NCBI GenBank assembly: GCA_030248065.1 | Contig: JASAMV010006592.1 | Location: 1 to 64,000, forward strand | Direction: 5' to 3' | Source: Rhynchonema sp. JSB1_4 | Lineage: Eukaryota; Nematoda; Chromadorea; Monhysterida; Xyalidae | DNA length: 64,000 bases | Part shown: positions 1 through 64,000 of the stretch, piece by piece | Layout: each line of letters opens with the position of its first letter | How positions within the stretch are numbered: position 1 is the first letter of the stretch | Translations under genes and position numbers: made by a program | Notes under the pieces: model-generated | The model's input: only the letters and a program-made list of their open reading frames with translations | The model's database searches: none | What the model was told of the DNA's origin: nothing

Positions 1-924
1 GGCGAAGCAATGTCCGAAGCGGTAACGCGAGAAGCACTGAAGATGAAAGGCCGCAGGTTCAAAACATTCACGCGCGCAGCTAACTTTGTTTTATCTTACT
101 AACTATTAATGAATTCTGGGTAACATTTTTCAGCCTTTTTCGTGTTTTTATTTGAGAGCTAATTATTAAGCACAGGTGCGGTTCGCAGTTTATGCGCTGT
201 GATGTCATTCATGATAAAATACCCACAAGATATCAACTTGTTAATTAAAATTGCTGTTGCTCTCTAACATTCGAAGCTTTTTCCGCATGTATAATTTGAC
301 TTTCGTGGGAAAGTTAAATAGTAGTTTTTACGTAACATTGAATCCAAGATCAGATGCAGCGGCCAACACCAAAGCAATCTGGAGACTGATGTTTGACACT
401 TATTTCGTTGCTGAAGCTGAAGGGACAGGTTGCATGGAAGTTCTGGTACTAAACCAACAAGTGCCATTCTCTGAGACGATGCGCAATCAGTGCGCTATAA
501 ATGATGGTACCTAGGGTGTCAAATACATACCTGGCGGTAATTAAAAAAAAATAACTTGACAAGTTACCATGTTCCTCAAAAGCATGGACATGCGCGTGGG
601 GCACTGCGTTGGTTTTGTTTCAGTGGTGGGTGAAGACGCAGACACAAGCGTGTCTCCATTGTTAGAACCCATAGTGAAATCGAAACACAAAATTGGCCTT
701 ATGTCACGATAACCACCGACTCATATATCCTGCCAAAAAGTACAGCATCCTTAAACTAACCCCCACACCTCATTGCGCTCATGTGCGTTGATTACTTGAG
801 AAAAGTCTGATGGTCGACATTTTCTTAGTTAGAACCATTGCTTGCCGGAACTGAAAACTTTCTGTGGCTGATTTATCCCGGGTTCTCTGTTTGGCGCTTG
901 CGCGATATAAAAGAACGACACAAG
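1..924. other. Window start, mostly unassigned; one weak orphan ORF
   Basis: Positions 1-250 and 515-924 show no recognisable gene, repeat or RNA. An ORF on the plus strand at 251-514 (87 aa) reads Asn- and Ala-rich sequence with two cysteines and ends at a TAG. It could be the last exon of a gene lying to the left, but I recognise no family, and an antisense ORF of similar length exists. Treated as unassigned. Confidence 0.25.
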
Positions 925-1485
925 AAAGAAAAATGCCCCAAGGGGCATAAAAAAAATATGGTTCCCTGGCTGACTGGCATAAAAGAACGATACTAGCTTG
1001 CACCACTTTGCTGATGTTTCATTAGGCACTGGAATAAACGTAAGTGTGTTCTGAGCTGTTTGATACCGAAACAGTAGACATTGAACCATATTCCCGGCGC
1101 GAACTCTTTTGAATCAACACCCAGCCGATATCGAAACTTTCGTGCAAACCCACATATTTAGGCAACTGTTTCTTCTTTTCAACCTCACGACGGTAACTGT
1201 GCAGTCTTCGGCTGCGCACGATGGTTCAACAAGGAGAGAAATAAAGAGAATATTGCAATCTTTCAATATCTCCGTGCCCTGTGTCTCTGGTGGCAAGACA
1301 GCACGCGCCGGGAATATGGTTCAATGTCTACTGTTTCGGTATCAAACAGCTCAGAACACACTTACGTTTATTCCAGTGCCTAATGAAACATCAGCAAAGT
1401 GGTGCAAGCTAGTATCGTTCTTTTATGCCAGTCAGCCAGGGAACCATATTTCTTTTATGCCCCTTGGGGCATTTTTCTTTCTTGT
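925..1485. repeat. Inverted repeat, arms about 175 bp, spacer about 205 bp
   Basis: The left arm (about 925-1100) and right arm (about 1306-1485) are near-perfect reverse complements, including the block GCCCCTTGGGGCAT and the block around TTGAACCATATTCCCGGCG. Each arm carries one copy of the 8-mer ATGTTTCA/TGAAACAT (1014 and 1384), which therefore pair with each other. The spacer is unrelated. The ORFs seen here are by-products of the arms. This is probably a foldback transposon; no transposase is present. Confidence 0.8.
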
Positions 1486-1769
1486 AAAAAAGATGCAGCG
1501 GATGTTTCCAGACACAAACACTACTTCTATGATGGTCCAAACTATGGTGATACCTGAAAAAAAATTAGTTTTGAGTTCCGCAATTCAAAAAATGACGTGA
1601 CCAAGACTGCAAACAAACCCATGCCCAGCATCAGGGGATCGAAAGCGGCCATGGGATGATCGTCCACGGTGTTACGCTTAAATCGACCCGGTCCGTCCAA
1701 GATTGCTTCCAGATTCTGGGTGTCGCCATCTATAAATGTTGTGAGACACTGCTTTTCTGTTCGGTCTCC

Positions 1770-1990
1770 ACCAGATAGACCCGAAACCCGACACATAAAT
1801 TTTATTCTATGTCCATGTTTCGAGTTTCGGATTTTGAAAACAAAAACCCGAAACCCGAAACACAAAGCATGATACTCGAAAATGTTTCCACTGACTACAT
1901 AAATTGTTAACGTCAGCTACATAAGTGGCAAGACCGAAACATTTCGATTATCATGCTTTGTGCTTCGGGTTTCGGGTCTATCTGGTAGAG
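1770..1990. repeat. Foldback element rich in CCCGAAAC
   Basis: Inverted arms begin with CACCAGATAGACCCGAAACC at about 1770 and end with its complement at about 1990. Inside, the block CCCGAAACCCGAAACACAAA at about 1840-1865 pairs with TTTGTGCTTCGGGTTTCGGG at about 1958-1977. No coding capacity. Confidence 0.75.
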
Positions 1991-2785
1991 CCCTTCCTTT
2001 GTTCTTATTATTGGCTTTATTGGAAAAGAACAGTAGTTTTGACGGAGATACCAGACAATAAATAAAAAACAGGTTAGTGTGGAAGCACCTATCCTTTTAT
2101 GTCGAAACAAAGAGAAAAACGAGCATCCTTTCATAAATTATCACATACCGTCGTCATCAAGAAGTCGATCGATCCAGGCGTTGGCAGATGCGACAGCGCA
2201 GATCAGGATCAGTACTTTCAACATTTTCGTACTCAGGCGAGTGTTCAAGCGCACAATGTTCGTAAAAAGTGAATGAAAACTATTTTATTGAACTAAAACA
2301 GAGCTGTTTGTTCTGTACCTTTATCTATGTTTTTGCTGTTCACTCAGCGACAGCGCATGCATCCGTTGTGATGGTAACCGCGAAGCACTATTTAGTCGAT
2401 TTCTTATACGTGTACCTGCAAGTGATTATTGAAATACTAGCTGAGCTTGAGCAGAAAGGGATGACGGAAATAACAGCAAAGAAAAACAAAAGACAAAAAC
2501 GCCAAACTTGAGAGCAGCAACGTGCTCCAATGTTCAAATGTAGGTATTCTCTCGCTGATTTTCTGTTGCTAGGCTATGTCCCGCCGACACAGGTATTGAC
2601 CATGGTGTAGTTGATTGAAAAATGAGCGCCAGTGGCCGTTTGCTGGGACTTCTTGTCACGTTATAGTATGTTGATGCAATCGTTTCTATGATTGCAGCCG
2701 CTAACAGCTTACTGTATGTACAGTGCTCTCTCTGGGTGCTGTCTTGTGGACATGCTTTACACAAAAGATGATAGATCAATAACGA
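1991..2785. other. Intergenic, nothing recognised
   Basis: Short AT-rich ORFs only (for example 2269-2511). No homology, repeat structure or RNA gene could be seen by eye. Confidence 0.4.
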
Positions 2786-3080
2786 TACGATTTAGCCTTG
2801 TGGGCACGCATTGCGTTAGATCTGTGGATGCAGTTTCGGCCCAGAATGCCAGACTGCAATGGCGCCCTGCGCCTTATGTCATTGACAAGGCCCAGGGCGC
2901 CATTGCAGTCTGGCATTGCATTGGGTGTGCTTGTGGCACGCATAACGCTTTGCGTAGTGCGATCGAGGTCCAAACCCACTGAGTCTGGCATTATGGGCCG
3001 AAACTGCATTCACAGATATATAACGCAACGCGTGCCCACAAGCCTAAATCTAAATCTATGTCGTATCGTATCGTTATACA
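2786..3080. repeat. Nested palindrome (foldback element)
   Basis: The outer arms start with GATACGATTTAGCCTTGTGG at about 2785 and end with its approximate complement at about 3075. Inside is a second tighter palindrome: ATGCCAGACTGCAATGGCGC (about 2846) pairs with its complement ending at about 2918. The two levels suggest one foldback formed inside another. Confidence 0.75.
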
Positions 3081-3665
3081 GCGCTGTTACTGACATGTCT
3101 GTACTTCTGTACTGTGCTTGCAATCACCTCACATTGCACACTGAGTGAGTATGAATCAAACAGAACTCGAAAGGGAGCGAAAGGGAATATCACTTCACTT
3201 CCTCGTCGCAAAGGTACACACACCATCCACCGAGACAACGTCCTTCAGTAACGCCCGGCGGTGTGATATTGTGTTTTGTAAGCTGCCGTGTTATGAACAT
3301 TTGCGACTCCTTATGCTGGTCGAACTACAGCATAATCCTAACAGCAATGATGTGATAACTTCCCCACACCACACTCTTAACCAAAAAACACAACCCATCA
3401 TCTTGCTGTGCTCCAAATGGACCAAATGCAATACGTGGACAAGTATTTGGTCAAGGTCACAGGGTGATCAAAACGATGGTCACTGCATATCAAGTTTGTA
3501 TAACGCGCTCTTACGCATAGGTACATACCATACGTATATGCGGTGGACATCAGAATTGCATTCTTGGAATGTAAAAACGGACAGAAAGGTGAAACCAGGT
3601 TTCGTCTGCAGTGGCACTTGTAAAAATCGTTTTACAGCAAGACTTGATTTCAAGCGCGACCAAAA

Positions 3666-6600
3666 ATGACGACCGATACAAAAGCAAATTGCGCTGAAAC
3701 ATCAGAGGTCACAAAATATCGTCTGCTGTGCTCACTCACTTTTCTTCTTGGAGCGTCGAATTTGGTTCTGGCTACAGTTCTAGTGAGTCAATTTTGTTTG
3801 AGGTGTGTTTTACCAGGGAATTGACACATGAGATTTATGAATCGCACTCGGAAAACTGCTGCATTTGCATTAAGTGCATTTCAGGCATTTAGCTTCTGCA
3901 GCACGTTCCTAGTTCCCGAACAAGGTTGCACCAGTAGCAGTGGTACAAGCTTGCGCACAAACCGCACAACACAAACACCGGTCCTGGCCCGAAACAGTGA
4001 CGCTGAACCGACGGTTCTCGATTATTCTCAATGCGATAAGAAGTCATTTTCGAATGAAACAAGGTTTGACTCAATCACGCCGTATGTTTTTTAAATGCCA
4101 ATCGCTCTGTTTGGTTCATTGCAGTCGCGTGCTTGTTTGCTAAAAAAAATAACAGCTCAACTTTGTATCCATGTGCGTAAATAATGTTCAGATCAGCACT
4201 ATCCCGGGCGACATCAATTGGCTGCCAGCAGAAAATCATCGACACTGAATGCAGGATACAAAATCGAACATTGACACCTCCAAGACTGCACGCTGCGTGC
4301 ACCGAACGAGGTGTAGAATTCATTTGTGAAGTCAAAAAAACATGCATGGTTTATTTTCAACCATGGCGTTTTTCTATTTTGCATAGACAATAACAAGAAG
4401 GACACAGTATTCAAATCGATATGGGCATGATAGCGAGAGTAGGCGTGGGCGTATTACTGTGTTCATCTTTGACCACTTATCTTTTCACAGGATGGAGATT
4501 TTTACGTAGCCTAGCCTAAATAAACATGATGCTTCACGCGTGATTTCCGTTTGACATTGCTTCAGATACAGAAAGCTCGTAATGTTTCAGTCAACCATCT
4601 GGCCAATTCCTACCTGGGTTGTTACATGATCTTGGAGCCATACATGCCACAGCACATGAGGATGACAATATTCCAAAACACACTCAGAAGAATGATCACT
4701 GACAGGGACCCTATTACGTGCGTCGAGATGTGCTTGGAACACAGATATCAAGTGGCTGGTAAGTCATTTTCAATAAAATTTATGTTTTGCCGAGGAAACA
4801 GGAAACAACAGTCTCTTTATTACTGTACTTGCGGTGACTTTATTACTTGTGGTGAAACATTTCTCACTTTCTTCAGCGCGTGGCGAAATATATCAAACGT
4901 GCGATAAAACTGTTTTTTGAAAATGTTGCGCACTATAAAAAAAGGCAAATCTCAGGCGATCCACTATCTCGAATGTCGAATTTGCATTTGTAACAATTGA
5001 ATCAGTCAATGCACGAGAATCAAGCAATCTACCGCTCTATGAGGAATCAATCAAAATTGAAGAAAGTAAAAAAGCTAAAAAATATTCATGTTCACCAACA
5101 CACAGGGGTTGTCAACGGCGGTCGTGTGTGCATTTGTGGCTACCCGGACCGCTCACTGCCTCACAACGGCACTCATTTGACCAAGTATCGTTTGCACGAC
5201 TTTCTGTGCGCTACAAGTCTATGTGAAACATCAACCGACCATTTATGCGGAGGCCGATTCGGCATGGCACTGTATCACACCGGGTTGGGATGTGAGTTTC
5301 AGGGTTTGCGTGGAACGGACAGTCTTTCTTCATTTTTTTGGCATCAGTGGTACATAGGATCTGCCGTGGTGCATTCACACTGACGATGACCTTGTGAACC
5401 GTCGAGCAGTAATATTCAGAACGGTAAATCTGAAACAGATATATACGTGAACTGCATTAGCTGCATCATGTTTCACTTCAGCGCATATGTACGTTTCGAC
5501 TCCATGATCGAGTACGGACGGTGTTCCAGGGCATCTTCGGAATGAATTCACCAAAATCACAGAAAAAAAACAGTTTGTTCCAGATCACCCAATAGTCATG
5601 CCTCACCAGATCGACCCCGGCGCCTACCCGTCATATCAGCTCGCAAAAGCCGAAAATCGACCGCTGGTGAAAATTCTGTTCCTTCTGATGCTGAATGGAC
5701 GAAATGTGCGTCAAATACGCCGCTTGTTGAAACATTTGTACGCGCCCCACCACTTCTATTACGTGCACGTGGATGCGAGACAGAATTTGATGCATGATGG
5801 TTAGGACAAGGGCGACAGTTTTGTGGAAAGTTCGTGAGTAAGTGTGGGGTCATGCGGTGCCTTGCCAGCACTGACGAATGCCTGATGTACCGTGCGTCTC
5901 GGCCTGTGCAAACAGCAGGACGAAACGGCTAGCATTCAGTGCAGAATGCTTTGCTTAGCGACATGTGGCCATTGAGTGGTTGACGGTGACATGCATGGTT
6001 GGTTAGGCACTTCAAATGGGGCATCCTTGAGCACCCAAATCGATGGTTCACGTCATTATTTTCCAGTTTGACTGTGGGGAGGTATACCCCTATGATAACA
6101 AACAGGATCCACAGGAGCGCGCACTATTTTCAGCCATGCTCGAAATTCAGCGCCTGATTAGCGATCACAATAACGGCACAGTCAATTTCTTCGTGACCGA
6201 CAGAAGATTTGCGAACGTTTGGGGTTGGTACATGGTTTTGAGCATGAATAAATAGCTGGAGAAAGCAGAATTTAAACTTGAAAATAATTGTTGAATGTAA
6301 CCAGCTGAAGCTGACAAGGTTGTCAGACTTTGAAACATCAACTAATTCCTCCAGGTGGCACATCTCACCTGCAGATGTACCTATCGGCAGTAAATGAATC
6401 GTTGGGCATTTGGACTGACTGGGATTACGTAATCAATTTGAGTGAAACTTGTGCTCTGATAGCACCGATGGAGCAATTGGAAGTGCTACTGGATCGGTTA
6501 GGGGGGGGGTTATTTGGAAATATTTCCATTTTGTTGTGATTGAAATTTTTGTGGTGGTGTAAGATTTATATTTGAACAGATGCTTTACGCCAAGTTGCAT

Positions 6601-9600
6601 GAAACATTACATGTTCAGCTACCGTGGCCACAACTTCATTCGTCCGCTACGTGAGGTAGCAAATTTTTACGAACGAAAGCAGGCACTGAATCGCGTATTT
6701 GTACAATGCGACGATTACATGTTCTCATTGGGAAAACGGTTGGTTGTTGCTACAATATACTGTTGTGTTGAAACATCGGGCAAGCAAAAGAGTCAGCAGA
6801 GTAACTGTTGCCTTTGTTCGCACAAACGAATGTTGTCCTGTTATGGCCGATGTGCACCTTGCCATTGCCAGGTCAGGTTGGTTGGGGTGGTGGGTTTGAC
6901 ATTATGACTTGCCATCAACTATTTTTGCTCATTACACAACTGTTGTGAAGCGGCAACCTTCACAACACACACTTGCGCACTGGCTGGGCATTGTGGCACA
7001 CGGATGGACTCAGATATGGCCGGCTGGCTGAGGCTTCAGAATGGATTTATTACTACCACGCTCAACCCGGATGTCCCAAAGTACCAGCACGACCCATGAT
7101 TCCAATTTTGCAGCGACACCCAACCACGCGGTCTACTAATCGACGGCAGTACTGATTGGTTTGTGTTGCATCGGTCGTTCGCTGAATACCTGGTCCGATC
7201 CACGGATTCCCTGATTCAGGGACTCAAACAGACGCACGACCATTGCATGTCGCCGTTGGAGGCATTCGTCTACACGGTTGGTGCCTGGAAAGTCACGTGA
7301 CCAAATGAATACCAGACTCGGATTCCTGGACTCATAGCCGCGACACCCGACCTGTTTCCAATCCAATTCACGTTATTGTGCTACGATTCAGTCCCGGGGC
7401 ACAGGGTTCACGCCATTCAGGCCCGACCAATTCAGGTCCGGCTGGAGGCTAAGCCTACGCCTATAAATGGGTCAAACATGTTGGGCCTGAATCTGCGGGC
7501 CTGAAAAAAACTGATCCTGAAAAGGTCGTTCCTGAACTTCCGGGCCTCAAAAATTCGCGGAATAAATTCACGTTGGTCCTGTCTCATAGGAACCTGGGAC
7601 AGAATCTTGTGTCGCATTGCCTGGTTGATATGATTTCAACAAGTCGTGCTTTCAACAAAAAAAGTTTTCCAGTTTTTTTATCAGACTTCTTTTCAGACTT
7701 TACGCAACTCAGTGTTCTGTCGGTCGCACATCGACAGCGACTTGCGTCTGACAAACTTCATTCGCGAGAAAGGATGCAAATGCCAACACGCACACATGAT
7801 CGACTGGTGGGATATGCGAACAAAGCCCCCCGGGGGCTCTAGTCGGAAACGTTTCCCAATAGAGCCTCGTGGTTTATGGATTTGTTTTTGACATAACTGG
7901 AAATCATCGTTTACGTGTTACTGAATATTGTCACAATCGCGTTGTGTGTGCACCTCAAGCGCAGCCCTGTTTGTATTCCAATACCTGTTTTGTGAAGAAA
8001 ACCTGTGCCTTTTTCATCGAGTCTTGGAAAACTTTTTGCCCAAGTAATGCCCCCGGGGCTCCATTGAAGGGCTGTATATGGAAAACTCCGTTATGTTAAA
8101 CATGCCACTGTTCCAAAAGGTATACAAAAAATGACGCACTTTTAAGAAAATATTTTGTGCCCTTTAAATTCTTTTCAATCTGAAACTGTTTTCAGGTGTG
8201 GTTGTTCACCATTGGCAATGCGAAAGGCTGACTTTGAGATGGACATGAAAGAACAGGACACGACCGATGATGATCCAATGTTTTTCATTCGAAAAGTGGA
8301 CAGCTCAATCGATCAGAACACGATCACTGAGATTGAGAAACGAGTGAGTTGTACACGCCCAATAATTTTTTGTCTTTTGTTGTCCTTTTTACTGTCATGG
8401 GTTAAAGTGCGCATTCAATACTTTCATGTTTCCCTTTTCCCTGTTTCCCCTTTGCTTCTCGCACGCAGTGCGTGACTCGTATATGACAACAAACAAACGT
8501 CATTTTGGCCTTATTTTATTGTATACCGTTTAGTTTTTATGATCTAAATACTGTACGTAGAAGTAATCGCATGCAGATGGGCCGCAAGGCATTGATGACA
8601 AGAATCGAACATCGTTTATTATTTGACCGACATCAACATGCAGGTGCGCGGTGGTATGGAATCTCCTTTCGCGCATGATGTTTCATTCTATATGGTCTGG
8701 CTGAATGACTACGATCGGAAATACGACAGAAAACGCAGCAAACACGTGAAACATGTCGATAATGGATATCATAGGTGGGCGCACCGAACTTTGGTTTTGC
8801 GTCTATTTTTAGTGCATTTTGACGTGACAGGTGTCCAAGGCTCCGGTGTGCCTTTTTATGTGAATCAGTGCATGCGGTTGTTTATCGGAATCGGAATCGG
8901 GGGATGTAATTTTTTGAACATTACTCGAATTGGGACTTATATTCAAAATTGTTCGATGGCCGCTGATGTTTCGTCATAATAGGTGAACATCGCAATATAC
9001 TAAAATTCAAGCATGCATTTGTCTAATTTCGGGGCCGTTTTTCTTCCCATGATTTCTTGCTCAGATATAGAGTATATTTTTCTATCATTAGGTTCGGGAT
9101 CGGGGGATCCCGTTAAAACACTGGATTGACACAGACGCAGTTTTCGATCGAATCGTGTGAATATGGTGCATGTTTTTTTGAATTTCCAGTTCTAACCCAG
9201 TGCCGCCATCGGCCAAACACAATTGGGTGCTCCGCGTCGCACTTGGCATACTAAGCACCATTAACAAGCAGCTTGACACCGCTTCTCAGTCAAAAGTGTC
9301 GTGCGTTGTCGATGAAGAAAGAGCGCCGATTCAAATTCATATGTACAAGTTGGGATCATTATGTGGAATTTTGAGAAAACGTTTTTTTTCTTCATATTAA
9401 AAAATGAGATTTTTCTCTAAACTAAAATGGCCAGCCAAATTGTCGCGCAGGTACATGAGTGCGATACCGGATCTGTTGGCCCGATACAGACTTGAATGCG
9501 TGACGGATAACGATCAGAGCATGAAATTCGCGATTGAGCTGGAAACAGTTAGTTTCAACCATTTTTTTCCAAGAAAATCCCTGAGAGCAAGCGGTTTTTT

Positions 9601-11522
9601 CACAAGCCGACTTTGTGATCAAGTCGATTTAACACTGAAAGTTTATACAGTCACTCTTTCCAGATGGTGCACCGAAAATCTGATCGGATCGCGAATCCGA
9701 TCGAATACCAGTTGCCGGATGGTCGAGGATTCAGGATTGTGTTGAGCGAGGTGAACAGCGACTACGACCTGGCTGAGGAAATATTCCGAAATCATGTCGG
9801 TGTCATTTCGGGAGGTGAGCGGAAGTACTTCAACTTCAGTCAAAGTTCACAAACAAATTCGATGACATCTGAGTCGGCAGTGATGTTTCACGCAAGCATC
9901 AAGCCAGAATGTGTGTGTCAATCTGGGGTCAGTGTGTTTCTGGTGCTACATTCGCACTGACGATTACTTGCTGTGGTGCATAGCCGTTACTATGGCGTAT
10001 CGTGCGTGAGCGCACAAGATTCAGCGCACCCGTGTGCGGAGCGTAAAATGCGCATATTATGAAAGCCTTGTGCTGTTCCGATGCATTCACGCACTGATGC
10101 TAGCTTGGAGCACCTGACACTTGACCTTACCTAATATGAATGAAACATCATCTTTTCAGGCGATACGCCCTACTTGCGACAAGTTTGGCTGCTCTCAGCG
10201 CCTAAAAACGGACAGTTGGTCAAAAAGTGAAACAATCATTTTCACAAATTTTGTTGTGCCAAAATACCTAAAACGGAATCTTTCCATCTACAGCCCCACC
10301 CCCATCCTTTTCCACACCGTATGGTACAAGCCGGACGGTGCGATACACAGTGTGCAGCCAAGTCGTATTCAGGCACCGCCTCCATACCGATGGCACACAA
10401 ACGCCACTGCTATGTGGAGACAAGCACGTGAAACATTACAACCTGGATTGTGGACGGTGCAAGTGTGGCACAATGCTGTGATGGTGGGTGTGTTGGATGA
10501 TGTTTCAGTTGGTTTTCTGATTGTCATGTACAATGTTGACATCAAAGTGTGTGCGGATTGCATGTGTATGGTAATCAAAGGCCACCACAGGCACCATGAC
10601 CTGTGATCAAAATGTGGTTATCCCCCTGTCCATGGCATACAAATACGGGGACCAACTATCATGTGCATAAACGAACCCGCAGCAATTTTTTGCGCCTTGC
10701 ACATTTTCTTTTATTGTTTTCCCTGCTCCAGATTCACGACAAAATCTTCGGCGTGTTCCCGGCGTCTACGGATTCGGCACTGAGCAGCTCGATGTTTCAA
10801 CGATTCTATACTTTCGGCGACACGTGTTTCATACGGACGCGCGCGCTGAGCGAAAAAGATGGTTGGAGAAAATTTCATTCTTGGGTGGTATAATCGCACA
10901 ATGACCATACTGTATAAGAATTCATCAAAATCAATCCTGATTTTCACGTTCAGTCACTCTTAACTACTGCGCTATTTGTGATTCTCACAAAACATTTTCA
11001 GCTGAAAATAATCTAGCAGATCAACCACATTGCCGCAGGTCTGAAACATTCTCTTTACTACGTGTTTTGTATGTGATCGCGCAACGCAACGTCATTGCCC
11101 AGTCACCAGCCTGCTTTGCGATTCAGGAAAAAAATTTGACCAATTCTTACAAAGTCATTGTGCGACCAATATATGTATTTTCCCGGTGGTATTTTTCGGC
11201 TTGTACTGTTGTTGTCAACGTAACTGGCTGTGTTTCGTGCAAATTCAACAGGGTGTCCATCTGTAGTTGTCGTTATGTCGGCACAGCACGGACGCATAAC
11301 CAGCTGCGCTTGCACGAATCACGGGCAGTCGCGTTGACAGCAATAGTGTTAGCCAAAAGTCCGATTTTTTCAGGTGTGGACGAACCAACCACGCAGCAGG
11401 TGCGAAAGCTACTGCGCAGCTTTGGTGACTGCAACAGCACAGTGTGGAGTTCTTTGGCGCCAGATCTCAAATCCGAAATCAGGGAGGGTCGATTTGATGT
11501 CAAATTACAAGTGCTGGTGTAA
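3666..11522 (+). CDS. xylt: Peptide O-xylosyltransferase (WSC domain, GT14 catalytic domain, xylosyltransferase C-terminal domain)
   Basis: Starts chondroitin/heparan sulfate chains by moving xylose from UDP-xylose to serine of core proteins; a Golgi type II membrane enzyme. Exons read: 3666-3782, 3885-4063, 4192-4330, 4566-4758, 5106-5291, 5584-5799, 6067-6223, 6355-6496, 6619-6738, 7114-7276, 7697-7806, 8196-8343, 8644-8774, 9190-9348, 9451-9547, 9664-9814, 10160-10226, 10294-10483, 10732-10861, 11374-11522; about 980 aa. Exon 1 encodes a short tail plus a membrane anchor. Exon 3 has the family motif SALSRATS. Exons 4-5 form the WSC domain (CICG, LCGGRFG). Then FYYVHVD, WGGTS, DWDYVINLS, STDWFVLHRSF, GCKCQHAHMIDWCGCSP, LSEVNSDYD, LQPGLWTVQVWH and the end FGDCNSTVWSSLAPDLKSEI. 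All junctions keep frame except 5799/6067, where a small exon of length 3n+2 or an error must exist. Length fits XYLT1 (959) and SQV-6. Identification rests on remembered family motifs. Confidence 0.92.
7386..7607. mobile_element. Small inverted-repeat element in a xylosyltransferase intron
   Basis: The ends GATTCAGTCCC (about 7386) and GGGACAGAATC (about 7597-7607) are inverted. The interior repeats TTCAGGCCCG and its complement several times. Similar CGACCTTTTC/TTCAGGCC pieces recur near 15985-16010 and 25565-25600. It lies in the intron between exons 7114-7276 and 7697-7806 and has no coding potential. Confidence 0.55.
10889..11170. mobile_element. Foldback MITE, copy A, in the last xylosyltransferase intron
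   Basis: The terminal inverted repeats read CGCACAATGACCATACTGTA at the left and, in complement, GGTCGCACAATGACTTTGTA at the right. A second copy lies inverted at 12981-13253 and a fragment at about 25893-25975. The palindrome centre (about 11030) lies within 15 bp of the TGAAACAT 8-mer at 11042. The intron runs 10862-11373. Confidence 0.8.
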
Positions 11523-12065
11523 ATACTATTGTGACGCAATCGCACAAGAATATACCAATGAAGAACAAACAGCAATGGACAACAACCAATGAAGCATCAC
11601 ACACAACCACAAATTGGCGACATTAACGCAGGAGTACGTAGCTACAATACAACTGTAACTGTAATAACTTCTAAAACAAATGGAACGGTTTATTAGTTCT
11701 ATATTGCTTGTATCATTTCTGGTCTAATATTGGTATTGTTCAAACTATAACCACAGTTTGGCCCCTCCGACAAATGTCGTTGATGCTCTACTGCTCTAAG
11801 CGTGTGTTGTATCTTCTAGACGCCGAATCCTTGAAAGGTCAGGTTCCGATCGGGTTTACTTTGTACCGGTGAATGCCAAATAAGTAGTCCCCAGGAAGCC
11901 TGTATGGGACACTTGAAAAATTTGTTTGTCAAAAATCTGTTTTTAATGGAAAAATTTCCTTGCCGCGCCCTGATATAGATGTGGAAAATCTTCAGAATAA
12001 GCCCCGTTGGTGAGTTATGTGAAGGAGGGCTTATTTGGCATTCTCATGTACGTAGTGGGCAGAGT
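11523..12065. other. Tail-to-tail intergenic region
   Basis: Lies between the ends of the convergent xylosyltransferase (+) and receptor (-) genes. No canonical AATAAA close to either stop was noticed and no repeat is recognisable. Confidence 0.4.
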
Positions 12066-15000
12066 TCACAACCACGTTGACTTAGTGTGCTGCACAAACT
12101 CGTCCTCCGCAGAGCACCCGTCACCGTCACTCCTCCGCCTTCCATCTGGTGCCTGTCTCATTCGCGCACATCTCAACCACAAATCAGCAACGACCATCTT
12201 GGGTCGGAGCCAGAAAATCGCAACGAACGTGTCGCGAAACAGACTCGACATGATGCAGTAGAGACCGAAATTGATCGAACTATTGATCAGGGAGAGCAGA
12301 TCGAATACGTTGCCGACAATCGGGTAGATCATTCGGTAGAGGTCGGTCGGATAGAGTGATGCGACGATTGAATAGGCGGCCTGCGGCAATTCGGTCAACA
12401 GGGACACCAGAAGGATGGTGATCAGCAGCACGGTCGTTCGGTGGGCGAAACCTGGATGTTAACGATGGATACGTTGATTGGAGAAAGGCTTTTGATTTTG
12501 TCAGACGGTTTTGGGGTTCACGTGGTCGCCCCGGTCATTTGAGGTTTCACACTGATGATGCCAGGGTTTCACATTGAGAGTGAAACGGGCAAAAGTCACT
12601 CGACCAGCGACTCGCCTACGGTGAACCTGGTCGGAGGTCGTTTTCGCAAACAGACAGTTTGCGCCAGGGCATCATCAGTGCGAGTAGGTCCCCCACGTGA
12701 CCGCACCCATTTCCACAAGTACCTGCACAGTGGTGCGTGCCCGAATGCTGCACGGCCAGTGGCATGGCGCTGGCGATCGTCATCTGATCCAGCCCGTCAA
12801 CAAAGTCGCTCGTCCGCCGTCGGGCCAACATCGATGGCTTTAATGCGGCCGGGTTGCTGCATCTGTAATCAATTTACTGCAACTTGTCAGAAGTTTGGCC
12901 GTGGGCTGCGATGAGAGGACGGCTAGGATTCATGTTGTCAACTTTGATCGTCAGGTATGAAATGCACACAACCAACAGATATTGGTCGCACAATGACTTT
13001 GTAAGAATTGGTCAGTTTTTTTCCTGATTCGTAAAGAGGGAAAGTGACGGGGCAATGACGTTGCGTTGCGTGATCGCACACAAAGCATGCAGTAAAGAGA
13101 ATGTTTCAGACCTGCGGCAACGTGGTTGATCTGCGATTATTTTCAGCTGAAAATGTTATGTGAGAATCACAAAGAGCACAGTGGTTAAGAGTGACTGAAC
13201 TTGAAAATCAGGATTGATTTGATGAATTCTTATATGGCCATTGTGCGACCAATACAAACATGCCTTACAAACATCAGCAGATGCGTGCTGGACTGAGTTG
13301 CCGGCAAAAGTTAACGATCCCTGAGTTGGCAAAAATTAGCGCACGCACTCTTAGCGAACACGTATGCAAGGCGCACTGGGTTGTTTTTTTTTTAAAAAAA
13401 TATGCCTTCTATGTGTCGCAAAAAAATAACAAAATGGCAGACCCCACCCACTTGTCACGTAACCCCGGCGATTGGAACGCAATAGGCGCGTTCTCGTCCA
13501 CAGCGGTCAGCTGATGCGCATGAGTGTGTACAATCACCGTTGATTGCTTTTGGCAAATTGATGGCGCCTATAAATTCAAACACTTGAAGGCAGTTTTATA
13601 GTCTTTCCGTTTTATCATATAGCCTAGCAGCAACATACAGAAAATGTTTCATTGCCTTGAAAACATAGCAGTCATCGTCGTGCATGATAACCAACAGGTT
13701 GACAACGTGGCTCGGAAACTGCCTGTTATAATGATGGCTGCTGTTTCGATGAAACCTCTGCTGTATACTTTGTGTGGACCGAGAATAAAATGAAACACTA
13801 TACGATCACATCACTCTTTGTGCTAAGAATATAGCGAGATTTATTCGGGATGCCTCTAATTTCGCCCTGAAGACCTGACCAAAGTCATGGTTGTAACCCA
13901 AGAGAAAAGAAAATCATTTCGTACTTCCTGAGCCACACTGGTGGCGCATGCCTCATAGCGGAACCGCTTTCGTGTGTCTTGCGCCCGCTTGTAGCTTCGG
14001 ACCAGCATCACAATCAAGCCAGTCAGGCACACACACGGCAGAAGTTTGAAGAATAGGCCTGAAATGTATAAATTCTCAGTTATTATTACTTTTATAATAT
14101 ATTTTTACGTGAAAGTTTGTTCGCATGTTATGTACATATACAGTAATTCGTCACGTTGCAAGTAAAAGCAAAAATGACACACGCGGCGCCTACGAAGTCA
14201 GGGCGAGTCATGTATGTATGGTCTATTTATGTCATCATGGCACACAAAGCTAACATAGGCAACATGCTCCACGAATAATGTTGCGTTTAATGCCATGGCG
14301 CCGTGTGTGAATTATGAAAGCGTCAGGAGGTCAAGAGAGGTTGTTTAGACAATTCAAGACATAAATGTTTGAAGTGCCCGCTGTTCTCTGTTTGGTTGTG
14401 GTCGGTTTGATACATGATTGTTGTGAAAGTTGTGCCGCGCGTTACCAACTTGTCTGATGATGGTAAAATTCAAGTCATGTCCCACGCCATCTTCTATGCG
14501 ACATAAATTCACGAATGCAACACATTCCAAGAGAATTCAAAGAAGTGCATTTTGTTGCGACATGAAAATATTTTAGCCGGTCTCTATATGTGTATGCACC
14601 CACCATTTGTCCACAAACATATCCTCACGACCAGACAGTCGTGCATGAGTGCAATACGCGAGTAGTCAACGCGCCAACGCGGTCCGGTCAGATTACGACA
14701 TTCGGCCGGGTCATTACGTGTCGCCACTGTATCGGCGATATACGCCGAGCTGGAATCAGGGTTGGGCAAAAAAAAAACGACGGCGTTTTTTCTTAAAAAA
14801 ACGACGTTTTTTTTTAAAAAAACGCCTGGGTCGTTTTTCGTTTTTTTTAAACCCTGAATTTCCTTGATTTTCCCTGATCTTTCAGGGAAAGTACCCTGAT
14901 TATCAAGGAAAATCAATTTTTTGTCCCATTTTTTTCAAAAAATTTTCGACCAATTTTTACTTTGTCGAGATACGTCGATATGCGGAGTTTGACTTTCAGT

Positions 15001-18000
15001 GATGACCCCGGCCAAAGTTGGTCCCATGATGCGGGTCTGATATGAGATCTTAACAACTCGCTAGAAAAGGGTTGAAACCCGTTTATTTTGCCTCAGAACA
15101 CATAGAATTACTTCATTTAACCACGTTTTCTTCCCAATATGAGCGTTTTCCAATTTTTCTGGGGGCATATTTTGGTCATCTGGGCGTTTAAAAAAAAACG
15201 TTTTTTTTAAAAAAAAACGTTTAAACGTTTTTTGCCCAACCCTGGCTGGAATATGTACATAATGTTGCAGCGGTTGTGTGAAACATCAACTGCCAACACC
15301 ACTTTCCTCCATCATATATACGAAGTTTTATACATATAAAGGCAAACCACGCCAACACGAGCCCGATTTCGGAGACCGAGTGCTTGTAAAACGAATAGAA
15401 AGAGAAAATCATCACGCTCCACTTTGTATTCTACAATGTGTAACATTTCCCAAATTAGCAGCCACGTCAGAATGTTTCACCACTCTGCCAGCTGCGAAAT
15501 CGGGCTCGTGTTGGCCTATATTTGCCTATATTCTGCAACGTGGTGCATGAAGATTTTCACTTTGTTTTGTCAGCACATCACTCCCGAAATCGGGCTCGTG
15601 TTGGCGTAGTTTGCCTATAAAGGCAAGCTACACCAACATGAGCTCGATTTCGAAGGTGGTGTGTATTCAAAACGAATAGAAAAAGAAAATCATCATGCTC
15701 CGTTTTCTATTCTTCAACGTGCAACATTTCCCAAATCAGCAGCCACGTATGAATGTTTCACTATTCTGCCAGCTCCGAAATCGAACTCGTGTTGGTGTAG
15801 TTTGCCTGTACATACAGTACCAACAGCAGCAACACTCAAAACCCTGATTAGAAAAGGCACTGTTGTCGAATATGGTGCTCTTGTGTCTGTCACAACAACA
15901 CGACGTTGTATCAATACCTGCCTAATTTGTATTCCTGTTCTTCTCCTTTGAAAACATCACGTAAGTTGTTCAAACAATTCCGCGACCTTTCCGTCCCAAA
16001 AATTCAGGACCGACCTTTTCGTTCCGTTTCCTGTACAGTCAGTTTAAAACATTTTTTCAGTTTTTGTGCACTTTGAGCGCATCATTACTGCAGTAGCCTT
16101 TTACGCCCCGGGATGGCAAATTAGCAGAATTTTGTTCCTCTTTCGAAGCCGGCAATCTCATTTTCATTGCCTTCATTTATCCCTAAAACCAACCAGGCGA
16201 ATAACCAAACCGCTGTATAATTATTAAGTACCTACACCAGTAATAATAATTACTATGTATAGTCTTTCCGTATTATATTGGTCCAAACACCCACTCAACG
16301 TGCGATCCAGTTGCTCCTAGCTAAGGTCGAAATTATGCGATTCACCTTGAAAATGCAAAGAAAAGAGAAATCAGACGTCACACGCCAGGTAAGATTCCGT
16401 CGCACGAAACAATGTTTCAGGCTTCTGGTGACGTTGGCGGCGTGCATGTCACGTGTGATTTCTCTTTCTTTGCATTTTCAAGGTGAGTCGTGGATTTCGA
16501 CCTCAGCTAGGAGTTGGCTTACAACGTTGACACGGCTTCCTTTGACTCGCATAAAAAGGAAATACTATACGTCCCATATACTTGCTCCATCATAGCTATT
16601 TTAACAATAATGTGTATAATTAAAGCTCTGTCATTAAAATTTTGCGCTGATTGTTATCGACGCAATTATCGTCATTCCGTACAAACGCAGCTACAGTATG
16701 CCATGCACGTGGCATGCGTGCCCTATGGGGCAGGGTTGAAAAAAAATTTTTTTAATTAATGAGCTTTTTAAAAAAAATATTTTTTTGATTTTTTTTGACG
16801 AAATTTTTTTTATTAGAAAAAGTTTTGCAAACGACGTTTCAGGATAAATGAAGTCGATGCAACATATTTTTTCAAAAATTGAAAAATTTTCGCCTGAGAC
16901 CCAACTTGTGTGGTGACACCCGGTAGTATTGTGCAGATTCTATGGTCTCCGACCAGTCTGAGGTTGATGTTCACTAACGATGTTACTCTGATGTATTCTA
17001 GCATGCCGTACAACGTATTTTAACACATCTAATGCCGTATATGTGATATACGACCATCAAAATATCGATTACAGCCCAAATCTTGCGTGTCAGATCGACT
17101 TTGCGTGCCAGGTTTTGCACCAGACCTGCATATATACATGTGTAGTAGCATGCAGTTGTACATTATCGGTGCCACATCACTATAAAAGACCCAGCCCCGC
17201 GCATCCCTGTACGGATTTGGGGACAATACAGGGCGCCGCAGGCGCGATTTTGGAAAAATTGTCCCGTCCACAGAAAAAAGTGCCAATTTTTTGCCACGAA
17301 AAAGGCCATTTTTGACATTTCAGCCCATTTTGGGCAACTTTTATTATTAAAAAAAAGCAAAATCTGAGTTTCAAAAAAAATTTTTTTTTAATTAACCACT
17401 TTTTTTTGAAACGACCCTGCTATGGGGCATTATCAACTTTGAAGGCAGCATGGACTTGGTTGGGTGTGTTGGCAAATTTTGGTTTAGCTGTGTTTTGCTA
17501 TAGACTTGGCGCACTAATTTCGGCCAGCACACAGAATTGTCGTTCCCTGCACCACATCCACAACTTTTCAGGTCTCTGATCGAGATTGGTGCGCCCTAAT
17601 CTACATCTCACACTAAAATTTGCATGCCCAAGTTATGTATATCCATGCCAAGTCCAATAACTTGCCTTCAAAGTTAATACGGGCCATAGTGTATAGCGCG
17701 ACGACATTCGTATGATAAGAAAGTAGCCCTAATTGGACCATAGATGAAACGAATGTGAACCGGGTTATTAGTTGTTAATACACTTGGATGGTTCAATAGT
17801 GATAGCCGCTGTAGTGTTGACGACAACAGATACCCTTCAACGTTTAAAGGTGCTGGTCAACAACCCTTCGACCGCGCTTGATCTTGGGGATAGTGTATAT
17901 AAACAAAGTTTGGACATCGTGTTACTCGACCCTAATCTGGCGAGCCGATTGGTTGCTTCCTGATGTTTCACGGCCGCGTTGAAGTATGCCCCTGGTGAAA

Positions 18001-20850
18001 AAAACCGAAAAAATTTGAAATGCTGCTGTGACTCGAATAGGCTGTTTCAAAGTTTGATGCTTGAGTGACAGCAACCTCCAACATTGTGGCAAAAACAGCA
18101 ATGCACAATAGCTATTGAAACGTCCGCATTGTTGAATAAAAAATAAAAGGTTTCAGAAACCTGGTCATTTTTTGTTATGATTTTGTACTCGTATAATTAT
18201 AAGCATCTGTGGTGAATGAAATAAGTTGTCAATTACAAATAAAAATCCTCTAACTATCAAGTTCCTTGTTTGTGCTTCCCAGTTTTCAAAACCCTACACA
18301 GCTCACACAATGTTTACCACAACATGCGCAAGGCAGCCTTTCCAATGCGCACACACACAAAGCTTGCCAGCTGTGAAACATTGCTGTGTTGTCGCTGTGC
18401 TGACTGTGTGTTGTCGTTGTGTGTGCGCTTTGAGAATGGCTGCCTTGCGCATGTTGTAGTAAACATTGTGTGAGCTGTGTAGGGTTTTGAAAACTGGGAA
18501 GCACAAACAAGAAACTTGATAATTAGAGAATTTTTATTTGTGATTGACAACTTATTTCATTCACCACAGATGCTTAAAGGTCGATTTATACTTCTGACTT
18601 CCGGGAAGTAGAAGTCAAAATCCGGAGAAGTCACTACCACGCAGAAGTGTCCGGCAAGGCAGTGATTGCGTGTGGTGATTGCCTGTTCCGCTCTGTCCAA
18701 TGACCGCTACCTGCCGTCTACTGTTCTTGCTCCGTCAATTAGCTGACCGAACGGGCAGTCACAAATTTCTGACTGCTACTGCCGGGCAGTCAGAGTATAA
18801 ACAGACCTTAAAATTATACGAGTACAAAATCCTGGCAAAAAATGACCAGGTTTCTGAAACCTTTTATTTTTTTATTCGACAATGCGGACGTTTCAATAGC
18901 TATTGTGCATTGCTGTTTTTGCCACAATGTTGGAGGTTGCTGTCACTCCAGTATCAAACTGTGAAACAGCCTATTCGAGTCACAGCAGCATTTCAAATTT
19001 TTTCGGTTTTTTTCACCAGGGGCAAACTTCAACGCGGCCGTGAAACATCAGGAAGCAACCAATCGGCTCGCCAGATTAGGGTCGAGTAACACGATGTCCA
19101 AACTTTGTTTATATACACTACCCCCTAGATCAAGCGCGGTCGAAGGGTTATTGACCAGCAGCTTTAAACGAAAAAAGGCAGTAGCGTTGACAACATTAGT
19201 GTAAGCCCACCTATCCGATCTGGATGCTAACAGACCGTGTATCGACTGGTTGAAGACACAAACAAGGAAATCGAAAGTGCACACCAGACACAAGCCCGCG
19301 CACCGATGCTTTTCGTTATCGGAGAATACCAAAACCGGTCCAATCAAAGGTGATTTTAACAATTTCTGTAAAGTTCGAAAAAAAGATTCGATGCCAACCC
19401 TACAACAACAGACCTGTGAAACATCGGCAAGATCATGAACAACGCGACGACGGCGAACACGGCTGCAATTTGTTTCATCAACAGCCGAAAGTAACCCAAA
19501 CCGGAGTTATTCACCCGCGAATGGTAGAGACTGGGCCGCGTGATCACCTGGAAAAAATTTATGGGCACAGTCTGTTCTCTTTATAGTGGATGCTCCAGCC
19601 TACGCAGATGAAGGTATGGGCAATCCATCGGCTCATGGCACTTTTTATACACACAGCGCACGCAGCAGCACACACAAAAAAACAAAACCACCAATCCCCC
19701 AACACAACAAACACAACTAAAAAAAACACAATAACAACCAAAATACAGCTGTTCGTCCGTTTACAATTGTGATCTAACTTATGCCCCCCCGATTGCATGC
19801 GTAATAAAATCCAGTTTCAGTGCTGTCCTGCAAAAGCAACCAAAATTTTTGTGCCAAGCTAGTATCTATATGCGCCCTGAGTTGACAAGGAAAGTAATGC
19901 GTTGAATGGCTAACCAATAAACGTGTGAATGCGAGTAACACATTCAGCCACAAGCTGACGGTGTGCAAATAGATGGAGAGCACTTCATGCAAAATGATGA
20001 AATGCGCCCAGAAAGTGCTGAGCAACTGCGCCGCACATTTCGGTCTGAAATCAGAGAAGAAAATGCGAGTTTGTCTCGAGGCTGATGCTATACTGTTGTC
20101 GAGGCGCAACTGCCTGCGATTCGTGCAAACGCAGCTGGAGGCATTTGCGCTGACAACATTAGCATAGGCCTTTGTCGAAAATATAACAAGGATGTGTCTT
20201 TTTTTTGCACCAGCACGGGGCCAACCCTCCGCACCCCATGAACGCGCCGCACCTGAAGATGTGAAAATGAGCGACATATAGTAAATTGGTGACCATCGTG
20301 CCCGTATCACACATGGCGATTGCCGACAGCAATATATTGGCCAGCGTGCGCATTGAAGGACGGGTCAGCACTGCGAGCAGGCCTGAAATTGGAGTTGGAA
20401 AGGCTTAGGCTCGTTCAGGGAAACGGAATACCCAAAACAATACACCCAACAAGATTTCCTAATGAGCTTTCGACAAACTCTTCTAACAATTACTGTGTAT
20501 TGTTTGGTTTCAGATTTAAAGTGGCGTGTTTTTCTAAATTATAGGTCAAGTTTAGCGAAAGATACGATCGTCATAAACGCGGGAACAACACGTGCACTCG
20601 CGCGGTATTTTGCCGGAAAGCAAACCTTGTTCAATCCAGGTCGATCCGCTCCCTCCGCACCCCCAATCCCAAACAAAAGTTGTGCGGCTGTACAGCACCA
20701 ACCAATATTAGTGACCACTCCAACCACACAGATGGCGAACGACAAATGACCGTGCATGTTATTGTAGAACGCAAATATTTCGTGTAACGATTGCGCGAAA
20801 CGGCGACCCTCCGCTGCAGTCGAAAAGTACGGCGTCATATTGCACAACAT
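12066..20850 (-). CDS. Rhodopsin-type neuropeptide receptor, FMRFamide/myosuppressin-receptor (DMSR) like
   Basis: A seven-transmembrane G-protein-coupled receptor, minus strand. Exon 1 (to 20703; likely Met at 20850) has an N-terminal tail with an N-glycosylation site and TM1 (HGHLSFAICVVGVVTNI). Exon 2 (20370-20253) has LTRPSMRTLANILLSAIAMC, TM2. Exon 3 (20044-19915) has the extracellular Cys and TM3 (SLWLNVLLAFTRLL). A probable exon near 19660-19590 is unsure. About 19548-19413 gives TM5 (KQIAAVFAVVALFMILPMF). The last exon, about 12453-12066, has TM6 with LLTELPQ, TM7 with SLINSSINFGLYCIMSSLF, and a charged tail ending in a stop. The ELPQ and SSINFxLY signatures suit DMSR/FMRFamide receptors. 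TM4 and the third intracellular loop were not settled. The final intron of about 6.9 kb is full of mobile elements. The 8-mer ATGTTTCA at 19417 is in coding sequence. Confidence 0.7.
12550..12680. repeat. Short foldback with CACTGATGATGCC ends
   Basis: Begins CACTGATGATGCC and ends GGCATCATCAGTG, exact complements. It lies just upstream of the receptor's last exon on the gene strand. Related CACTGACGATGACC ends occur at 5387, 9957 and 42235, and inverted near 35080-35100, pointing to a small dispersed family. Confidence 0.6.
12981..13253. mobile_element. Foldback MITE, copy B
   Basis: Ends ATTGGTCGCACAATGAC and GTCATTGTGCGACCAAT, flanked by TA. Same family as 10889-11170, in opposite orientation. 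The ATGTTTCA 8-mer at 13101 lies about 13 bp from the geometric centre (13117). Confidence 0.85.
14757..15244. mobile_element. Non-autonomous hAT-like element, 488 bp, perfect 8-bp target duplication
   Basis: Starts CAGGGTTGGGC and ends GCCCAACCCTG, flanked on both sides by GCTGGAAT (14749-14756 and 15245-15252). An 8-bp duplication plus CAG.../...CTG ends is the hAT pattern. The interior has long A/T runs around CG dinucleotides and a unique core. It is the reverse complement of the copy at 22379-22893, and a truncated copy lies at 25604-25843. No transposase. Confidence 0.9.
15335..15810. repeat. Tandem pair of foldback elements
   Basis: Copy one (about 15335-15530) and copy two (about 15615-15810) share the ends TATAAAGGCAAACYACRCCAACAYGAG and complement, the interior AACATTTCCCAAAT and one ATGTTTCA each (15472, 15753). 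The head TATAGGCAAACCACGCCAAC recurs at 53115, so the family is dispersed. Confidence 0.75.
16313..16514. repeat. Foldback element with ATGTTTCA at its exact centre
   Basis: The left arm (16313-16385) contains TTCACCTTGAAAATGCAAAG and GAGAAATCA; the right arm (16452-16514) is its complement and ends CAGCTAGGAG. The centre of symmetry is about 16413, and the 8-mer occupies 16412-16419. Confidence 0.85.
16731..17419. mobile_element. Non-autonomous hAT-like element, 689 bp, perfect 8-bp target duplication
   Basis: Begins CAGGGTTGAAAAAA and ends TTTTTTGAAACGACCCTG; the duplication is CTATGGGG at 16723-16730 and 17420-17427. The A/T-run interior resembles the 14757 family, but the core is different. 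It sits in the long receptor intron. Confidence 0.9.
17840..19170. repeat. Large imperfect palindrome, about 1.3 kb, interrupted by a MITE
   Basis: The left arm, from about 17840, reads TTTAAAGGTGCTGGTCAACA, continues through GACCGCGCTTGATC and then an AT-rich stretch to about 18375. The right arm is its complement out to about 19170. The symmetry breaks only at 18577-18807, where a small transposon has inserted in the right arm. The middle (18200-18575) is a tight foldback centred near 18390, with TGAAACAT at 18374. The arm copies of the 8-mer (17963 and 19041) pair with each other. Confidence 0.85.
18577..18807. mobile_element. MITE with TTA target duplication (PIF/Harbinger-like)
   Basis: The ends AAGGTCGATTTATAC and GTATAAACAGACC are near-inverted, flanked by TTA (18574-18576, 18808-18810). 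The empty site can be read in the other palindrome arm (about 18180-18205), which shows the sequence before insertion. The interior repeats GGCAGT/ACTGCC motifs. A 3-bp TTA site fits Harbinger-type elements; class assignment is inference. Confidence 0.7.
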
Positions 20851-21799
20851 TTTTTTGGGCCACACTGTGTGTTTTGAGGCTGCAAAAAAACCGCGCGGGC
20901 TTAAAGAAACACACGCGTTTGGCACCGTTTCAAAATTGAGGGCAGTGTAGTACTGCGACTAACGACTTTCGACAAAAATGTGCCAAATGGTCTAAGTGAA
21001 CGAGTGACTGGACTTCAAGCGGTCACACATCAGCCACCTGCCGTATGTCGTGGGCCATACTATGTCAATTCTGGAGAGTTAAGAACAAAAACTCCCGCCA
21101 CATAATATGAACCAGCTGTATCGGAACGTGGGCGGGGTACTGTAGGCTTGCTCAGCTTCACCGGAATTGTACCTATGTATAGATTATGGTGCTTTGAGGA
21201 TAGGACTAAAAAAAGTAAATCGGCGTTTGTGCATGCAACCACCCTGACGGATGTGTTACCTAGCATTTTCAATGTAATAGTGGCTATATTTGAAATTTTC
21301 AAATCAGGGGCCGCGAAAGCTTCACCCAGAAGTCTGTAGAAAATTGCGAGCCTAAGTATGAATCTGCAACACTCCTAACGTGTTGCAACTGCACCTCTAA
21401 CCTGCAATCTGCAATACCCAATATCAATACTGGCTGTATCGCACGCGCGTTTGCGTAGGCACACAGATAACTGGTCGATGGATTTACGGATGGGTGTAAT
21501 TATATAAAACATACAGCATCTATTCGAAGCCAAAGTCAAACCCAAACCGAAGTCGTCTCCGACTCCGGTGACACCCACGGACCCCGACCCTATCCGACCC
21601 CGGATGTCAGAATGAACTTTCGCATGCAAAGTGCTGTTTTTTAATTGGATTTCTTATTCTTAGCCCTATGTTGATTTGAATATGAACTAGATTAAGTTTG
21701 CGATAAAGATGCACCCCCGTGTCCATATATACTAATGTTTAACCATATGTCCGAGGCTGTACAAACCTAGGTACGTAGGTAGTGTAGGTTACCTTGGCA
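20851..21799. other. Region upstream of the receptor, unassigned
   Basis: Contains an in-frame 5' extension of receptor exon 1 (to 20925) and otherwise nothing recognisable. Presumably holds the receptor promoter. Confidence 0.35.
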
Positions 21800-23033
21800 C
21801 AGTGGTTAATAAAAAAAATTTATTCTTGGAGCCCCATTTTTTAAAAAAATTGTTTTTTTATTAAATTTTTTTTTATTCCAGCCAAAATCTGCCCAACACG
21901 ATAAAAAATGAGCGCTCAAGTACAAAATAGGGGTATTTTTGTTACATAGTGTGTTCTAAGTGCATATAAAGCACAGGTGATATGAAAACCATGCTATCCA
22001 ACGGTTGATAAGTACCAACCATAGTCAGGTATACACCCGTAGCCTTCCCCAGGTGGCGCGCGAGTGATGGTATGGCTTTCTTATGTTCGGGATGTGAATT
22101 TTGGGTGAAATTATTGCGTCGAGGTACACGACCAATGCAAATAAGCTGCACATTGTGTGAAATTAGAGTGAATATTACATGTAGTAGTAGTACTTTATTC
22201 TTCGTTTCAGACACGAAATTACATCGAATCACTCCTTTCGGGTCTGGGGCATGGATAAATAAATGCCCACCCAGTCACACGTACGTGTGTAGTCATATGG
22301 GAGGCCTTGTGAGTGTGTGCACTATGTCTAGATGCCACAAAACAACGATTATGGCACCCGATACACCCATGGTATTGTCAGGGTTGGGCAAAAAACGTTT
22401 TTTTTTCAAAAAATCGTTTTTTTTAAAAAAAAACGTTTTTTTTAAAAAAAACGTTTTTTTTAAAACGCCCAGATGACCGAAATATGCCCCCAAAAAAATT
22501 GGAAAACGCTCATGTTGGGAAGAAAACCTGGTTAAATGAAGTAATTCTATGTGTTCTGAGGCAAAATAAATGGGTTTCAACCCTTTTCTAGCGAGTTGCT
22601 AAGATCCCATATCAGACCCGCATCGTGGGACCAACTTTGGCCGGGGTCATCACTGAAAGTCAAACTCCGTATATCGACGTATCTCGACAAAGTAAAAATT
22701 GGTCGAAAATTTTTTGAAAAAATGGGACAAAAAATTGATTTTCCTTGATAATCAGGGTACTTTCCCTGAAAAATCAGGGAAAATCAAGGAAATTCAGGAT
22801 TTAAAAAAAAACGAAAAACGACCCAGGCGTTTTTTTAAAAAAAACGTCGTTTTTTTTAAGAAAAACGCCGTCGTTTTTTTTTGCCCAACCCTGGGTATTG
22901 TCAGGTGATGTGAACAGTAGCAGTTCTTATAAAAAAATTGGAAATTTTCGCATTTAATAAAAAATTTTTTTTAACTTTTGGAACGAATTTTAAAAAAAAA
23001 TTTTTTTAATAAAATTTTTTTTTAAAACCACTG
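21800..23033. mobile_element. hAT-like element interrupted by a second hAT-like element
   Basis: Begins CAGTGGTTAATAAAAAAAAT and ends TTTAAAACCACTG. Flanks are CCTTGGCA (21792-21799) and CCTAGGCA (23034-23041), an 8-bp duplication with one mismatch. Without the inner element at 22379-22893 it would be about 710 bp. A/T-rich ends, no transposase. Confidence 0.8.
22379..22893. mobile_element. Nested non-autonomous hAT-like element, 515 bp
   Basis: CAGGGTTGGGC...GCCCAACCCTG, with perfect duplication GGTATTGT at 22371-22378 and 22894-22901. It is an inverted copy of 14757-15244. It inserted into the element at 21800-23033 and is therefore younger; its duplication is perfect while the host's has one mismatch. 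Confidence 0.92.
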
Positions 23034-24340
23034 CCTAGGCACATGTGGGTAGGTGTGGATGAAAAATCTTGCGCTTGTCTTTCGTCTAATAACACATTTT
23101 CATCAAGTGCTTCTTCAAAATTTGGTAATTCTTAGCTACATAACTCATGCACAATAGGTGCAGCTGCATCCGCCACTGAGTACGGAAAGTCGGAACACAC
23201 TCGTTGCGCCTTGCGGGCATAATCAAGAATAATGATTGCGCACAGTGTCAGGTTTGTGTCACCATTCAAAGCCGGTAAACAATAGGGAATATAGGAGGAG
23301 AAGGTATTTTTTTGTCTTGGCGCTAATGCAAATGAACTGATACGTTGCTATATATACACGTATTATCATGCATGACACGCAACTACTGTACATATGTAGC
23401 GTGCCAGCAGCGCCGCAACAGCGTGAAAAGTTCTTGAAAAAGGTTCAGTTTTGGCGATCACATGTAGTTAGCCTGTCCATAGTTCGCAATTAATTACCGG
23501 TGTTTTGATATGTATGGGCTGACGGACATTGATGGCAGTAACAGTAACAGCTGTGCTGTACAAGAACGGTCGCAGAGTCCGTGCGTCACAGCTCTGACAG
23601 GTCATCAAACTAAATTGCAACACAGCACAACCGCTTATCCAAAATGAACACACGACGTGGCAAGAAGCCAAAACGACAGAGCATTTGATATTTGGCACAG
23701 TCAAGATAATATTCGTAGCACGAATGTCTGCGGAGCAGCCGAAAACCATACAGTAGTTATAGATTGGGTGGAATTCACAAAACAAAGTCAAGCTCAACGT
23801 CAATGTTCAAGGTCAAATGTCTTCGCCATCACACTGGCTCATGCAGCAGGCGCGATTTTCTACAGGAATGGTCAACTTTGACGCGCTATTGTACAAAATC
23901 GGACACTTCGCTCGCTAAAGATTATTTTAAAGACACAAACATTTTGGAGGAGCTTTTGATTGTTTTACGAATTTCTGAAAAGACGCAAAGAAATGAACAG
24001 ACGATCAACAACGGCGGAACAAAAAATTGTGACTGCGGTGAATGATCGCTACATTATTTCGGTTCCATTGGTGAGAAACTATTACAAGTGAGAAATAATC
24101 TTCAGAAACGCTTGTGCTATACATCCGTAAAATAACGTTGAGCTTGACCCGGCGAGCTTGACTTTGTTTTGTGAATTCCACCCATCAGTACGAAGTTATT
24201 CCTGTGGCGAATTCAAAACTCAAGGAAATATCGGTACTTGAGGATAACTAGAGGGGAATTTTGAAGCTTTGCCCGCTCTACTGTATTTTGAGGTCATTTT
24301 GCCATTTGCGGGTGTTTATGAGCAGAAGGGTGGAATTTTC
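23034..24340. repeat. Intergenic with an inverted pair and a dispersed repeat
   Basis: About 23553-23660 matches 52447-52549 (GTCCGTGCGTCACAGCTCTG... to ...CCAAAATGAACACACG), a dispersed repeat. GGGTGGAATTCACAAAACAA at about 23766 pairs with its complement ending at about 24183, enclosing about 380 bp. No gene recognised. Confidence 0.6.
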
Positions 24341-24344
24341 AAAA

Positions 24345-24500
24345 CAGTTTAACCGAAAGTTGGGTGCAGTATTCGGTGTAAAGTTCGGTGGGGGAGCTCG
24401 GTGTAAACATGAAACATTGACTGCTATTGGGGTGTTTCAAATTTACACCGAACTTTCCGATTTTCGACCAAGCATCACACCGACTTTTGCTGTTGTTTAA
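24345..24500. repeat. Small degenerate foldback centred on TGAAACAT
   Basis: GGTGTAAAGTTCGGTG-type blocks on the left face TACACCGAACTTTC-type blocks on the right. The centre is about 24420 and the 8-mer is at 24410. Its design resembles 44397-44590, which also has a GGTGTAAA / TTTACACC theme. Confidence 0.6.
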
Positions 24501-24840
24501 CCGTGCAACCGGATATCGCATGCTCTCAGAATCCGGCCGTTCACAATAGAATGTCACTATACAGTATATAATCTGTGATCACAAAAACAACGTTCAAACA
24601 AAATAAAATACGTTAAAATTGCCACAATTAATTTTTAAAATTTTGTTTTCAGGAACAAACGCGAGCTTGTGCCGACCTGTCAACCTAGCTGTAGTTCAAC
24701 GACGTATGCGTGCTGACGCGCAAACATGCGCATGCATTTGTGAAGCCGTTTCACCATAATGCTGTTGTTTTCGTGCATTCTCATCTCGCGATTACGCTCT
24801 TGTGTTTATGAGTTTGCACGAGTGATGTTACAGCCCAGCA

Positions 24841-24975
24841 ATAAGATCTGGTGGTGGGGCTGCTTCTTGTAGGCAAATTTGCCAAAGGCGTTCGCACTGA
24901 CGAGCCCTGGCGCCTCGGTCTGTCTGCGAAAGCAGTGCGAAACAGACCAACATTACTGCAGTCAGTAAATTGTCC
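24841..24975. repeat. Dispersed repeat with CTGACGAG ... CGAAAC boxes
   Basis: AATAAGATCTG followed about 50 bp later by GCACTGACGAGCCCTGGCGC and a hairpin CTGC-GAAA-GCAG, then CGAAAC. Related copies: 42751-42815 (closest), 58138-58262 (shares AATAAGATCTG and CACCGACGAG) and 5868-5945 (partial). It could be a SINE-like element or a hammerhead-ribozyme-like motif; see findings. Confidence 0.5.
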
Positions 24976-25603
24976 ATTCCAGCAGCACCATAATTCGATA
25001 CAACGTGCCATATACCTAGTCACCCAAAAATTTTGCCCAATAACGAGTGGCGAATAATTCCTTCCTATGCGGCTGAAACGAATCGCTAAAGATCTCGAAA
25101 AACTTTGGGACACGCCAAAAAGTATTCTAAACACGGAGTTTCTCATTGTAACTACTATTCCGGACACGAATCTTTCCCGTATAATACAGTGTACTGTACA
25201 GTCAATTACAAGCTATAGTGATGCAAAGCGCCGGGGCTGTGGGTCATGGAGCAACTGTTACAGCGGGCGATGCCTCAAAAGCCGCGACGGATCAAAAACA
25301 ATAATTGTCACTTTCAGTCACCTCACTTGATTAGAAACTACCGCCGAGGACATCAGACAGGTGACTAGCACAACGCGTCTTGTGACTATGTGCATGTTGT
25401 TCTCTCTTTCTGTTGCGATAGTCTTGGAAATGTTGTTAACGAAGCCAGTCACGATTAAGATGGTATGCACATGCATACGGGAGCATAAAGAGTTTCAGCT
25501 CCACCTCTCATCAAGCTGCTTGACGTGTGGGGGAGCATCAAACATCTCGATAATTAAACTTCAGAAATACTCCGCGACTTTTCAGACCCGGAAATTCAGG
25601 CCA

Positions 25604-25843
25604 GATGCGGGTCTGATATGGGATCTTAACAACTCGCTAGAAAAGCGGGTTGAAAACCGTTTATTTTGCCTCAGAACACATAGGTAGAATTACTTCATTT
25701 AATCGCACGTTTTCTTCCCAACATGAGCGTTTTCCAACTTTTTTGGGGCATATTTTGGTCATCTGAGCGTTTAAAAAACGTTTTTTCAAAAAACGTTTTT
25801 TAAGAAAAACGATTTAAAAAAAAGCGTTTTTTGCCCAACCCTG
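25604..25843. mobile_element. Truncated hAT-like element (14757/22379 family)
   Basis: From GATGCGGGTCTGATATG to the terminal GCCCAACCCTG it matches the 3' half of the element at 14757-15244. The other end is missing. Confidence 0.8.
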
Positions 25844-25892
25844 CCTATAAGTACCATGCAAGTCAAAGGACTTCATTTGGGCCAAAAGTTGG

Positions 25893-25975
25893 TATTGGTC
25901 GCACAATGACTATATAAGAATCCATCCAAAAATTTTCCTGAATGGCAAGGCACGTCTCGCCGCAGATCACAAGCG
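25893..25975. repeat. Fragment of the GGTCGCACAATGAC foldback family
   Basis: GGTATTGGTCGCACAATGAC, TATAAGAAT and CCTGAAT match one end of the elements at 10889 and 12981. The other end is lost next to the satellite array. Confidence 0.65.
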
Positions 25976-26065
25976 TTATATTTATATGTTTTCCAAAACA
26001 TTTCAGCCGGTATCAGGCTCACTGTGTTCAAGCAGCTTCACTGTAATATCGCCAAGCAGCTTCAC

Positions 26066-29000
26066 TGGAAGCACAAAAGAGCCCAATGCCATTTTGTGGA
26101 AGCACAAAACAGACCAATGCCATTTTGTGGAAGCACAAAACAGTCCAAGGTCATTTTGTGGAAGCACAAAACAGTCCAAGGTCATTTTGTGGAAGCACAA
26201 AACAGTCCAAGGATAATTTGTGGAAGCACAAAACAGACCAATGCCATTTTGTGGAAGCACAAAACAGTCCAAGGTCATTTTGTGGAAGCACAAAACAGTC
26301 CAAAGACATTTTGTGGAAGCACAAAACAGTCCAAGGACATTTTGTGGAAGCACAAAACAGTCCAAGGTCATTTTGTGGAAGCACAAAACAGCCCAATGCC
26401 ATTTTGTGGAAGCACAATAGGGACCGACGCCATTTTGTGGAAGCACAAAACAGACCAATGCCATTTTGTGGAAGCACAAAACAGTCCAAGGTCATTTTGT
26501 GGAAGCACAAAACAGTCCAAGGCCATTTTGTGGAAGCACAAAAGAGACCAACACCATTTTTTGTGGATGCACAAAACAGACCAATGCCATTTTGTGGAAG
26601 CACAAAACAGTCCAAGGCCGTTTTGTGGAGACACAAAACAGTCCAAGGTCATTTTGTGGAAGCACAAAACAGACCAATGCCATTTTATGGAAGCACAAAA
26701 CAGTCCAAGGCCATTTTGTCGAAGCACAAAACTGACCAGTGCCATTTTGTCGAAGCACAAAACAGACCAATGCCATTTTGTGGAAGCACAAAACAGTCCA
26801 AGGCCATTTTATGGAAGCACAAAGCAGTCCAAGGCCATTTTGTGGAAGCACAAAACAGTCCAAGTCCATCTTGTGGAAGCACAAAACAGTCCAAGGCCAT
26901 TTTGTCGAAGCACAAAACAGACCAATGCCATTTTGTGGAAGCACAATAGGGACCGACGCCATTTTGTGGAAGCACAAAACAGACCAATGCCATTTTGTCG
27001 AAGCACAAAGCAGACCAATGCCATTTTGTGGAAGCACAAAACAGTCCAAGGTCATTTTGTGGAAGCACAAAACAGTCCAAGGACATTTTGTGGAAGCACA
27101 AAACAGTCCAAGGCCATTTTGTGGAAGCACAAAACAGTCCAAAGGCTTTTTGTGGAAGCACAAAACAGTCCAATGCCATTTTGTGGAAGCACAAAACAGT
27201 CCAAGGCCATTTTGTGGAAGCACAAAAGAGACCAACACCATTTTGTGGATGCACAAAACAGACCAATGCCATTTTGTGGAAGCACAAAACAGTCCAAGGC
27301 CGTTTTGTGGAGACACAAAACAGTCCAAGGTCATTTTGTGGAAGCACAAAACAGACCAATGCCATTTTATGGAAGCACAAAACAGTCCAAGGCCATTTTG
27401 TCGAAGCACAAAACTGACCAGTGCCATTTTGTCGAAGCACAAAACAGACCAATGCCATTTTGTGTAAGCACAAAACAGTCCAAGGCCATTTTATGGAAGC
27501 ACAAAACAGTCCAAGGCCATTTTGTGGAAGCCCAAAACAGTCCAAGTCCATCTTGTGGATGCACAAAACTGTCCAAGGCCATTTTGTCGAAGCACAAAAC
27601 AGACCAATGCCATTTTGTGGAAGCACAATAGGGACCGACGCCATTTTGTGGAAGCACAAAACAGACCAATGCCATTTTGTCGAAGCACAAAACAGTCCAA
27701 AGGCTTTTTGTGGAAGCACAAAACAGTCCAAGTCCATCTTGTGGAAGCACAAAACAGTCCAAGGCCATTTTGTCGAAGCACAAAACAGACCAATGCCATT
27801 TTGTCGAAGCACAAAACAGACCAATGCCATTTTGTGGAAGCACAAAACAGTCCAAGGCCATTTTATGGAAGCACAAAGCAGTCCAAGGCCATTTTGTGGA
27901 AGCACAAAAGAGACCAACACCATTTTGTGGATGCACAAAACAGACCAATGCCATTTTGTGGAAGCACAAAACAGTCCAAGGCCGTTTTGTGGAGACACAA
28001 AACAGTCCAAGGTCATTTTGTGGAAGCACAAAACAGACCAATGCCATTTTATGGAAGCACAAATCAGTCCAAGGCCATTTTGCAAGCAAAAACTGACCAG
28101 TGCCATTTTGTCGAAGCACAAAACAGACCAATGCCATTTTGTGTAAGCACAAAACAGTCCAAGGCCATTTTGTGGAGACACAAAACAGTCCAAGGTCATT
28201 TTGTGGAAGCACAAAACAGTCCAAGGCCATTTTGTCGAAGCACAAAACAGACCAATGCCATTTTGTGGAAGCACAAAACAGTCCAAGGTCATTTTGTGGA
28301 AGCACAAAACAGTCCAAGGACATTTTGTGGAAGCACAAAACAGTCCAAGGACATTTTGTGGAAGCACAAAACAGTCCAAGGTCATTTTGTGGAAGCACAA
28401 AACAGCCCAATGCCATTTTGTGGAAGCACAATAGGGACCGACGCCATTTTGTGGAAGCACAAAACAGACCAATGCCATTTTGTGGAAGCACAAAACAGTC
28501 CAAGGTCATTTTGTGGAAGCACAAAACAGACCAATGCCATTTTATGGAAGCACAAAACAGTCCAAGGCCGTTTTGTGGAGACACAAAACAGTCCAAGGTC
28601 ATTTTGTGGAAGCACAAAACAGACCAATGCCATTTTGTGGAAGCACAAAACAGTCCAAGGCCATTTTATGGAAGCACAAAGCAGTCCAAGGCCATTTTGT
28701 GGAAGCACAAAACAGTCCAAGTCCATCTTGTGGAAGCACAAAACAGTCCAAGGCCATTTTGTGGAAGCACAAAACAGACCAATGCCATTTTGTGGAAGCA
28801 CAAAACAGTCCAAGGCCGTTTTGTGGAGACACAAAACAGTCCAAGGTCATTTTGTGGAAGCACAAAACAGACCAATGCCATTTTATGGAAGCACAAAACA
28901 GTCCAAGGCCATTTTGTCGAAGCACAAAACTGACCAGTGCCATTTTGTCGAAGCACAAAACAGACCAATGCCATTTTGTGGAAGCACAAAACAGTCCAAG

Positions 29001-32000
29001 GCCATTTTATGGAAGCACAAAGCAGTCCAAGGCCATTTTGTGGAAGCACAAAACAGTCCAAGTCCATCTTGTGGAAGCACAAAACAGTCCAAGGCCATTT
29101 TGTCGAAGCACAAAACAGACCAATGCCATTTTGTGGAAGCACAATAGGGACCGACGCCATTTTGTGGAAGCACAAAACAGACCAATGCCATTTTGTCGAA
29201 GCACAAAGCAGACCAATGCCATTTTGTGGAAGCACAAAACAGTCCAAGGTCATTTTGTGGAAGCACAAAACAGTCCAAGGACATTTTGTGGAAGCACAAA
29301 ACAGTCCAAGGCCATTTTGTGGAAGCACAAAACAGTCCAAAGGCTTTTTGTGGAAGCACAAAACAGTCCAAGTCCATCTTGTGGAAGCACAAAACAGTCC
29401 AAGGCCATTTTGTGGAAGCACAAAAGAGACCAACACCATTTTGTGGATGCACAAAACAGACCAATGCCATTTTGTGGAAGCACAAAACAGTCCAAGGCCG
29501 TTTTGTGGAGACACAAAACAGTCCAAGGTCATTTTGTGGCAGCACAAAACAGACCAATGCCATTTTGTGGAAGCACAATAGGGACCGACGCCATTTTGTG
29601 GAAGCACAAAACAGACCAATGCCATTTTGTGGAAGCACAAAACAGTCCAAGGTCATTTTGTGGAAGCACAAAACAGACCAATGCCATTTTATGGAAGCAC
29701 AAAACAGTCCAAGGCCGTTTTGTGGAGACACAAAACAGTCCAAGGTCATTTTGTGGAAGCACAAAACAGACCAATGCCATTTTATGGAAGCACAAAACAG
29801 TCCAAGGCCATTTTGTCGAAGCACAAAACTGACCAGTGCCATTTTGTCGAAGCACAAAACAGACCAATGCCATTTTGTGTAAGCACAAAACAGTCCAAGG
29901 CCATTTTGTGGAGACACAAAACAGTCCAAGGTCATTTTGTGGAAGCACAAAACAGTCCAAGGCCATTTTGTCGAAGCACAAAACAGACCAATGCCATTTT
30001 GTGGAAGCACAAAACAGTCCAAGGTCATTTTGTGGAAGCACAAAACAGTCCAAGGACATTTTGTGGAAGCACAAAACAGTCCAAGGACATTTTGTGGAAG
30101 CACAAAACAGTCCAAGGTCATTTTGTGGAAGCACAAAACAGCCCAATGCCATTTTGTGGAAGCACAATAGGGACCGACGCCATTTTGTGGAAGCACAAAA
30201 CAGACCAATGCCATTTTGTGGAAGCACAAAACAGTCCAAGGTCATTTTGTGGAAGCACAAAACAGACCAATGCCATTTTATGGAAGCACAAAACAGTCCA
30301 AGGCCGTTTTGTGGAGACACAAAACAGTCCAAGGTCATTTTGTGGAAGCACAAAACAGACCAATGCCATTTTGTGGAAGCACAAAACAGTCCAAGGCCAT
30401 TTTATGGAAGCACAAAGCAGTCCAAGGCCATTTTGTGGAAGCACAAAACAGTCCAAGTCCATCTTGTGGAAGCACAAAACAGTCCAAGGCCATTTTGTGG
30501 AAGCACAAAACAGACCAATGCCATTTTGTGGAAGCACAAAACAGTCCAAGGCCGTTTTGTGGAGACACAAAACAGTCCAAGGTCATTTTGTGGAAGCACA
30601 AAACAGACCAATGCCATTTTATGGAAGCACAAAACAGTCCAAGGCTATTTTGTCAAGCACAAAACTGACCAGTGCCATTTTGTAAGCACAAAACAGACCA
30701 ATGCCATTTTGTGGAAGCACAAAACAGTCCAAGGCCATTTTATGGAAGCACAAAGCAGTCCAAGGCCATTTTGTGGAAGCACAAAACAGTCCAAGTCCAT
30801 CTTGTGGAAGCACAAAACAGTCCAAGGCCATTTTGTCGAAGCACAAAACAGACCAATGCCATTTTGTGGAAGCACAATAGGGACCGACGCCATTTTGTGG
30901 AAGCACAAAACAGACCAATGCCATTTTGTCGAAGCACAAAGCAGACCAATGCCATTTTGTGGAAGCACAAAACAGTCCAAGGTCATTTTGTGGAAGCACA
31001 AAACAGTCCAAGGACATTTTGTGGAAGCACAAAACAGTCCAAGGCCATTTTGTGGAAGCACAAAACAGTCCAAAGGCTTTTTGTGGAAGCACAAAACAGT
31101 CCAAGTCCATCTTGTGGAAGCACAAAACAGTCCAAGGCCATTTTGTGGAAGCACAAAAGAGACCAACACCATTTTGTGGATGCACAAAACAGACCAATGC
31201 CATTTTGTGGAAGCACAAAACAGTCCAAGGCCGTTTTGTGGAGACACAAAACAGTCCAAGGTCATTTTGTGGCAGCACAAAACAGACCAATGCCATTTTA
31301 TGGAAGCACAAAACAGTCCAAGGCCATTTTGTCGAAGCACAAAACTGACCAGTGCCATTTTGTCGAAGCACAAAACAGACCAATGCCATTTTGTGTAAGC
31401 ACAAAACAGTCCAAGGCCATTTTATGGAAGCACAAAACAGTCCAAGGCCATTTTGTGGAAGCCCAAAACAGTCCAAGTCCATCTTGTGGAAGCACAAAAC
31501 TGTCCAAGGCCATTTTGTCGAAGCACAAAACAGACCAATGCCATTTTGTCGAAGCACAAAACAGACCAATGCCATTTTGTGGAAGCACAATAGGGACCGA
31601 CGCCATTTTGTGGAAGCACAAAACAGACCAATGCCATTTTGTCGAAGCACAAAACAGTCCAAAGGCTTTTTGTGGAAGCACAAAACAGTCCAAGGCCATT
31701 TTGTCGAAGCACAAAACAGACCAATGCCATTTTGTCGAAGCACAAAACAGACCAATGCCATTTTGTGGAAGCACAAAACAGTCCAAGGCCATTTTGTCGA
31801 AGCACAAAACAGTCCAAAGCCGTTTTGTGGAAGCACAAAACAGTCCAAAGGCCATTTTGTCGAAGCACAAAACAGACCAATGCCATTTTGTCGAAGCACA
31901 AAACAGACCAATGCCATTTTGTGGAAGCACAAAACAGTCCAAGGCCATTTTGTGGATGCACAAAACAGACCAATGCCATTTTGTGGACGCACAAAACAGT

Positions 32001-32297
32001 CCAAGGCCATTTTGTTGATGCACAAAACAGTCCAAAGCCGTTTTGTGGAAGCACAAAACAGTCCAAGGCCATTTTGTGGATGCACAAAACAGAGCAAGGT
32101 CATTTTGTGGAAGCACAAAACGGGCCAATGCCATTTTGTGGAAGCACAAAACAGTCCAAGACCATTTTGTGGAAGAACAAAAGAGACCAACGCCATTTTG
32201 TGGAAGCAAAGAAGTCATATTGTGGACCAATGCCATTTTGTGGAAGCTCAAAAGATTCCAACGCCATTTTGTGGAAGCACAAAACAGTCCAAGACCA
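26066..32297. repeat. 31-bp satellite array, about 200 units, each with a hairpin
   Basis: The unit has the constant part TTTTGTGGAAGCACAAAA plus a variable 13-base part such as CAGTCCAAGGCCA, CAGACCAATGCCA, GAGACCAACACCA or GGGACCGACGCCA. The first 18 bases form a 7-bp stem TTTTGTG/CACAAAA with loop GAAG; the loop varies (GATG, GAGA, GACG) while the stem mostly holds. Period 31 with no stop in any register keeps long ORFs open in several frames on both strands (up to 602 aa), so these ORFs are not evidence of proteins. Variant order shows higher-order repeats of 1736 bp (56 units). Edges are less regular (26040-26090, 32200-32297). Confidence 0.95.
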
Positions 32298-32339
32298 GAA
32301 ACCGAGGTCATATGTGGCACGCTAGGAGCCAGTTTCTAT

Positions 32340-32795
32340 TCGGTGTTGTAGAAATGCTACCCGGGGTAGAATGTAAAATTCTACACTTTGGTTAAATTTC
32401 TACCCCTGCCCATAGTGAACCTGAATAATTCTACCCCTCCCCCCGTGAGTTTCTGTTTCAAAGTAAAAGGTCCAAATGGACCAGGAAGTTGCTCAAAAGT
32501 GTAAAATATTTGTACCCACCGACTGAGCTTGGTATAAATGTTTCCATTGGGTTTGCGCTACCGTGGCATAAGAGACCCGCCCAAAGTTCGGCATGCGCCT
32601 TTATACAAATGGCGGAACGTTTTTTGGTGTGACATTCGCCTCACAATTTTTACCCCCCCCTGACCCCTTTTTACTCTGGGATAGAGTCTAGAATTCTACA
32701 CCAACGAATGGAAACTCAAATTTTACCCAATTTTGTAACACGTAAATTTCTACCCGAGGTAGAATGTAAAATTCTACACTTAAGTTCAAATTTGC
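32340..32795. repeat. Repeats of the palindrome GTAGAATGTAAAATTCTAC
   Basis: GGTAGAATGTAAAATTCTAC occurs at about 32363 and 32758, with many TTCTACCC / GGGTAGAA pieces between. The two copies bound about 395 bp, suggesting a small element with palindromic ends. No coding. Confidence 0.6.
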
Positions 32796-33093
32796 ATGTA
32801 GACCAATGAAACGAAAACAATACTAGCGGATAGCCGATGGGCCAGTTAGCGCAAAACAACTATGAGCAAGCGAAAAGAAGCCAAGACGGAAAGAGCAGAG
32901 CTGCAAAAGCGACCACTGGCTCAAGGCCAAACTCAAACACAATAAAACGCATGCGTCACTTCGTGCGTCGTCGTTGATTTTTCGTCACTGTGTTATTTCC
33001 GTGCGCAATTTATTCGGTTCCAGCTACCGTAATCAATTGATTCATCGCGCATGTTATTCTTCAGCGCGCCACCAAGTCCGATGAGCTTTGTCG

Positions 33094-33360
33094 TTGTCGT
33101 CATTGCTAAATTAACAATATGGGGTGCTAATTTTAGCTACCCAGGGTCCACAAAACTGAAATCTTGGATAGCGATTTTTTTATGGGAAATCAGTTCGACA
33201 ACGTTTTTAGAAACTCTCACAAAGTTTGGCGTGCCCACTGCAAGTAAATCGTTAGCTATTTCTGGGTGATATTCTGTGTGATCTCAATGCTGAATTTGTT
33301 CGTTGTCGCTTGGTGTCTGCCGGAAACAAAAGGAAAACGTTTCTTCCGGAAGAAATTTAG
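33094..33360 (+). pseudogene. Remnant of an SLC22-type transporter C-terminus
   Basis: 33280-33340 encodes VVAWCLPETKG preceded by Leu-Asn, almost the same as the last exon of the complete SLC22 gene at 37395-37460. It then diverges to a basic tail instead of LPLPEDV. The upstream ORF (33051-33269) is hydrophobic but not clearly alignable and is out of phase. No other transporter exons are visible to the left, which is satellite DNA. Most likely a duplicated, decayed 3' end; it could be the last exon of a rearranged paralogue. Confidence 0.55.
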
Positions 33361-33578
33361 CGCTTTTTTTCGTGAATCGCGAACATACAGCCAAGCATAG
33401 GTATACAATGGCAAAAGTTCGGCATTGAGATATAAGGATACATTTCTATCCAATGAAACATTGCCCGCTGAGTCCAGTGGCATGATTGCATTTTCAAAAT
33501 TTTCATTTCTGAATCCAGCAAAACAGAAACTGAGATTTTTCACCTGACATTTCTGTAGGGTATTCAGAATAATGGCCT

Positions 33579-34013
33579 CTACGTCGGTACACGGTGAAAA
33601 AAATCACCTATCGTAAAACACACCTTTGCACATTGAGGTAGGTCCCATATATGGTTCTCCCGTATTAGTGTACGGAGCAAAAAATGATTGATTGCTGCTT
33701 CAAATAGAAAAGCATCCATGGCGTCGAAGGCCACGCACAAGGCTTTTGGGGCCTTTCTAAATTTACGTTCGAAATTTGAAAATGATCGGTTGTTCATTAT
33801 GTCATCGAACCAATTTGTGTTGCAGTACTTTTTTCTCTTGGGGTCGAGTAAGCAAATTAGTACTTTTGGCTCTGGTATGAGCGAGCCATCTTGTTTCAGA
33901 GCTTTATATCCATGTGGGATTATAACAAGAACCACACACTTGAGTTTTACCTTGCGAAGCAGGCATTTCCACATATGCTTTTCCACTTTGTTTGCAAAAA
34001 TTGTACACAACAA
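33579..34013 (-). CDS. Unrecognised ORF, 144 aa
   Basis: An uninterrupted minus-strand ORF with balanced, non-repetitive composition, including basic, aromatic and cysteine residues (FDDIMNNRSFSNFERKF, FEAAINHFLLRTL). A possible splice donor (GTGTGTTT) follows the Lys codon near 33628, so the last residues may be intron. I recognise no family. Nothing nearby suggests a function. It could be an exon of a larger gene or a mobile-element fragment. Confidence 0.35.
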   Translation of the reverse strand: MLCTIFANKVEKHMWKCLLRKVKLKCVVLVIIPHGYKALKQDGSLIPEPKVLICLLDPKRKKYCNTNWFDDIMNNRSFSNFERKFRKAPKALCVAFDAMDAFLFEAAINHFLLRTLIRENHIWDLPQCAKVCFTIGDFFHRVPT

Positions 34014-34264
34014 TCAGCCGGACGACGTGTTGTACATATAATATATGTATAGCCGATTTTCCGGTGATAAGCAGAACAAACAAAGTCGGCCGGCCGCGAC
34101 AACGTGACTACAAGTACCCTGCGTCAAATTGAGCACCTTTTTTCAAGTAATTTATTCCAGTCTGTTCAATTGAATACATTTCAATTTGAAAGCTATTCGC
34201 CAATCATATTCAAAACATTGTATATTTTTTCATCTATTGCATGATTCACCTGTGTTAGGCTCGC

Positions 34265-34650
34265 TCAAAAAATTTCCCGCGGAGTTTCTCGAAAGGGAGG
34301 GAAATTTGCGGGAAAATTTCCGTCCCCGTTACCCGGGAATTATTTTCGAGAGTGGCATTTCCTGCGGGAAACAGTGCCTGAAAATTTCCGCGGGAAACCG
34401 GCTATTTCCTGTTTTTCCCGCCCCTGGACCATTTCCCACGCGGGAATTCCCGTTTGAAATTTGCCACGCCAAGTGTGCCTTTTCCCGCAATTTCCCGTCC
34501 ATCAAATGTCTGAAAATTGTTTCCCGCGACATCTCCCGTCCTTCAAAATCCCAAAGTTCCATTTCCCGCATGAATTCCCGGACCCTTGGGGCGGGAAAAC
34601 GGGAACTTTCCCCATCTTTTCCCGTCTTTCAAATAAATTTCCCGCGCGAG
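34265..34650. promoter_or_regulatory. Cluster of TTTCCCGC / GCGGGAAA motifs just upstream of the transporter start
   Basis: At least nine exact TTTCCCGC or complements plus near-matches in about 380 bp, ending about 30 bp before the SLC22 start codon. TTTCCCGC is the E2F consensus. The density and presence on both strands also fit a low-complexity transposon, so regulatory meaning is only a possibility. Confidence 0.45.
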
Positions 34651-34677
34651 CCGTACACCTGCGGTCTGACCACAACG

Positions 34678-37473
34678 ATGGATAACTACGAGACAATACT
34701 GGAATTGGCCAAACCAATCGGACTCTATCAAATCGTTCTGTTGATTTGGTCGCAGGTTCGTCATTATCAAATATTTATATCAAGATCTGTTTTTCAACAC
34801 TGCCTATTTCTGCGCTGTTCAGTTCTCGTTGATTCTGATTTCGAGCAACATGATCTTCATGTCATTGGGCGCATCGCAGCCAAGTGTGTCCGTGGACGTC
34901 AATCTAACGCAGGTAACGGTGCACTTTCAGTCTTGGATCGGCGTAAAGCTGGAATTCCCCTTCAATTATTGCACGTTACTAACAACATAATTCGTGAGGC
35001 ACCTTTTCGTCAATTGAATATGGGTGTTATGCAGCATGTTTTTTTCGTTGCACGGTTGCTTGCGCAGACGGCGGGCGGTGCACCAGGTCATCGTCGGTGT
35101 GCAAATGCACCAGATAGTCACACGACCCCAAAATTGATGAGCGACTCATTGACAGAATCACTCGTCGCCCGATGTCACACCGGATGCCACTGATTTCCAC
35201 ACGCTGTCCGTCCAGTACGGCCTGATCGGTGATCGAGCGTATCTTGTGTCGTGGATCACATCCATTCAAATGGTCGGCGTCTTGATCGGCGCTGGCGTTG
35301 GCGGACGACTGGCTGATGCGTGGGTTACGGTATAATTATACTGAGTTACGGTAATTGCGCGGTCAGACGATGATCGTGAGGACACGGTAATTGTTACTGT
35401 AATGTTTACGTTCCGATAATTGTGAAATTGCAGTAGCTGAGGATGAGGTATATGTGAAAGGCATCAATAATCGAATGATTTCAGATTTGGTCGCAAAACG
35501 ATCTCGGTCGGCTCCGTCATCCTGTTGTCAGGGATAGGCATCGTGAGTGGATGGGCGCCCAAATGGTATCGTGGCATTTGGAACTGATAAATGGATAAAA
35601 ATCGCACGTAACATCGTGATGTTTCATTCACAGGGTCTATTACATGATGTTTCGTTTTGTGATCGGCTGCTTTGTCGGCAGTACCATCACATCGACGTTT
35701 GTGCTGAGCAGTGAGCAAATGGTGGGCGATTCAGAACCAACATTACGGAAAATGTAGCATTTTTCACAATAAATGCCTGAATAACGCGCAGGTGCAACGA
35801 TATCGCACATTGCTGTTCATTGGCGGCTGGCCTACGGGCAGCGCCGTGCTCGCCGTCTGTGCGTTGTTAACAAATAATTGGTTGTGAGTTGGACAATGAT
35901 ATGTATACTGTACATATTTTTGTCTTGTTTCCAACCATTGCAATTTACAGTTGCAGCAATCCAATTTTGCAGCATGTTGAATCTGGCGATCAATTGTTTC
36001 GGGATTGTGCCGTTGCTGCTTCAGTTTGTGATCACCGAAAGCCCGAAATGGCTGATTGAGAGTGGCCGAGAAAAGAAAGGTTCACTCTCAAAAATGTAAA
36101 GATATTGGGACAAACTTACAGATTCATCATACATACATTGAAAAAAATCACAGGCACCGCTGCGATGCTCAAAATCGCGCGTTTGAACGGTGCCAGCCAA
36201 GAAAGTCGCGAGAAAATCAGTGCTCTCATGAAAGATCCCAATAAACAGTCAGGTTCGTTTGCAGTCCTGCAGAATATAATAATTTTTTATCGTTTCATAA
36301 ACCTATGCGACATGGAAGAGACCCCAGATATCCATTTCAGCACAACACAAGCCCATTTCATACTTTGCCCTTATTCGCAACAGCCAGTATCGTCATCACA
36401 TTCTGCTATTGATGTTCTACTGGACGTCGGTGACAGTGGTTCACTATGGTTGACTCCGTCTTGTGTAACTCAAAGTGCTCGGAATTCGAGAGAAAAGCAA
36501 CAAAACGATTTCCACAATTATTTCCGGTCTAATTTTCACGCTTGGCGCCGTGGTCGATTCAGCCGCGCACAACATTCTCGTTTTTGCTTGCATCAATCTG
36601 GCGGCGTCCCTTCTGATCCCGATCTGCGATCGAGCATTCAAATGGCTCGGACGGTGGATTAATTCTGATTTTTCATTGTTTTTTTTATTTACCCCCGCTG
36701 TCGAAAAAACAACAATCAATTTTCAGGCGTTGGTTGGCGCTGATTGGCTGGGGCTCATTTGCCGGCAGTCTGGTGGCGGTTATCGTGCTGCAACAATTCT
36801 CACAGTATTTCATTGCCACTTGTGCCGCCGAATTTGGTAGTTTCACAAACGCACATTTCTTCACCAACCATACTATCGCTATCACAGTCTATTTCACCAA
36901 TTCACAGGGTTGGGCATGGGCCAATTGGTCTGGGCAGCTGGTGAGTTGTTCACGGCTGAGCTATTCCCAACGAAAATACGCAACACGGCCAATGGTGAGT
37001 ATTCATACTGTAGCTGATTCTGTGCCACAGAGAGCAGTGCTGTGCTTTGCTGCACTGTACTGACCATCAGCTGACCACCAAATCTGTTCCGAATCTGTGC
37101 GGGCATGGGAACATTGCGTGAATTTATATGTAAAACAGAAAGGTGTAATGTTTTAACACACACCGCGCAATGTGCGTATCACCAAATCAAACTCGGTGAT
37201 TGGGTCGCTTCTGATGGGCCACCAACTCCACCCTTAATGAATTTCGAATAGTGGAATCACCGAAGTCGCCTGACTACGACAGAAAACGTCTCAGGTCTGT
37301 GCAACAGTTTCTCCCGACTGGGTTGTATTGGCGCACCGCTGATCCTCCTACTGAACAGTCATTGGTCGAGCACCAGCAGTCTGATATTCTGCGTGATATC
37401 GTGGCTGAATGTGCTCGTCGTCGCTTGGTGTCTGCCGGAGACAAAAGGACTACCGCTGCCGGAAGATGTGTGA
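34678..37473 (+). CDS. SLC22-type organic ion transporter (major facilitator superfamily)
   Basis: A plasma-membrane carrier of organic cations/anions/carnitine with 12 predicted membrane helices. Exons read: 34678-34755, 34823-34912, 35156-35319, 35485-35565, 35634-35721, 35792-35883, 35973-36079, 36154-36247, about 36365-36456, about 36473-36653, about 36728-36836, about 36908-36995, 37295-37473. Start ATG gives MDNYETILE about 20 residues before helix 1. Family signs: GDRAYLVSWITSIQMVGVLI, LADAFGRKT (loop 2-3), ITESPKWLI (after helix 6), CDRAFKWLGRRWLALI, ELFPTKIRNTANG and VVAWCLPETKG near the end. About 480 aa, shorter than the usual 550, mainly because the first extracellular loop is short. 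The junction into the exon at about 36365 was not resolved. The intron at 34913-35155 carries a CACTGACGATGACC-type repeat; ATGTTTCA at 35619 lies just before an acceptor. A decayed paralogue tail lies at 33.3 kb. Confidence 0.88.
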
Positions 37474-37673
37474 TGCTGCGCGTCCATCCGACGCTATTTT
37501 TCATAAAATGCTTTGTTTGGAAAAAATTTCTTAGCACTTTTTATTTTGTGAATACACGCCATACATGTGCGTGCAGTATAAATGTGCATATGTGACGTGT
37601 AACACTCGTTTCGTTGATGGGAGCATTCACTGTTTCTCGGACCAGAACCCAGACAGATGCGGTCATCTGTTCA

Positions 37674-38026
37674 ACCACAAGCTGATGAGACGACTTATTT
37701 TTGAAGTTGGCTTGTGCGGATCCAATAATTTTCCGGTTCCACGTATTTCGGAAACAAAAGAAGGAGAAACGTACGTATTTTTTAAAAACACGCTCCACCT
37801 CGGTGCGTAAATTCCCTTTTCACTCCCAAAACATTTGTGTGTTGAACAACGTTGCTGTTCGCGTAAGCAGGCAACAAATTGAGGTCAGCCAGCTGGAATT
37901 TGTCATCATCTCTCTCAGCCTAATCTCTTTCTTTTGTTTTTCGAAACCGTGTGACCAGTACATTTTTGAATCTGGCCAAGCAAGCTTTAAAAAATTCGTC
38001 TCGTGAGCTCGTGGCTGGACATACCC
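37674..38026. mobile_element. MITE, copy of a dispersed family
   Basis: From CACAAGCTGATGAGACGACT to CGTCTCGTGAGCTCGTGG. About 350 bp that matches 52079-52440 over its whole length. Contains CACGCTCCACCTCGGTGCG and GCAACAAATTGAGGTCA. An older partial copy is at about 38930-39062. Terminal form TAGTCCAACCACGAGCTCAT is best seen at 52556-52590. Confidence 0.8.
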
Positions 38027-38238
38027 GTAACTTTCACATCCGCTGTTTTGTAATATTTTTTTCATGCTCGTAAATTCCACGCCCGCTCTTGTAATTATGC
38101 TTCTTGCACTGGACCTCCTTCTATTATGTAGTAGTATTGTAGTGGTATTCTTCTTCTGCATTGAGTTGGTGAGCACGCGATAAAACATACAAACTCGTGT
38201 CGACCAAGTGTCCACCAACTGTGCACATATATGTACAC

Positions 38239-38561
38239 GTATAGTCCGTCCACCAGCTCATGGCACTTTGTGTTGCTGCTGGCTGGTTTGTTCCTTTCCT
38301 CCACGTTCTAATGAAAGAGAAATTGAGTGTGAGCGATTTTGCAAGAAAACTGAAAAAATAATAAAATGTGTCGAAAAAGATTGAATTCGATCAAATTTAA
38401 AATTAAAATCGATAAAACACGTCGATTTCATAAAAACTGCAATTTAGGAGCCAAAATATTTTTTTTCGGAAACTGAATTTCTATTTCATTAGAACGTGGA
38501 GGAAGGGAACAAGTCGGCCAGCAGCATCACAAAGTGACAAGAGCTGATGGACGGACTATAT
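38239..38561. repeat. Foldback element with TATAGTCC ends
   Basis: The left arm reads TATAGTCCGTCCACCAGCTC...; the right arm is the complement ending at GGACGGACTATA. Arms are about 80 bp (to TTCTAATGAAA), enclosing an A/T-rich centre. The first bases resemble the 37674/52079 family, so the two may share a transposase. Confidence 0.8.
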
Positions 38562-39680
38562 GTATTTCTTGCTTCAAAGGTTTGTGACACAAATCACCTT
38601 GAGGTTAATCTGCCGCGCATAAAATACTGCTCTACACACACGCATGACACCATTACCGGCTTTGTTGTTTGACTGAAAAAATACTGCGTGAAGCAGCCGT
38701 TTGAGCTGCTTAGACCCCGTTACTTTGAAACCGACACCAAAAACGGCAAGCCCCTGAAACCGAATGTGGGCAAATGCGTATTACATGTTATAGATGTCTG
38801 TGCAGTATTGTTTGACCAAATATGGGGTCGAATTCCCGAAAACCAATTGCCCGCAAGCGAAAAGGAATTCTCGGAACGCAGTGTGAAGTTACCTATATGC
38901 AATGGGATTGTACAGTCAGATTGTGCCAGAGCAAGCAATTCTCGAAATTTTTTCCACCTCGGTGCGCAAAGTCCCTTTTAGCCCCAAAACGTGCTTGTGT
39001 TGAACAAACTGCCGTTTGCATGAGCACGCAACAAATTGAGGTCATATTGAGGCTGTAAATTGTCATCACACACGCGCTTCAAGCACTTCGTATAAAGCTG
39101 CCATGTACAATGCTCCACGGAAGACGTCAACATTTTTCTCACCTCAAGCAACCCGGAATGAGAGCCAGAAAGAATACATGGCATTCGGTGTGAGTTGACG
39201 ATCTAAGTTTTCCATATGTCCATAAGCCCAGAAAGCAGTCCTCAAATATAAATTCCATCACGCTTCTAAGCCCTTTCTGTAAAGGTGTACATATCAACAT
39301 GTATGTAGGTGTAATTAAAAAGAAAAAACGTCATCTTGCGCTTTTGCAGCCGTGCCTTTTGTATGCATGAACAATTACTGTATCAAAGAAACTTTATCAT
39401 GCTTGCATGGGTTGCGTGTTCCTGCGCTCAGCACTTTTTATTTCTTGAGTCCCCTGGCGAATTGGTGCAGATGTATGCATATGTACCAACAGACCTATAA
39501 ATGCTCCAACCACATGCAGTACAGTACTATGTATGTACTGTATGTATAAACTAAAATCGGTACAAGGGCTGCGTGGGTTTGGGTCGATATTATCGGAGTG
39601 CCGGCTTGAATTTTCTTCAAATACTTTTCGAATGACTAAACAGGGTTCACGTGTTTGAAACACCTGCCATCCAACGGAAA
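38562..39680. other. Intergenic with an old MITE fragment
   Basis: About 38930-39062 resembles the central part of 37674-38026 (CACCTCGGTGCG, GCAACAAATTGAGGTCA). The remainder is unassigned. Confidence 0.5.
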
Positions 39681-42138
39681 ATGCAGTGTTGTTCTCAGCT
39701 CATTCTGTTGTTGGCTATCCAAATACCGGTGCTGGTAAAAATGTAGGATCCATCCAACATTGCGTGCATTCTGGATAATTCCACGCTACATAATATCGCA
39801 TATAGTGTTCGTTTGCTTGAATACATACATATGTAAGTTTCCGTTTTTTGCTCATAAATTCGCGTATATGATCGATCGCTGCGACACGCAAAGTTGCAGC
39901 CGCAAATGACATGCTAATTCTGTGTTAAAATAACGCAACTGCTCAGCTCACTGGCGTGTTGTTCGTTTTTCAAAGCATCATCGAGCATTTCGAAGGAACA
40001 CATGCGAAAATTCAGGGAACGCATCGTAAGTGTCGCTCAGTGTTCGCATTGTCCATCTTTTCTATCATCAGGTCACACACGGAACCACACTGTAACTGTA
40101 TTCCTTCTTAATAATTCATCAGCTACTCCCGCCCGACTCTACCACGAATGAAGAAAATTGACAATAAAAATTGCGCGCAATTTTCGCATTTGGCCGTGTC
40201 AGAACGATCTTCCGGTTCTGGAACTGAATCCTGGATAACCTACCCATATTTAGTTGACAATGCAACCGGACAACAGGATGAGCGCGCGACGAGGGTACAA
40301 TAATGGCTTGACAATGTTAATACACGAAGGTGAGTTGCAAGGCTTTGATTTTCCAAAAAAAGTATCTGGTTATGCATACTGTACATACAACATGCGTATT
40401 ATGGTAACATATTCCATTTCGTTAAAGAGATGACCGATGAGAAAAACGACACAGCTGACAATCTAAAACAGTTGTTCTGTGCGTGTAGCTCAGGTTGCGA
40501 TGCGGAAGGTTTATCTTCGAAAGCATTGATAATTATCGGTGTTTTTTGCTATGATCGAATTGTGTGACAAAAAACCGGATAACAACAGGGCCACGAAATA
40601 GCTGCACATACTTGGCATACTGTTCGTGGACCATCCGCCAAGGTGGGTCACATCCATGTACATGGTATATCTTAGTGTGCTTGCGTCTAATCGTTTTGAC
40701 AGTCGATTGTGTTGATGCAAATGGACTTGTGTGTTTGAAACGAACTGTTTCCAACATTTCAACACGCGACGATTAGGGCGTTATGCATCAAAATAATGTG
40801 CATGACGAGCGTTTTCGAGATTAAGCAGGCAGCTTATGTAGCTCAGACCGGACAGGACTGGCTTGCAAGCGCTTATAGCAAGTGCAAAGGCATGTCTTGA
40901 CGATTGAGCTAATACAGCGCGCGGGCGCGCGTAAATCAAGACATGAGTACAGTATGGTAAGTGATACGCGGCTTCATATGAGAAACATAATCGGCAATAA
41001 GTGTGTCTTGGTCGGAAGAGCTTCGACAAGCAAAGAAGAGTGAGTGAAGCAAACACTCAATATTTGTAATTATACAAGAGATGCAGCTGAACAACTGGCA
41101 AGAGCATGGTAGGCCCGGGCAAGACTTCCTTTGTGAGTCAGGCACACGTGCTGCCAAGACTTCTGTCATGTCTGTGTTTCTGGACCAAATGGGGCAGAAC
41201 AGCTTTTGTTGAGCATGGACATTTTTTATTCGCTTCAGTCAGTGGGCATGACCTGTGCTCTTAATGAATTGTGTTCACGCTCGGCCTCACTACACTACAC
41301 GCTGCACTCCGAATCTAGCGGCTTTGTGTGGCCGTGCTTGTAGAGTGTATGTGTCTAGCTATGCTTTAAAAAAACAAATCCATCCTCCTTGAATTTATTT
41401 CTAACGACCACTGTCACCCGGCACTTGAACTAAAAATAGATTTTGCTGCATTGCCCGCCTCCAATTTGAACTTCAGTGCGCTGGCTCGGCTTTGTGTGCG
41501 CAGCCAACTGCATAAACGAACAAACTTCCAAACTTCAATATGTATGTATATAACAAACGAACATGTATGGCGCGAGAACAAGAGCAGATGTGTGTATGTA
41601 CATACATAGGTGTAATGTCTCCGTCTGAGACACAGTTGACCCTTTTTATAGTGACCCTTTCGTTGTAAAGCCATCTCTATGGCGACCCTGTATATGCTCT
41701 GCACTGCTCAAATCTGCTGTACACGTACATAACTCCCTTGGTCCGACTCTATGCTTTGTACTGACCGAAGGTGACATGTCCCAATCATGTTTGGGTAGAC
41801 TGTATAGCCAAAACAGAATCATAATCCCAAGCAGCACTTTCCGTGTTGAACAATGCCAAAAGCACAGCGCACATTGGTGATGTCGTCCTACCACCATCAG
41901 TATCAAGGCAGGGTCTATGATATCGGTAAGATCCAAATGGATGCTTTATGTGATTGGAATTACATAATGTGTACTTGTGAGAAAAGAACTCAAAGGTGCG
42001 AATGTGAATCATGACACAGGTTACCGCCTGATGATAGCGGTCGAGGACCTGAAAGCGATCAGGGCGCACGCGCAGCGGATCGAAATCGCTATTTTCGTGA
42101 TCGCGCTGATGCTGTTCGGCTTCATTGTGGTGCGAATG
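39681..42138 (+). CDS. Unrecognised gene with signal peptide and C-terminal membrane helix (exon model tentative)
   Basis: 39681-39734 encodes MQCCSQLILLLAIQIPVL, a good signal peptide, followed by a GTAAAA donor. Frame-compatible exons follow: 39947-40025, 40203-40294 (with an N-glycosylation site), and about 40444-40507 (KQLFCACSSGCDAEG, Cys-rich). Near the end, about 41872-41925 (MSSYHHQYQGRVYDI) and 42020-42138 (EDLKAIRAHAQRIEIAIFVI... hydrophobic helix) join in phase through GTAAGA/CACAG. The link between the two groups was not found. Phases agreeing at several junctions is the main support. The Cys-rich piece is faintly like a receptor ectodomain, but I would not assign a family. Confidence 0.4.
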
Positions 42139-42355
42139 GTCAGATACACCATCACCATTTGCTGGTTCGTTGCGTTGCCGCACCCTTTTATTATTGATAA
42201 GTATAGGAGTCCGTGATCAGCAGGTATGTATATGCACTGACGATGACCTGGTGCACCGCCCCAAAAAGACACCGACATGTACACGCGCTGCTGAACGGTT
42301 CAATCAAAACTCTGATCGATGTGTGGTTGTGGACATAATATACGGTCGGTAGCCA

Positions 42356-42649
42356 GCGGACGGGCAATTGAGCAAAGCACATTTGAGCAAGACCACTTTG
42401 AGCAAGTGAAAAAGAGCAGAGTCCAAAAAGGCAGAACCTAAAAACGAATAGGCGTAAGCCTAAGCCTAAGCCCAAACACAAAACAGATCTTAAGTGTAAG
42501 CCTAAGGCTGAGCCTAAGCCTGATACCAAAATCAGCCTAAGTTTAAGCCGGTGGAACAAAGTAAGGGCTCTGCTCTTTTGGCCCCGCTCTTTGTCACTTG
42601 CTCAAAGTGGTCTTGCTCAAATGTGCTTTGCTCAATTGCCCGGCCACCC
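42356..42649. mobile_element. hAT-like foldback element with perfect 8-bp duplication and TTAGGC-like interior
   Basis: The arms of about 50 bp read GGGCAATTGAGCAAAGCACA...TTTGAGCAAGTG and complement; the target duplication GGTAGCCA is at 42348-42355 and 42650-42657. The interior has GCCTAAGCCTAAGCC and further GCCTAAG pieces, complement of the TTAGGC telomere unit of nematodes. Confidence 0.88.
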
Positions 42650-43362
42650 GGTAGCCACACAAGACGAATCTCACGTTTTACATTACGTGATAAGACTGAC
42701 ATGGGCTAGGACGGCGCGTTTTGGATTTAAATTTGTCACGTGTCCCTTGTACTGACGAGCCCGGGCGTCTCAGTCGGTCCGCGAAAGCAGGGCGAAACAG
42801 GCCAACATCACTTCACTCGCATGCATTAGCTCATTGTGAAAGACGCACAATACTTATATAATGATTCCCGGAGACACCACGAGCCGTGGTACGTTTCCGT
42901 GATGACGCCGTTGTGAGTACACATACATTACGGACGACTACGACAGAAACTTTATTAAAATGAAACAAAATATCGATATCGCTACAATTATGGTATTATT
43001 AGTAAATTATTAGTCCTATAATTATATTATCGCATCATTTCAGCAGCAGCAAAAACGACAGTCAACGTGGCTGTTGCAGTCCTCGATCGAATAAGAAAGA
43101 GCAACAACGTGTGCAGAGCAAAGCGTCGTACGCAATGAGACTGCATGGAAAACAGATCACATCGCCTGTGCATCGAGATGTGATGCATCACGACTGTGCG
43201 TGTTTGACCGGGATTCTGCAACTTTCAGGGCTATTTCTAATGTAGTCTACGCAAATGCGTATATTTCGTGGCTGGTGGGCAACAGTGATGTACTGTATAA
43301 GCGATGCGCCAGTGATTGTGTTGAGGTTATATATTGAATGCGTTGACGACACAGCGGAAACC
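42650..43362. other. Intergenic with one dispersed repeat
   Basis: 42751-42815 is the best copy of the CTGACGAG...CGAAAC repeat (see 24841-24975). The rest is AT-rich with no recognised feature. Confidence 0.5.
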
Positions 43363-43735
43363 TACAGTACCAGCTGCAACTATGGGTGAATTCTGCTTTT
43401 ACGCGCGCAGCACGCGTGCGAAGAAAAAACAAAAAAAAAAAAAAAAAAAAAACCAAAAACCCCCCCCGAAACCCCCAAAACACCCACACAACCCCCCCCC
43501 CCCCAAACACGCAAAAAAACCTACGCATGCACGCCTGCACACACAAACGTATAGGAGGCCGAATGCACCACATGCACCGCGTGCACAGTGCTGAAAAGGT
43601 CAAATGCGTGCACGCGGGTGCACAACTGGTTGGTTATACATTGTGCCCGCAGGCGTCAAAGGCGTGCATGCGTACGCACGCGTGCTGCACGCGTAAAAGC
43701 AGAATTCACCCAGAGTTGCAGCTGGTACTGTAGGT
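43363..43735. repeat. Foldback element with homopolymer core
   Basis: Arms of about 57 bp: CTACAGTACCAGCTGCAACT... and complement ending GGTACTGTAG, including AGAATTCACCC and CACGCGTGC. The core is poly-A followed by poly-C runs and CACGCATGCA-type dinucleotide patterns. Lys/Pro-rich ORFs here come from the homopolymers. Confidence 0.8.
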
Positions 43736-44378
43736 TGGGCAAAACAAAATTTTTAAATTTTTTTAAAAAGAAGTTTTTGAAAAAATTTTTTTGTTTTAAA
43801 TTTTTCGGGGGAACAAAATGTTCTAAAACGTCCAAGAATGGCCTTTTTGGGAGTTATTTTTTGTCATTTTTTCTCAAGGGTCGAAAAATCTTCTTCACAA
43901 AGTAAGCTTTGGGGCAAGTATTTCGTACCTAAGATGCCCCAAATGATGTTATTATACCTTCCCGTGATACATGGGACACAGTATGCATGTACCTACATGG
44001 TACTTCGATGTCACACCCCATCGGGTCGGTCATATACGACTGATTCAGCTGCCCGACAAGTATTTCTGCAGCTTATATTCTCAATTTTGTGTGGTTTGTG
44101 AGTGAATCTTGCTTATTCGACCACAAACTGTTGTGTCTGATACCACAGCGCAGCAATCATCGGTCGATATCAAGCACAGACTGTTGGATCGCACCGAAAT
44201 CATTTTCGAACCGAAATGACGTAAACACCCTTCATAAGTGATGCAAGTTGCATTTTTTTCGCGTTTGTGCGCGTTTTTAAGGCAAATTTGGTAAAAATTT
44301 CCCCGAATCTGAGACGTTTTAAAAAATGTTTTAAATTTTAAGAATAAAACTTGTGTAAAAAATTTTTTTCCAACCCTG
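43736..44378. mobile_element. A/T-run element related to the CAGGGTTGGGC family
   Basis: Starts GGTTGGGCAAAACAAAATTT directly at the edge of the preceding foldback and ends TTTTTTTCCAACCCTG at 44378. The first bases (CAG) are missing and no target duplication could be found. The interior is distinct from other copies. Confidence 0.55.
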
Positions 44379-44396
44379 GCGGGGACACTGGGTGGC

Positions 44397-44590
44397 ATTT
44401 TCCAAACGGTGTAAAGGCCAGTTGGGTATAAAGGTCGGTCGCAAGCTCGGTGTGAGAAAGTTCTGTGTGAGGTCGGCGTAAGCTTGAAACATTGCTCAGC
44501 GTGCACTGTTTCAAGATTTCGCCGAACTTTCTCACACTGAGCTTGCCACCGACCTTTACGCTCAACTGACCTTTACACCGTTTCGAAAAT
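44397..44590. repeat. Foldback element with TGAAACAT at its centre
   Basis: Arms ATTTTCCAAACGGTGTAAAG...GGTCGGTCGCAAGCTC and complement (...CCGTTTCGAAAAT). Centre about 44494; TGAAACAT at 44485-44492. Confidence 0.82.
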
Positions 44591-44628
44591 ATCACTCACT
44601 CTGATGCGTTGGCACGAAATATGCGAAT

Positions 44629-45394
44629 ATGCGTAGACCAGATGAGAGTAAGCCGCTTTCATGCTCGGCAAGCCTGAATCTCATAATGCGTAGTGTGGCT
44701 AAAAAATTCATTCCTTTCCAATCCCCGTCCAACACAGACCCTGTATCAACACTTCCACCGAAACTGTTCGAACGCGGTATTGCGGGCAGCAACAACGCCA
44801 GCAAACGGCCATGTATGAAACGTGTGACAACGCTCAGCGAAAACAACAATGATGACAGTCCTGATGTGAGTGCGTACTGTTGCTCATCAATCGTCCAGCT
44901 TGCTACAACCAGCGCACTGATTGTGGCCGAGTTCGAACTCGTCACATACACAATAGCTGTTGAGAATAAAACCAGCGCTTTTTATTTCAGGGCCGCTCGA
45001 AATTGCTGTGTGGTTGGTTAGTGTATGGCACCTGATGTGGGCAGCAATGTTGAGCAGCGCACATACTTATTTCAGTGAAGCACCAGTTTTGAGCCCTACC
45101 CTGACTGCGTAGACTCACACCTACAATAGACTAGAAGCCCACTGTGTGGGATAGGATCAGTTACCCAACCACACATACACTACCGCAGTGACCAATCTAC
45201 CGTATGCGACCTACCGTAACCCCGCACCTGGTTTTCAGCACGAACAAGCGCTGATGAACAAGGAGACAACGCCGTGCAGCCAAATGCACAGCAACGAATT
45301 GATGCGACATCAACACACCCATCCGTCCACGCCAACTCGGCTGCGTTTGAAACATGATTGCGAAAGTGTCGATTTCCCGTTTCCGCCTGTTTGA
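44629..45394 (+). CDS. Two possible exons of an unrecognised gene
   Basis: 44629-44866 encodes a polar, basic protein start (KKFIPFQSPSNTDP, SKRPCMKRVTTL, SENNNDDSPD) ending at a GTGAGT donor. 45239-45394 follows a TTTTCAG acceptor and continues in phase (HEQALMNKETTPCSQMHSNE...) to a stop. Low-complexity acidic/basic composition is typical of a nuclear protein N-terminus, but no family can be named and antisense ORFs are equally open. It lies upstream of the FGGY kinase on the same strand. Confidence 0.25.
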
Positions 45395-46053
45395 GACAGA
45401 CACGGGTCGATTCTGTCTGTTTGAGACAGACATGGGGATGACCAGAAAGTGCATAGCACTTTTTTGTTTTGTACCAATGCTTTGTGGGGAATTTGGAAAT
45501 GTCGGTGAATATGTGAATATGAAGCATGAATACGCATTCTGGCAGGTCATCTGGGTGCACAATAACCGAGGTTGCCCAATTCGGTTTCTGTGAACTGGCT
45601 CAGCATATTTGAATGTCACCGTCATTCCCAGATCGAAAATGGCACTCTCTCGCTTCATTTTGTGTTTAATACTGCACTAAGATTCGTGTTCAAGTCTCTT
45701 TTGAACTGTATAAACGACAAAAAATTGAGAAGAATACATGGTTTTTCGAAATTGTGTATTGTCTTGAGATTTCCCTGTAATTATTTGCTTGAAAATAATA
45801 TTATTCGCTGCTCGCGTTGATGCAAATGAATTTTATGTGTGAAATCGAACGCGCAATCACTGCTGTTTGTCAAGGTTTATTTTGTATAAAAACATACTGC
45901 TGCTGGTCCAAATGGTTTGCTATCTTCGTTTCGGGGTAAAACATCAGGTTCGTCTGAATGCTGAGACAGCTCTTTTTGCTGTCTTGCTTGCGCTCACATA
46001 TTTCACATTTCGTCTCCCCAAATTAGTGGACTTTTTGCCCAAAGTTGTCCCGA

Positions 46054-48870
46054 ATGTCGACAGATCCCCTATTTATTGGCGTTGATGTGGGCACTGGTAG
46101 CGTTCGTGTCGCTATCGTTGGAAAAGGTGAAATGAAAGTTTACAATTTTAAATCTGTTTTCCAAAAAAAATTAAAATTCTGATGAAACCGCGGAGCCGGC
46201 GAAAACAAATACGTTTTATTTTGCCGACAGGCCAGCAATGACATTATGGTACACAAGATAATGTTTCAGGCGGAAACGTGCTTGATTCGTGCACCAGGGG
46301 CCTGACGATACATAATCCTGAGGTCGACCACTATTATCAGTCGAGTGATCAGATCTGGGAGTGTATTCGACGCTCGGTGAGAGTCGCGATCTCAAAAAAT
46401 GTGCATTTTTTATTTTTGTGGAATCTTTTTTTACGAAAATACGACCCCCAGATTCTTGAACTATGCGTGAACGTGGACGACGCGAAGATCAAAGGCATCG
46501 CGTTTGCCGGCACCTGCTCACTGGTCGTGCTCGACCAAAATGGCTAGTTTTTTATTGACTGATTGAAATCGTAAAAATGAACTTTAAATTCAAAACTTTT
46601 CCCGCGTTGTTTAAGGTCCGACAACGTTAGCGACAGACGCCGATGGCCTGACACACAACATCATCATGTGGATGGATCATCGAGCCAAGGTCGAGACCGA
46701 TATGATAAATGCCACCAGGCATACAGCGCTCAAATCAGTCGGTAGGTGTGTATTTATGTGCTGCCGCATTATTGCATAATCACTGATTTTATGTCGAACA
46801 GGCTGAATAAACCAATCAATCATTTATCCCAAGGCGGCTCGATCTCGATTGAAATGCAGCCGCCCAAGTTGGTGTGGTTGCGTAAACATATGAAACATCA
46901 GTTCGATGGTGCGGCGCATTTTATGGACTTGGTTGATTGGCTGTCCTACAAATGCACGGCTGACACAACCAGGTTAATTGTGGCGATATAATGATGTCAA
47001 GCGGATCTCTCTGATAAGAAAAGGTGCCAAGACAAAGTCAAGCCCGCCCCCCTCCAGATACCGGATGCCAGCAAAAGGGCTTGACAGCCACACGGTATGA
47101 TCTTGAATGCATATGCAGATCACAATGCACGGTGGTGTGCAAATGGCTGTACGATGCAAACGAGCAACGGTCGTGTTGGAATGACGATTTTTGGGCCACA
47201 ATCGGTCTGCAATGTTTCACATCGAAGCAGCACGACCGAATCGGGAACAAGGTGGTGGCACCCGGACATGCGATTGGATGCGGTCTGTGTGAAGAGACGG
47301 CCAAATGCTTGGGTATGACATTGTAGTTCTTAATTATTGATTGGGATTCTCCATATATATGGCAACACCCAACCAGGTGATGTTTCACACGCAGGTCTGC
47401 AGCCATCCACACCCGTAGGCGCTGGCCTAATTGATGCGCACGCTGGCGTGCTAACATTGCTCGCTGCTGTGTCAAAGGTAGAAATGTGAGCTTTGTTTTT
47501 TGTCTTAATGTTATTGGCATAACGACACAGCTTTTACCTGACCTTTATATGCTCACAGACCGGTCTTGATCCGCTATCGAGTCTGTGCATCATCAGTGGC
47601 ACATCCGTCTGTCACATGGCACAGTCATCCACTCCACAGTTCATTCACGGTGTCTGGGGACCGTACTTTGGCGCGATTTTGGATGGAAAATGGTTCTGGC
47701 TCACTTCCGCATTCCGTATTTTTTCAATTTTTCATTATTTCGACCACATGATAAGTTTTTATATTCATTATAATTACGTTTGCTTGATCGATCCAGGCTA
47801 AACGAAGCCGGCCAAAGTGCTGTTGGTAACGTGCTGGATCGAATAGTTGACCGTTACGGCCTCGGTCACAACGATGTACTCGACTACATTGACCGTCAGG
47901 GGGACAGCTTAACGACAGCAAAATTAGCCGGCGATTTGCATGTCTGGCCAGACTATCATGGTTTGCAGTTAGCATTTTTTTTCTTAAAAAGAATGCTTCG
48001 ATTTGAAAATGTTGCCTGATTTTCAAGGCAACCGCTCTCCACTTTCCAATCCGAACATGACCGGTGCTCTACTCGGACTCCGACTGGACGACATTGGGCC
48101 AGTCGTTGCTGATGACAAGGATAATGCACTGCGATTGTGTGCACGACAGTATGTCGCACACGTGCAGGTATATGCAGCAATCTCTTGATAGAGGCACCTG
48201 ATGTTTCACAGACAGCGCACGAATTATTGCGGTGCTCACCCTCAGCTCTTGAGTTAGTCGGCCTTCACTCAGGGTTAGGAATGCCAGCGCCTGGGGTCAA
48301 GTAAGCCTAAAACACTCTGCTAGGGACGAGCTTCACGAGTTCCAATTGTTTTTTTTGTCCAAATTTGCAGTCGTTCGCCTACATGACCAAACTGATCGTG
48401 TCGCAAATGTCCAACTACCGATTCAGCAACGTTGCACTCTGCGGCGGCCTACAGCGCAATCGATTGTACGTACAAACGCACGCCGATGTGTTGGAAAAGC
48501 CGGTCGTTCTGCCGAACTGCGAACATCCGGTCGCTCTCGGTTGGTGGTGCCCTTTATGGATCAGGGATTGTTGTGTGTAACAGGCGCCGCACTCCCACTC
48601 AATGGGCATGATAACAAGAACGGAGTACTGGCTGCTTGTGGTTTACGGTCTGGGGCCCACACATTCTCAGGTCCCGTGCCACCCATTTCAGGTGCAGCCA
48701 TGCTGGCCATGTGTGCTACAGGTACGTCACTGCCGGCAGCAATGGAGTACCTGGCCCCAGGAGCCAGCGTCATAGAACCGGAACCGAAAACTGTTGCGTT
48801 TCACGAACGGAAGTACAAGATATTTGAAAAACTCGGCGAAATCGTGAAAAAGACCACGGATGAACGTTGA
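46054..48870 (+). CDS. fggy: FGGY-family carbohydrate kinase (human FGGY / D-ribulokinase type)
   Basis: ATP-dependent phosphorylation of a ketopentose or sugar alcohol in the cytosol. Twelve exons keep one frame: 46054-46126, 46270-46376, 46452-46542, 46616-46741, 46834-46972, 47119-47312, 47395-47477, 47559-47692, 47797-47960, 48028-48167, 48371-48539, 48692-48870; 532 aa against 551 in human FGGY. N-terminal ASKHA nucleotide fold GVDVGTGSVRVAIV; then AFAGTCSLVVLD, IIMWMDHRA (substrate side), QPPKLVWLRKH, GAGLIDAHAGVL, CIISGTSVCHM, GVWGPYFG, DLHVWPDYHGNRSPL (family signature) and NVALCGGLQRNRLYVQTHAD. Complete, no break. Intron 3 appears to begin with GC (AATG|GCTAGT) instead of GT. The 8-mer ATGTTTCA occurs in exons 5 and 6 and in introns 1, 6 and 10. 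Exact sugar cannot be told from sequence. Confidence 0.95.
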
Positions 48871-49368
48871 TTTTTCTGTGTATATGTTTTGTCAATGTCA
48901 TTGTTCGATTATATGTGCAGTGTTCTTTTTTGAGAAGCTGACAAAAAACCACCGAAAAGACACACAACAAAGTTATCGGCTTCGTGAACTTTATAGCGCC
49001 GGAATCGACGTATAATAGTTGACAATTGGGACCAAAAACAGGCGTGCATAAAAACAAGTAAAACCGTAGAAAGATGATCACCGTTTCAACAAACAAAATT
49101 TTACATAATTGCAACAAACACGGATATACCGTATTTTCGGAAACAAATCTTTTTTAATCAAATATTATAGCTGAAATAACACGAATAATGATTACACGTA
49201 CCAGTAAAAACTGTGCACAAACATGTGATGCCACCTACCTAATAACAGGCAACAGTCGTTCACAGGATGATATCTGGACTGATTTCGGCACAGAACAAAA
49301 CACAACACGTGCCAGCAAAACCAACAATGGCAAAATAATAAAAAAGATAAATCACATTTAACGATATT
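48871..49368. other. Tail-to-tail intergenic region
   Basis: Between the stops of FGGY (+) and PSMD2 (-); must hold both 3' ends. AT-rich, no repeat or RNA recognised. Confidence 0.5.
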
Positions 49369-52300
49369 CTATTTATTGTCCGCTTCGTTCTTCTTCAGTA
49401 TCACGATGCCCTCGAGATGCGGCGACAGGCACGAGTCTGGAACACGGCGCGCGCAAATCAACAAAAACCAAAATAATGAAAGAGAAAAAACTGAGAAAAA
49501 CAAAAAAAACATAAAATAAAATAGACGCAACGCAACTCACAGTCTTCATTGGCCAATTCGGCGCGCTCGCCGAACGCCAGCAGCACGGGCGTGTTGTGCG
49601 TGCGAAAGCCGGTGATCGTCTTCGGTTTACCAGCTTGGCCCACCGCGTCAACAGCCTGGAAAGCGCTCAAGCAATTTTAGTTTATTCTTAGCATAACTAA
49701 TTTCTGGTCGTTTTATTTATTTAATTTGACAGAACAAACCCTAAGCGATTGGACGTCAAATTCATTGGTGCTTAATTTAGAGCGAATAAAACATTTTACA
49801 CACAGTCTGTGCGACGAAAGGTATATACATCGCAGGTTCGATTGAATGAAAAAACCACCGCAATCGTATCAAATCACCACCAAAAAGCCAAACACAACAA
49901 CAGCCCGCCGTTCCGTTTCCAACCTGTCCGACCCTGACAGGCACGTTGACTTGACTCAATTGTTCCGTGTTCGTTTCATCGACCACCGTTGTGATCAACA
50001 TACGTGGCTGCATTGCCGGTGTCAGTGTGTACAACAAGTAGTGCTGACGTCCGTTCAGTACGGCTGCAAATAGCACACGCTTGGTCGGCATACTTTGGCT
50101 AGACAGCCACAATGTTTTTTTTAATTTGTTCATTTGTGTGCAAATGTTTCATTTATTTCGCTCAGTGGGTACATCTGATGGCACTATATTGGTGGTAGCG
50201 AAACGTCATAAACCTGCAACCATTTGTAATGGTTCTGAAATTGTGGAGCGCGTGTCAAGAGCAACCAAACAACACGAACTCTTTCGTCCACAACTACATA
50301 CAGTATATAACACTGCGCAACGCAAACACATCAGACAGCCACAGCCCCTTGTTGACCGTGGGTGGGTCGACCCAAACATACAAAACGTGTGCCCTCGATG
50401 CTGCACCGAGCCTGACACGGTCGAACATCTGTTCCGTTGCAAAAGCCGACCCATATCCACGAGCCCAATCGATCTGTGGCGTAACCCGATCAAATGCGCA
50501 GAAGATCTGTCGGACATCTTCAGTCAACAATGAGACTTCGACAACCGAACGTTGGCTATCAATCAACCGTAGGTGGTGGGTGAGAGGACGGATTTATTTT
50601 AGCGGTCACACATACAACTGCTAACTGGTCGCTGAAGGCAATATATGACAGCACAGCATGCGTGAACCAAGTTGATACCAATAATGGTAACTGCCCAAAA
50701 CCCACAATTTTTCGCATCCAGGAACGTAAAGCAGCAGGCGATCAGTCCAGCGACGGCAGCCGTGTTCATCAGTTGACGATCGGAATGGAATGGATTCAAG
50801 GTGAGCGTGCCTTTGCCTGAATCAGGGTAGGTTAATGAGATGCATTGTCGTCCTTAATTCCATGACCAGCGACCACAACCATTATGATCAGAACACGACC
50901 TGGCATGGGCAAATTTTGAATAGCCCAGTAATTTGCGACGAACACCACACAAAACCAACAACTTCAGCACTGTTTCGAATCAATGCTCCAAATTTATCGC
51001 AAAGTATCGGTCACACAAAGAATTGGACATGGCAAGTCGCAGTGCTCGCGATCGAATTCGAGACGGTTCGTTCGCGGTCACGAAACAACATCAACAAAAC
51101 CAAATCAACCACCAACCCAAATGTGTCAGTCCCTGCGCGATACGCACAAGCATGAGTGACTGTGGGTCCTTCTGATGGTACACGGCCAACTGACGCAGCA
51201 TTGTGCCCAGACGCGCGTTGTTCGTGCCTGGAAGAACAGGAAGCCATGTTGCATATCAACAATTTCCGCACAGTTCGTTCGCACTCAGTAACGTGTTGGT
51301 TGGTTTCCTTGCCAGAATTAAACTACATTGAATTGAAAATACAGCTTTTTTATCACCTCCTCGTAAACGCAATGCGAAACATTTTTCAGCACGACGGTCT
51401 ACCCTCGATAGCGACATGCTCGGGACTAGGTCTATCTATTTTCAGTCACTGTAAACAATATCTACCATACTACAATTAGTTGCAACCAAAACAAAAGGTC
51501 AAAAACACATTGCAGACCAAAGTGGCGTCAAAAATACACGAATGTTTCCACCACAAAGCATAGTTTCTTCAGACACTTTTTAGGTGCAATTTGCACCTAA
51601 AAAAATCAGAATTGCGCCTAAAAATTCAGGGTTAGGTGCAAGCTTGCACCTAACATTTTGAGCCCTTATTTCCTTAATTTAGCATTTATACAGCATCTTT
51701 TAAGGTTCGAAAACCTTAGAAACGAAAAAATGCGCTGCGCGGCTTCTTCGTTCCTTCCACTAAATTCCGTCGAAACCTTTGGTGTTTGGTCGACATCGAC
51801 AAAAAATATTTATTGGTCTGATTGCACTTCGCGCACAGTTAGTACCTATTGGTAATTTGATGTGGCATGCTTGGGAAAGCGACTATTCATTGCGTTCCAA
51901 CTTTGTTGAACTTCTAAACGCACGCAAATAGCATTAAAACGCATGACAAGGCAAAAAACACCTAAAATCGGCGTTTTTTATTCAAAATTCAAAGGGCTTG
52001 CACCTAAAAATTGGGCGGTTGCACCTAGTAAATTTTGAAAAAAAAAACCCTGCCACAAAGAGAATGACTGTAAACAGGGTCGACCATGAGCTCATGAGAC
52101 GACTGTTTTTGAAGTTGGCTCGTGCGGATCCAATAATGTTCCGGTTCCACGTATTTCGGAAATAAAAGAAAGAGAAACGCACTATGTATTTAGCAAAAAC
52201 ACGCTCTCCACCTCGGTGCGTAAATTCCCTTTTCACTCCCAAAACATATGTATGTTGAGCAACGTTGCTGTTCGCGTAAGCACGCAACAAATTGAGGTCA

Positions 52301-55300
52301 GCCAGCTGGAACTTGTCATCATCCCTTTCAGCCCAATCTCTTTCTTTTGCTTTTGGAAAAAGTGTAACCGGCGCATTTTTTGAATTTGGCCAAGCAAGCT
52401 TTAAAAAGATTCGTCTCATGAGCACGTGGATGGACTATACAAAAACGGATGCAGTGTCCGTGCGTCACAGCTCTGACATGTCATCAAACTAAATTGCAAC
52501 ACAACACAACCGCTTATCCAAAATGAACACACGCGACGTGGCAACACACGACGAGTCGTCTCATGAGCTCGTGGTTGGACTATACACACCATAAATACTA
52601 TATTGATATCAATCAGTCAATAAAAAGTAACCGACCGGCGCCAACCAATCCCAACGCAAAGATCGCGTTCCTGGCCGTATCGGCATCGGCGTCGTGCGAG
52701 AACTTGCTGAGCGTTTCGAGGATCTGCAGCTGCGGATTGCTGACCGACAACAGAGCCAGCGCAAGCGGCACTGCCTGCCGAATCGCTGGTTCGCCGTAAC
52801 GGATCTGTGGTGTGCAACACAATAATGAATGATTATTGATCACGTCGTGCATTATTCATGCTGCTGCATCATCCGACACGAGAAGCGAAAATGTTTATCG
52901 TGCGTTTATCGTCATCGCGCCGATGCTTTAGTACGCGTTGCTCAACCGACTAAAGTTTCAGGCACGCAAAAGCCTCGGCCGGGCCATTTTCAAACGTGAA
53001 ATAACGTAGCGTCAGTAGATAATGTTTCGCTGACAACATAAGTGCACAAGATTTTGTCTACCATTAAAGTCGCGTAAATATCTTGCGAAAAAAGCCCGCC
53101 AAACACGATCATTTATAGGCAAACCACGCCAACACAGCCCTCCGCGCAAAAACCCCCAAACAAAAAAGCCACCACCCCACCAAAGCCTTTACCCAATTGC
53201 CGACGACAATCATACGACAAACGACAGGACATACCAAATGTCCGAATTGTCTCAGACACATTTGTTCGCCAATATCCTCTCCCATCGCAATCAGTCCAAT
53301 GCCGAGTGCAGCCACGGCCTGCTGGATGCACTGGTCCGGCTTCTTGCCCGCCGTCGAATCCGAGCCGGACTTTTGTGTGCTGCCGCTGGTGCCTGCTGCT
53401 GTCGACGACTTATCGATGTCTTCCTGCAATATTGACACGCTTGCCCATGGCCGGTGGTGTTGCAGAGGTGTTCCTTGGGGGATGGGGAAGAGATTTGCCC
53501 CTAGGGTACGCTAATTTCCCCGACAAAGGTACACTAGCACACTCATTTCCCCAACTTTTGCCTAAAATAGGCATTTTTAGGCCTAAAACGGGTAATTTTT
53601 AGGTCAATTCTGACAAAGTCGCCAATATACCGTTTTTACAGAGAATTTTTTTCCAAAAAGTGGCAAAAATAGGCCAACTTTTCTACCTCAATAGATGTCA
53701 TTTTCCTGAATATGGGTACCCCTTCCCCCAGAGTGTTGTACACTAATAATTTCCCATCCAAAACGGAGGCACGTACACTAATTTCTCCGCCGGACCAGTA
53801 ATTGCCCTGGCGAAGTCCATTTTGCTGGCGAGCGCGCCGGGGTGACCGACAGTGGGTCTGGCAGCAAAATGGGTTGCGGCGCACGTTGCGCCAGCATGCA
53901 ATTTTATTGCCAGATTTGAGGAAAAAATCTCGTTGCTGGTTTTTTTCGAAGTTTTGTTCATTGGGTCAAAAACACATGGCCAGCAAGTCAGGATACCAGG
54001 ATACCACCGGGCTGAAAACTCAGGATACCATCAGCCGGATACCACGAGCGTAACCTCCCAGCGTCACCACTGTCACTATGAACCAACCAACGAACTCCAA
54101 CCTTGCTTTCGTAATGTTCCGAACAGATATGCAACATGCTCTGTATCTTGAGCACGTTGCCCGTGGCCGCATACGCACACACATCGATCAGAATGGCGGT
54201 CATGCCACCGAATGGCTCGGGCAGCGTGCGCACTGTTTCGATAAAGGCCTCGGCCGCGTCCTGCGTGCCTGCAAACCACGCGAGTACGTTCTGGTCGTAC
54301 GAAAGAGGGCTTATTTTTTTTATAATGTCGGTACTTATGTTTGGCAAAGTAAACCAAGATGTTATGCTTGCCAAAACCAATCTTGATATTCACTCTCTTG
54401 CCAGATAGCAAGCAGTATGATCTAAAAATGTAGCACCTGCCAAACTGAAATGTTGCTTGCAGGTTGCGAGTCTTCGCCGTTCCACAAACAAACCACGCAG
54501 GCTTGAAAATCAGGCAGACGAATTTAGCGCTCAGCTGATGACGCAAAGCCATGTAATAGACCAGACACAACGTCAACAAACACACATACCCAAGAATATG
54601 AGCGCAAGCGCGAGCGCCATGAATCGTGTGTTTGAGTCCTTCAATTGACCCTCATCCAATTCAAGCAGATAGGCGAGTATCGCCATCGCAATGGTCGAGT
54701 CGGCTGTGCCCACGCAGATCAGACCCAGCGATAATGCCGCAACGCCTTTCACCTGAATCGTCAAGGCGAGCTTTGTTGAATGGGAAAGCAAATTGGGGAT
54801 ATTATGGTATAGTAAGTTTCTAATTTCGTTGCCTCATGCATTCTTACAGACGCAGGAAAACTCCCGTTCGAAGTCGAAGCAGGCAACAAGCCCAACACAC
54901 AGTCAACAAGCCACGCAGCTCGCTCGCGTGCGTTTCGAATGTTTCAGTCACACAAGCTGCGTGTGTCAGCTGCGTGGCTTGTTCACTGTGTGTTGCCTGC
55001 CTCGACTTCGAACGGGAGTTTTCCTGCGTCTGTAAGAATGCATGAGGCAACGAAATTAGAAATTTACTATATCTGTTATTCACTGCGCTAGCGTGTGAAT
55101 AAGCGCAATGAAAACAAAACAAAATCAACTGGAGACCTCAGGTGTCGCCGACGGTTTTGTGTCCTGCAGCACTTTGCGCAATTCACTCAGCGCCGAGTCC
55201 TCCTCCGACCAGACCGTGGGACGTTTGGAGTTGACGTAGGCCAGACCGAGACTACAATATCAATTATATATATCATATATACAGTATATTTATAATTTTG

Positions 55301-58300
55301 AATGTATAAAAAACGGAAACTTTCGAAATACGACAACGTACCCAAATGTGGATCCGATTCTCATGGTGGTCGAGTCGCTGTGCACGTAGTCAAGCAGAAG
55401 CGCACCGGCCGGATCTGATGGGTCGTTGACACCGCACGTAATGATGCCAATCGCCAACATTGTGCCGGCCTGCGACACACAACACACACACAAATAATTG
55501 GTCGGATCAACTTGGTGGGCACGCACTTGGTTGGACTACGACCGGGCGTTGGCGCAAAGTTATTGGGGCCCGTTGTTTTTGCGATAGAATTGTAGCACTA
55601 ATTCGACCAGCATAAATGTTGCTCCGGTCCCCACAAAGTGCGATACCACGCAAAGTAATTTCGCACATTTCACAGATGTTCTGACAAACACAGCAAGTCA
55701 AACACACCTTTATATAGTCATCGTTGGCATACAGAAATTTATCGCACTGCGTCAGTCCGCTGTCAATGTCCCAACGCATGATCATGCCTTGACTCGCCGC
55801 CGCTGATAGCATACCTGAAAAAACGACTTATAGGCTAGAGATTTACAAATTCCGTACCTATGGTATGGTACCCGATCGTTATTGCATGATTCATTCCGTA
55901 TTTCACACCGGATAAAAGCAACATCTAATTTGCGCCGACCATACCCTGATAATTGAGTGTTTTATGAACAAGATCGCAATTCATGCCTGTTCTCACCATA
56001 ATCCTTGTTCTTGTAGAACCATTTGTTGGCGTCTTCCGACGACGCCGTCACCATTTTGTCTTTGCCGAAACCACAGTTTACGAAACCTGAGAAATGTTTT
56101 CCAATCAGAGTTTATCATGTGAGAAGAAAACGAGAAAAACATTGATAACGTAGTACGCTTATGACCAAAATGTTATTATAAAAAACTAAAAACAACACGC
56201 AAACCATTCACAAACGCAGCGGCGAGATTCAATTTGCTGCTGTCGGGCGCGGCCGGCAGCGCGCCGAATGCCCGTTGAGGTTCGAGGTGCGTTTTGTAGA
56301 TGTCGTCGGGTGTTTTCGGCTCCATGATGTCTAGCTGAAATTGACGGTGCAAATATCAGATGTAAAAAATCTTGAGGATGCGGCTTAATTTGTGTTTAGA
56401 ACTGAAAACATGCAAAGGGCCACTTTACGTTTCACAAGCATACACCACAGATGCTATCAATTATGCCAGGCGTGTATTTCAAAATTTACCAGGTGTAATT
56501 CGAGCATGGATATCCGAATACTGGGTCGAATCAGTGGTGTAGCTACCCAGGCGGGGCGGCAACCTACTGTACCACCCAAAATGCGGGGCGGCAACCTACC
56601 TACTGTACCAGCCGAGCTAGGGGGGGGGTCGTACCACTTGGGGGGGTCATCTGGAAACCGAAATTTTTTATGTCTAAATACTGACGAAAATGTGGCCTAA
56701 AACACTAATTTCGCGCGCATCGCGCGATTTTTCGCCTGTTTGCAGATATGCAAATATGCTAATTTTATGCAATTTTAAGCCAAAAATGAATGTTTTGGGT
56801 GAAAAGTTAGGTGGGGCGGCAACCTACCTACTGTACCAGGGGAGGGGCGGCAACCTACCTACTGTACCAGGCGAGGGGCGGCAACCTACCTACTGTACCT
56901 TGGGGGGGGGACCCCCCCACCCCCAGCCACACCATTGGGTCGAATGTCATGTTTTATAGGTAAGTGACAACTAACTAAGTCCCACAATTGTAGGGGTGTT
57001 CATACAAAGGGTTTTTTTGCAATTCACACATGTGAAGACGCAAAGCAACTACGAACCGAACAATTGTGACAACGCAAACAAGCAAACAAACCTCACGAGC
57101 GAGCGATCTGAAATATTGGTACAGGTCCTGATTGGTGTTGAGTGTGCTTAGATCCTCGGTGTCTCCGTCCAATTCCCAATCACTGAATTCGGGGAAAATA
57201 TGCTGCCGACCGAGCAGCAACGCCATTTGTTTTTGAACAAGTCTGCAACAATGTTTTAGTCTGCGCGTTGATCGTGCCGTTTCATCAAGGCGGGCTAATG
57301 TGCATCTGTTACTGGCGCCGTGCGTATGTACATAAACAGTGGGTGATTAAAACTGGTGATCTCTGATCATGATCCAATACAATTCGGCGCGGCGAAAGTG
57401 TCAATGTGTGTGCATTGCATCTCAAGACCATCTCGCGGACCACAAACACACACTTATTCAGACCACTGCTGTTTTGTCCCCGCTGTTCTGTAATCTGTTG
57501 GAACTACACCCGCTGTTCTGTCCGTGTCCCAAACAAACACCCTCCAAACCCGAAAGTGTCGCATTCAACCTGTCCTTTTCCGCACAAAACACATCCTTGA
57601 TTGCATTGATATCATTCAACATAATTGCGCAGCGCAAAGCCTCAATATTGCGCTCAAACTGCCGACACAATTGCATGCCGAATTTGATTAGGGTCGTGTT
57701 TTCGGGAGATGGTAGAAACGGGACACAGCTGCAACAATTTGGCAATATTGATGTAATTTGCCAGTTTGGAACTTTTGATTAAAAATTAATGAATTTCATC
57801 AAAATATGAAAATCTCGTACCTCAACAAATACAGACAAACGCGCGGCTGTGTGTCCTTGTCGACAAATTTTGTCAAAATATCTAATCGTTCAATTTCCAT
57901 CAACAAATCACACGCCTCGGTTTCGGCGTTGTGTTTCATGTGATGTTGCACAATGTCCTGCATTTTGAATTTATAATATTTATAATGCGGCTGTGCCATA
58001 TCAACCTTGCTGGCGCAAAGCAGTTTGATAACCACTACGCTTGGGGGAATGCGGCAAGTTTGGTCAGACCTTACTGCCCGACAGAATTGACGCACTAATT
58101 TCGACCAGCTAAAAATTGTAGCACCAGTGATGTTTCACTCGAGCAATAAGATCTGTTCGAGATCCTTTTTGGAGGCCAGAGAAGCACGCACCGACGAGGA
58201 CTGGCACCTCGCCCTTCTGTGAAAACCGGCTGTAACGGGCAAAACTCACTGCTGTTACATTATTGTTTAGCTACATACTGTAAGAAGAACATTTCTTGCG

Positions 58301-60473
58301 CTGGTTCCTAACAGTTGGAACACAATTATTATAATTATGGTGAGCTGTTTACATGTCTTGCACTCATGTTTGACTAAATACATATCAGCCAACCGATGCC
58401 AATTGTTCCAATTGTTTCTGCTTTTTGTCAAGTTCGGGCGTTGAGTGTTCGTTATTCTCTCCGATCTCGGTCGCGCATCTTCGCCACTCCTCCGCAATTT
58501 CGAGACATAAATGGCTGAAAATAGTACCGACGAATAAAGAACAGTGTTCAAACAAACAAAACAACAAATTCAAAATTCGATTTTTGCGCCAGCATACAAA
58601 CGAACCGGACATATTCGAGTCCCCAGTCGCCGATCGGCTCGGCATTGCCCGTCAATCGATAATGTATACAATCGTTGTTGCCCGTCGAATCGTCTGACGT
58701 CATCGCCAGCACAGACACGATGTCGCTGCAGAAACGCTGCAAACGAACATGCGAGATTGAGCGCATTTGGTTTGTGTGTTTGTTTGCTCTCAACGCTTCA
58801 ATGGCGGATCCAGCTTTTGGCCAAGGGAGGGGCTAAATCCAAAACAGCCATTTTTATCTGGTGTTTAGTTTATTCTACTTTTTAAATAACCACTTTCATC
58901 AGGCAATCAGCCTTTAAAACAGGTATATTACTGTGCAAAATATGACAATGCGCGCCTGGCGCTTTTTGCACACGCCGTGACTAGGAATCGCTATCGGGGG
59001 GTATGCCGATACCCGATACTTGGAAAATGCCGATACCCGATAGTTCACGAAAAAAGCCGATACCCGATACTTCGAAAATAACCCGATACCCGATAGTGCC
59101 AAAACACCAATAAAAACACCGTTTTTTGGCAAACGTCGCGCGGTAGTTTTTGAGATCGCCATTGAGTACTGCGCGCAACAATTGTTTTCATAAAAATCGT
59201 GCTCTGTTGTTGTGCCGTGCAACATGGAAATAGCTGGCACCTCATTTGAAATTTTTTCTGGTCGTAAAACAAGGAATATCTGCAGGTAATACACCTTGGA
59301 AAAACACGCCGACACCCGATACTTTTTGGGTGCCGCCGATACCCGATACCTTCCGATCCCTAGCCGTGAGAACACCAGGTTTCATTGGAAATTCGTGCCT
59401 GACTCGCAACAAGGAGCGCAACCTTTGGACGTTTGAAGCGTAGTTAGTGAAAACACTACGATCTGGGGGTCATTTCTTCTTCTACTTTCCGAAATGGTGG
59501 CCGCTTCGAAGGCCACTTTGACGAAGGGGGTATGGCCAATGTGGCCCCGTCTGGATCCACACCTGTGTGTCGGCGTCCTTTATCTTTTCGTGTATCTGCT
59601 TCATCGTTTCGTAGTGCGCGCGCATGTATTTCAGTGGTTTTGGCACCGAGGTCATGCTCTGTGTGGACGAGCGAATCAGCGTGCGCATCGACTCCAGTGC
59701 TTGACGATAGAGCGATTGGTCGTTCTCCTGGAAAGTGGAATTGCACGGTATCGAACGTGTTTGTCACAGTTGACAACAGTGTTGGAGGTGGGGGGGTAGC
59801 ACCCAGTACAGTAGGTATCCCCCCGATGTTAGGCATGGTACACTATGTATCCCCCCGACTTTCACCCCGGTACAGTAGGTATCCCCGGATTTTGCCCCAA
59901 AAGTGCCAATTTTTTTAACCAAAATTAGTGTAAAATCAGTGGCTTTCAGCTCAAATTACCCAAAATTCGCGCGCAACGCGCGCAAATACTATCTTTTCAC
60001 ACTATTCCACACATAATAAAAACATTAAAATTTTTCACCCAAAAATCTAACCCCTCCCAAACTAGGTACCAAACCCCTCTCAGGCCATCGGCTCTGGTAC
60101 GGTAAAGTATCCCCCTCCAGAGTACCTCCAACATTGGTTGACAAGTCAACGCCCATTGCTCAAATTTGTGTGCGCACACATGCGTAGAAAACGCGATCTG
60201 CGCTCATTAAAAAGGCAGCGGCAAAACCAAACTCACAGTCAGACGTTCAACGAGCATATTCAGTTCTTCTTGCAATTTTTTATCTTCTTCTGTCTGTAAT
60301 GGAAACTGTTTGCTCTCGGACGAGTCAAAGAACGCGCAACAACACACAGATGATATCGTGCAGCCTACCATTTCTGGCTCCTTCTCCTTCTTATCTTTGT
60401 CCTTTTCTTTCGACGTCACCGGTTTGGGATCGACGTCCATCTTTTCCTCCTTGTCTTTCGTTGGCGCTGGCAT
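49369..60473 (-). CDS. psmd2: 26S proteasome regulatory particle non-ATPase subunit Rpn1 (PSMD2)
   Basis: Scaffold of the proteasome base that docks ubiquitin, UBL shuttle receptors and Ubp6/USP14. Twenty-two exons join in phase: 60473-60369, 60293-60237, 59727-59563, 58736-58606, 58514-58394, 57957-57821, 57728-57570, 57242-57092, 56334-56205, 56086-55997, 55814-55708, 55469-55342, 55251-55137, 54770-54590, 54268-54102, 53423-53235, 52804-52636, 51227-51117, 50816-50706, 50063-49924, 49655-49541, 49436-49369; 948 aa (human 908). Landmarks: [77 protein letters not shown] (PC repeats begin), [41 protein letters not shown]-type [25 protein letters not shown] and [10 protein letters not shown] at the C-terminus. 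The Lys/Glu-rich N-terminus is normal for the family. At least six introns contain transposons; coding sequence is intact. Confidence 0.97.
50160..50533 (+). pseudogene. 3' end remnant of a non-LTR retrotransposon (LINE) polyprotein
   Basis: A plus-strand reading frame ending at 50533 contains [17 protein letters not shown], the C-P-x-C...H...C knuckle found downstream of reverse transcriptase in Jockey/CR1-type elements, followed by [15 protein letters not shown], similar to the Leu-Trp...Ala-Ala...Leu end of such proteins. No reverse transcriptase remains. It lies antisense inside intron 19 of PSMD2 (50064-50705). The first part of the surrounding ORF (50081-50160) is intron sequence. Confidence 0.65.
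51559..52052. mobile_element. hAT-like element in a PSMD2 intron, perfect 8-bp duplication
   Basis: CCACAAAG flanks both sides (51551-51558, 52053-52060). The ends CATAGTTTCTTC and TTTTTTAAACCCTG-like are only weakly inverted. The interior repeats TTAGGTGCAA/TTGCACCTAA at 51590-51655 and 51990-52030. Confidence 0.75.
52079..52440. mobile_element. MITE, second copy of the 37674-38026 family
   Basis: From CATGAGCTCATGAGACGACT to GTCTCATGAGCACGTGGATG-GACTATA. About 360 bp with high identity to the copy at 37.7 kb. A solo end follows at 52556-52590, and the 52447-52549 stretch repeats 23553-23660. Confidence 0.82.
53460..53820. repeat. GC- and A/T-run sequence, probable transposon
   Basis: Has GTGTTCCTTGGGGGATGGGG at the left, TTTTTAGGCCTAAAA-type runs in the middle and GTACACTAATTTC at both sides, as in the elements at 62662-63054. 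Boundaries and target duplication could not be fixed. Lies in PSMD2 intron 15. Confidence 0.5.
54808..55072. repeat. Foldback element with ATGTTTCA at its exact centre
   Basis: Arms of about 125 bp: TATAGTAAGTTTCTAATTTC, GAATGCATGAGG, AGACGCAGGAAAACTCCCGT and complement. The centre is about 54940, and ATGTTTCA occupies 54939-54946. Intron 13 of PSMD2. Confidence 0.9.
56532..56937. mobile_element. hAT-like element, 406 bp, perfect 8-bp duplication
   Basis: CAGTGGTGTAGC...GCCACACCATTG, flanked by GGTCGAAT at 56524-56531 and 56938-56945. The interior repeats GGGGCGGCAACCTACCTACT with GTACC. Intron 8 of PSMD2. The end of the window (from about 63660) looks like another element of this style. Confidence 0.92.
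58138..58262. repeat. Dispersed repeat, divergent copy of 24841-24975
   Basis: AATAAGATCTG, GCACCGACGAGGACTGGCACC and CTCACTGC match the 24.8-kb copy in order and spacing. Intron 5 of PSMD2. First considered as an exon, but the flanking exons join in phase without it. Confidence 0.5.
58982..59362. mobile_element. Element built of CCGATACCCGATA repeats
   Basis: TAGGAATCG...CGATCCCTA, flanked by GCCGTGAC / GCCGTGAG (7 of 8 bases equal). CCGATACCCGATA occurs about eight times, mainly near both ends. Unique core with A/T-rich sequence. Intron 3 of PSMD2. Confidence 0.75.
59777..60136. mobile_element. hAT-like element, 360 bp, perfect 8-bp duplication
   Basis: CAGTGTTGGAGG...CCTCCAACATTG, flanked by GTTGACAA at 59769-59776 and 60137-60144. 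Repeats of GTACAGTAGGTATCCCC. Intron 2 of PSMD2. Confidence 0.92.
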
Positions 60474-60548
60474 TTCGTCTCCTCAAATCTGTGCGCAGCT
60501 GGGCAAGACGCTTATATTGTGACGATAGCCGGTGTCTATTCTGGAATC

Positions 60549-61057
60549 CAGGGTAGCACTTGGGGAGGGCAGAGGGGGTGGGGGTGGGATGGGGTATTTT
60601 TCCGCAAAATATATTTTTGAAAAAAAAAAACCGTTTTTCGGAAAAAAACGTTTTTTTCCAAATATTTTTCCAGTACTTAAGGATACCCATGGCCCAAAGA
60701 ACGCCTATTTTGCAGAAACTTTTGTCGGGAAATGGCCTGAAACAGGCTAAAAATGCACTTGGAGATTAAAAAGTGCTCATATTGAACTGTTTAGCAGCGA
60801 TCTACATTGATTTTGACAGCATCCTTTCGCAACCCTTGAAAATATCTCGAAAATTTTTGGAAAAAACCGTTTTTTTTCCAAAAGTTGCCACTTGGAAAAA
60901 TTTCCGGAAAAATAAAAACGTATTTTTCCGGGCCTCGGAAAAAAACGGGTTTTTTCGGTTGTTTTCCGAAAAAAAGGTTTTTTTTTCGGCCCGCAAATAT
61001 AGGATCGGGCGGGACCCACAAATTCATCTGTGTATCGTCAGGGCCGGGGTGCCCTGC
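60549..61057. repeat. Runs of AAAAACCG / CGGTTTTT, probable transposon
   Basis: Begins CAGGGTAGCACTTGGGGAGG, then alternating A- and T-runs with CCG/CGG. Shares blocks with 63086-63660. The far end could not be defined. Lies just upstream of the PSMD2 start, so the promoter is confined to about 60474-60548 or lies beyond. Confidence 0.5.
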
Positions 61058-61470
61058 TATACTGTCATAAAGAACCGTTTTTTATTTTTGGTGAAAAAAA
61101 ACCGTTTTTTTCAAATATTTTTTCCAGCACTTAAGAGCGTAATTTCGAACAATATAACAACTTTCAGTGCAAAATTTGTTCGAAGTGACGAGAGTATTCT
61201 TGGAGAGTGTTGAAGTCAGTCGAAAACACTTGGTTTACACGCTTTTTGGCCCATTTTAAGCCGGTTAATTTTCGTGTTCGAGCCATAGTAGTGGCAGGGG
61301 GAGGGTTGGGGGTTACCCCCCTCTCAGTACTTTACCACAAAACCCGAGGGGGTTGAGTACTTACCTCTCACAACTCCAAATCATACCTTTCACAAGCAAT
61401 TTTATGCCTTTTTAAGGCAAAAATCGGCGTTTTTCGACCTGTTTTCCAAAAATCGCGCACCCACCCATTA

Positions 61471-61839
61471 GGGCGGACTTAGGTTGAACATGGAAACCGG
61501 AACACGGAAATATTTCCGTGTTCCGTGAATATTTTTGAGAAGCACGGAACACGGAAATATTTCCGTGCCACGGAACACGGAAATGCTTCAGGCACGCAAA
61601 CGGTGCTTTTGCGGTGGTGATGACAAAAGCCGGCGTGCTGACGTCAAAAGCCCGAGTGTTGACGCAAACAGCAACTACTGACACGGAAATATTTCCGTGT
61701 TCCGTGAATATAAAAAAATCACGGAACACGGAAATATTTCCGTTACACGGAAATATTTCCGTGCACGGAAATCCATGAAACTGGCTTGTATGTAAATTAT
61801 TTCCGTGTTCCGGTTTCCGTGTTCAACCTAAGTCCGCCC
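61471..61839. mobile_element. Palindromic MITE with TA duplication, third level of the nest
   Basis: Inverted ends GGGCGGACTTAGGTTGAACA... (about 35 bp nearly perfect), flanked by TA. The interior repeats GGAACACGGAAATATTTCCG many times on both strands. Tc1/mariner-type target site. Confidence 0.85.
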
Positions 61840-62006
61840 TAATACCTATTTTTACGCGATTTTCGGCGAAAATTTGGAAAAAGTACTATTTTTTACCTCA
61901 TTTTTGGCAAAAATTGTACCACAAAAACGGTGTTTTTTCGCCTTTTTGAGTGAACAAAATCATACCTCTCACGCTTCCGGTCCCAACCCCCCCCGCATCA
62001 TACGTA

Positions 62007-62301
62007 AAGGCAGTCTACGGGAGGTTGTCACTCAGCCCCCGAATACCGTAACCCACCGCAAACGAGATCGTTGCGAGACCCATGCTGATCGCTGCTTATC
62101 GACACGTGTATTAGCGGCAGCAAGCTGGAAATTGTCATCGTGCGCGTCGATCACCAAAACTTCGAAATGTTGGTTGGTGCTGGCGCTAACACGCAAAACA
62201 TAGATAAAAACCAAAATGGTCTCGCCACGATCCTTGCAGATCAAAATTACGGTGGGTTACGGTATTCGGGGGCTGAGTGACAACCTCCCGTAGACTGCCT
62301 T
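62007..62301. mobile_element. MITE with about 50-bp perfect inverted ends and TA duplication
   Basis: AAGGCAGTCTACGGGAGGTT...CCCGAATACCGTAACCCACC at the left, exact complement at the right; TA on both sides. Unique core of about 190 bp. Perfect ends suggest recent movement. Confidence 0.9.
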
Positions 62302-62661
62302 TACCTCCCACACATGGGCCTGCCACTACACTGGCTCGAGCCAATTCTTCACTGAAATCAATTACAATTTTTTGGCAAAATTGGAATAAAGTACCGATAT
62401 TTTTCCGATCAAAAACCGAAAAGGTACCCACGGAAAAACAAATGGAAAAGTATTCGGGTCTCGAAAAAACGGTTTTTTTTCGGAAAAACAACCGTTTTTT
62501 TTCGCCTGCCAGTATATGCCCTGACCGGCCCGATTGTCTAAATCTGCCGCCCGGCCCCAATCAAAAGCCCAAAATAGATGCCCGGCCCGATTGCGTGCGA
62601 CCTCTGTTGTTGTACAGTGTAGTTCCTGGGGGAGGGGGTCCCCCTCGCCCTCCTCGGGTAC

Positions 62662-63054
62662 CAGTGTAGTTCCTGGTCCGGCGCGGCGGTTAGTGTACCT
62701 ACCCCTTTTTTCCGTGCGGCGGTTAGTGTACCTCCCTGGGGGGGAAGGGGGGGAAGACCCAAATCCAGGAAAAAGTCACTTTTTGGGGTAGAAAATTTGA
62801 CCGATTTTTGCCCCTTTTTGGAAAAAATTCTTCATAAAAAGGGTATTTTGGCGACTTTTGACATCATTGACCTAAAAATCACTCATTTTAGGCCTAAAAA
62901 TGCCCATTTTAGGCCTAAAAATGCCAATTTTAGGCAAAAATTGAGGCGGTTAGTGTACCTGGCGCGGCGGTTAGTGTACTAGTGTCCCTTGGTCGCGGCG
63001 GTTAGTGTACCTTCGGGGGGGGGGGACCCCCCCTCCCCCCCAGGAACTACACTG
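62662..63054. mobile_element. hAT-like element, 393 bp, perfect 8-bp duplication
   Basis: CAGTGTAGTTCCTGG...CCAGGAACTACACTG, flanked by TCGGGTAC at 62654-62661 and 63055-63062. Repeats of GGCGGTTAGTGTACC. Its left flank is another partial element starting at 62618. Confidence 0.92.
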
Positions 63055-63085
63055 TCGGGTACGCTATCTCTCCCTCAGGTGGTGC

Positions 63086-63543
63086 TATACTGTCATAAAG
63101 AACCGTTCTTTATTTTTCGTGAAAAAAAACGGTTTTTTTTCCGAAAAAAACCGTTTTTTTTCCAAATACTTTTCCAGTACTTAAGAACGTAATTTCGAAA
63201 AATATAACAATTTCAGTGCAAAATTTGTTCGAAGTGACGAGAGTGCTCTTGAAGAGTGTTGAAGTCAGTCGAAAACACTTGGTTTACACGCTTTTCGGCC
63301 CATTTTGGGCTGGTTAATTTTTGTGCTCGAGCCAATTTTTCACTGAAATCGAAAAACTCATCAGTTTTGCATTACAATTTTTTGGAAAAATTGGAATAAA
63401 GTACCGATATTTTTCCGATCAAAAACCGAAAAGGTACCCACGGAAAAATAAATGGAAAAGTATTCGGGTCTCGGAAAAAAAAACGGTTTTTTTTCGTTTT
63501 TTTTTCCGGAAAAAAACCGGTTTTTTTTCCGCCTGCCAGTATA
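63086..63543. mobile_element. hAT-like element, 458 bp, perfect 8-bp duplication
   Basis: TATACTGTCATAAAGAACCG...GCCAGTATA, flanked by GGTGGTGC at 63078-63085 and 63544-63551. Uninterrupted relative of 61058-62516. Confidence 0.92.
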
Positions 63544-63659
63544 GGTGGTGCACTTAAACTTGCGGGCCGAAAAAAACCGTTTTCCGAAAAAAAACAAAAA
63601 AACCGTTTTTTTCCGAGGCCCGGAAAAATACGTTTTTATTTTTCCGGAAATTTTTCGGA

Positions 63660-64000
63660 CCCCCTCCAGTGTAGTTCCTGGGGGAGGGGGGAAGATTTTT
63701 CGGGGCGGGTAGGGTAGAACACAAGTTTTTTCGCGTGCCTGTTTTTATGTACTAAAAAGTGCATATATCGCGCGCAGCGCGAGATTTTTTGCACTTTTTA
63801 GGGTCTTCGGTCGAAATTTGGGCATTTTTAACCGAAAAATGGGCATTTTGGGGGTAAAAATCAGGGCGGCTAGGGTACCAGGGCGGGGCGGGTAGGGGGT
63901 AGGGTACCAGAGCGGGGCAGGTAGGGGGTAGTGTACCAGGCCGGGGCGGGTAGGGTACCATTGGGGGGACCCCCCCCACCCCCCCCCAGCCACAGCACTG
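63660..64000. repeat. GC-rich repeat sequence to the window end, probable transposon
   Basis: CAGTGTAGTTCCTGGGGGAG at the left, repeats of GGGGCGGGTAGGGTACCA, and CAGCCACAGCACTG at the edge, similar to the right end of 56532-56937. The right border may lie at or beyond the window end. Confidence 0.55.

Follow-up and report, generated by a model that had tools for sequence, protein, structure and literature searches.

The window analysed here, a 64-kb stretch of nematode DNA, contains 42 exact copies of the octamer ATGTTTCA when both strands are counted, 21 on each. The octamer is non-palindromic, differing from its own reverse complement. The preliminary description of this DNA had reported the same number of copies, and 41 of its 42 start positions were exact; the remaining one, 3694, should read 3695. 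The copies, some of which lie within the 11-mer TGATGTTTCAC, are as follows.

1014..1021, plus strand, ATGTTTCA, exact match; inverted duplicate of 1384, flanks identical
1384..1391, minus strand, ATGTTTCA, exact match; inverted duplicate of 1014, flanks identical
3695..3702, minus strand, ATGTTTCA, exact match; earlier listed as 3694
4582..4589, plus strand, ATGTTTCA, exact match
4853..4860, minus strand, ATGTTTCA, exact match
5223..5233, minus strand, full 11-mer TGATGTTTCAC, exact match
5468..5475, plus strand, ATGTTTCA, exact match
5728..5735, minus strand, ATGTTTCA, exact match
6331..6338, minus strand, ATGTTTCA, exact match
6600..6607, minus strand, ATGTTTCA, exact match
6769..6776, minus strand, ATGTTTCA, exact match
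8678..8685, plus strand, ATGTTTCA, exact match
8747..8754, minus strand, ATGTTTCA, exact match
9881..9891, plus strand, full 11-mer TGATGTTTCAC, exact match
10141..10148, minus strand, ATGTTTCA, exact match
10429..10436, minus strand, ATGTTTCA, exact match
10500..10507, plus strand, ATGTTTCA, exact match
10792..10799, plus strand, ATGTTTCA, exact match
11042..11049, minus strand, ATGTTTCA, in a dispersed repeat family (also at 13101, L010, L030, L032, L036)
13101..13108, plus strand, ATGTTTCA, in the repeat family of 11042
13644..13651, plus strand, ATGTTTCA, exact match
15278..15288, minus strand, full 11-mer TGATGTTTCAC, exact match
15472..15479, plus strand, ATGTTTCA, in a dispersed repeat family (also at 15753, L020, L025, L028, L032, L036, L052)
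15753..15760, plus strand, ATGTTTCA, in the repeat family of 15472
16412..16419, plus strand, ATGTTTCA, exact match
17961..17971, plus strand, full 11-mer TGATGTTTCAC, duplicate of 19041
18374..18381, minus strand, ATGTTTCA, exact match
19040..19050, minus strand, full 11-mer TGATGTTTCAC, duplicate of 17963
19417..19424, minus strand, ATGTTTCA, exact match
24410..24417, minus strand, ATGTTTCA, in a repeat family; relative at L018 6850
33454..33461, minus strand, ATGTTTCA, exact match
35619..35626, plus strand, ATGTTTCA, exact match
44485..44492, minus strand, ATGTTTCA, in a repeat family; relatives at L018 6850 and 6877
45348..45355, minus strand, ATGTTTCA, exact match
46261..46268, plus strand, ATGTTTCA, exact match
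46891..46898, minus strand, ATGTTTCA, exact match
47212..47219, plus strand, ATGTTTCA, exact match
47378..47388, plus strand, full 11-mer TGATGTTTCAC, exact match
48199..48209, plus strand, full 11-mer TGATGTTTCAC, exact match
50144..50151, plus strand, ATGTTTCA, exact match
54939..54946, plus strand, ATGTTTCA, relatives in L006 and L023
58128..58138, plus strand, full 11-mer TGATGTTTCAC, exact match

Chance had previously been put at about two copies per 64 kb and the excess at about 20-fold; for the window, measured against a dinucleotide control, the second figure is too high. In 100 dinucleotide shuffles of the window, ATGTTTCA occurred 6.47 times on average (sd 2.39, largest 11), none reached the observed count, and the excess was 6.5-fold. 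Across the whole genome (203.9 Mb) we counted 93,825 copies against 8,711 of the reversed word, a 10.8-fold excess that was equal on the two strands (46,953 vs 46,872) and amounted to ~1 copy per 2.2 kb. The 11-mer TGATGTTTCAC was present 17,175 times, compared with 112 for its reversed form; CTGTTTCA, the Ruby core form, was barely enriched (15,676 vs 11,744). Under an order-3 Markov model of a 200-kb sample from 20 contigs, ATGTTTCA ranked fourth among 8-mers by excess (138 vs 18.7), behind two CA/GT words and poly-C, and a maximal-order model of the same sample gave a small excess (138 vs 104.2) because the internal 7-mers of the octamer carry equal excess. Neither a genome-wide count near expectation nor an equal excess of many unrelated 8-mers, the two outcomes that the preliminary description had set against its proposal, was therefore observed. 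In the window minus its satellite, seven 8-mers were commoner than ATGTTTCA, all containing an A or T run. The density of the octamer was overdispersed (mean 5.25, variance 19.8 per 10 kb in 24 segments, with L020 and L028 left out). Regular spacing was considered and rejected: gaps of 240-295 bp between neighbouring sites made up 9 of 41 in the window, whereas elsewhere just 2 of 67 gaps in one sample and 2 of 89 in a listing fell in this range. A literature search, with a coverage mostly outside the subscription journals, found, among the papers listed, no report of an excess of ATGTTTCA and, by title, none of an overrepresented nematode octamer.

The enrichment is largely confined to the exact word. 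In sampled sequence comprising ~0.17% of the genome, ATGTTTCA occurred 230 times vs 23-30 expected, and its 24 one-base neighbours, pooled, were slightly above expectation (558 vs 480-543), with ATGTTTCG (46 vs 20) and ATGTTACA (31 vs 12) raised about twofold. Variants at the last base were somewhat more numerous in the window than the seven or so first described, the pair in question totalling 11 (ATGTTTCC 5, ATGTTTCG 6), and ATGTTTCT occurred once. A purine does precede the octamer in 39 of the 42 window copies (G in 20, A in 19, C in 3), and T is never found at this position. The statement that the flanks share nothing else holds only in part: for 11 of the 42 copies in the window, the sampled sequence contains a relative in the same register, and where the flanks do not recur the copies have an extended core in common, with T at -2, G or A at -1 and C at +8. 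The preferred extended form of the dispersed octamer is TGATGTTTCAC, and these preferences are absent or weak around the pooled one-base neighbours.

The same octamer was found in the promoters of U1 snRNA genes. At 7 of 10 U1 loci, exact ATGTTTCA starts 42-43 nt before +1, and in 6 of these 7 it is followed by N5-GAAYGAC, so that the second PSE half (GAATGAC) sits 3' of the octamer. At this fixed distance, it forms the 5' part of the PSE of the U1 genes in this genome, and the element that includes it is presumably a SNAPc site. In contrast to the window copies, the exact U1 elements mostly (5 of 7) carry T at -1. Exact ATGTTTCA is absent as a PSE from most U2 and all U6 stretches examined: among eight U2 stretches, one carried it (45 nt upstream), four carried TGATGTGACA and one TGACGTGACA, and none of five U6 stretches carried it, four having TGATGCTACA. 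A TGATGnnnCA frame is nonetheless common to most of these U2 and U6 stretches and the dispersed 11-mer. Because the octamer holds a fixed place in most U1 promoters, the dispersed copies resemble detached halves of small-RNA promoters.

The strict bipartite element, octamer plus N5-GAATGAC, occurred at 284 sites genome-wide vs 1 for the control. Over 99% of the 93,825 genomic copies therefore lack the strict second half, and most dispersed copies, in contrast to snRNA PSEs, are not full elements. The strict sites are clustered, the first 100 falling in 61 contigs where simulation gives 96.5, and one locus, L019, holds five bipartite-type sites within 4.5 kb, three of them strict. In the sample, the second half stood at offset 13 in 15 of 229 sites (8 at U1 loci), which alone is no proof of it because there were also 10 and 13 matches at offsets 9 and 10; the genome-wide count does prove it.

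These features recall the Ruby motif of the 21U/piRNA genes of Rhabditina (C. elegans, Pristionchus), which likewise has GTTTC as its core, represents one half of a SNAPc-type element and is accompanied by PIWI. At C1663, two exons match PIWI-clade Argonaute chains best among PDB entries; C3368 and C4595 have Piwi-domain matches laid out in the same way, the clade assignment covering the C1663 exons only. A GTTTC-containing word is enriched genome-wide, as in Ruby-motif nematodes, in a count of abundance. In the available part of PMC6436959, the Ruby consensus is given as GTTTC, its peak lies 42 nt from the 21U, a dispersed layout is described for P. pacificus, and the motif is reportedly derived from the SNAPc motif, so that a piRNA-promoter role for the octamer is plausible. 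The present element differs in requiring A at the first core position, with CTGTTTCA barely enriched, in being a sharp 8-mer with several-fold more sites, and in that no enrichment of a downstream T was seen at 79 sites. Its host looks like a nematode, and the best 120 of 7,998 COX1 matches include no close named relative. Its sites far outnumber the piRNA loci reported in the consulted parts of PMC9683057 (25,883 in C. briggsae) and PMC7917550 (>15,000 in C. elegans). A bipartite element shared by snRNA and small-RNA promoters, comparable to the clustered full elements here, is also present in Plectus sambesii and P. murrayi. In plectids, however, as far as the accessible text of PMC6436959 describes, the Ruby part is nearly always accompanied by the extra part, which lies 5' of it, and a scan of P. 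murrayi found 3,082 sites, whereas most sites here are single-part and the second part, GAATGAC, is 3' in U1.

The preliminary description had predicted a T start 35-50 bp downstream. At 79 sites, T and YRNT 36-46 nt downstream of the octamer stood at background level, in a test that we estimate would miss a signal carried by up to about one third to one half of the sites and spread over a few positions. Base composition around 142 sites was distinctive: G+T was higher downstream than upstream (z 2.9) and GC was raised (z 4.1), with none of 300 random sets as high in either case, and no GC drop was evident further downstream. Each of the five bipartite-type sites at L019 is followed by a YRNT whose T lies at 43-47 nt; this was read by eye post hoc and the sites at L014 and L017 lack it, so it is a lead only. 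The analysis gives good support to the earlier suggestion that the octamer is a putative lineage-specific site for protein binding. The more specific link to nematode piRNA promoters goes beyond mere similarity, gaining from the U1 PSE identity and the PIWI-clade exons, and loses from the background level of T and YRNT.

In view of the excess, the sharp core, the U1-element identity, the PIWI-clade exons and the small clustered class with both halves, we give roughly even odds to the proposal that the octamers are snRNA PSE half-sites that have multiplied genome-wide and that either serve as small-RNA promoters or descend from them. The 5' part of the PSE would have spread as detached half-sites with the preferred form TGATGTTTCAC. 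SNAPc/SNPC-4, or a SNAPc-based complex like C. elegans USTC, may bind them and start short RNA polymerase II transcripts ~42 nt downstream, which would feed the PIWI pathway, as with Ruby-motif half-sites in Rhabditina. Strong promoter activity would then belong to the bipartite sites, whereas the half-sites, numbering in the tens of thousands, would act weakly or conditionally, and the exactness of the octamer could come from binding, or from youth through turnover and carriage in repeats. Weighing against the proposal are the background level of T and YRNT at 79 sites, the lack of an evident GC drop, the rarity of the strict second half, the high number of sites relative to known piRNA loci, the in-register relatives of 104 of 228 sampled sites, the different base at -1 in U1, the variant words at most U2 and all U6 stretches, and the two neighbours that are raised about twofold.

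Alternatively, the octamer might be a transposon by-product, dispersed by several repeat families that contain it, for instance within their promoters or terminal repeats. Most copies are half-sites and some do ride in repeats: an in-register homologous site was found for 104 of 228 sampled sites, 10 kb of L028 contain 37 copies and 10 kb of L020 contain 17, mostly in arrays, and inverted copies 27 bp apart recur. Diverged repeat alignments kept the octamer in 410 of 550 cases (other 8-mers: mean 40%, maximum 65%), with 13 of 14 copies in L020, 14 of 14 in L028, and 3 of 8 and 6 of 15 in other families; we do not take this as proof of retention, because the queries were chosen for having the octamer. 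Against such an origin, 124 of 228 sites had no relative although two families were frequent enough to be recovered repeatedly; low-copy families would, however, appear unique in a sample of ~0.17% of the genome. Only 81 of 23,901 possible cross-locus pairs were homologous (~295 effective families, U1 copies included), and sites with non-recurring flanks show the sharper 11-bp form and no longer shared sequence. We consider this explanation improbable.

A somewhat stronger competitor, though still unlikely, is another sequence-specific factor, acting in pairing, architecture, dosage or replication with no transcript, whose core is shared with or borrowed from the PSE half. The missing initiator signal at 79 sites, the strand equality, the overdispersed density and a preferred 11-bp form that mostly stands alone, with no partner element, all fit it, but the exact octamer is positioned as a promoter element at 7 of 10 U1 loci, and the strand-asymmetric composition fits a promoter better than a symmetric mark. 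A mutational or repair bias could keep an exact word frequent with no function at individual sites, as has been proposed for HIP1, a palindromic octamer of cyanobacteria found once per few kb. HIP1 is likewise a single exact 8-mer at such a density genome-wide, and a sharp core at tens of thousands of sites would be hard to maintain by selection on each; ATGTTTCA, however, is non-palindromic and from an animal, has a positioned role at snRNA genes, and shows preferences at -2, -1 and +8 that its pooled neighbours lack or show weakly, so that we regard such a bias as very unlikely. Nothing beyond the simple TTT within the word favours an origin by chance, from base composition or as an artefact of assembly; this reading is refuted by the reversed-word, Markov and shuffle controls and retains a negligible probability.

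With respect to the half-site proposal, we tentatively suggest that in a PIWI-bearing nematode outside the well-sampled groups a PSE half may have become ~85,000 sharply defined sites, either promoted small-RNA loci or a chromosome-wide mark. If they are promoters, they would outnumber every set of individually promoted small-RNA loci that we know of and would offer a direct view of how halves of snRNA promoters were recruited to transcribe piRNAs, a step already proposed for nematode piRNA genes, in a worm that seems to fall outside the groups in which it was described and that carries full as well as half elements. If they are a mark, it would be of a new kind, chromosome-wide and read by an snRNA-type factor. 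Even if the sites are not promoters, the presence of so sharply defined a word once per 2.2 kb of an animal genome calls for a new explanation.

The octamer ATGTTTCA and its reverse complement TGAAACAT occur 42 times in the window, 21 on either strand, as the preliminary description had counted; the positions it gave also stand, except that the site placed at 3694 starts at 3695. In 100 dinucleotide-preserving shuffles, the mean count was 6.47 and the largest 11. Genome-wide (203.9 Mb, 5,747 contigs), 46,953 and 46,872 copies lie on the two strands, against 4,310 and 4,401 for the reversed word, a mean density of one octamer per 2.2 kb. A 200-kb sample from 20 contigs contained 138 copies where an order-3 Markov model predicted 18.7, ranking the octamer fourth by this excess behind two CA/GT words and poly-C; a maximal-order model predicts as many as 104.2, because the 7-mers within the octamer have the same excess. 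The octamer is real and genome-wide.

We analyzed the flanks of 215 sampled sites, 79 of which had no flanking 14-mer that recurred in the sampled sequence. Among these 79, position -2 favors T (0.66), position -1 favors G (0.68) over A (0.23) and position +8 favors C (0.47); positions farther out are weakly biased at most. The resulting 11-mer, TGATGTTTCAC, is found 17,175 times genome-wide, compared with 112 for its reversed word. The core is sharply defined: in the sampled sequence the exact octamer was counted 230 times against 23-30 expected, and its 24 one-base neighbors, pooled, 558 times against 480-543 (ranges reflect Markov order); ATGTTTCG and ATGTTACA were each about twofold above expectation. 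Genome-wide, such neighbors number 324,945 for the octamer and 215,330 for the reversed word, a ratio of 1.51 where the sampled-sequence Markov figures predict 1.31-1.45. By that reckoning, the true excess among neighbors may be some 13,000-43,000, while exact copies exceed the reversed-word count by about 85,000. Under steady neutral decay, near-copies should equal or outnumber exact ones; by this reasoning, the octamer copies are therefore either maintained or young. The C. elegans core, CTGTTTCA, is barely enriched (15,676 versus 11,744).

The same word lies upstream of most U1 snRNA loci identified in the host. Ten U1 loci were identified, nine above the family cut-off, and in seven of the ten the exact octamer starts 42-43 nt upstream of +1. 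It is followed in six of these seven (the exception being L037) by N5 and GAATGAC or GAACGAC, whereas the remaining three loci carry diverged forms at the octamer position. Two of these three diverged loci, L032 (1975) and L036 (1182), instead have an exact bipartite element, comprising both parts, about 320 bp upstream. For U2 (nine matches), the stretches upstream of the eight above cut-off contained the exact octamer once, TGATGTGACA four times, TGACGTGACA once and other diverged forms twice. For U6 (nine matches, five above cut-off and examined upstream), four stretches (L066-L069) contained TGATGCTACA with a TATA-like GATAAAAG, presumably this element's polymerase III form, and the fifth contained nothing resembling the octamer. 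Thus, the frame TGATGnnnCA is common to the dispersed 11-mer and the host snRNA proximal sequence elements (PSEs). The octamer itself forms the 5' portion of the U1-type snRNA promoter element in this genome. Given what PSEs are known to do, SNAPc is the putative reader of the 11-mer.

Strict bipartite sites (ATGTTTCA-N5-RAATGAC) number 284 genome-wide, versus one for the control, and by this test more than 99% of octamers are half-sites. The 100 listed fall on 61 contigs, where 96.5 were expected (minimum 89 in 500 draws from a simulated contig-length distribution); this clustering is somewhat inflated because a few pairs, perhaps duplications, are identical within a single contig. One 4.5-kb stretch (L019 on contig C3050, 5488-9932) contains five sites of the bipartite type, of which three are strict. 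No snRNA gene was recognized in this stretch, a candidate small-RNA gene cluster.

Some octamers are carried by repeats. The flanks had been described as sharing nothing else, which is partly wrong: 11 of the 42 window sites have an in-register relative in the sampled sequence, and sites whose flanks do not recur have the longer core in common. The window includes the following repeats and coding features:

11042 and 13101: sites in dispersed repeat family 1
15472 and 15753: sites in dispersed repeat family 2
12066-12458, minus strand: 7TM GPCR exon, Srw type (Pfam PF10324, 2.3e-7)
26066-32297: 31-bp satellite, about 200 copies, octamer-free, with several reading frames open on both strands
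22012-22476, 60391-61213 and 62186-62560: frames of low complexity with many KK..FF words, probably a single dispersed repeat

The other nine of the ten window ORFs tested had no protein match. The sites at 1014 (+) and 1384 (-) form an inverted duplication spanning 1014-1391, their flanks being identical across the bases compared. Pairs of divergent octamers with a spacing of exactly 27 bp are found repeatedly, at L018 (6850-6884) and on contigs C3 (15184), C4 (2768), C7 (18280) and C10 (1569); since the L018 pair is related to window sites 24410 and 44485, these are probably one repeat family. Of 228 sampled sites, 104 have a homologous counterpart in register and the other 124 have none; homology links 81 of the 23,901 pairs that sites at different loci could form, corresponding to about 295 effective families when U1 copies are counted. 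Repeats do not readily explain an 11-bp form common to unrelated flanks, an argument limited by the sampled sequence being only about 0.17% of the genome.

Base composition around the octamer is also uneven in a promoter-like way. Over 142 sites (L028 left out), G+T is higher downstream than upstream by 0.032 (z 2.9), GC content is elevated within 60 bp of the octamer (z 4.1), and none of 300 random position sets reached either value. Beyond these surroundings GC showed no evident downstream drop. The T start that had been predicted downstream did not appear: neither T nor YRNT is enriched 36-46 nt downstream in 79 sites, although by our estimate this sample would miss an initiator present at about a third to a half of sites or fewer and scattered over a few positions.

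Among 120 of 260 matches listed for an UNC-29-like receptor exon (L026), nematodes, which we take to represent clades I, III, IV and V, mostly align along the greater part of the query at 42-59% identity; higher identities are partial (81% over 45% of the query in Romanomermis and 71% over 42% in Strongylus), and Priapulus shows 43%. TTR-52, a nematode family, has 15 matches. The best 120 COX1 matches listed include named arthropods and a priapulid at 66-70% identity and one further protein at 80%. Plectus is absent from the names shown among the COX1 and UNC-29-like matches listed. From these comparisons we take the host to be a nematode outside the well-sampled groups; plectid affinity is unlikely. 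Its genome (203.9 Mb; 44.6% GC in the 200-kb sample) is, however, close in size and GC to that of Plectus murrayi, for which PMC8022722 gives 225.7 Mb and 43.6% GC.

Exon matches to the Piwi domain number 54 in the host genome, and one gene is plainly Argonaute-like. On contig C1663, two exons (L049, L055) have their best structural matches in the PIWI clade (Siwi, 1.7e-8; 'Protein piwi', 1.9e-15), and C3368 and C4595 (L056) have the same layout of Piwi-domain matches. Among the nematodes covered by PMC6436959, plectids are the sole group outside clade V with Piwi, and the tables of PMC4323106 show no Piwi for clades I to IV. The host has PIWI-clade Argonaute exons and seems to lie outside clade V, without a close named relative among the matches listed. 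According to PMC6436959, Rhabditina piRNA promoters retain the GTTTC half only, whereas plectids retain both halves; its text puts GTTTC in the 3' half, whereas in the host the GTTTC part comes first. Putative use as a piRNA-type promoter is the best-supported reading of the octamer, on grounds of anatomy and of the precedent in PMC6436959.
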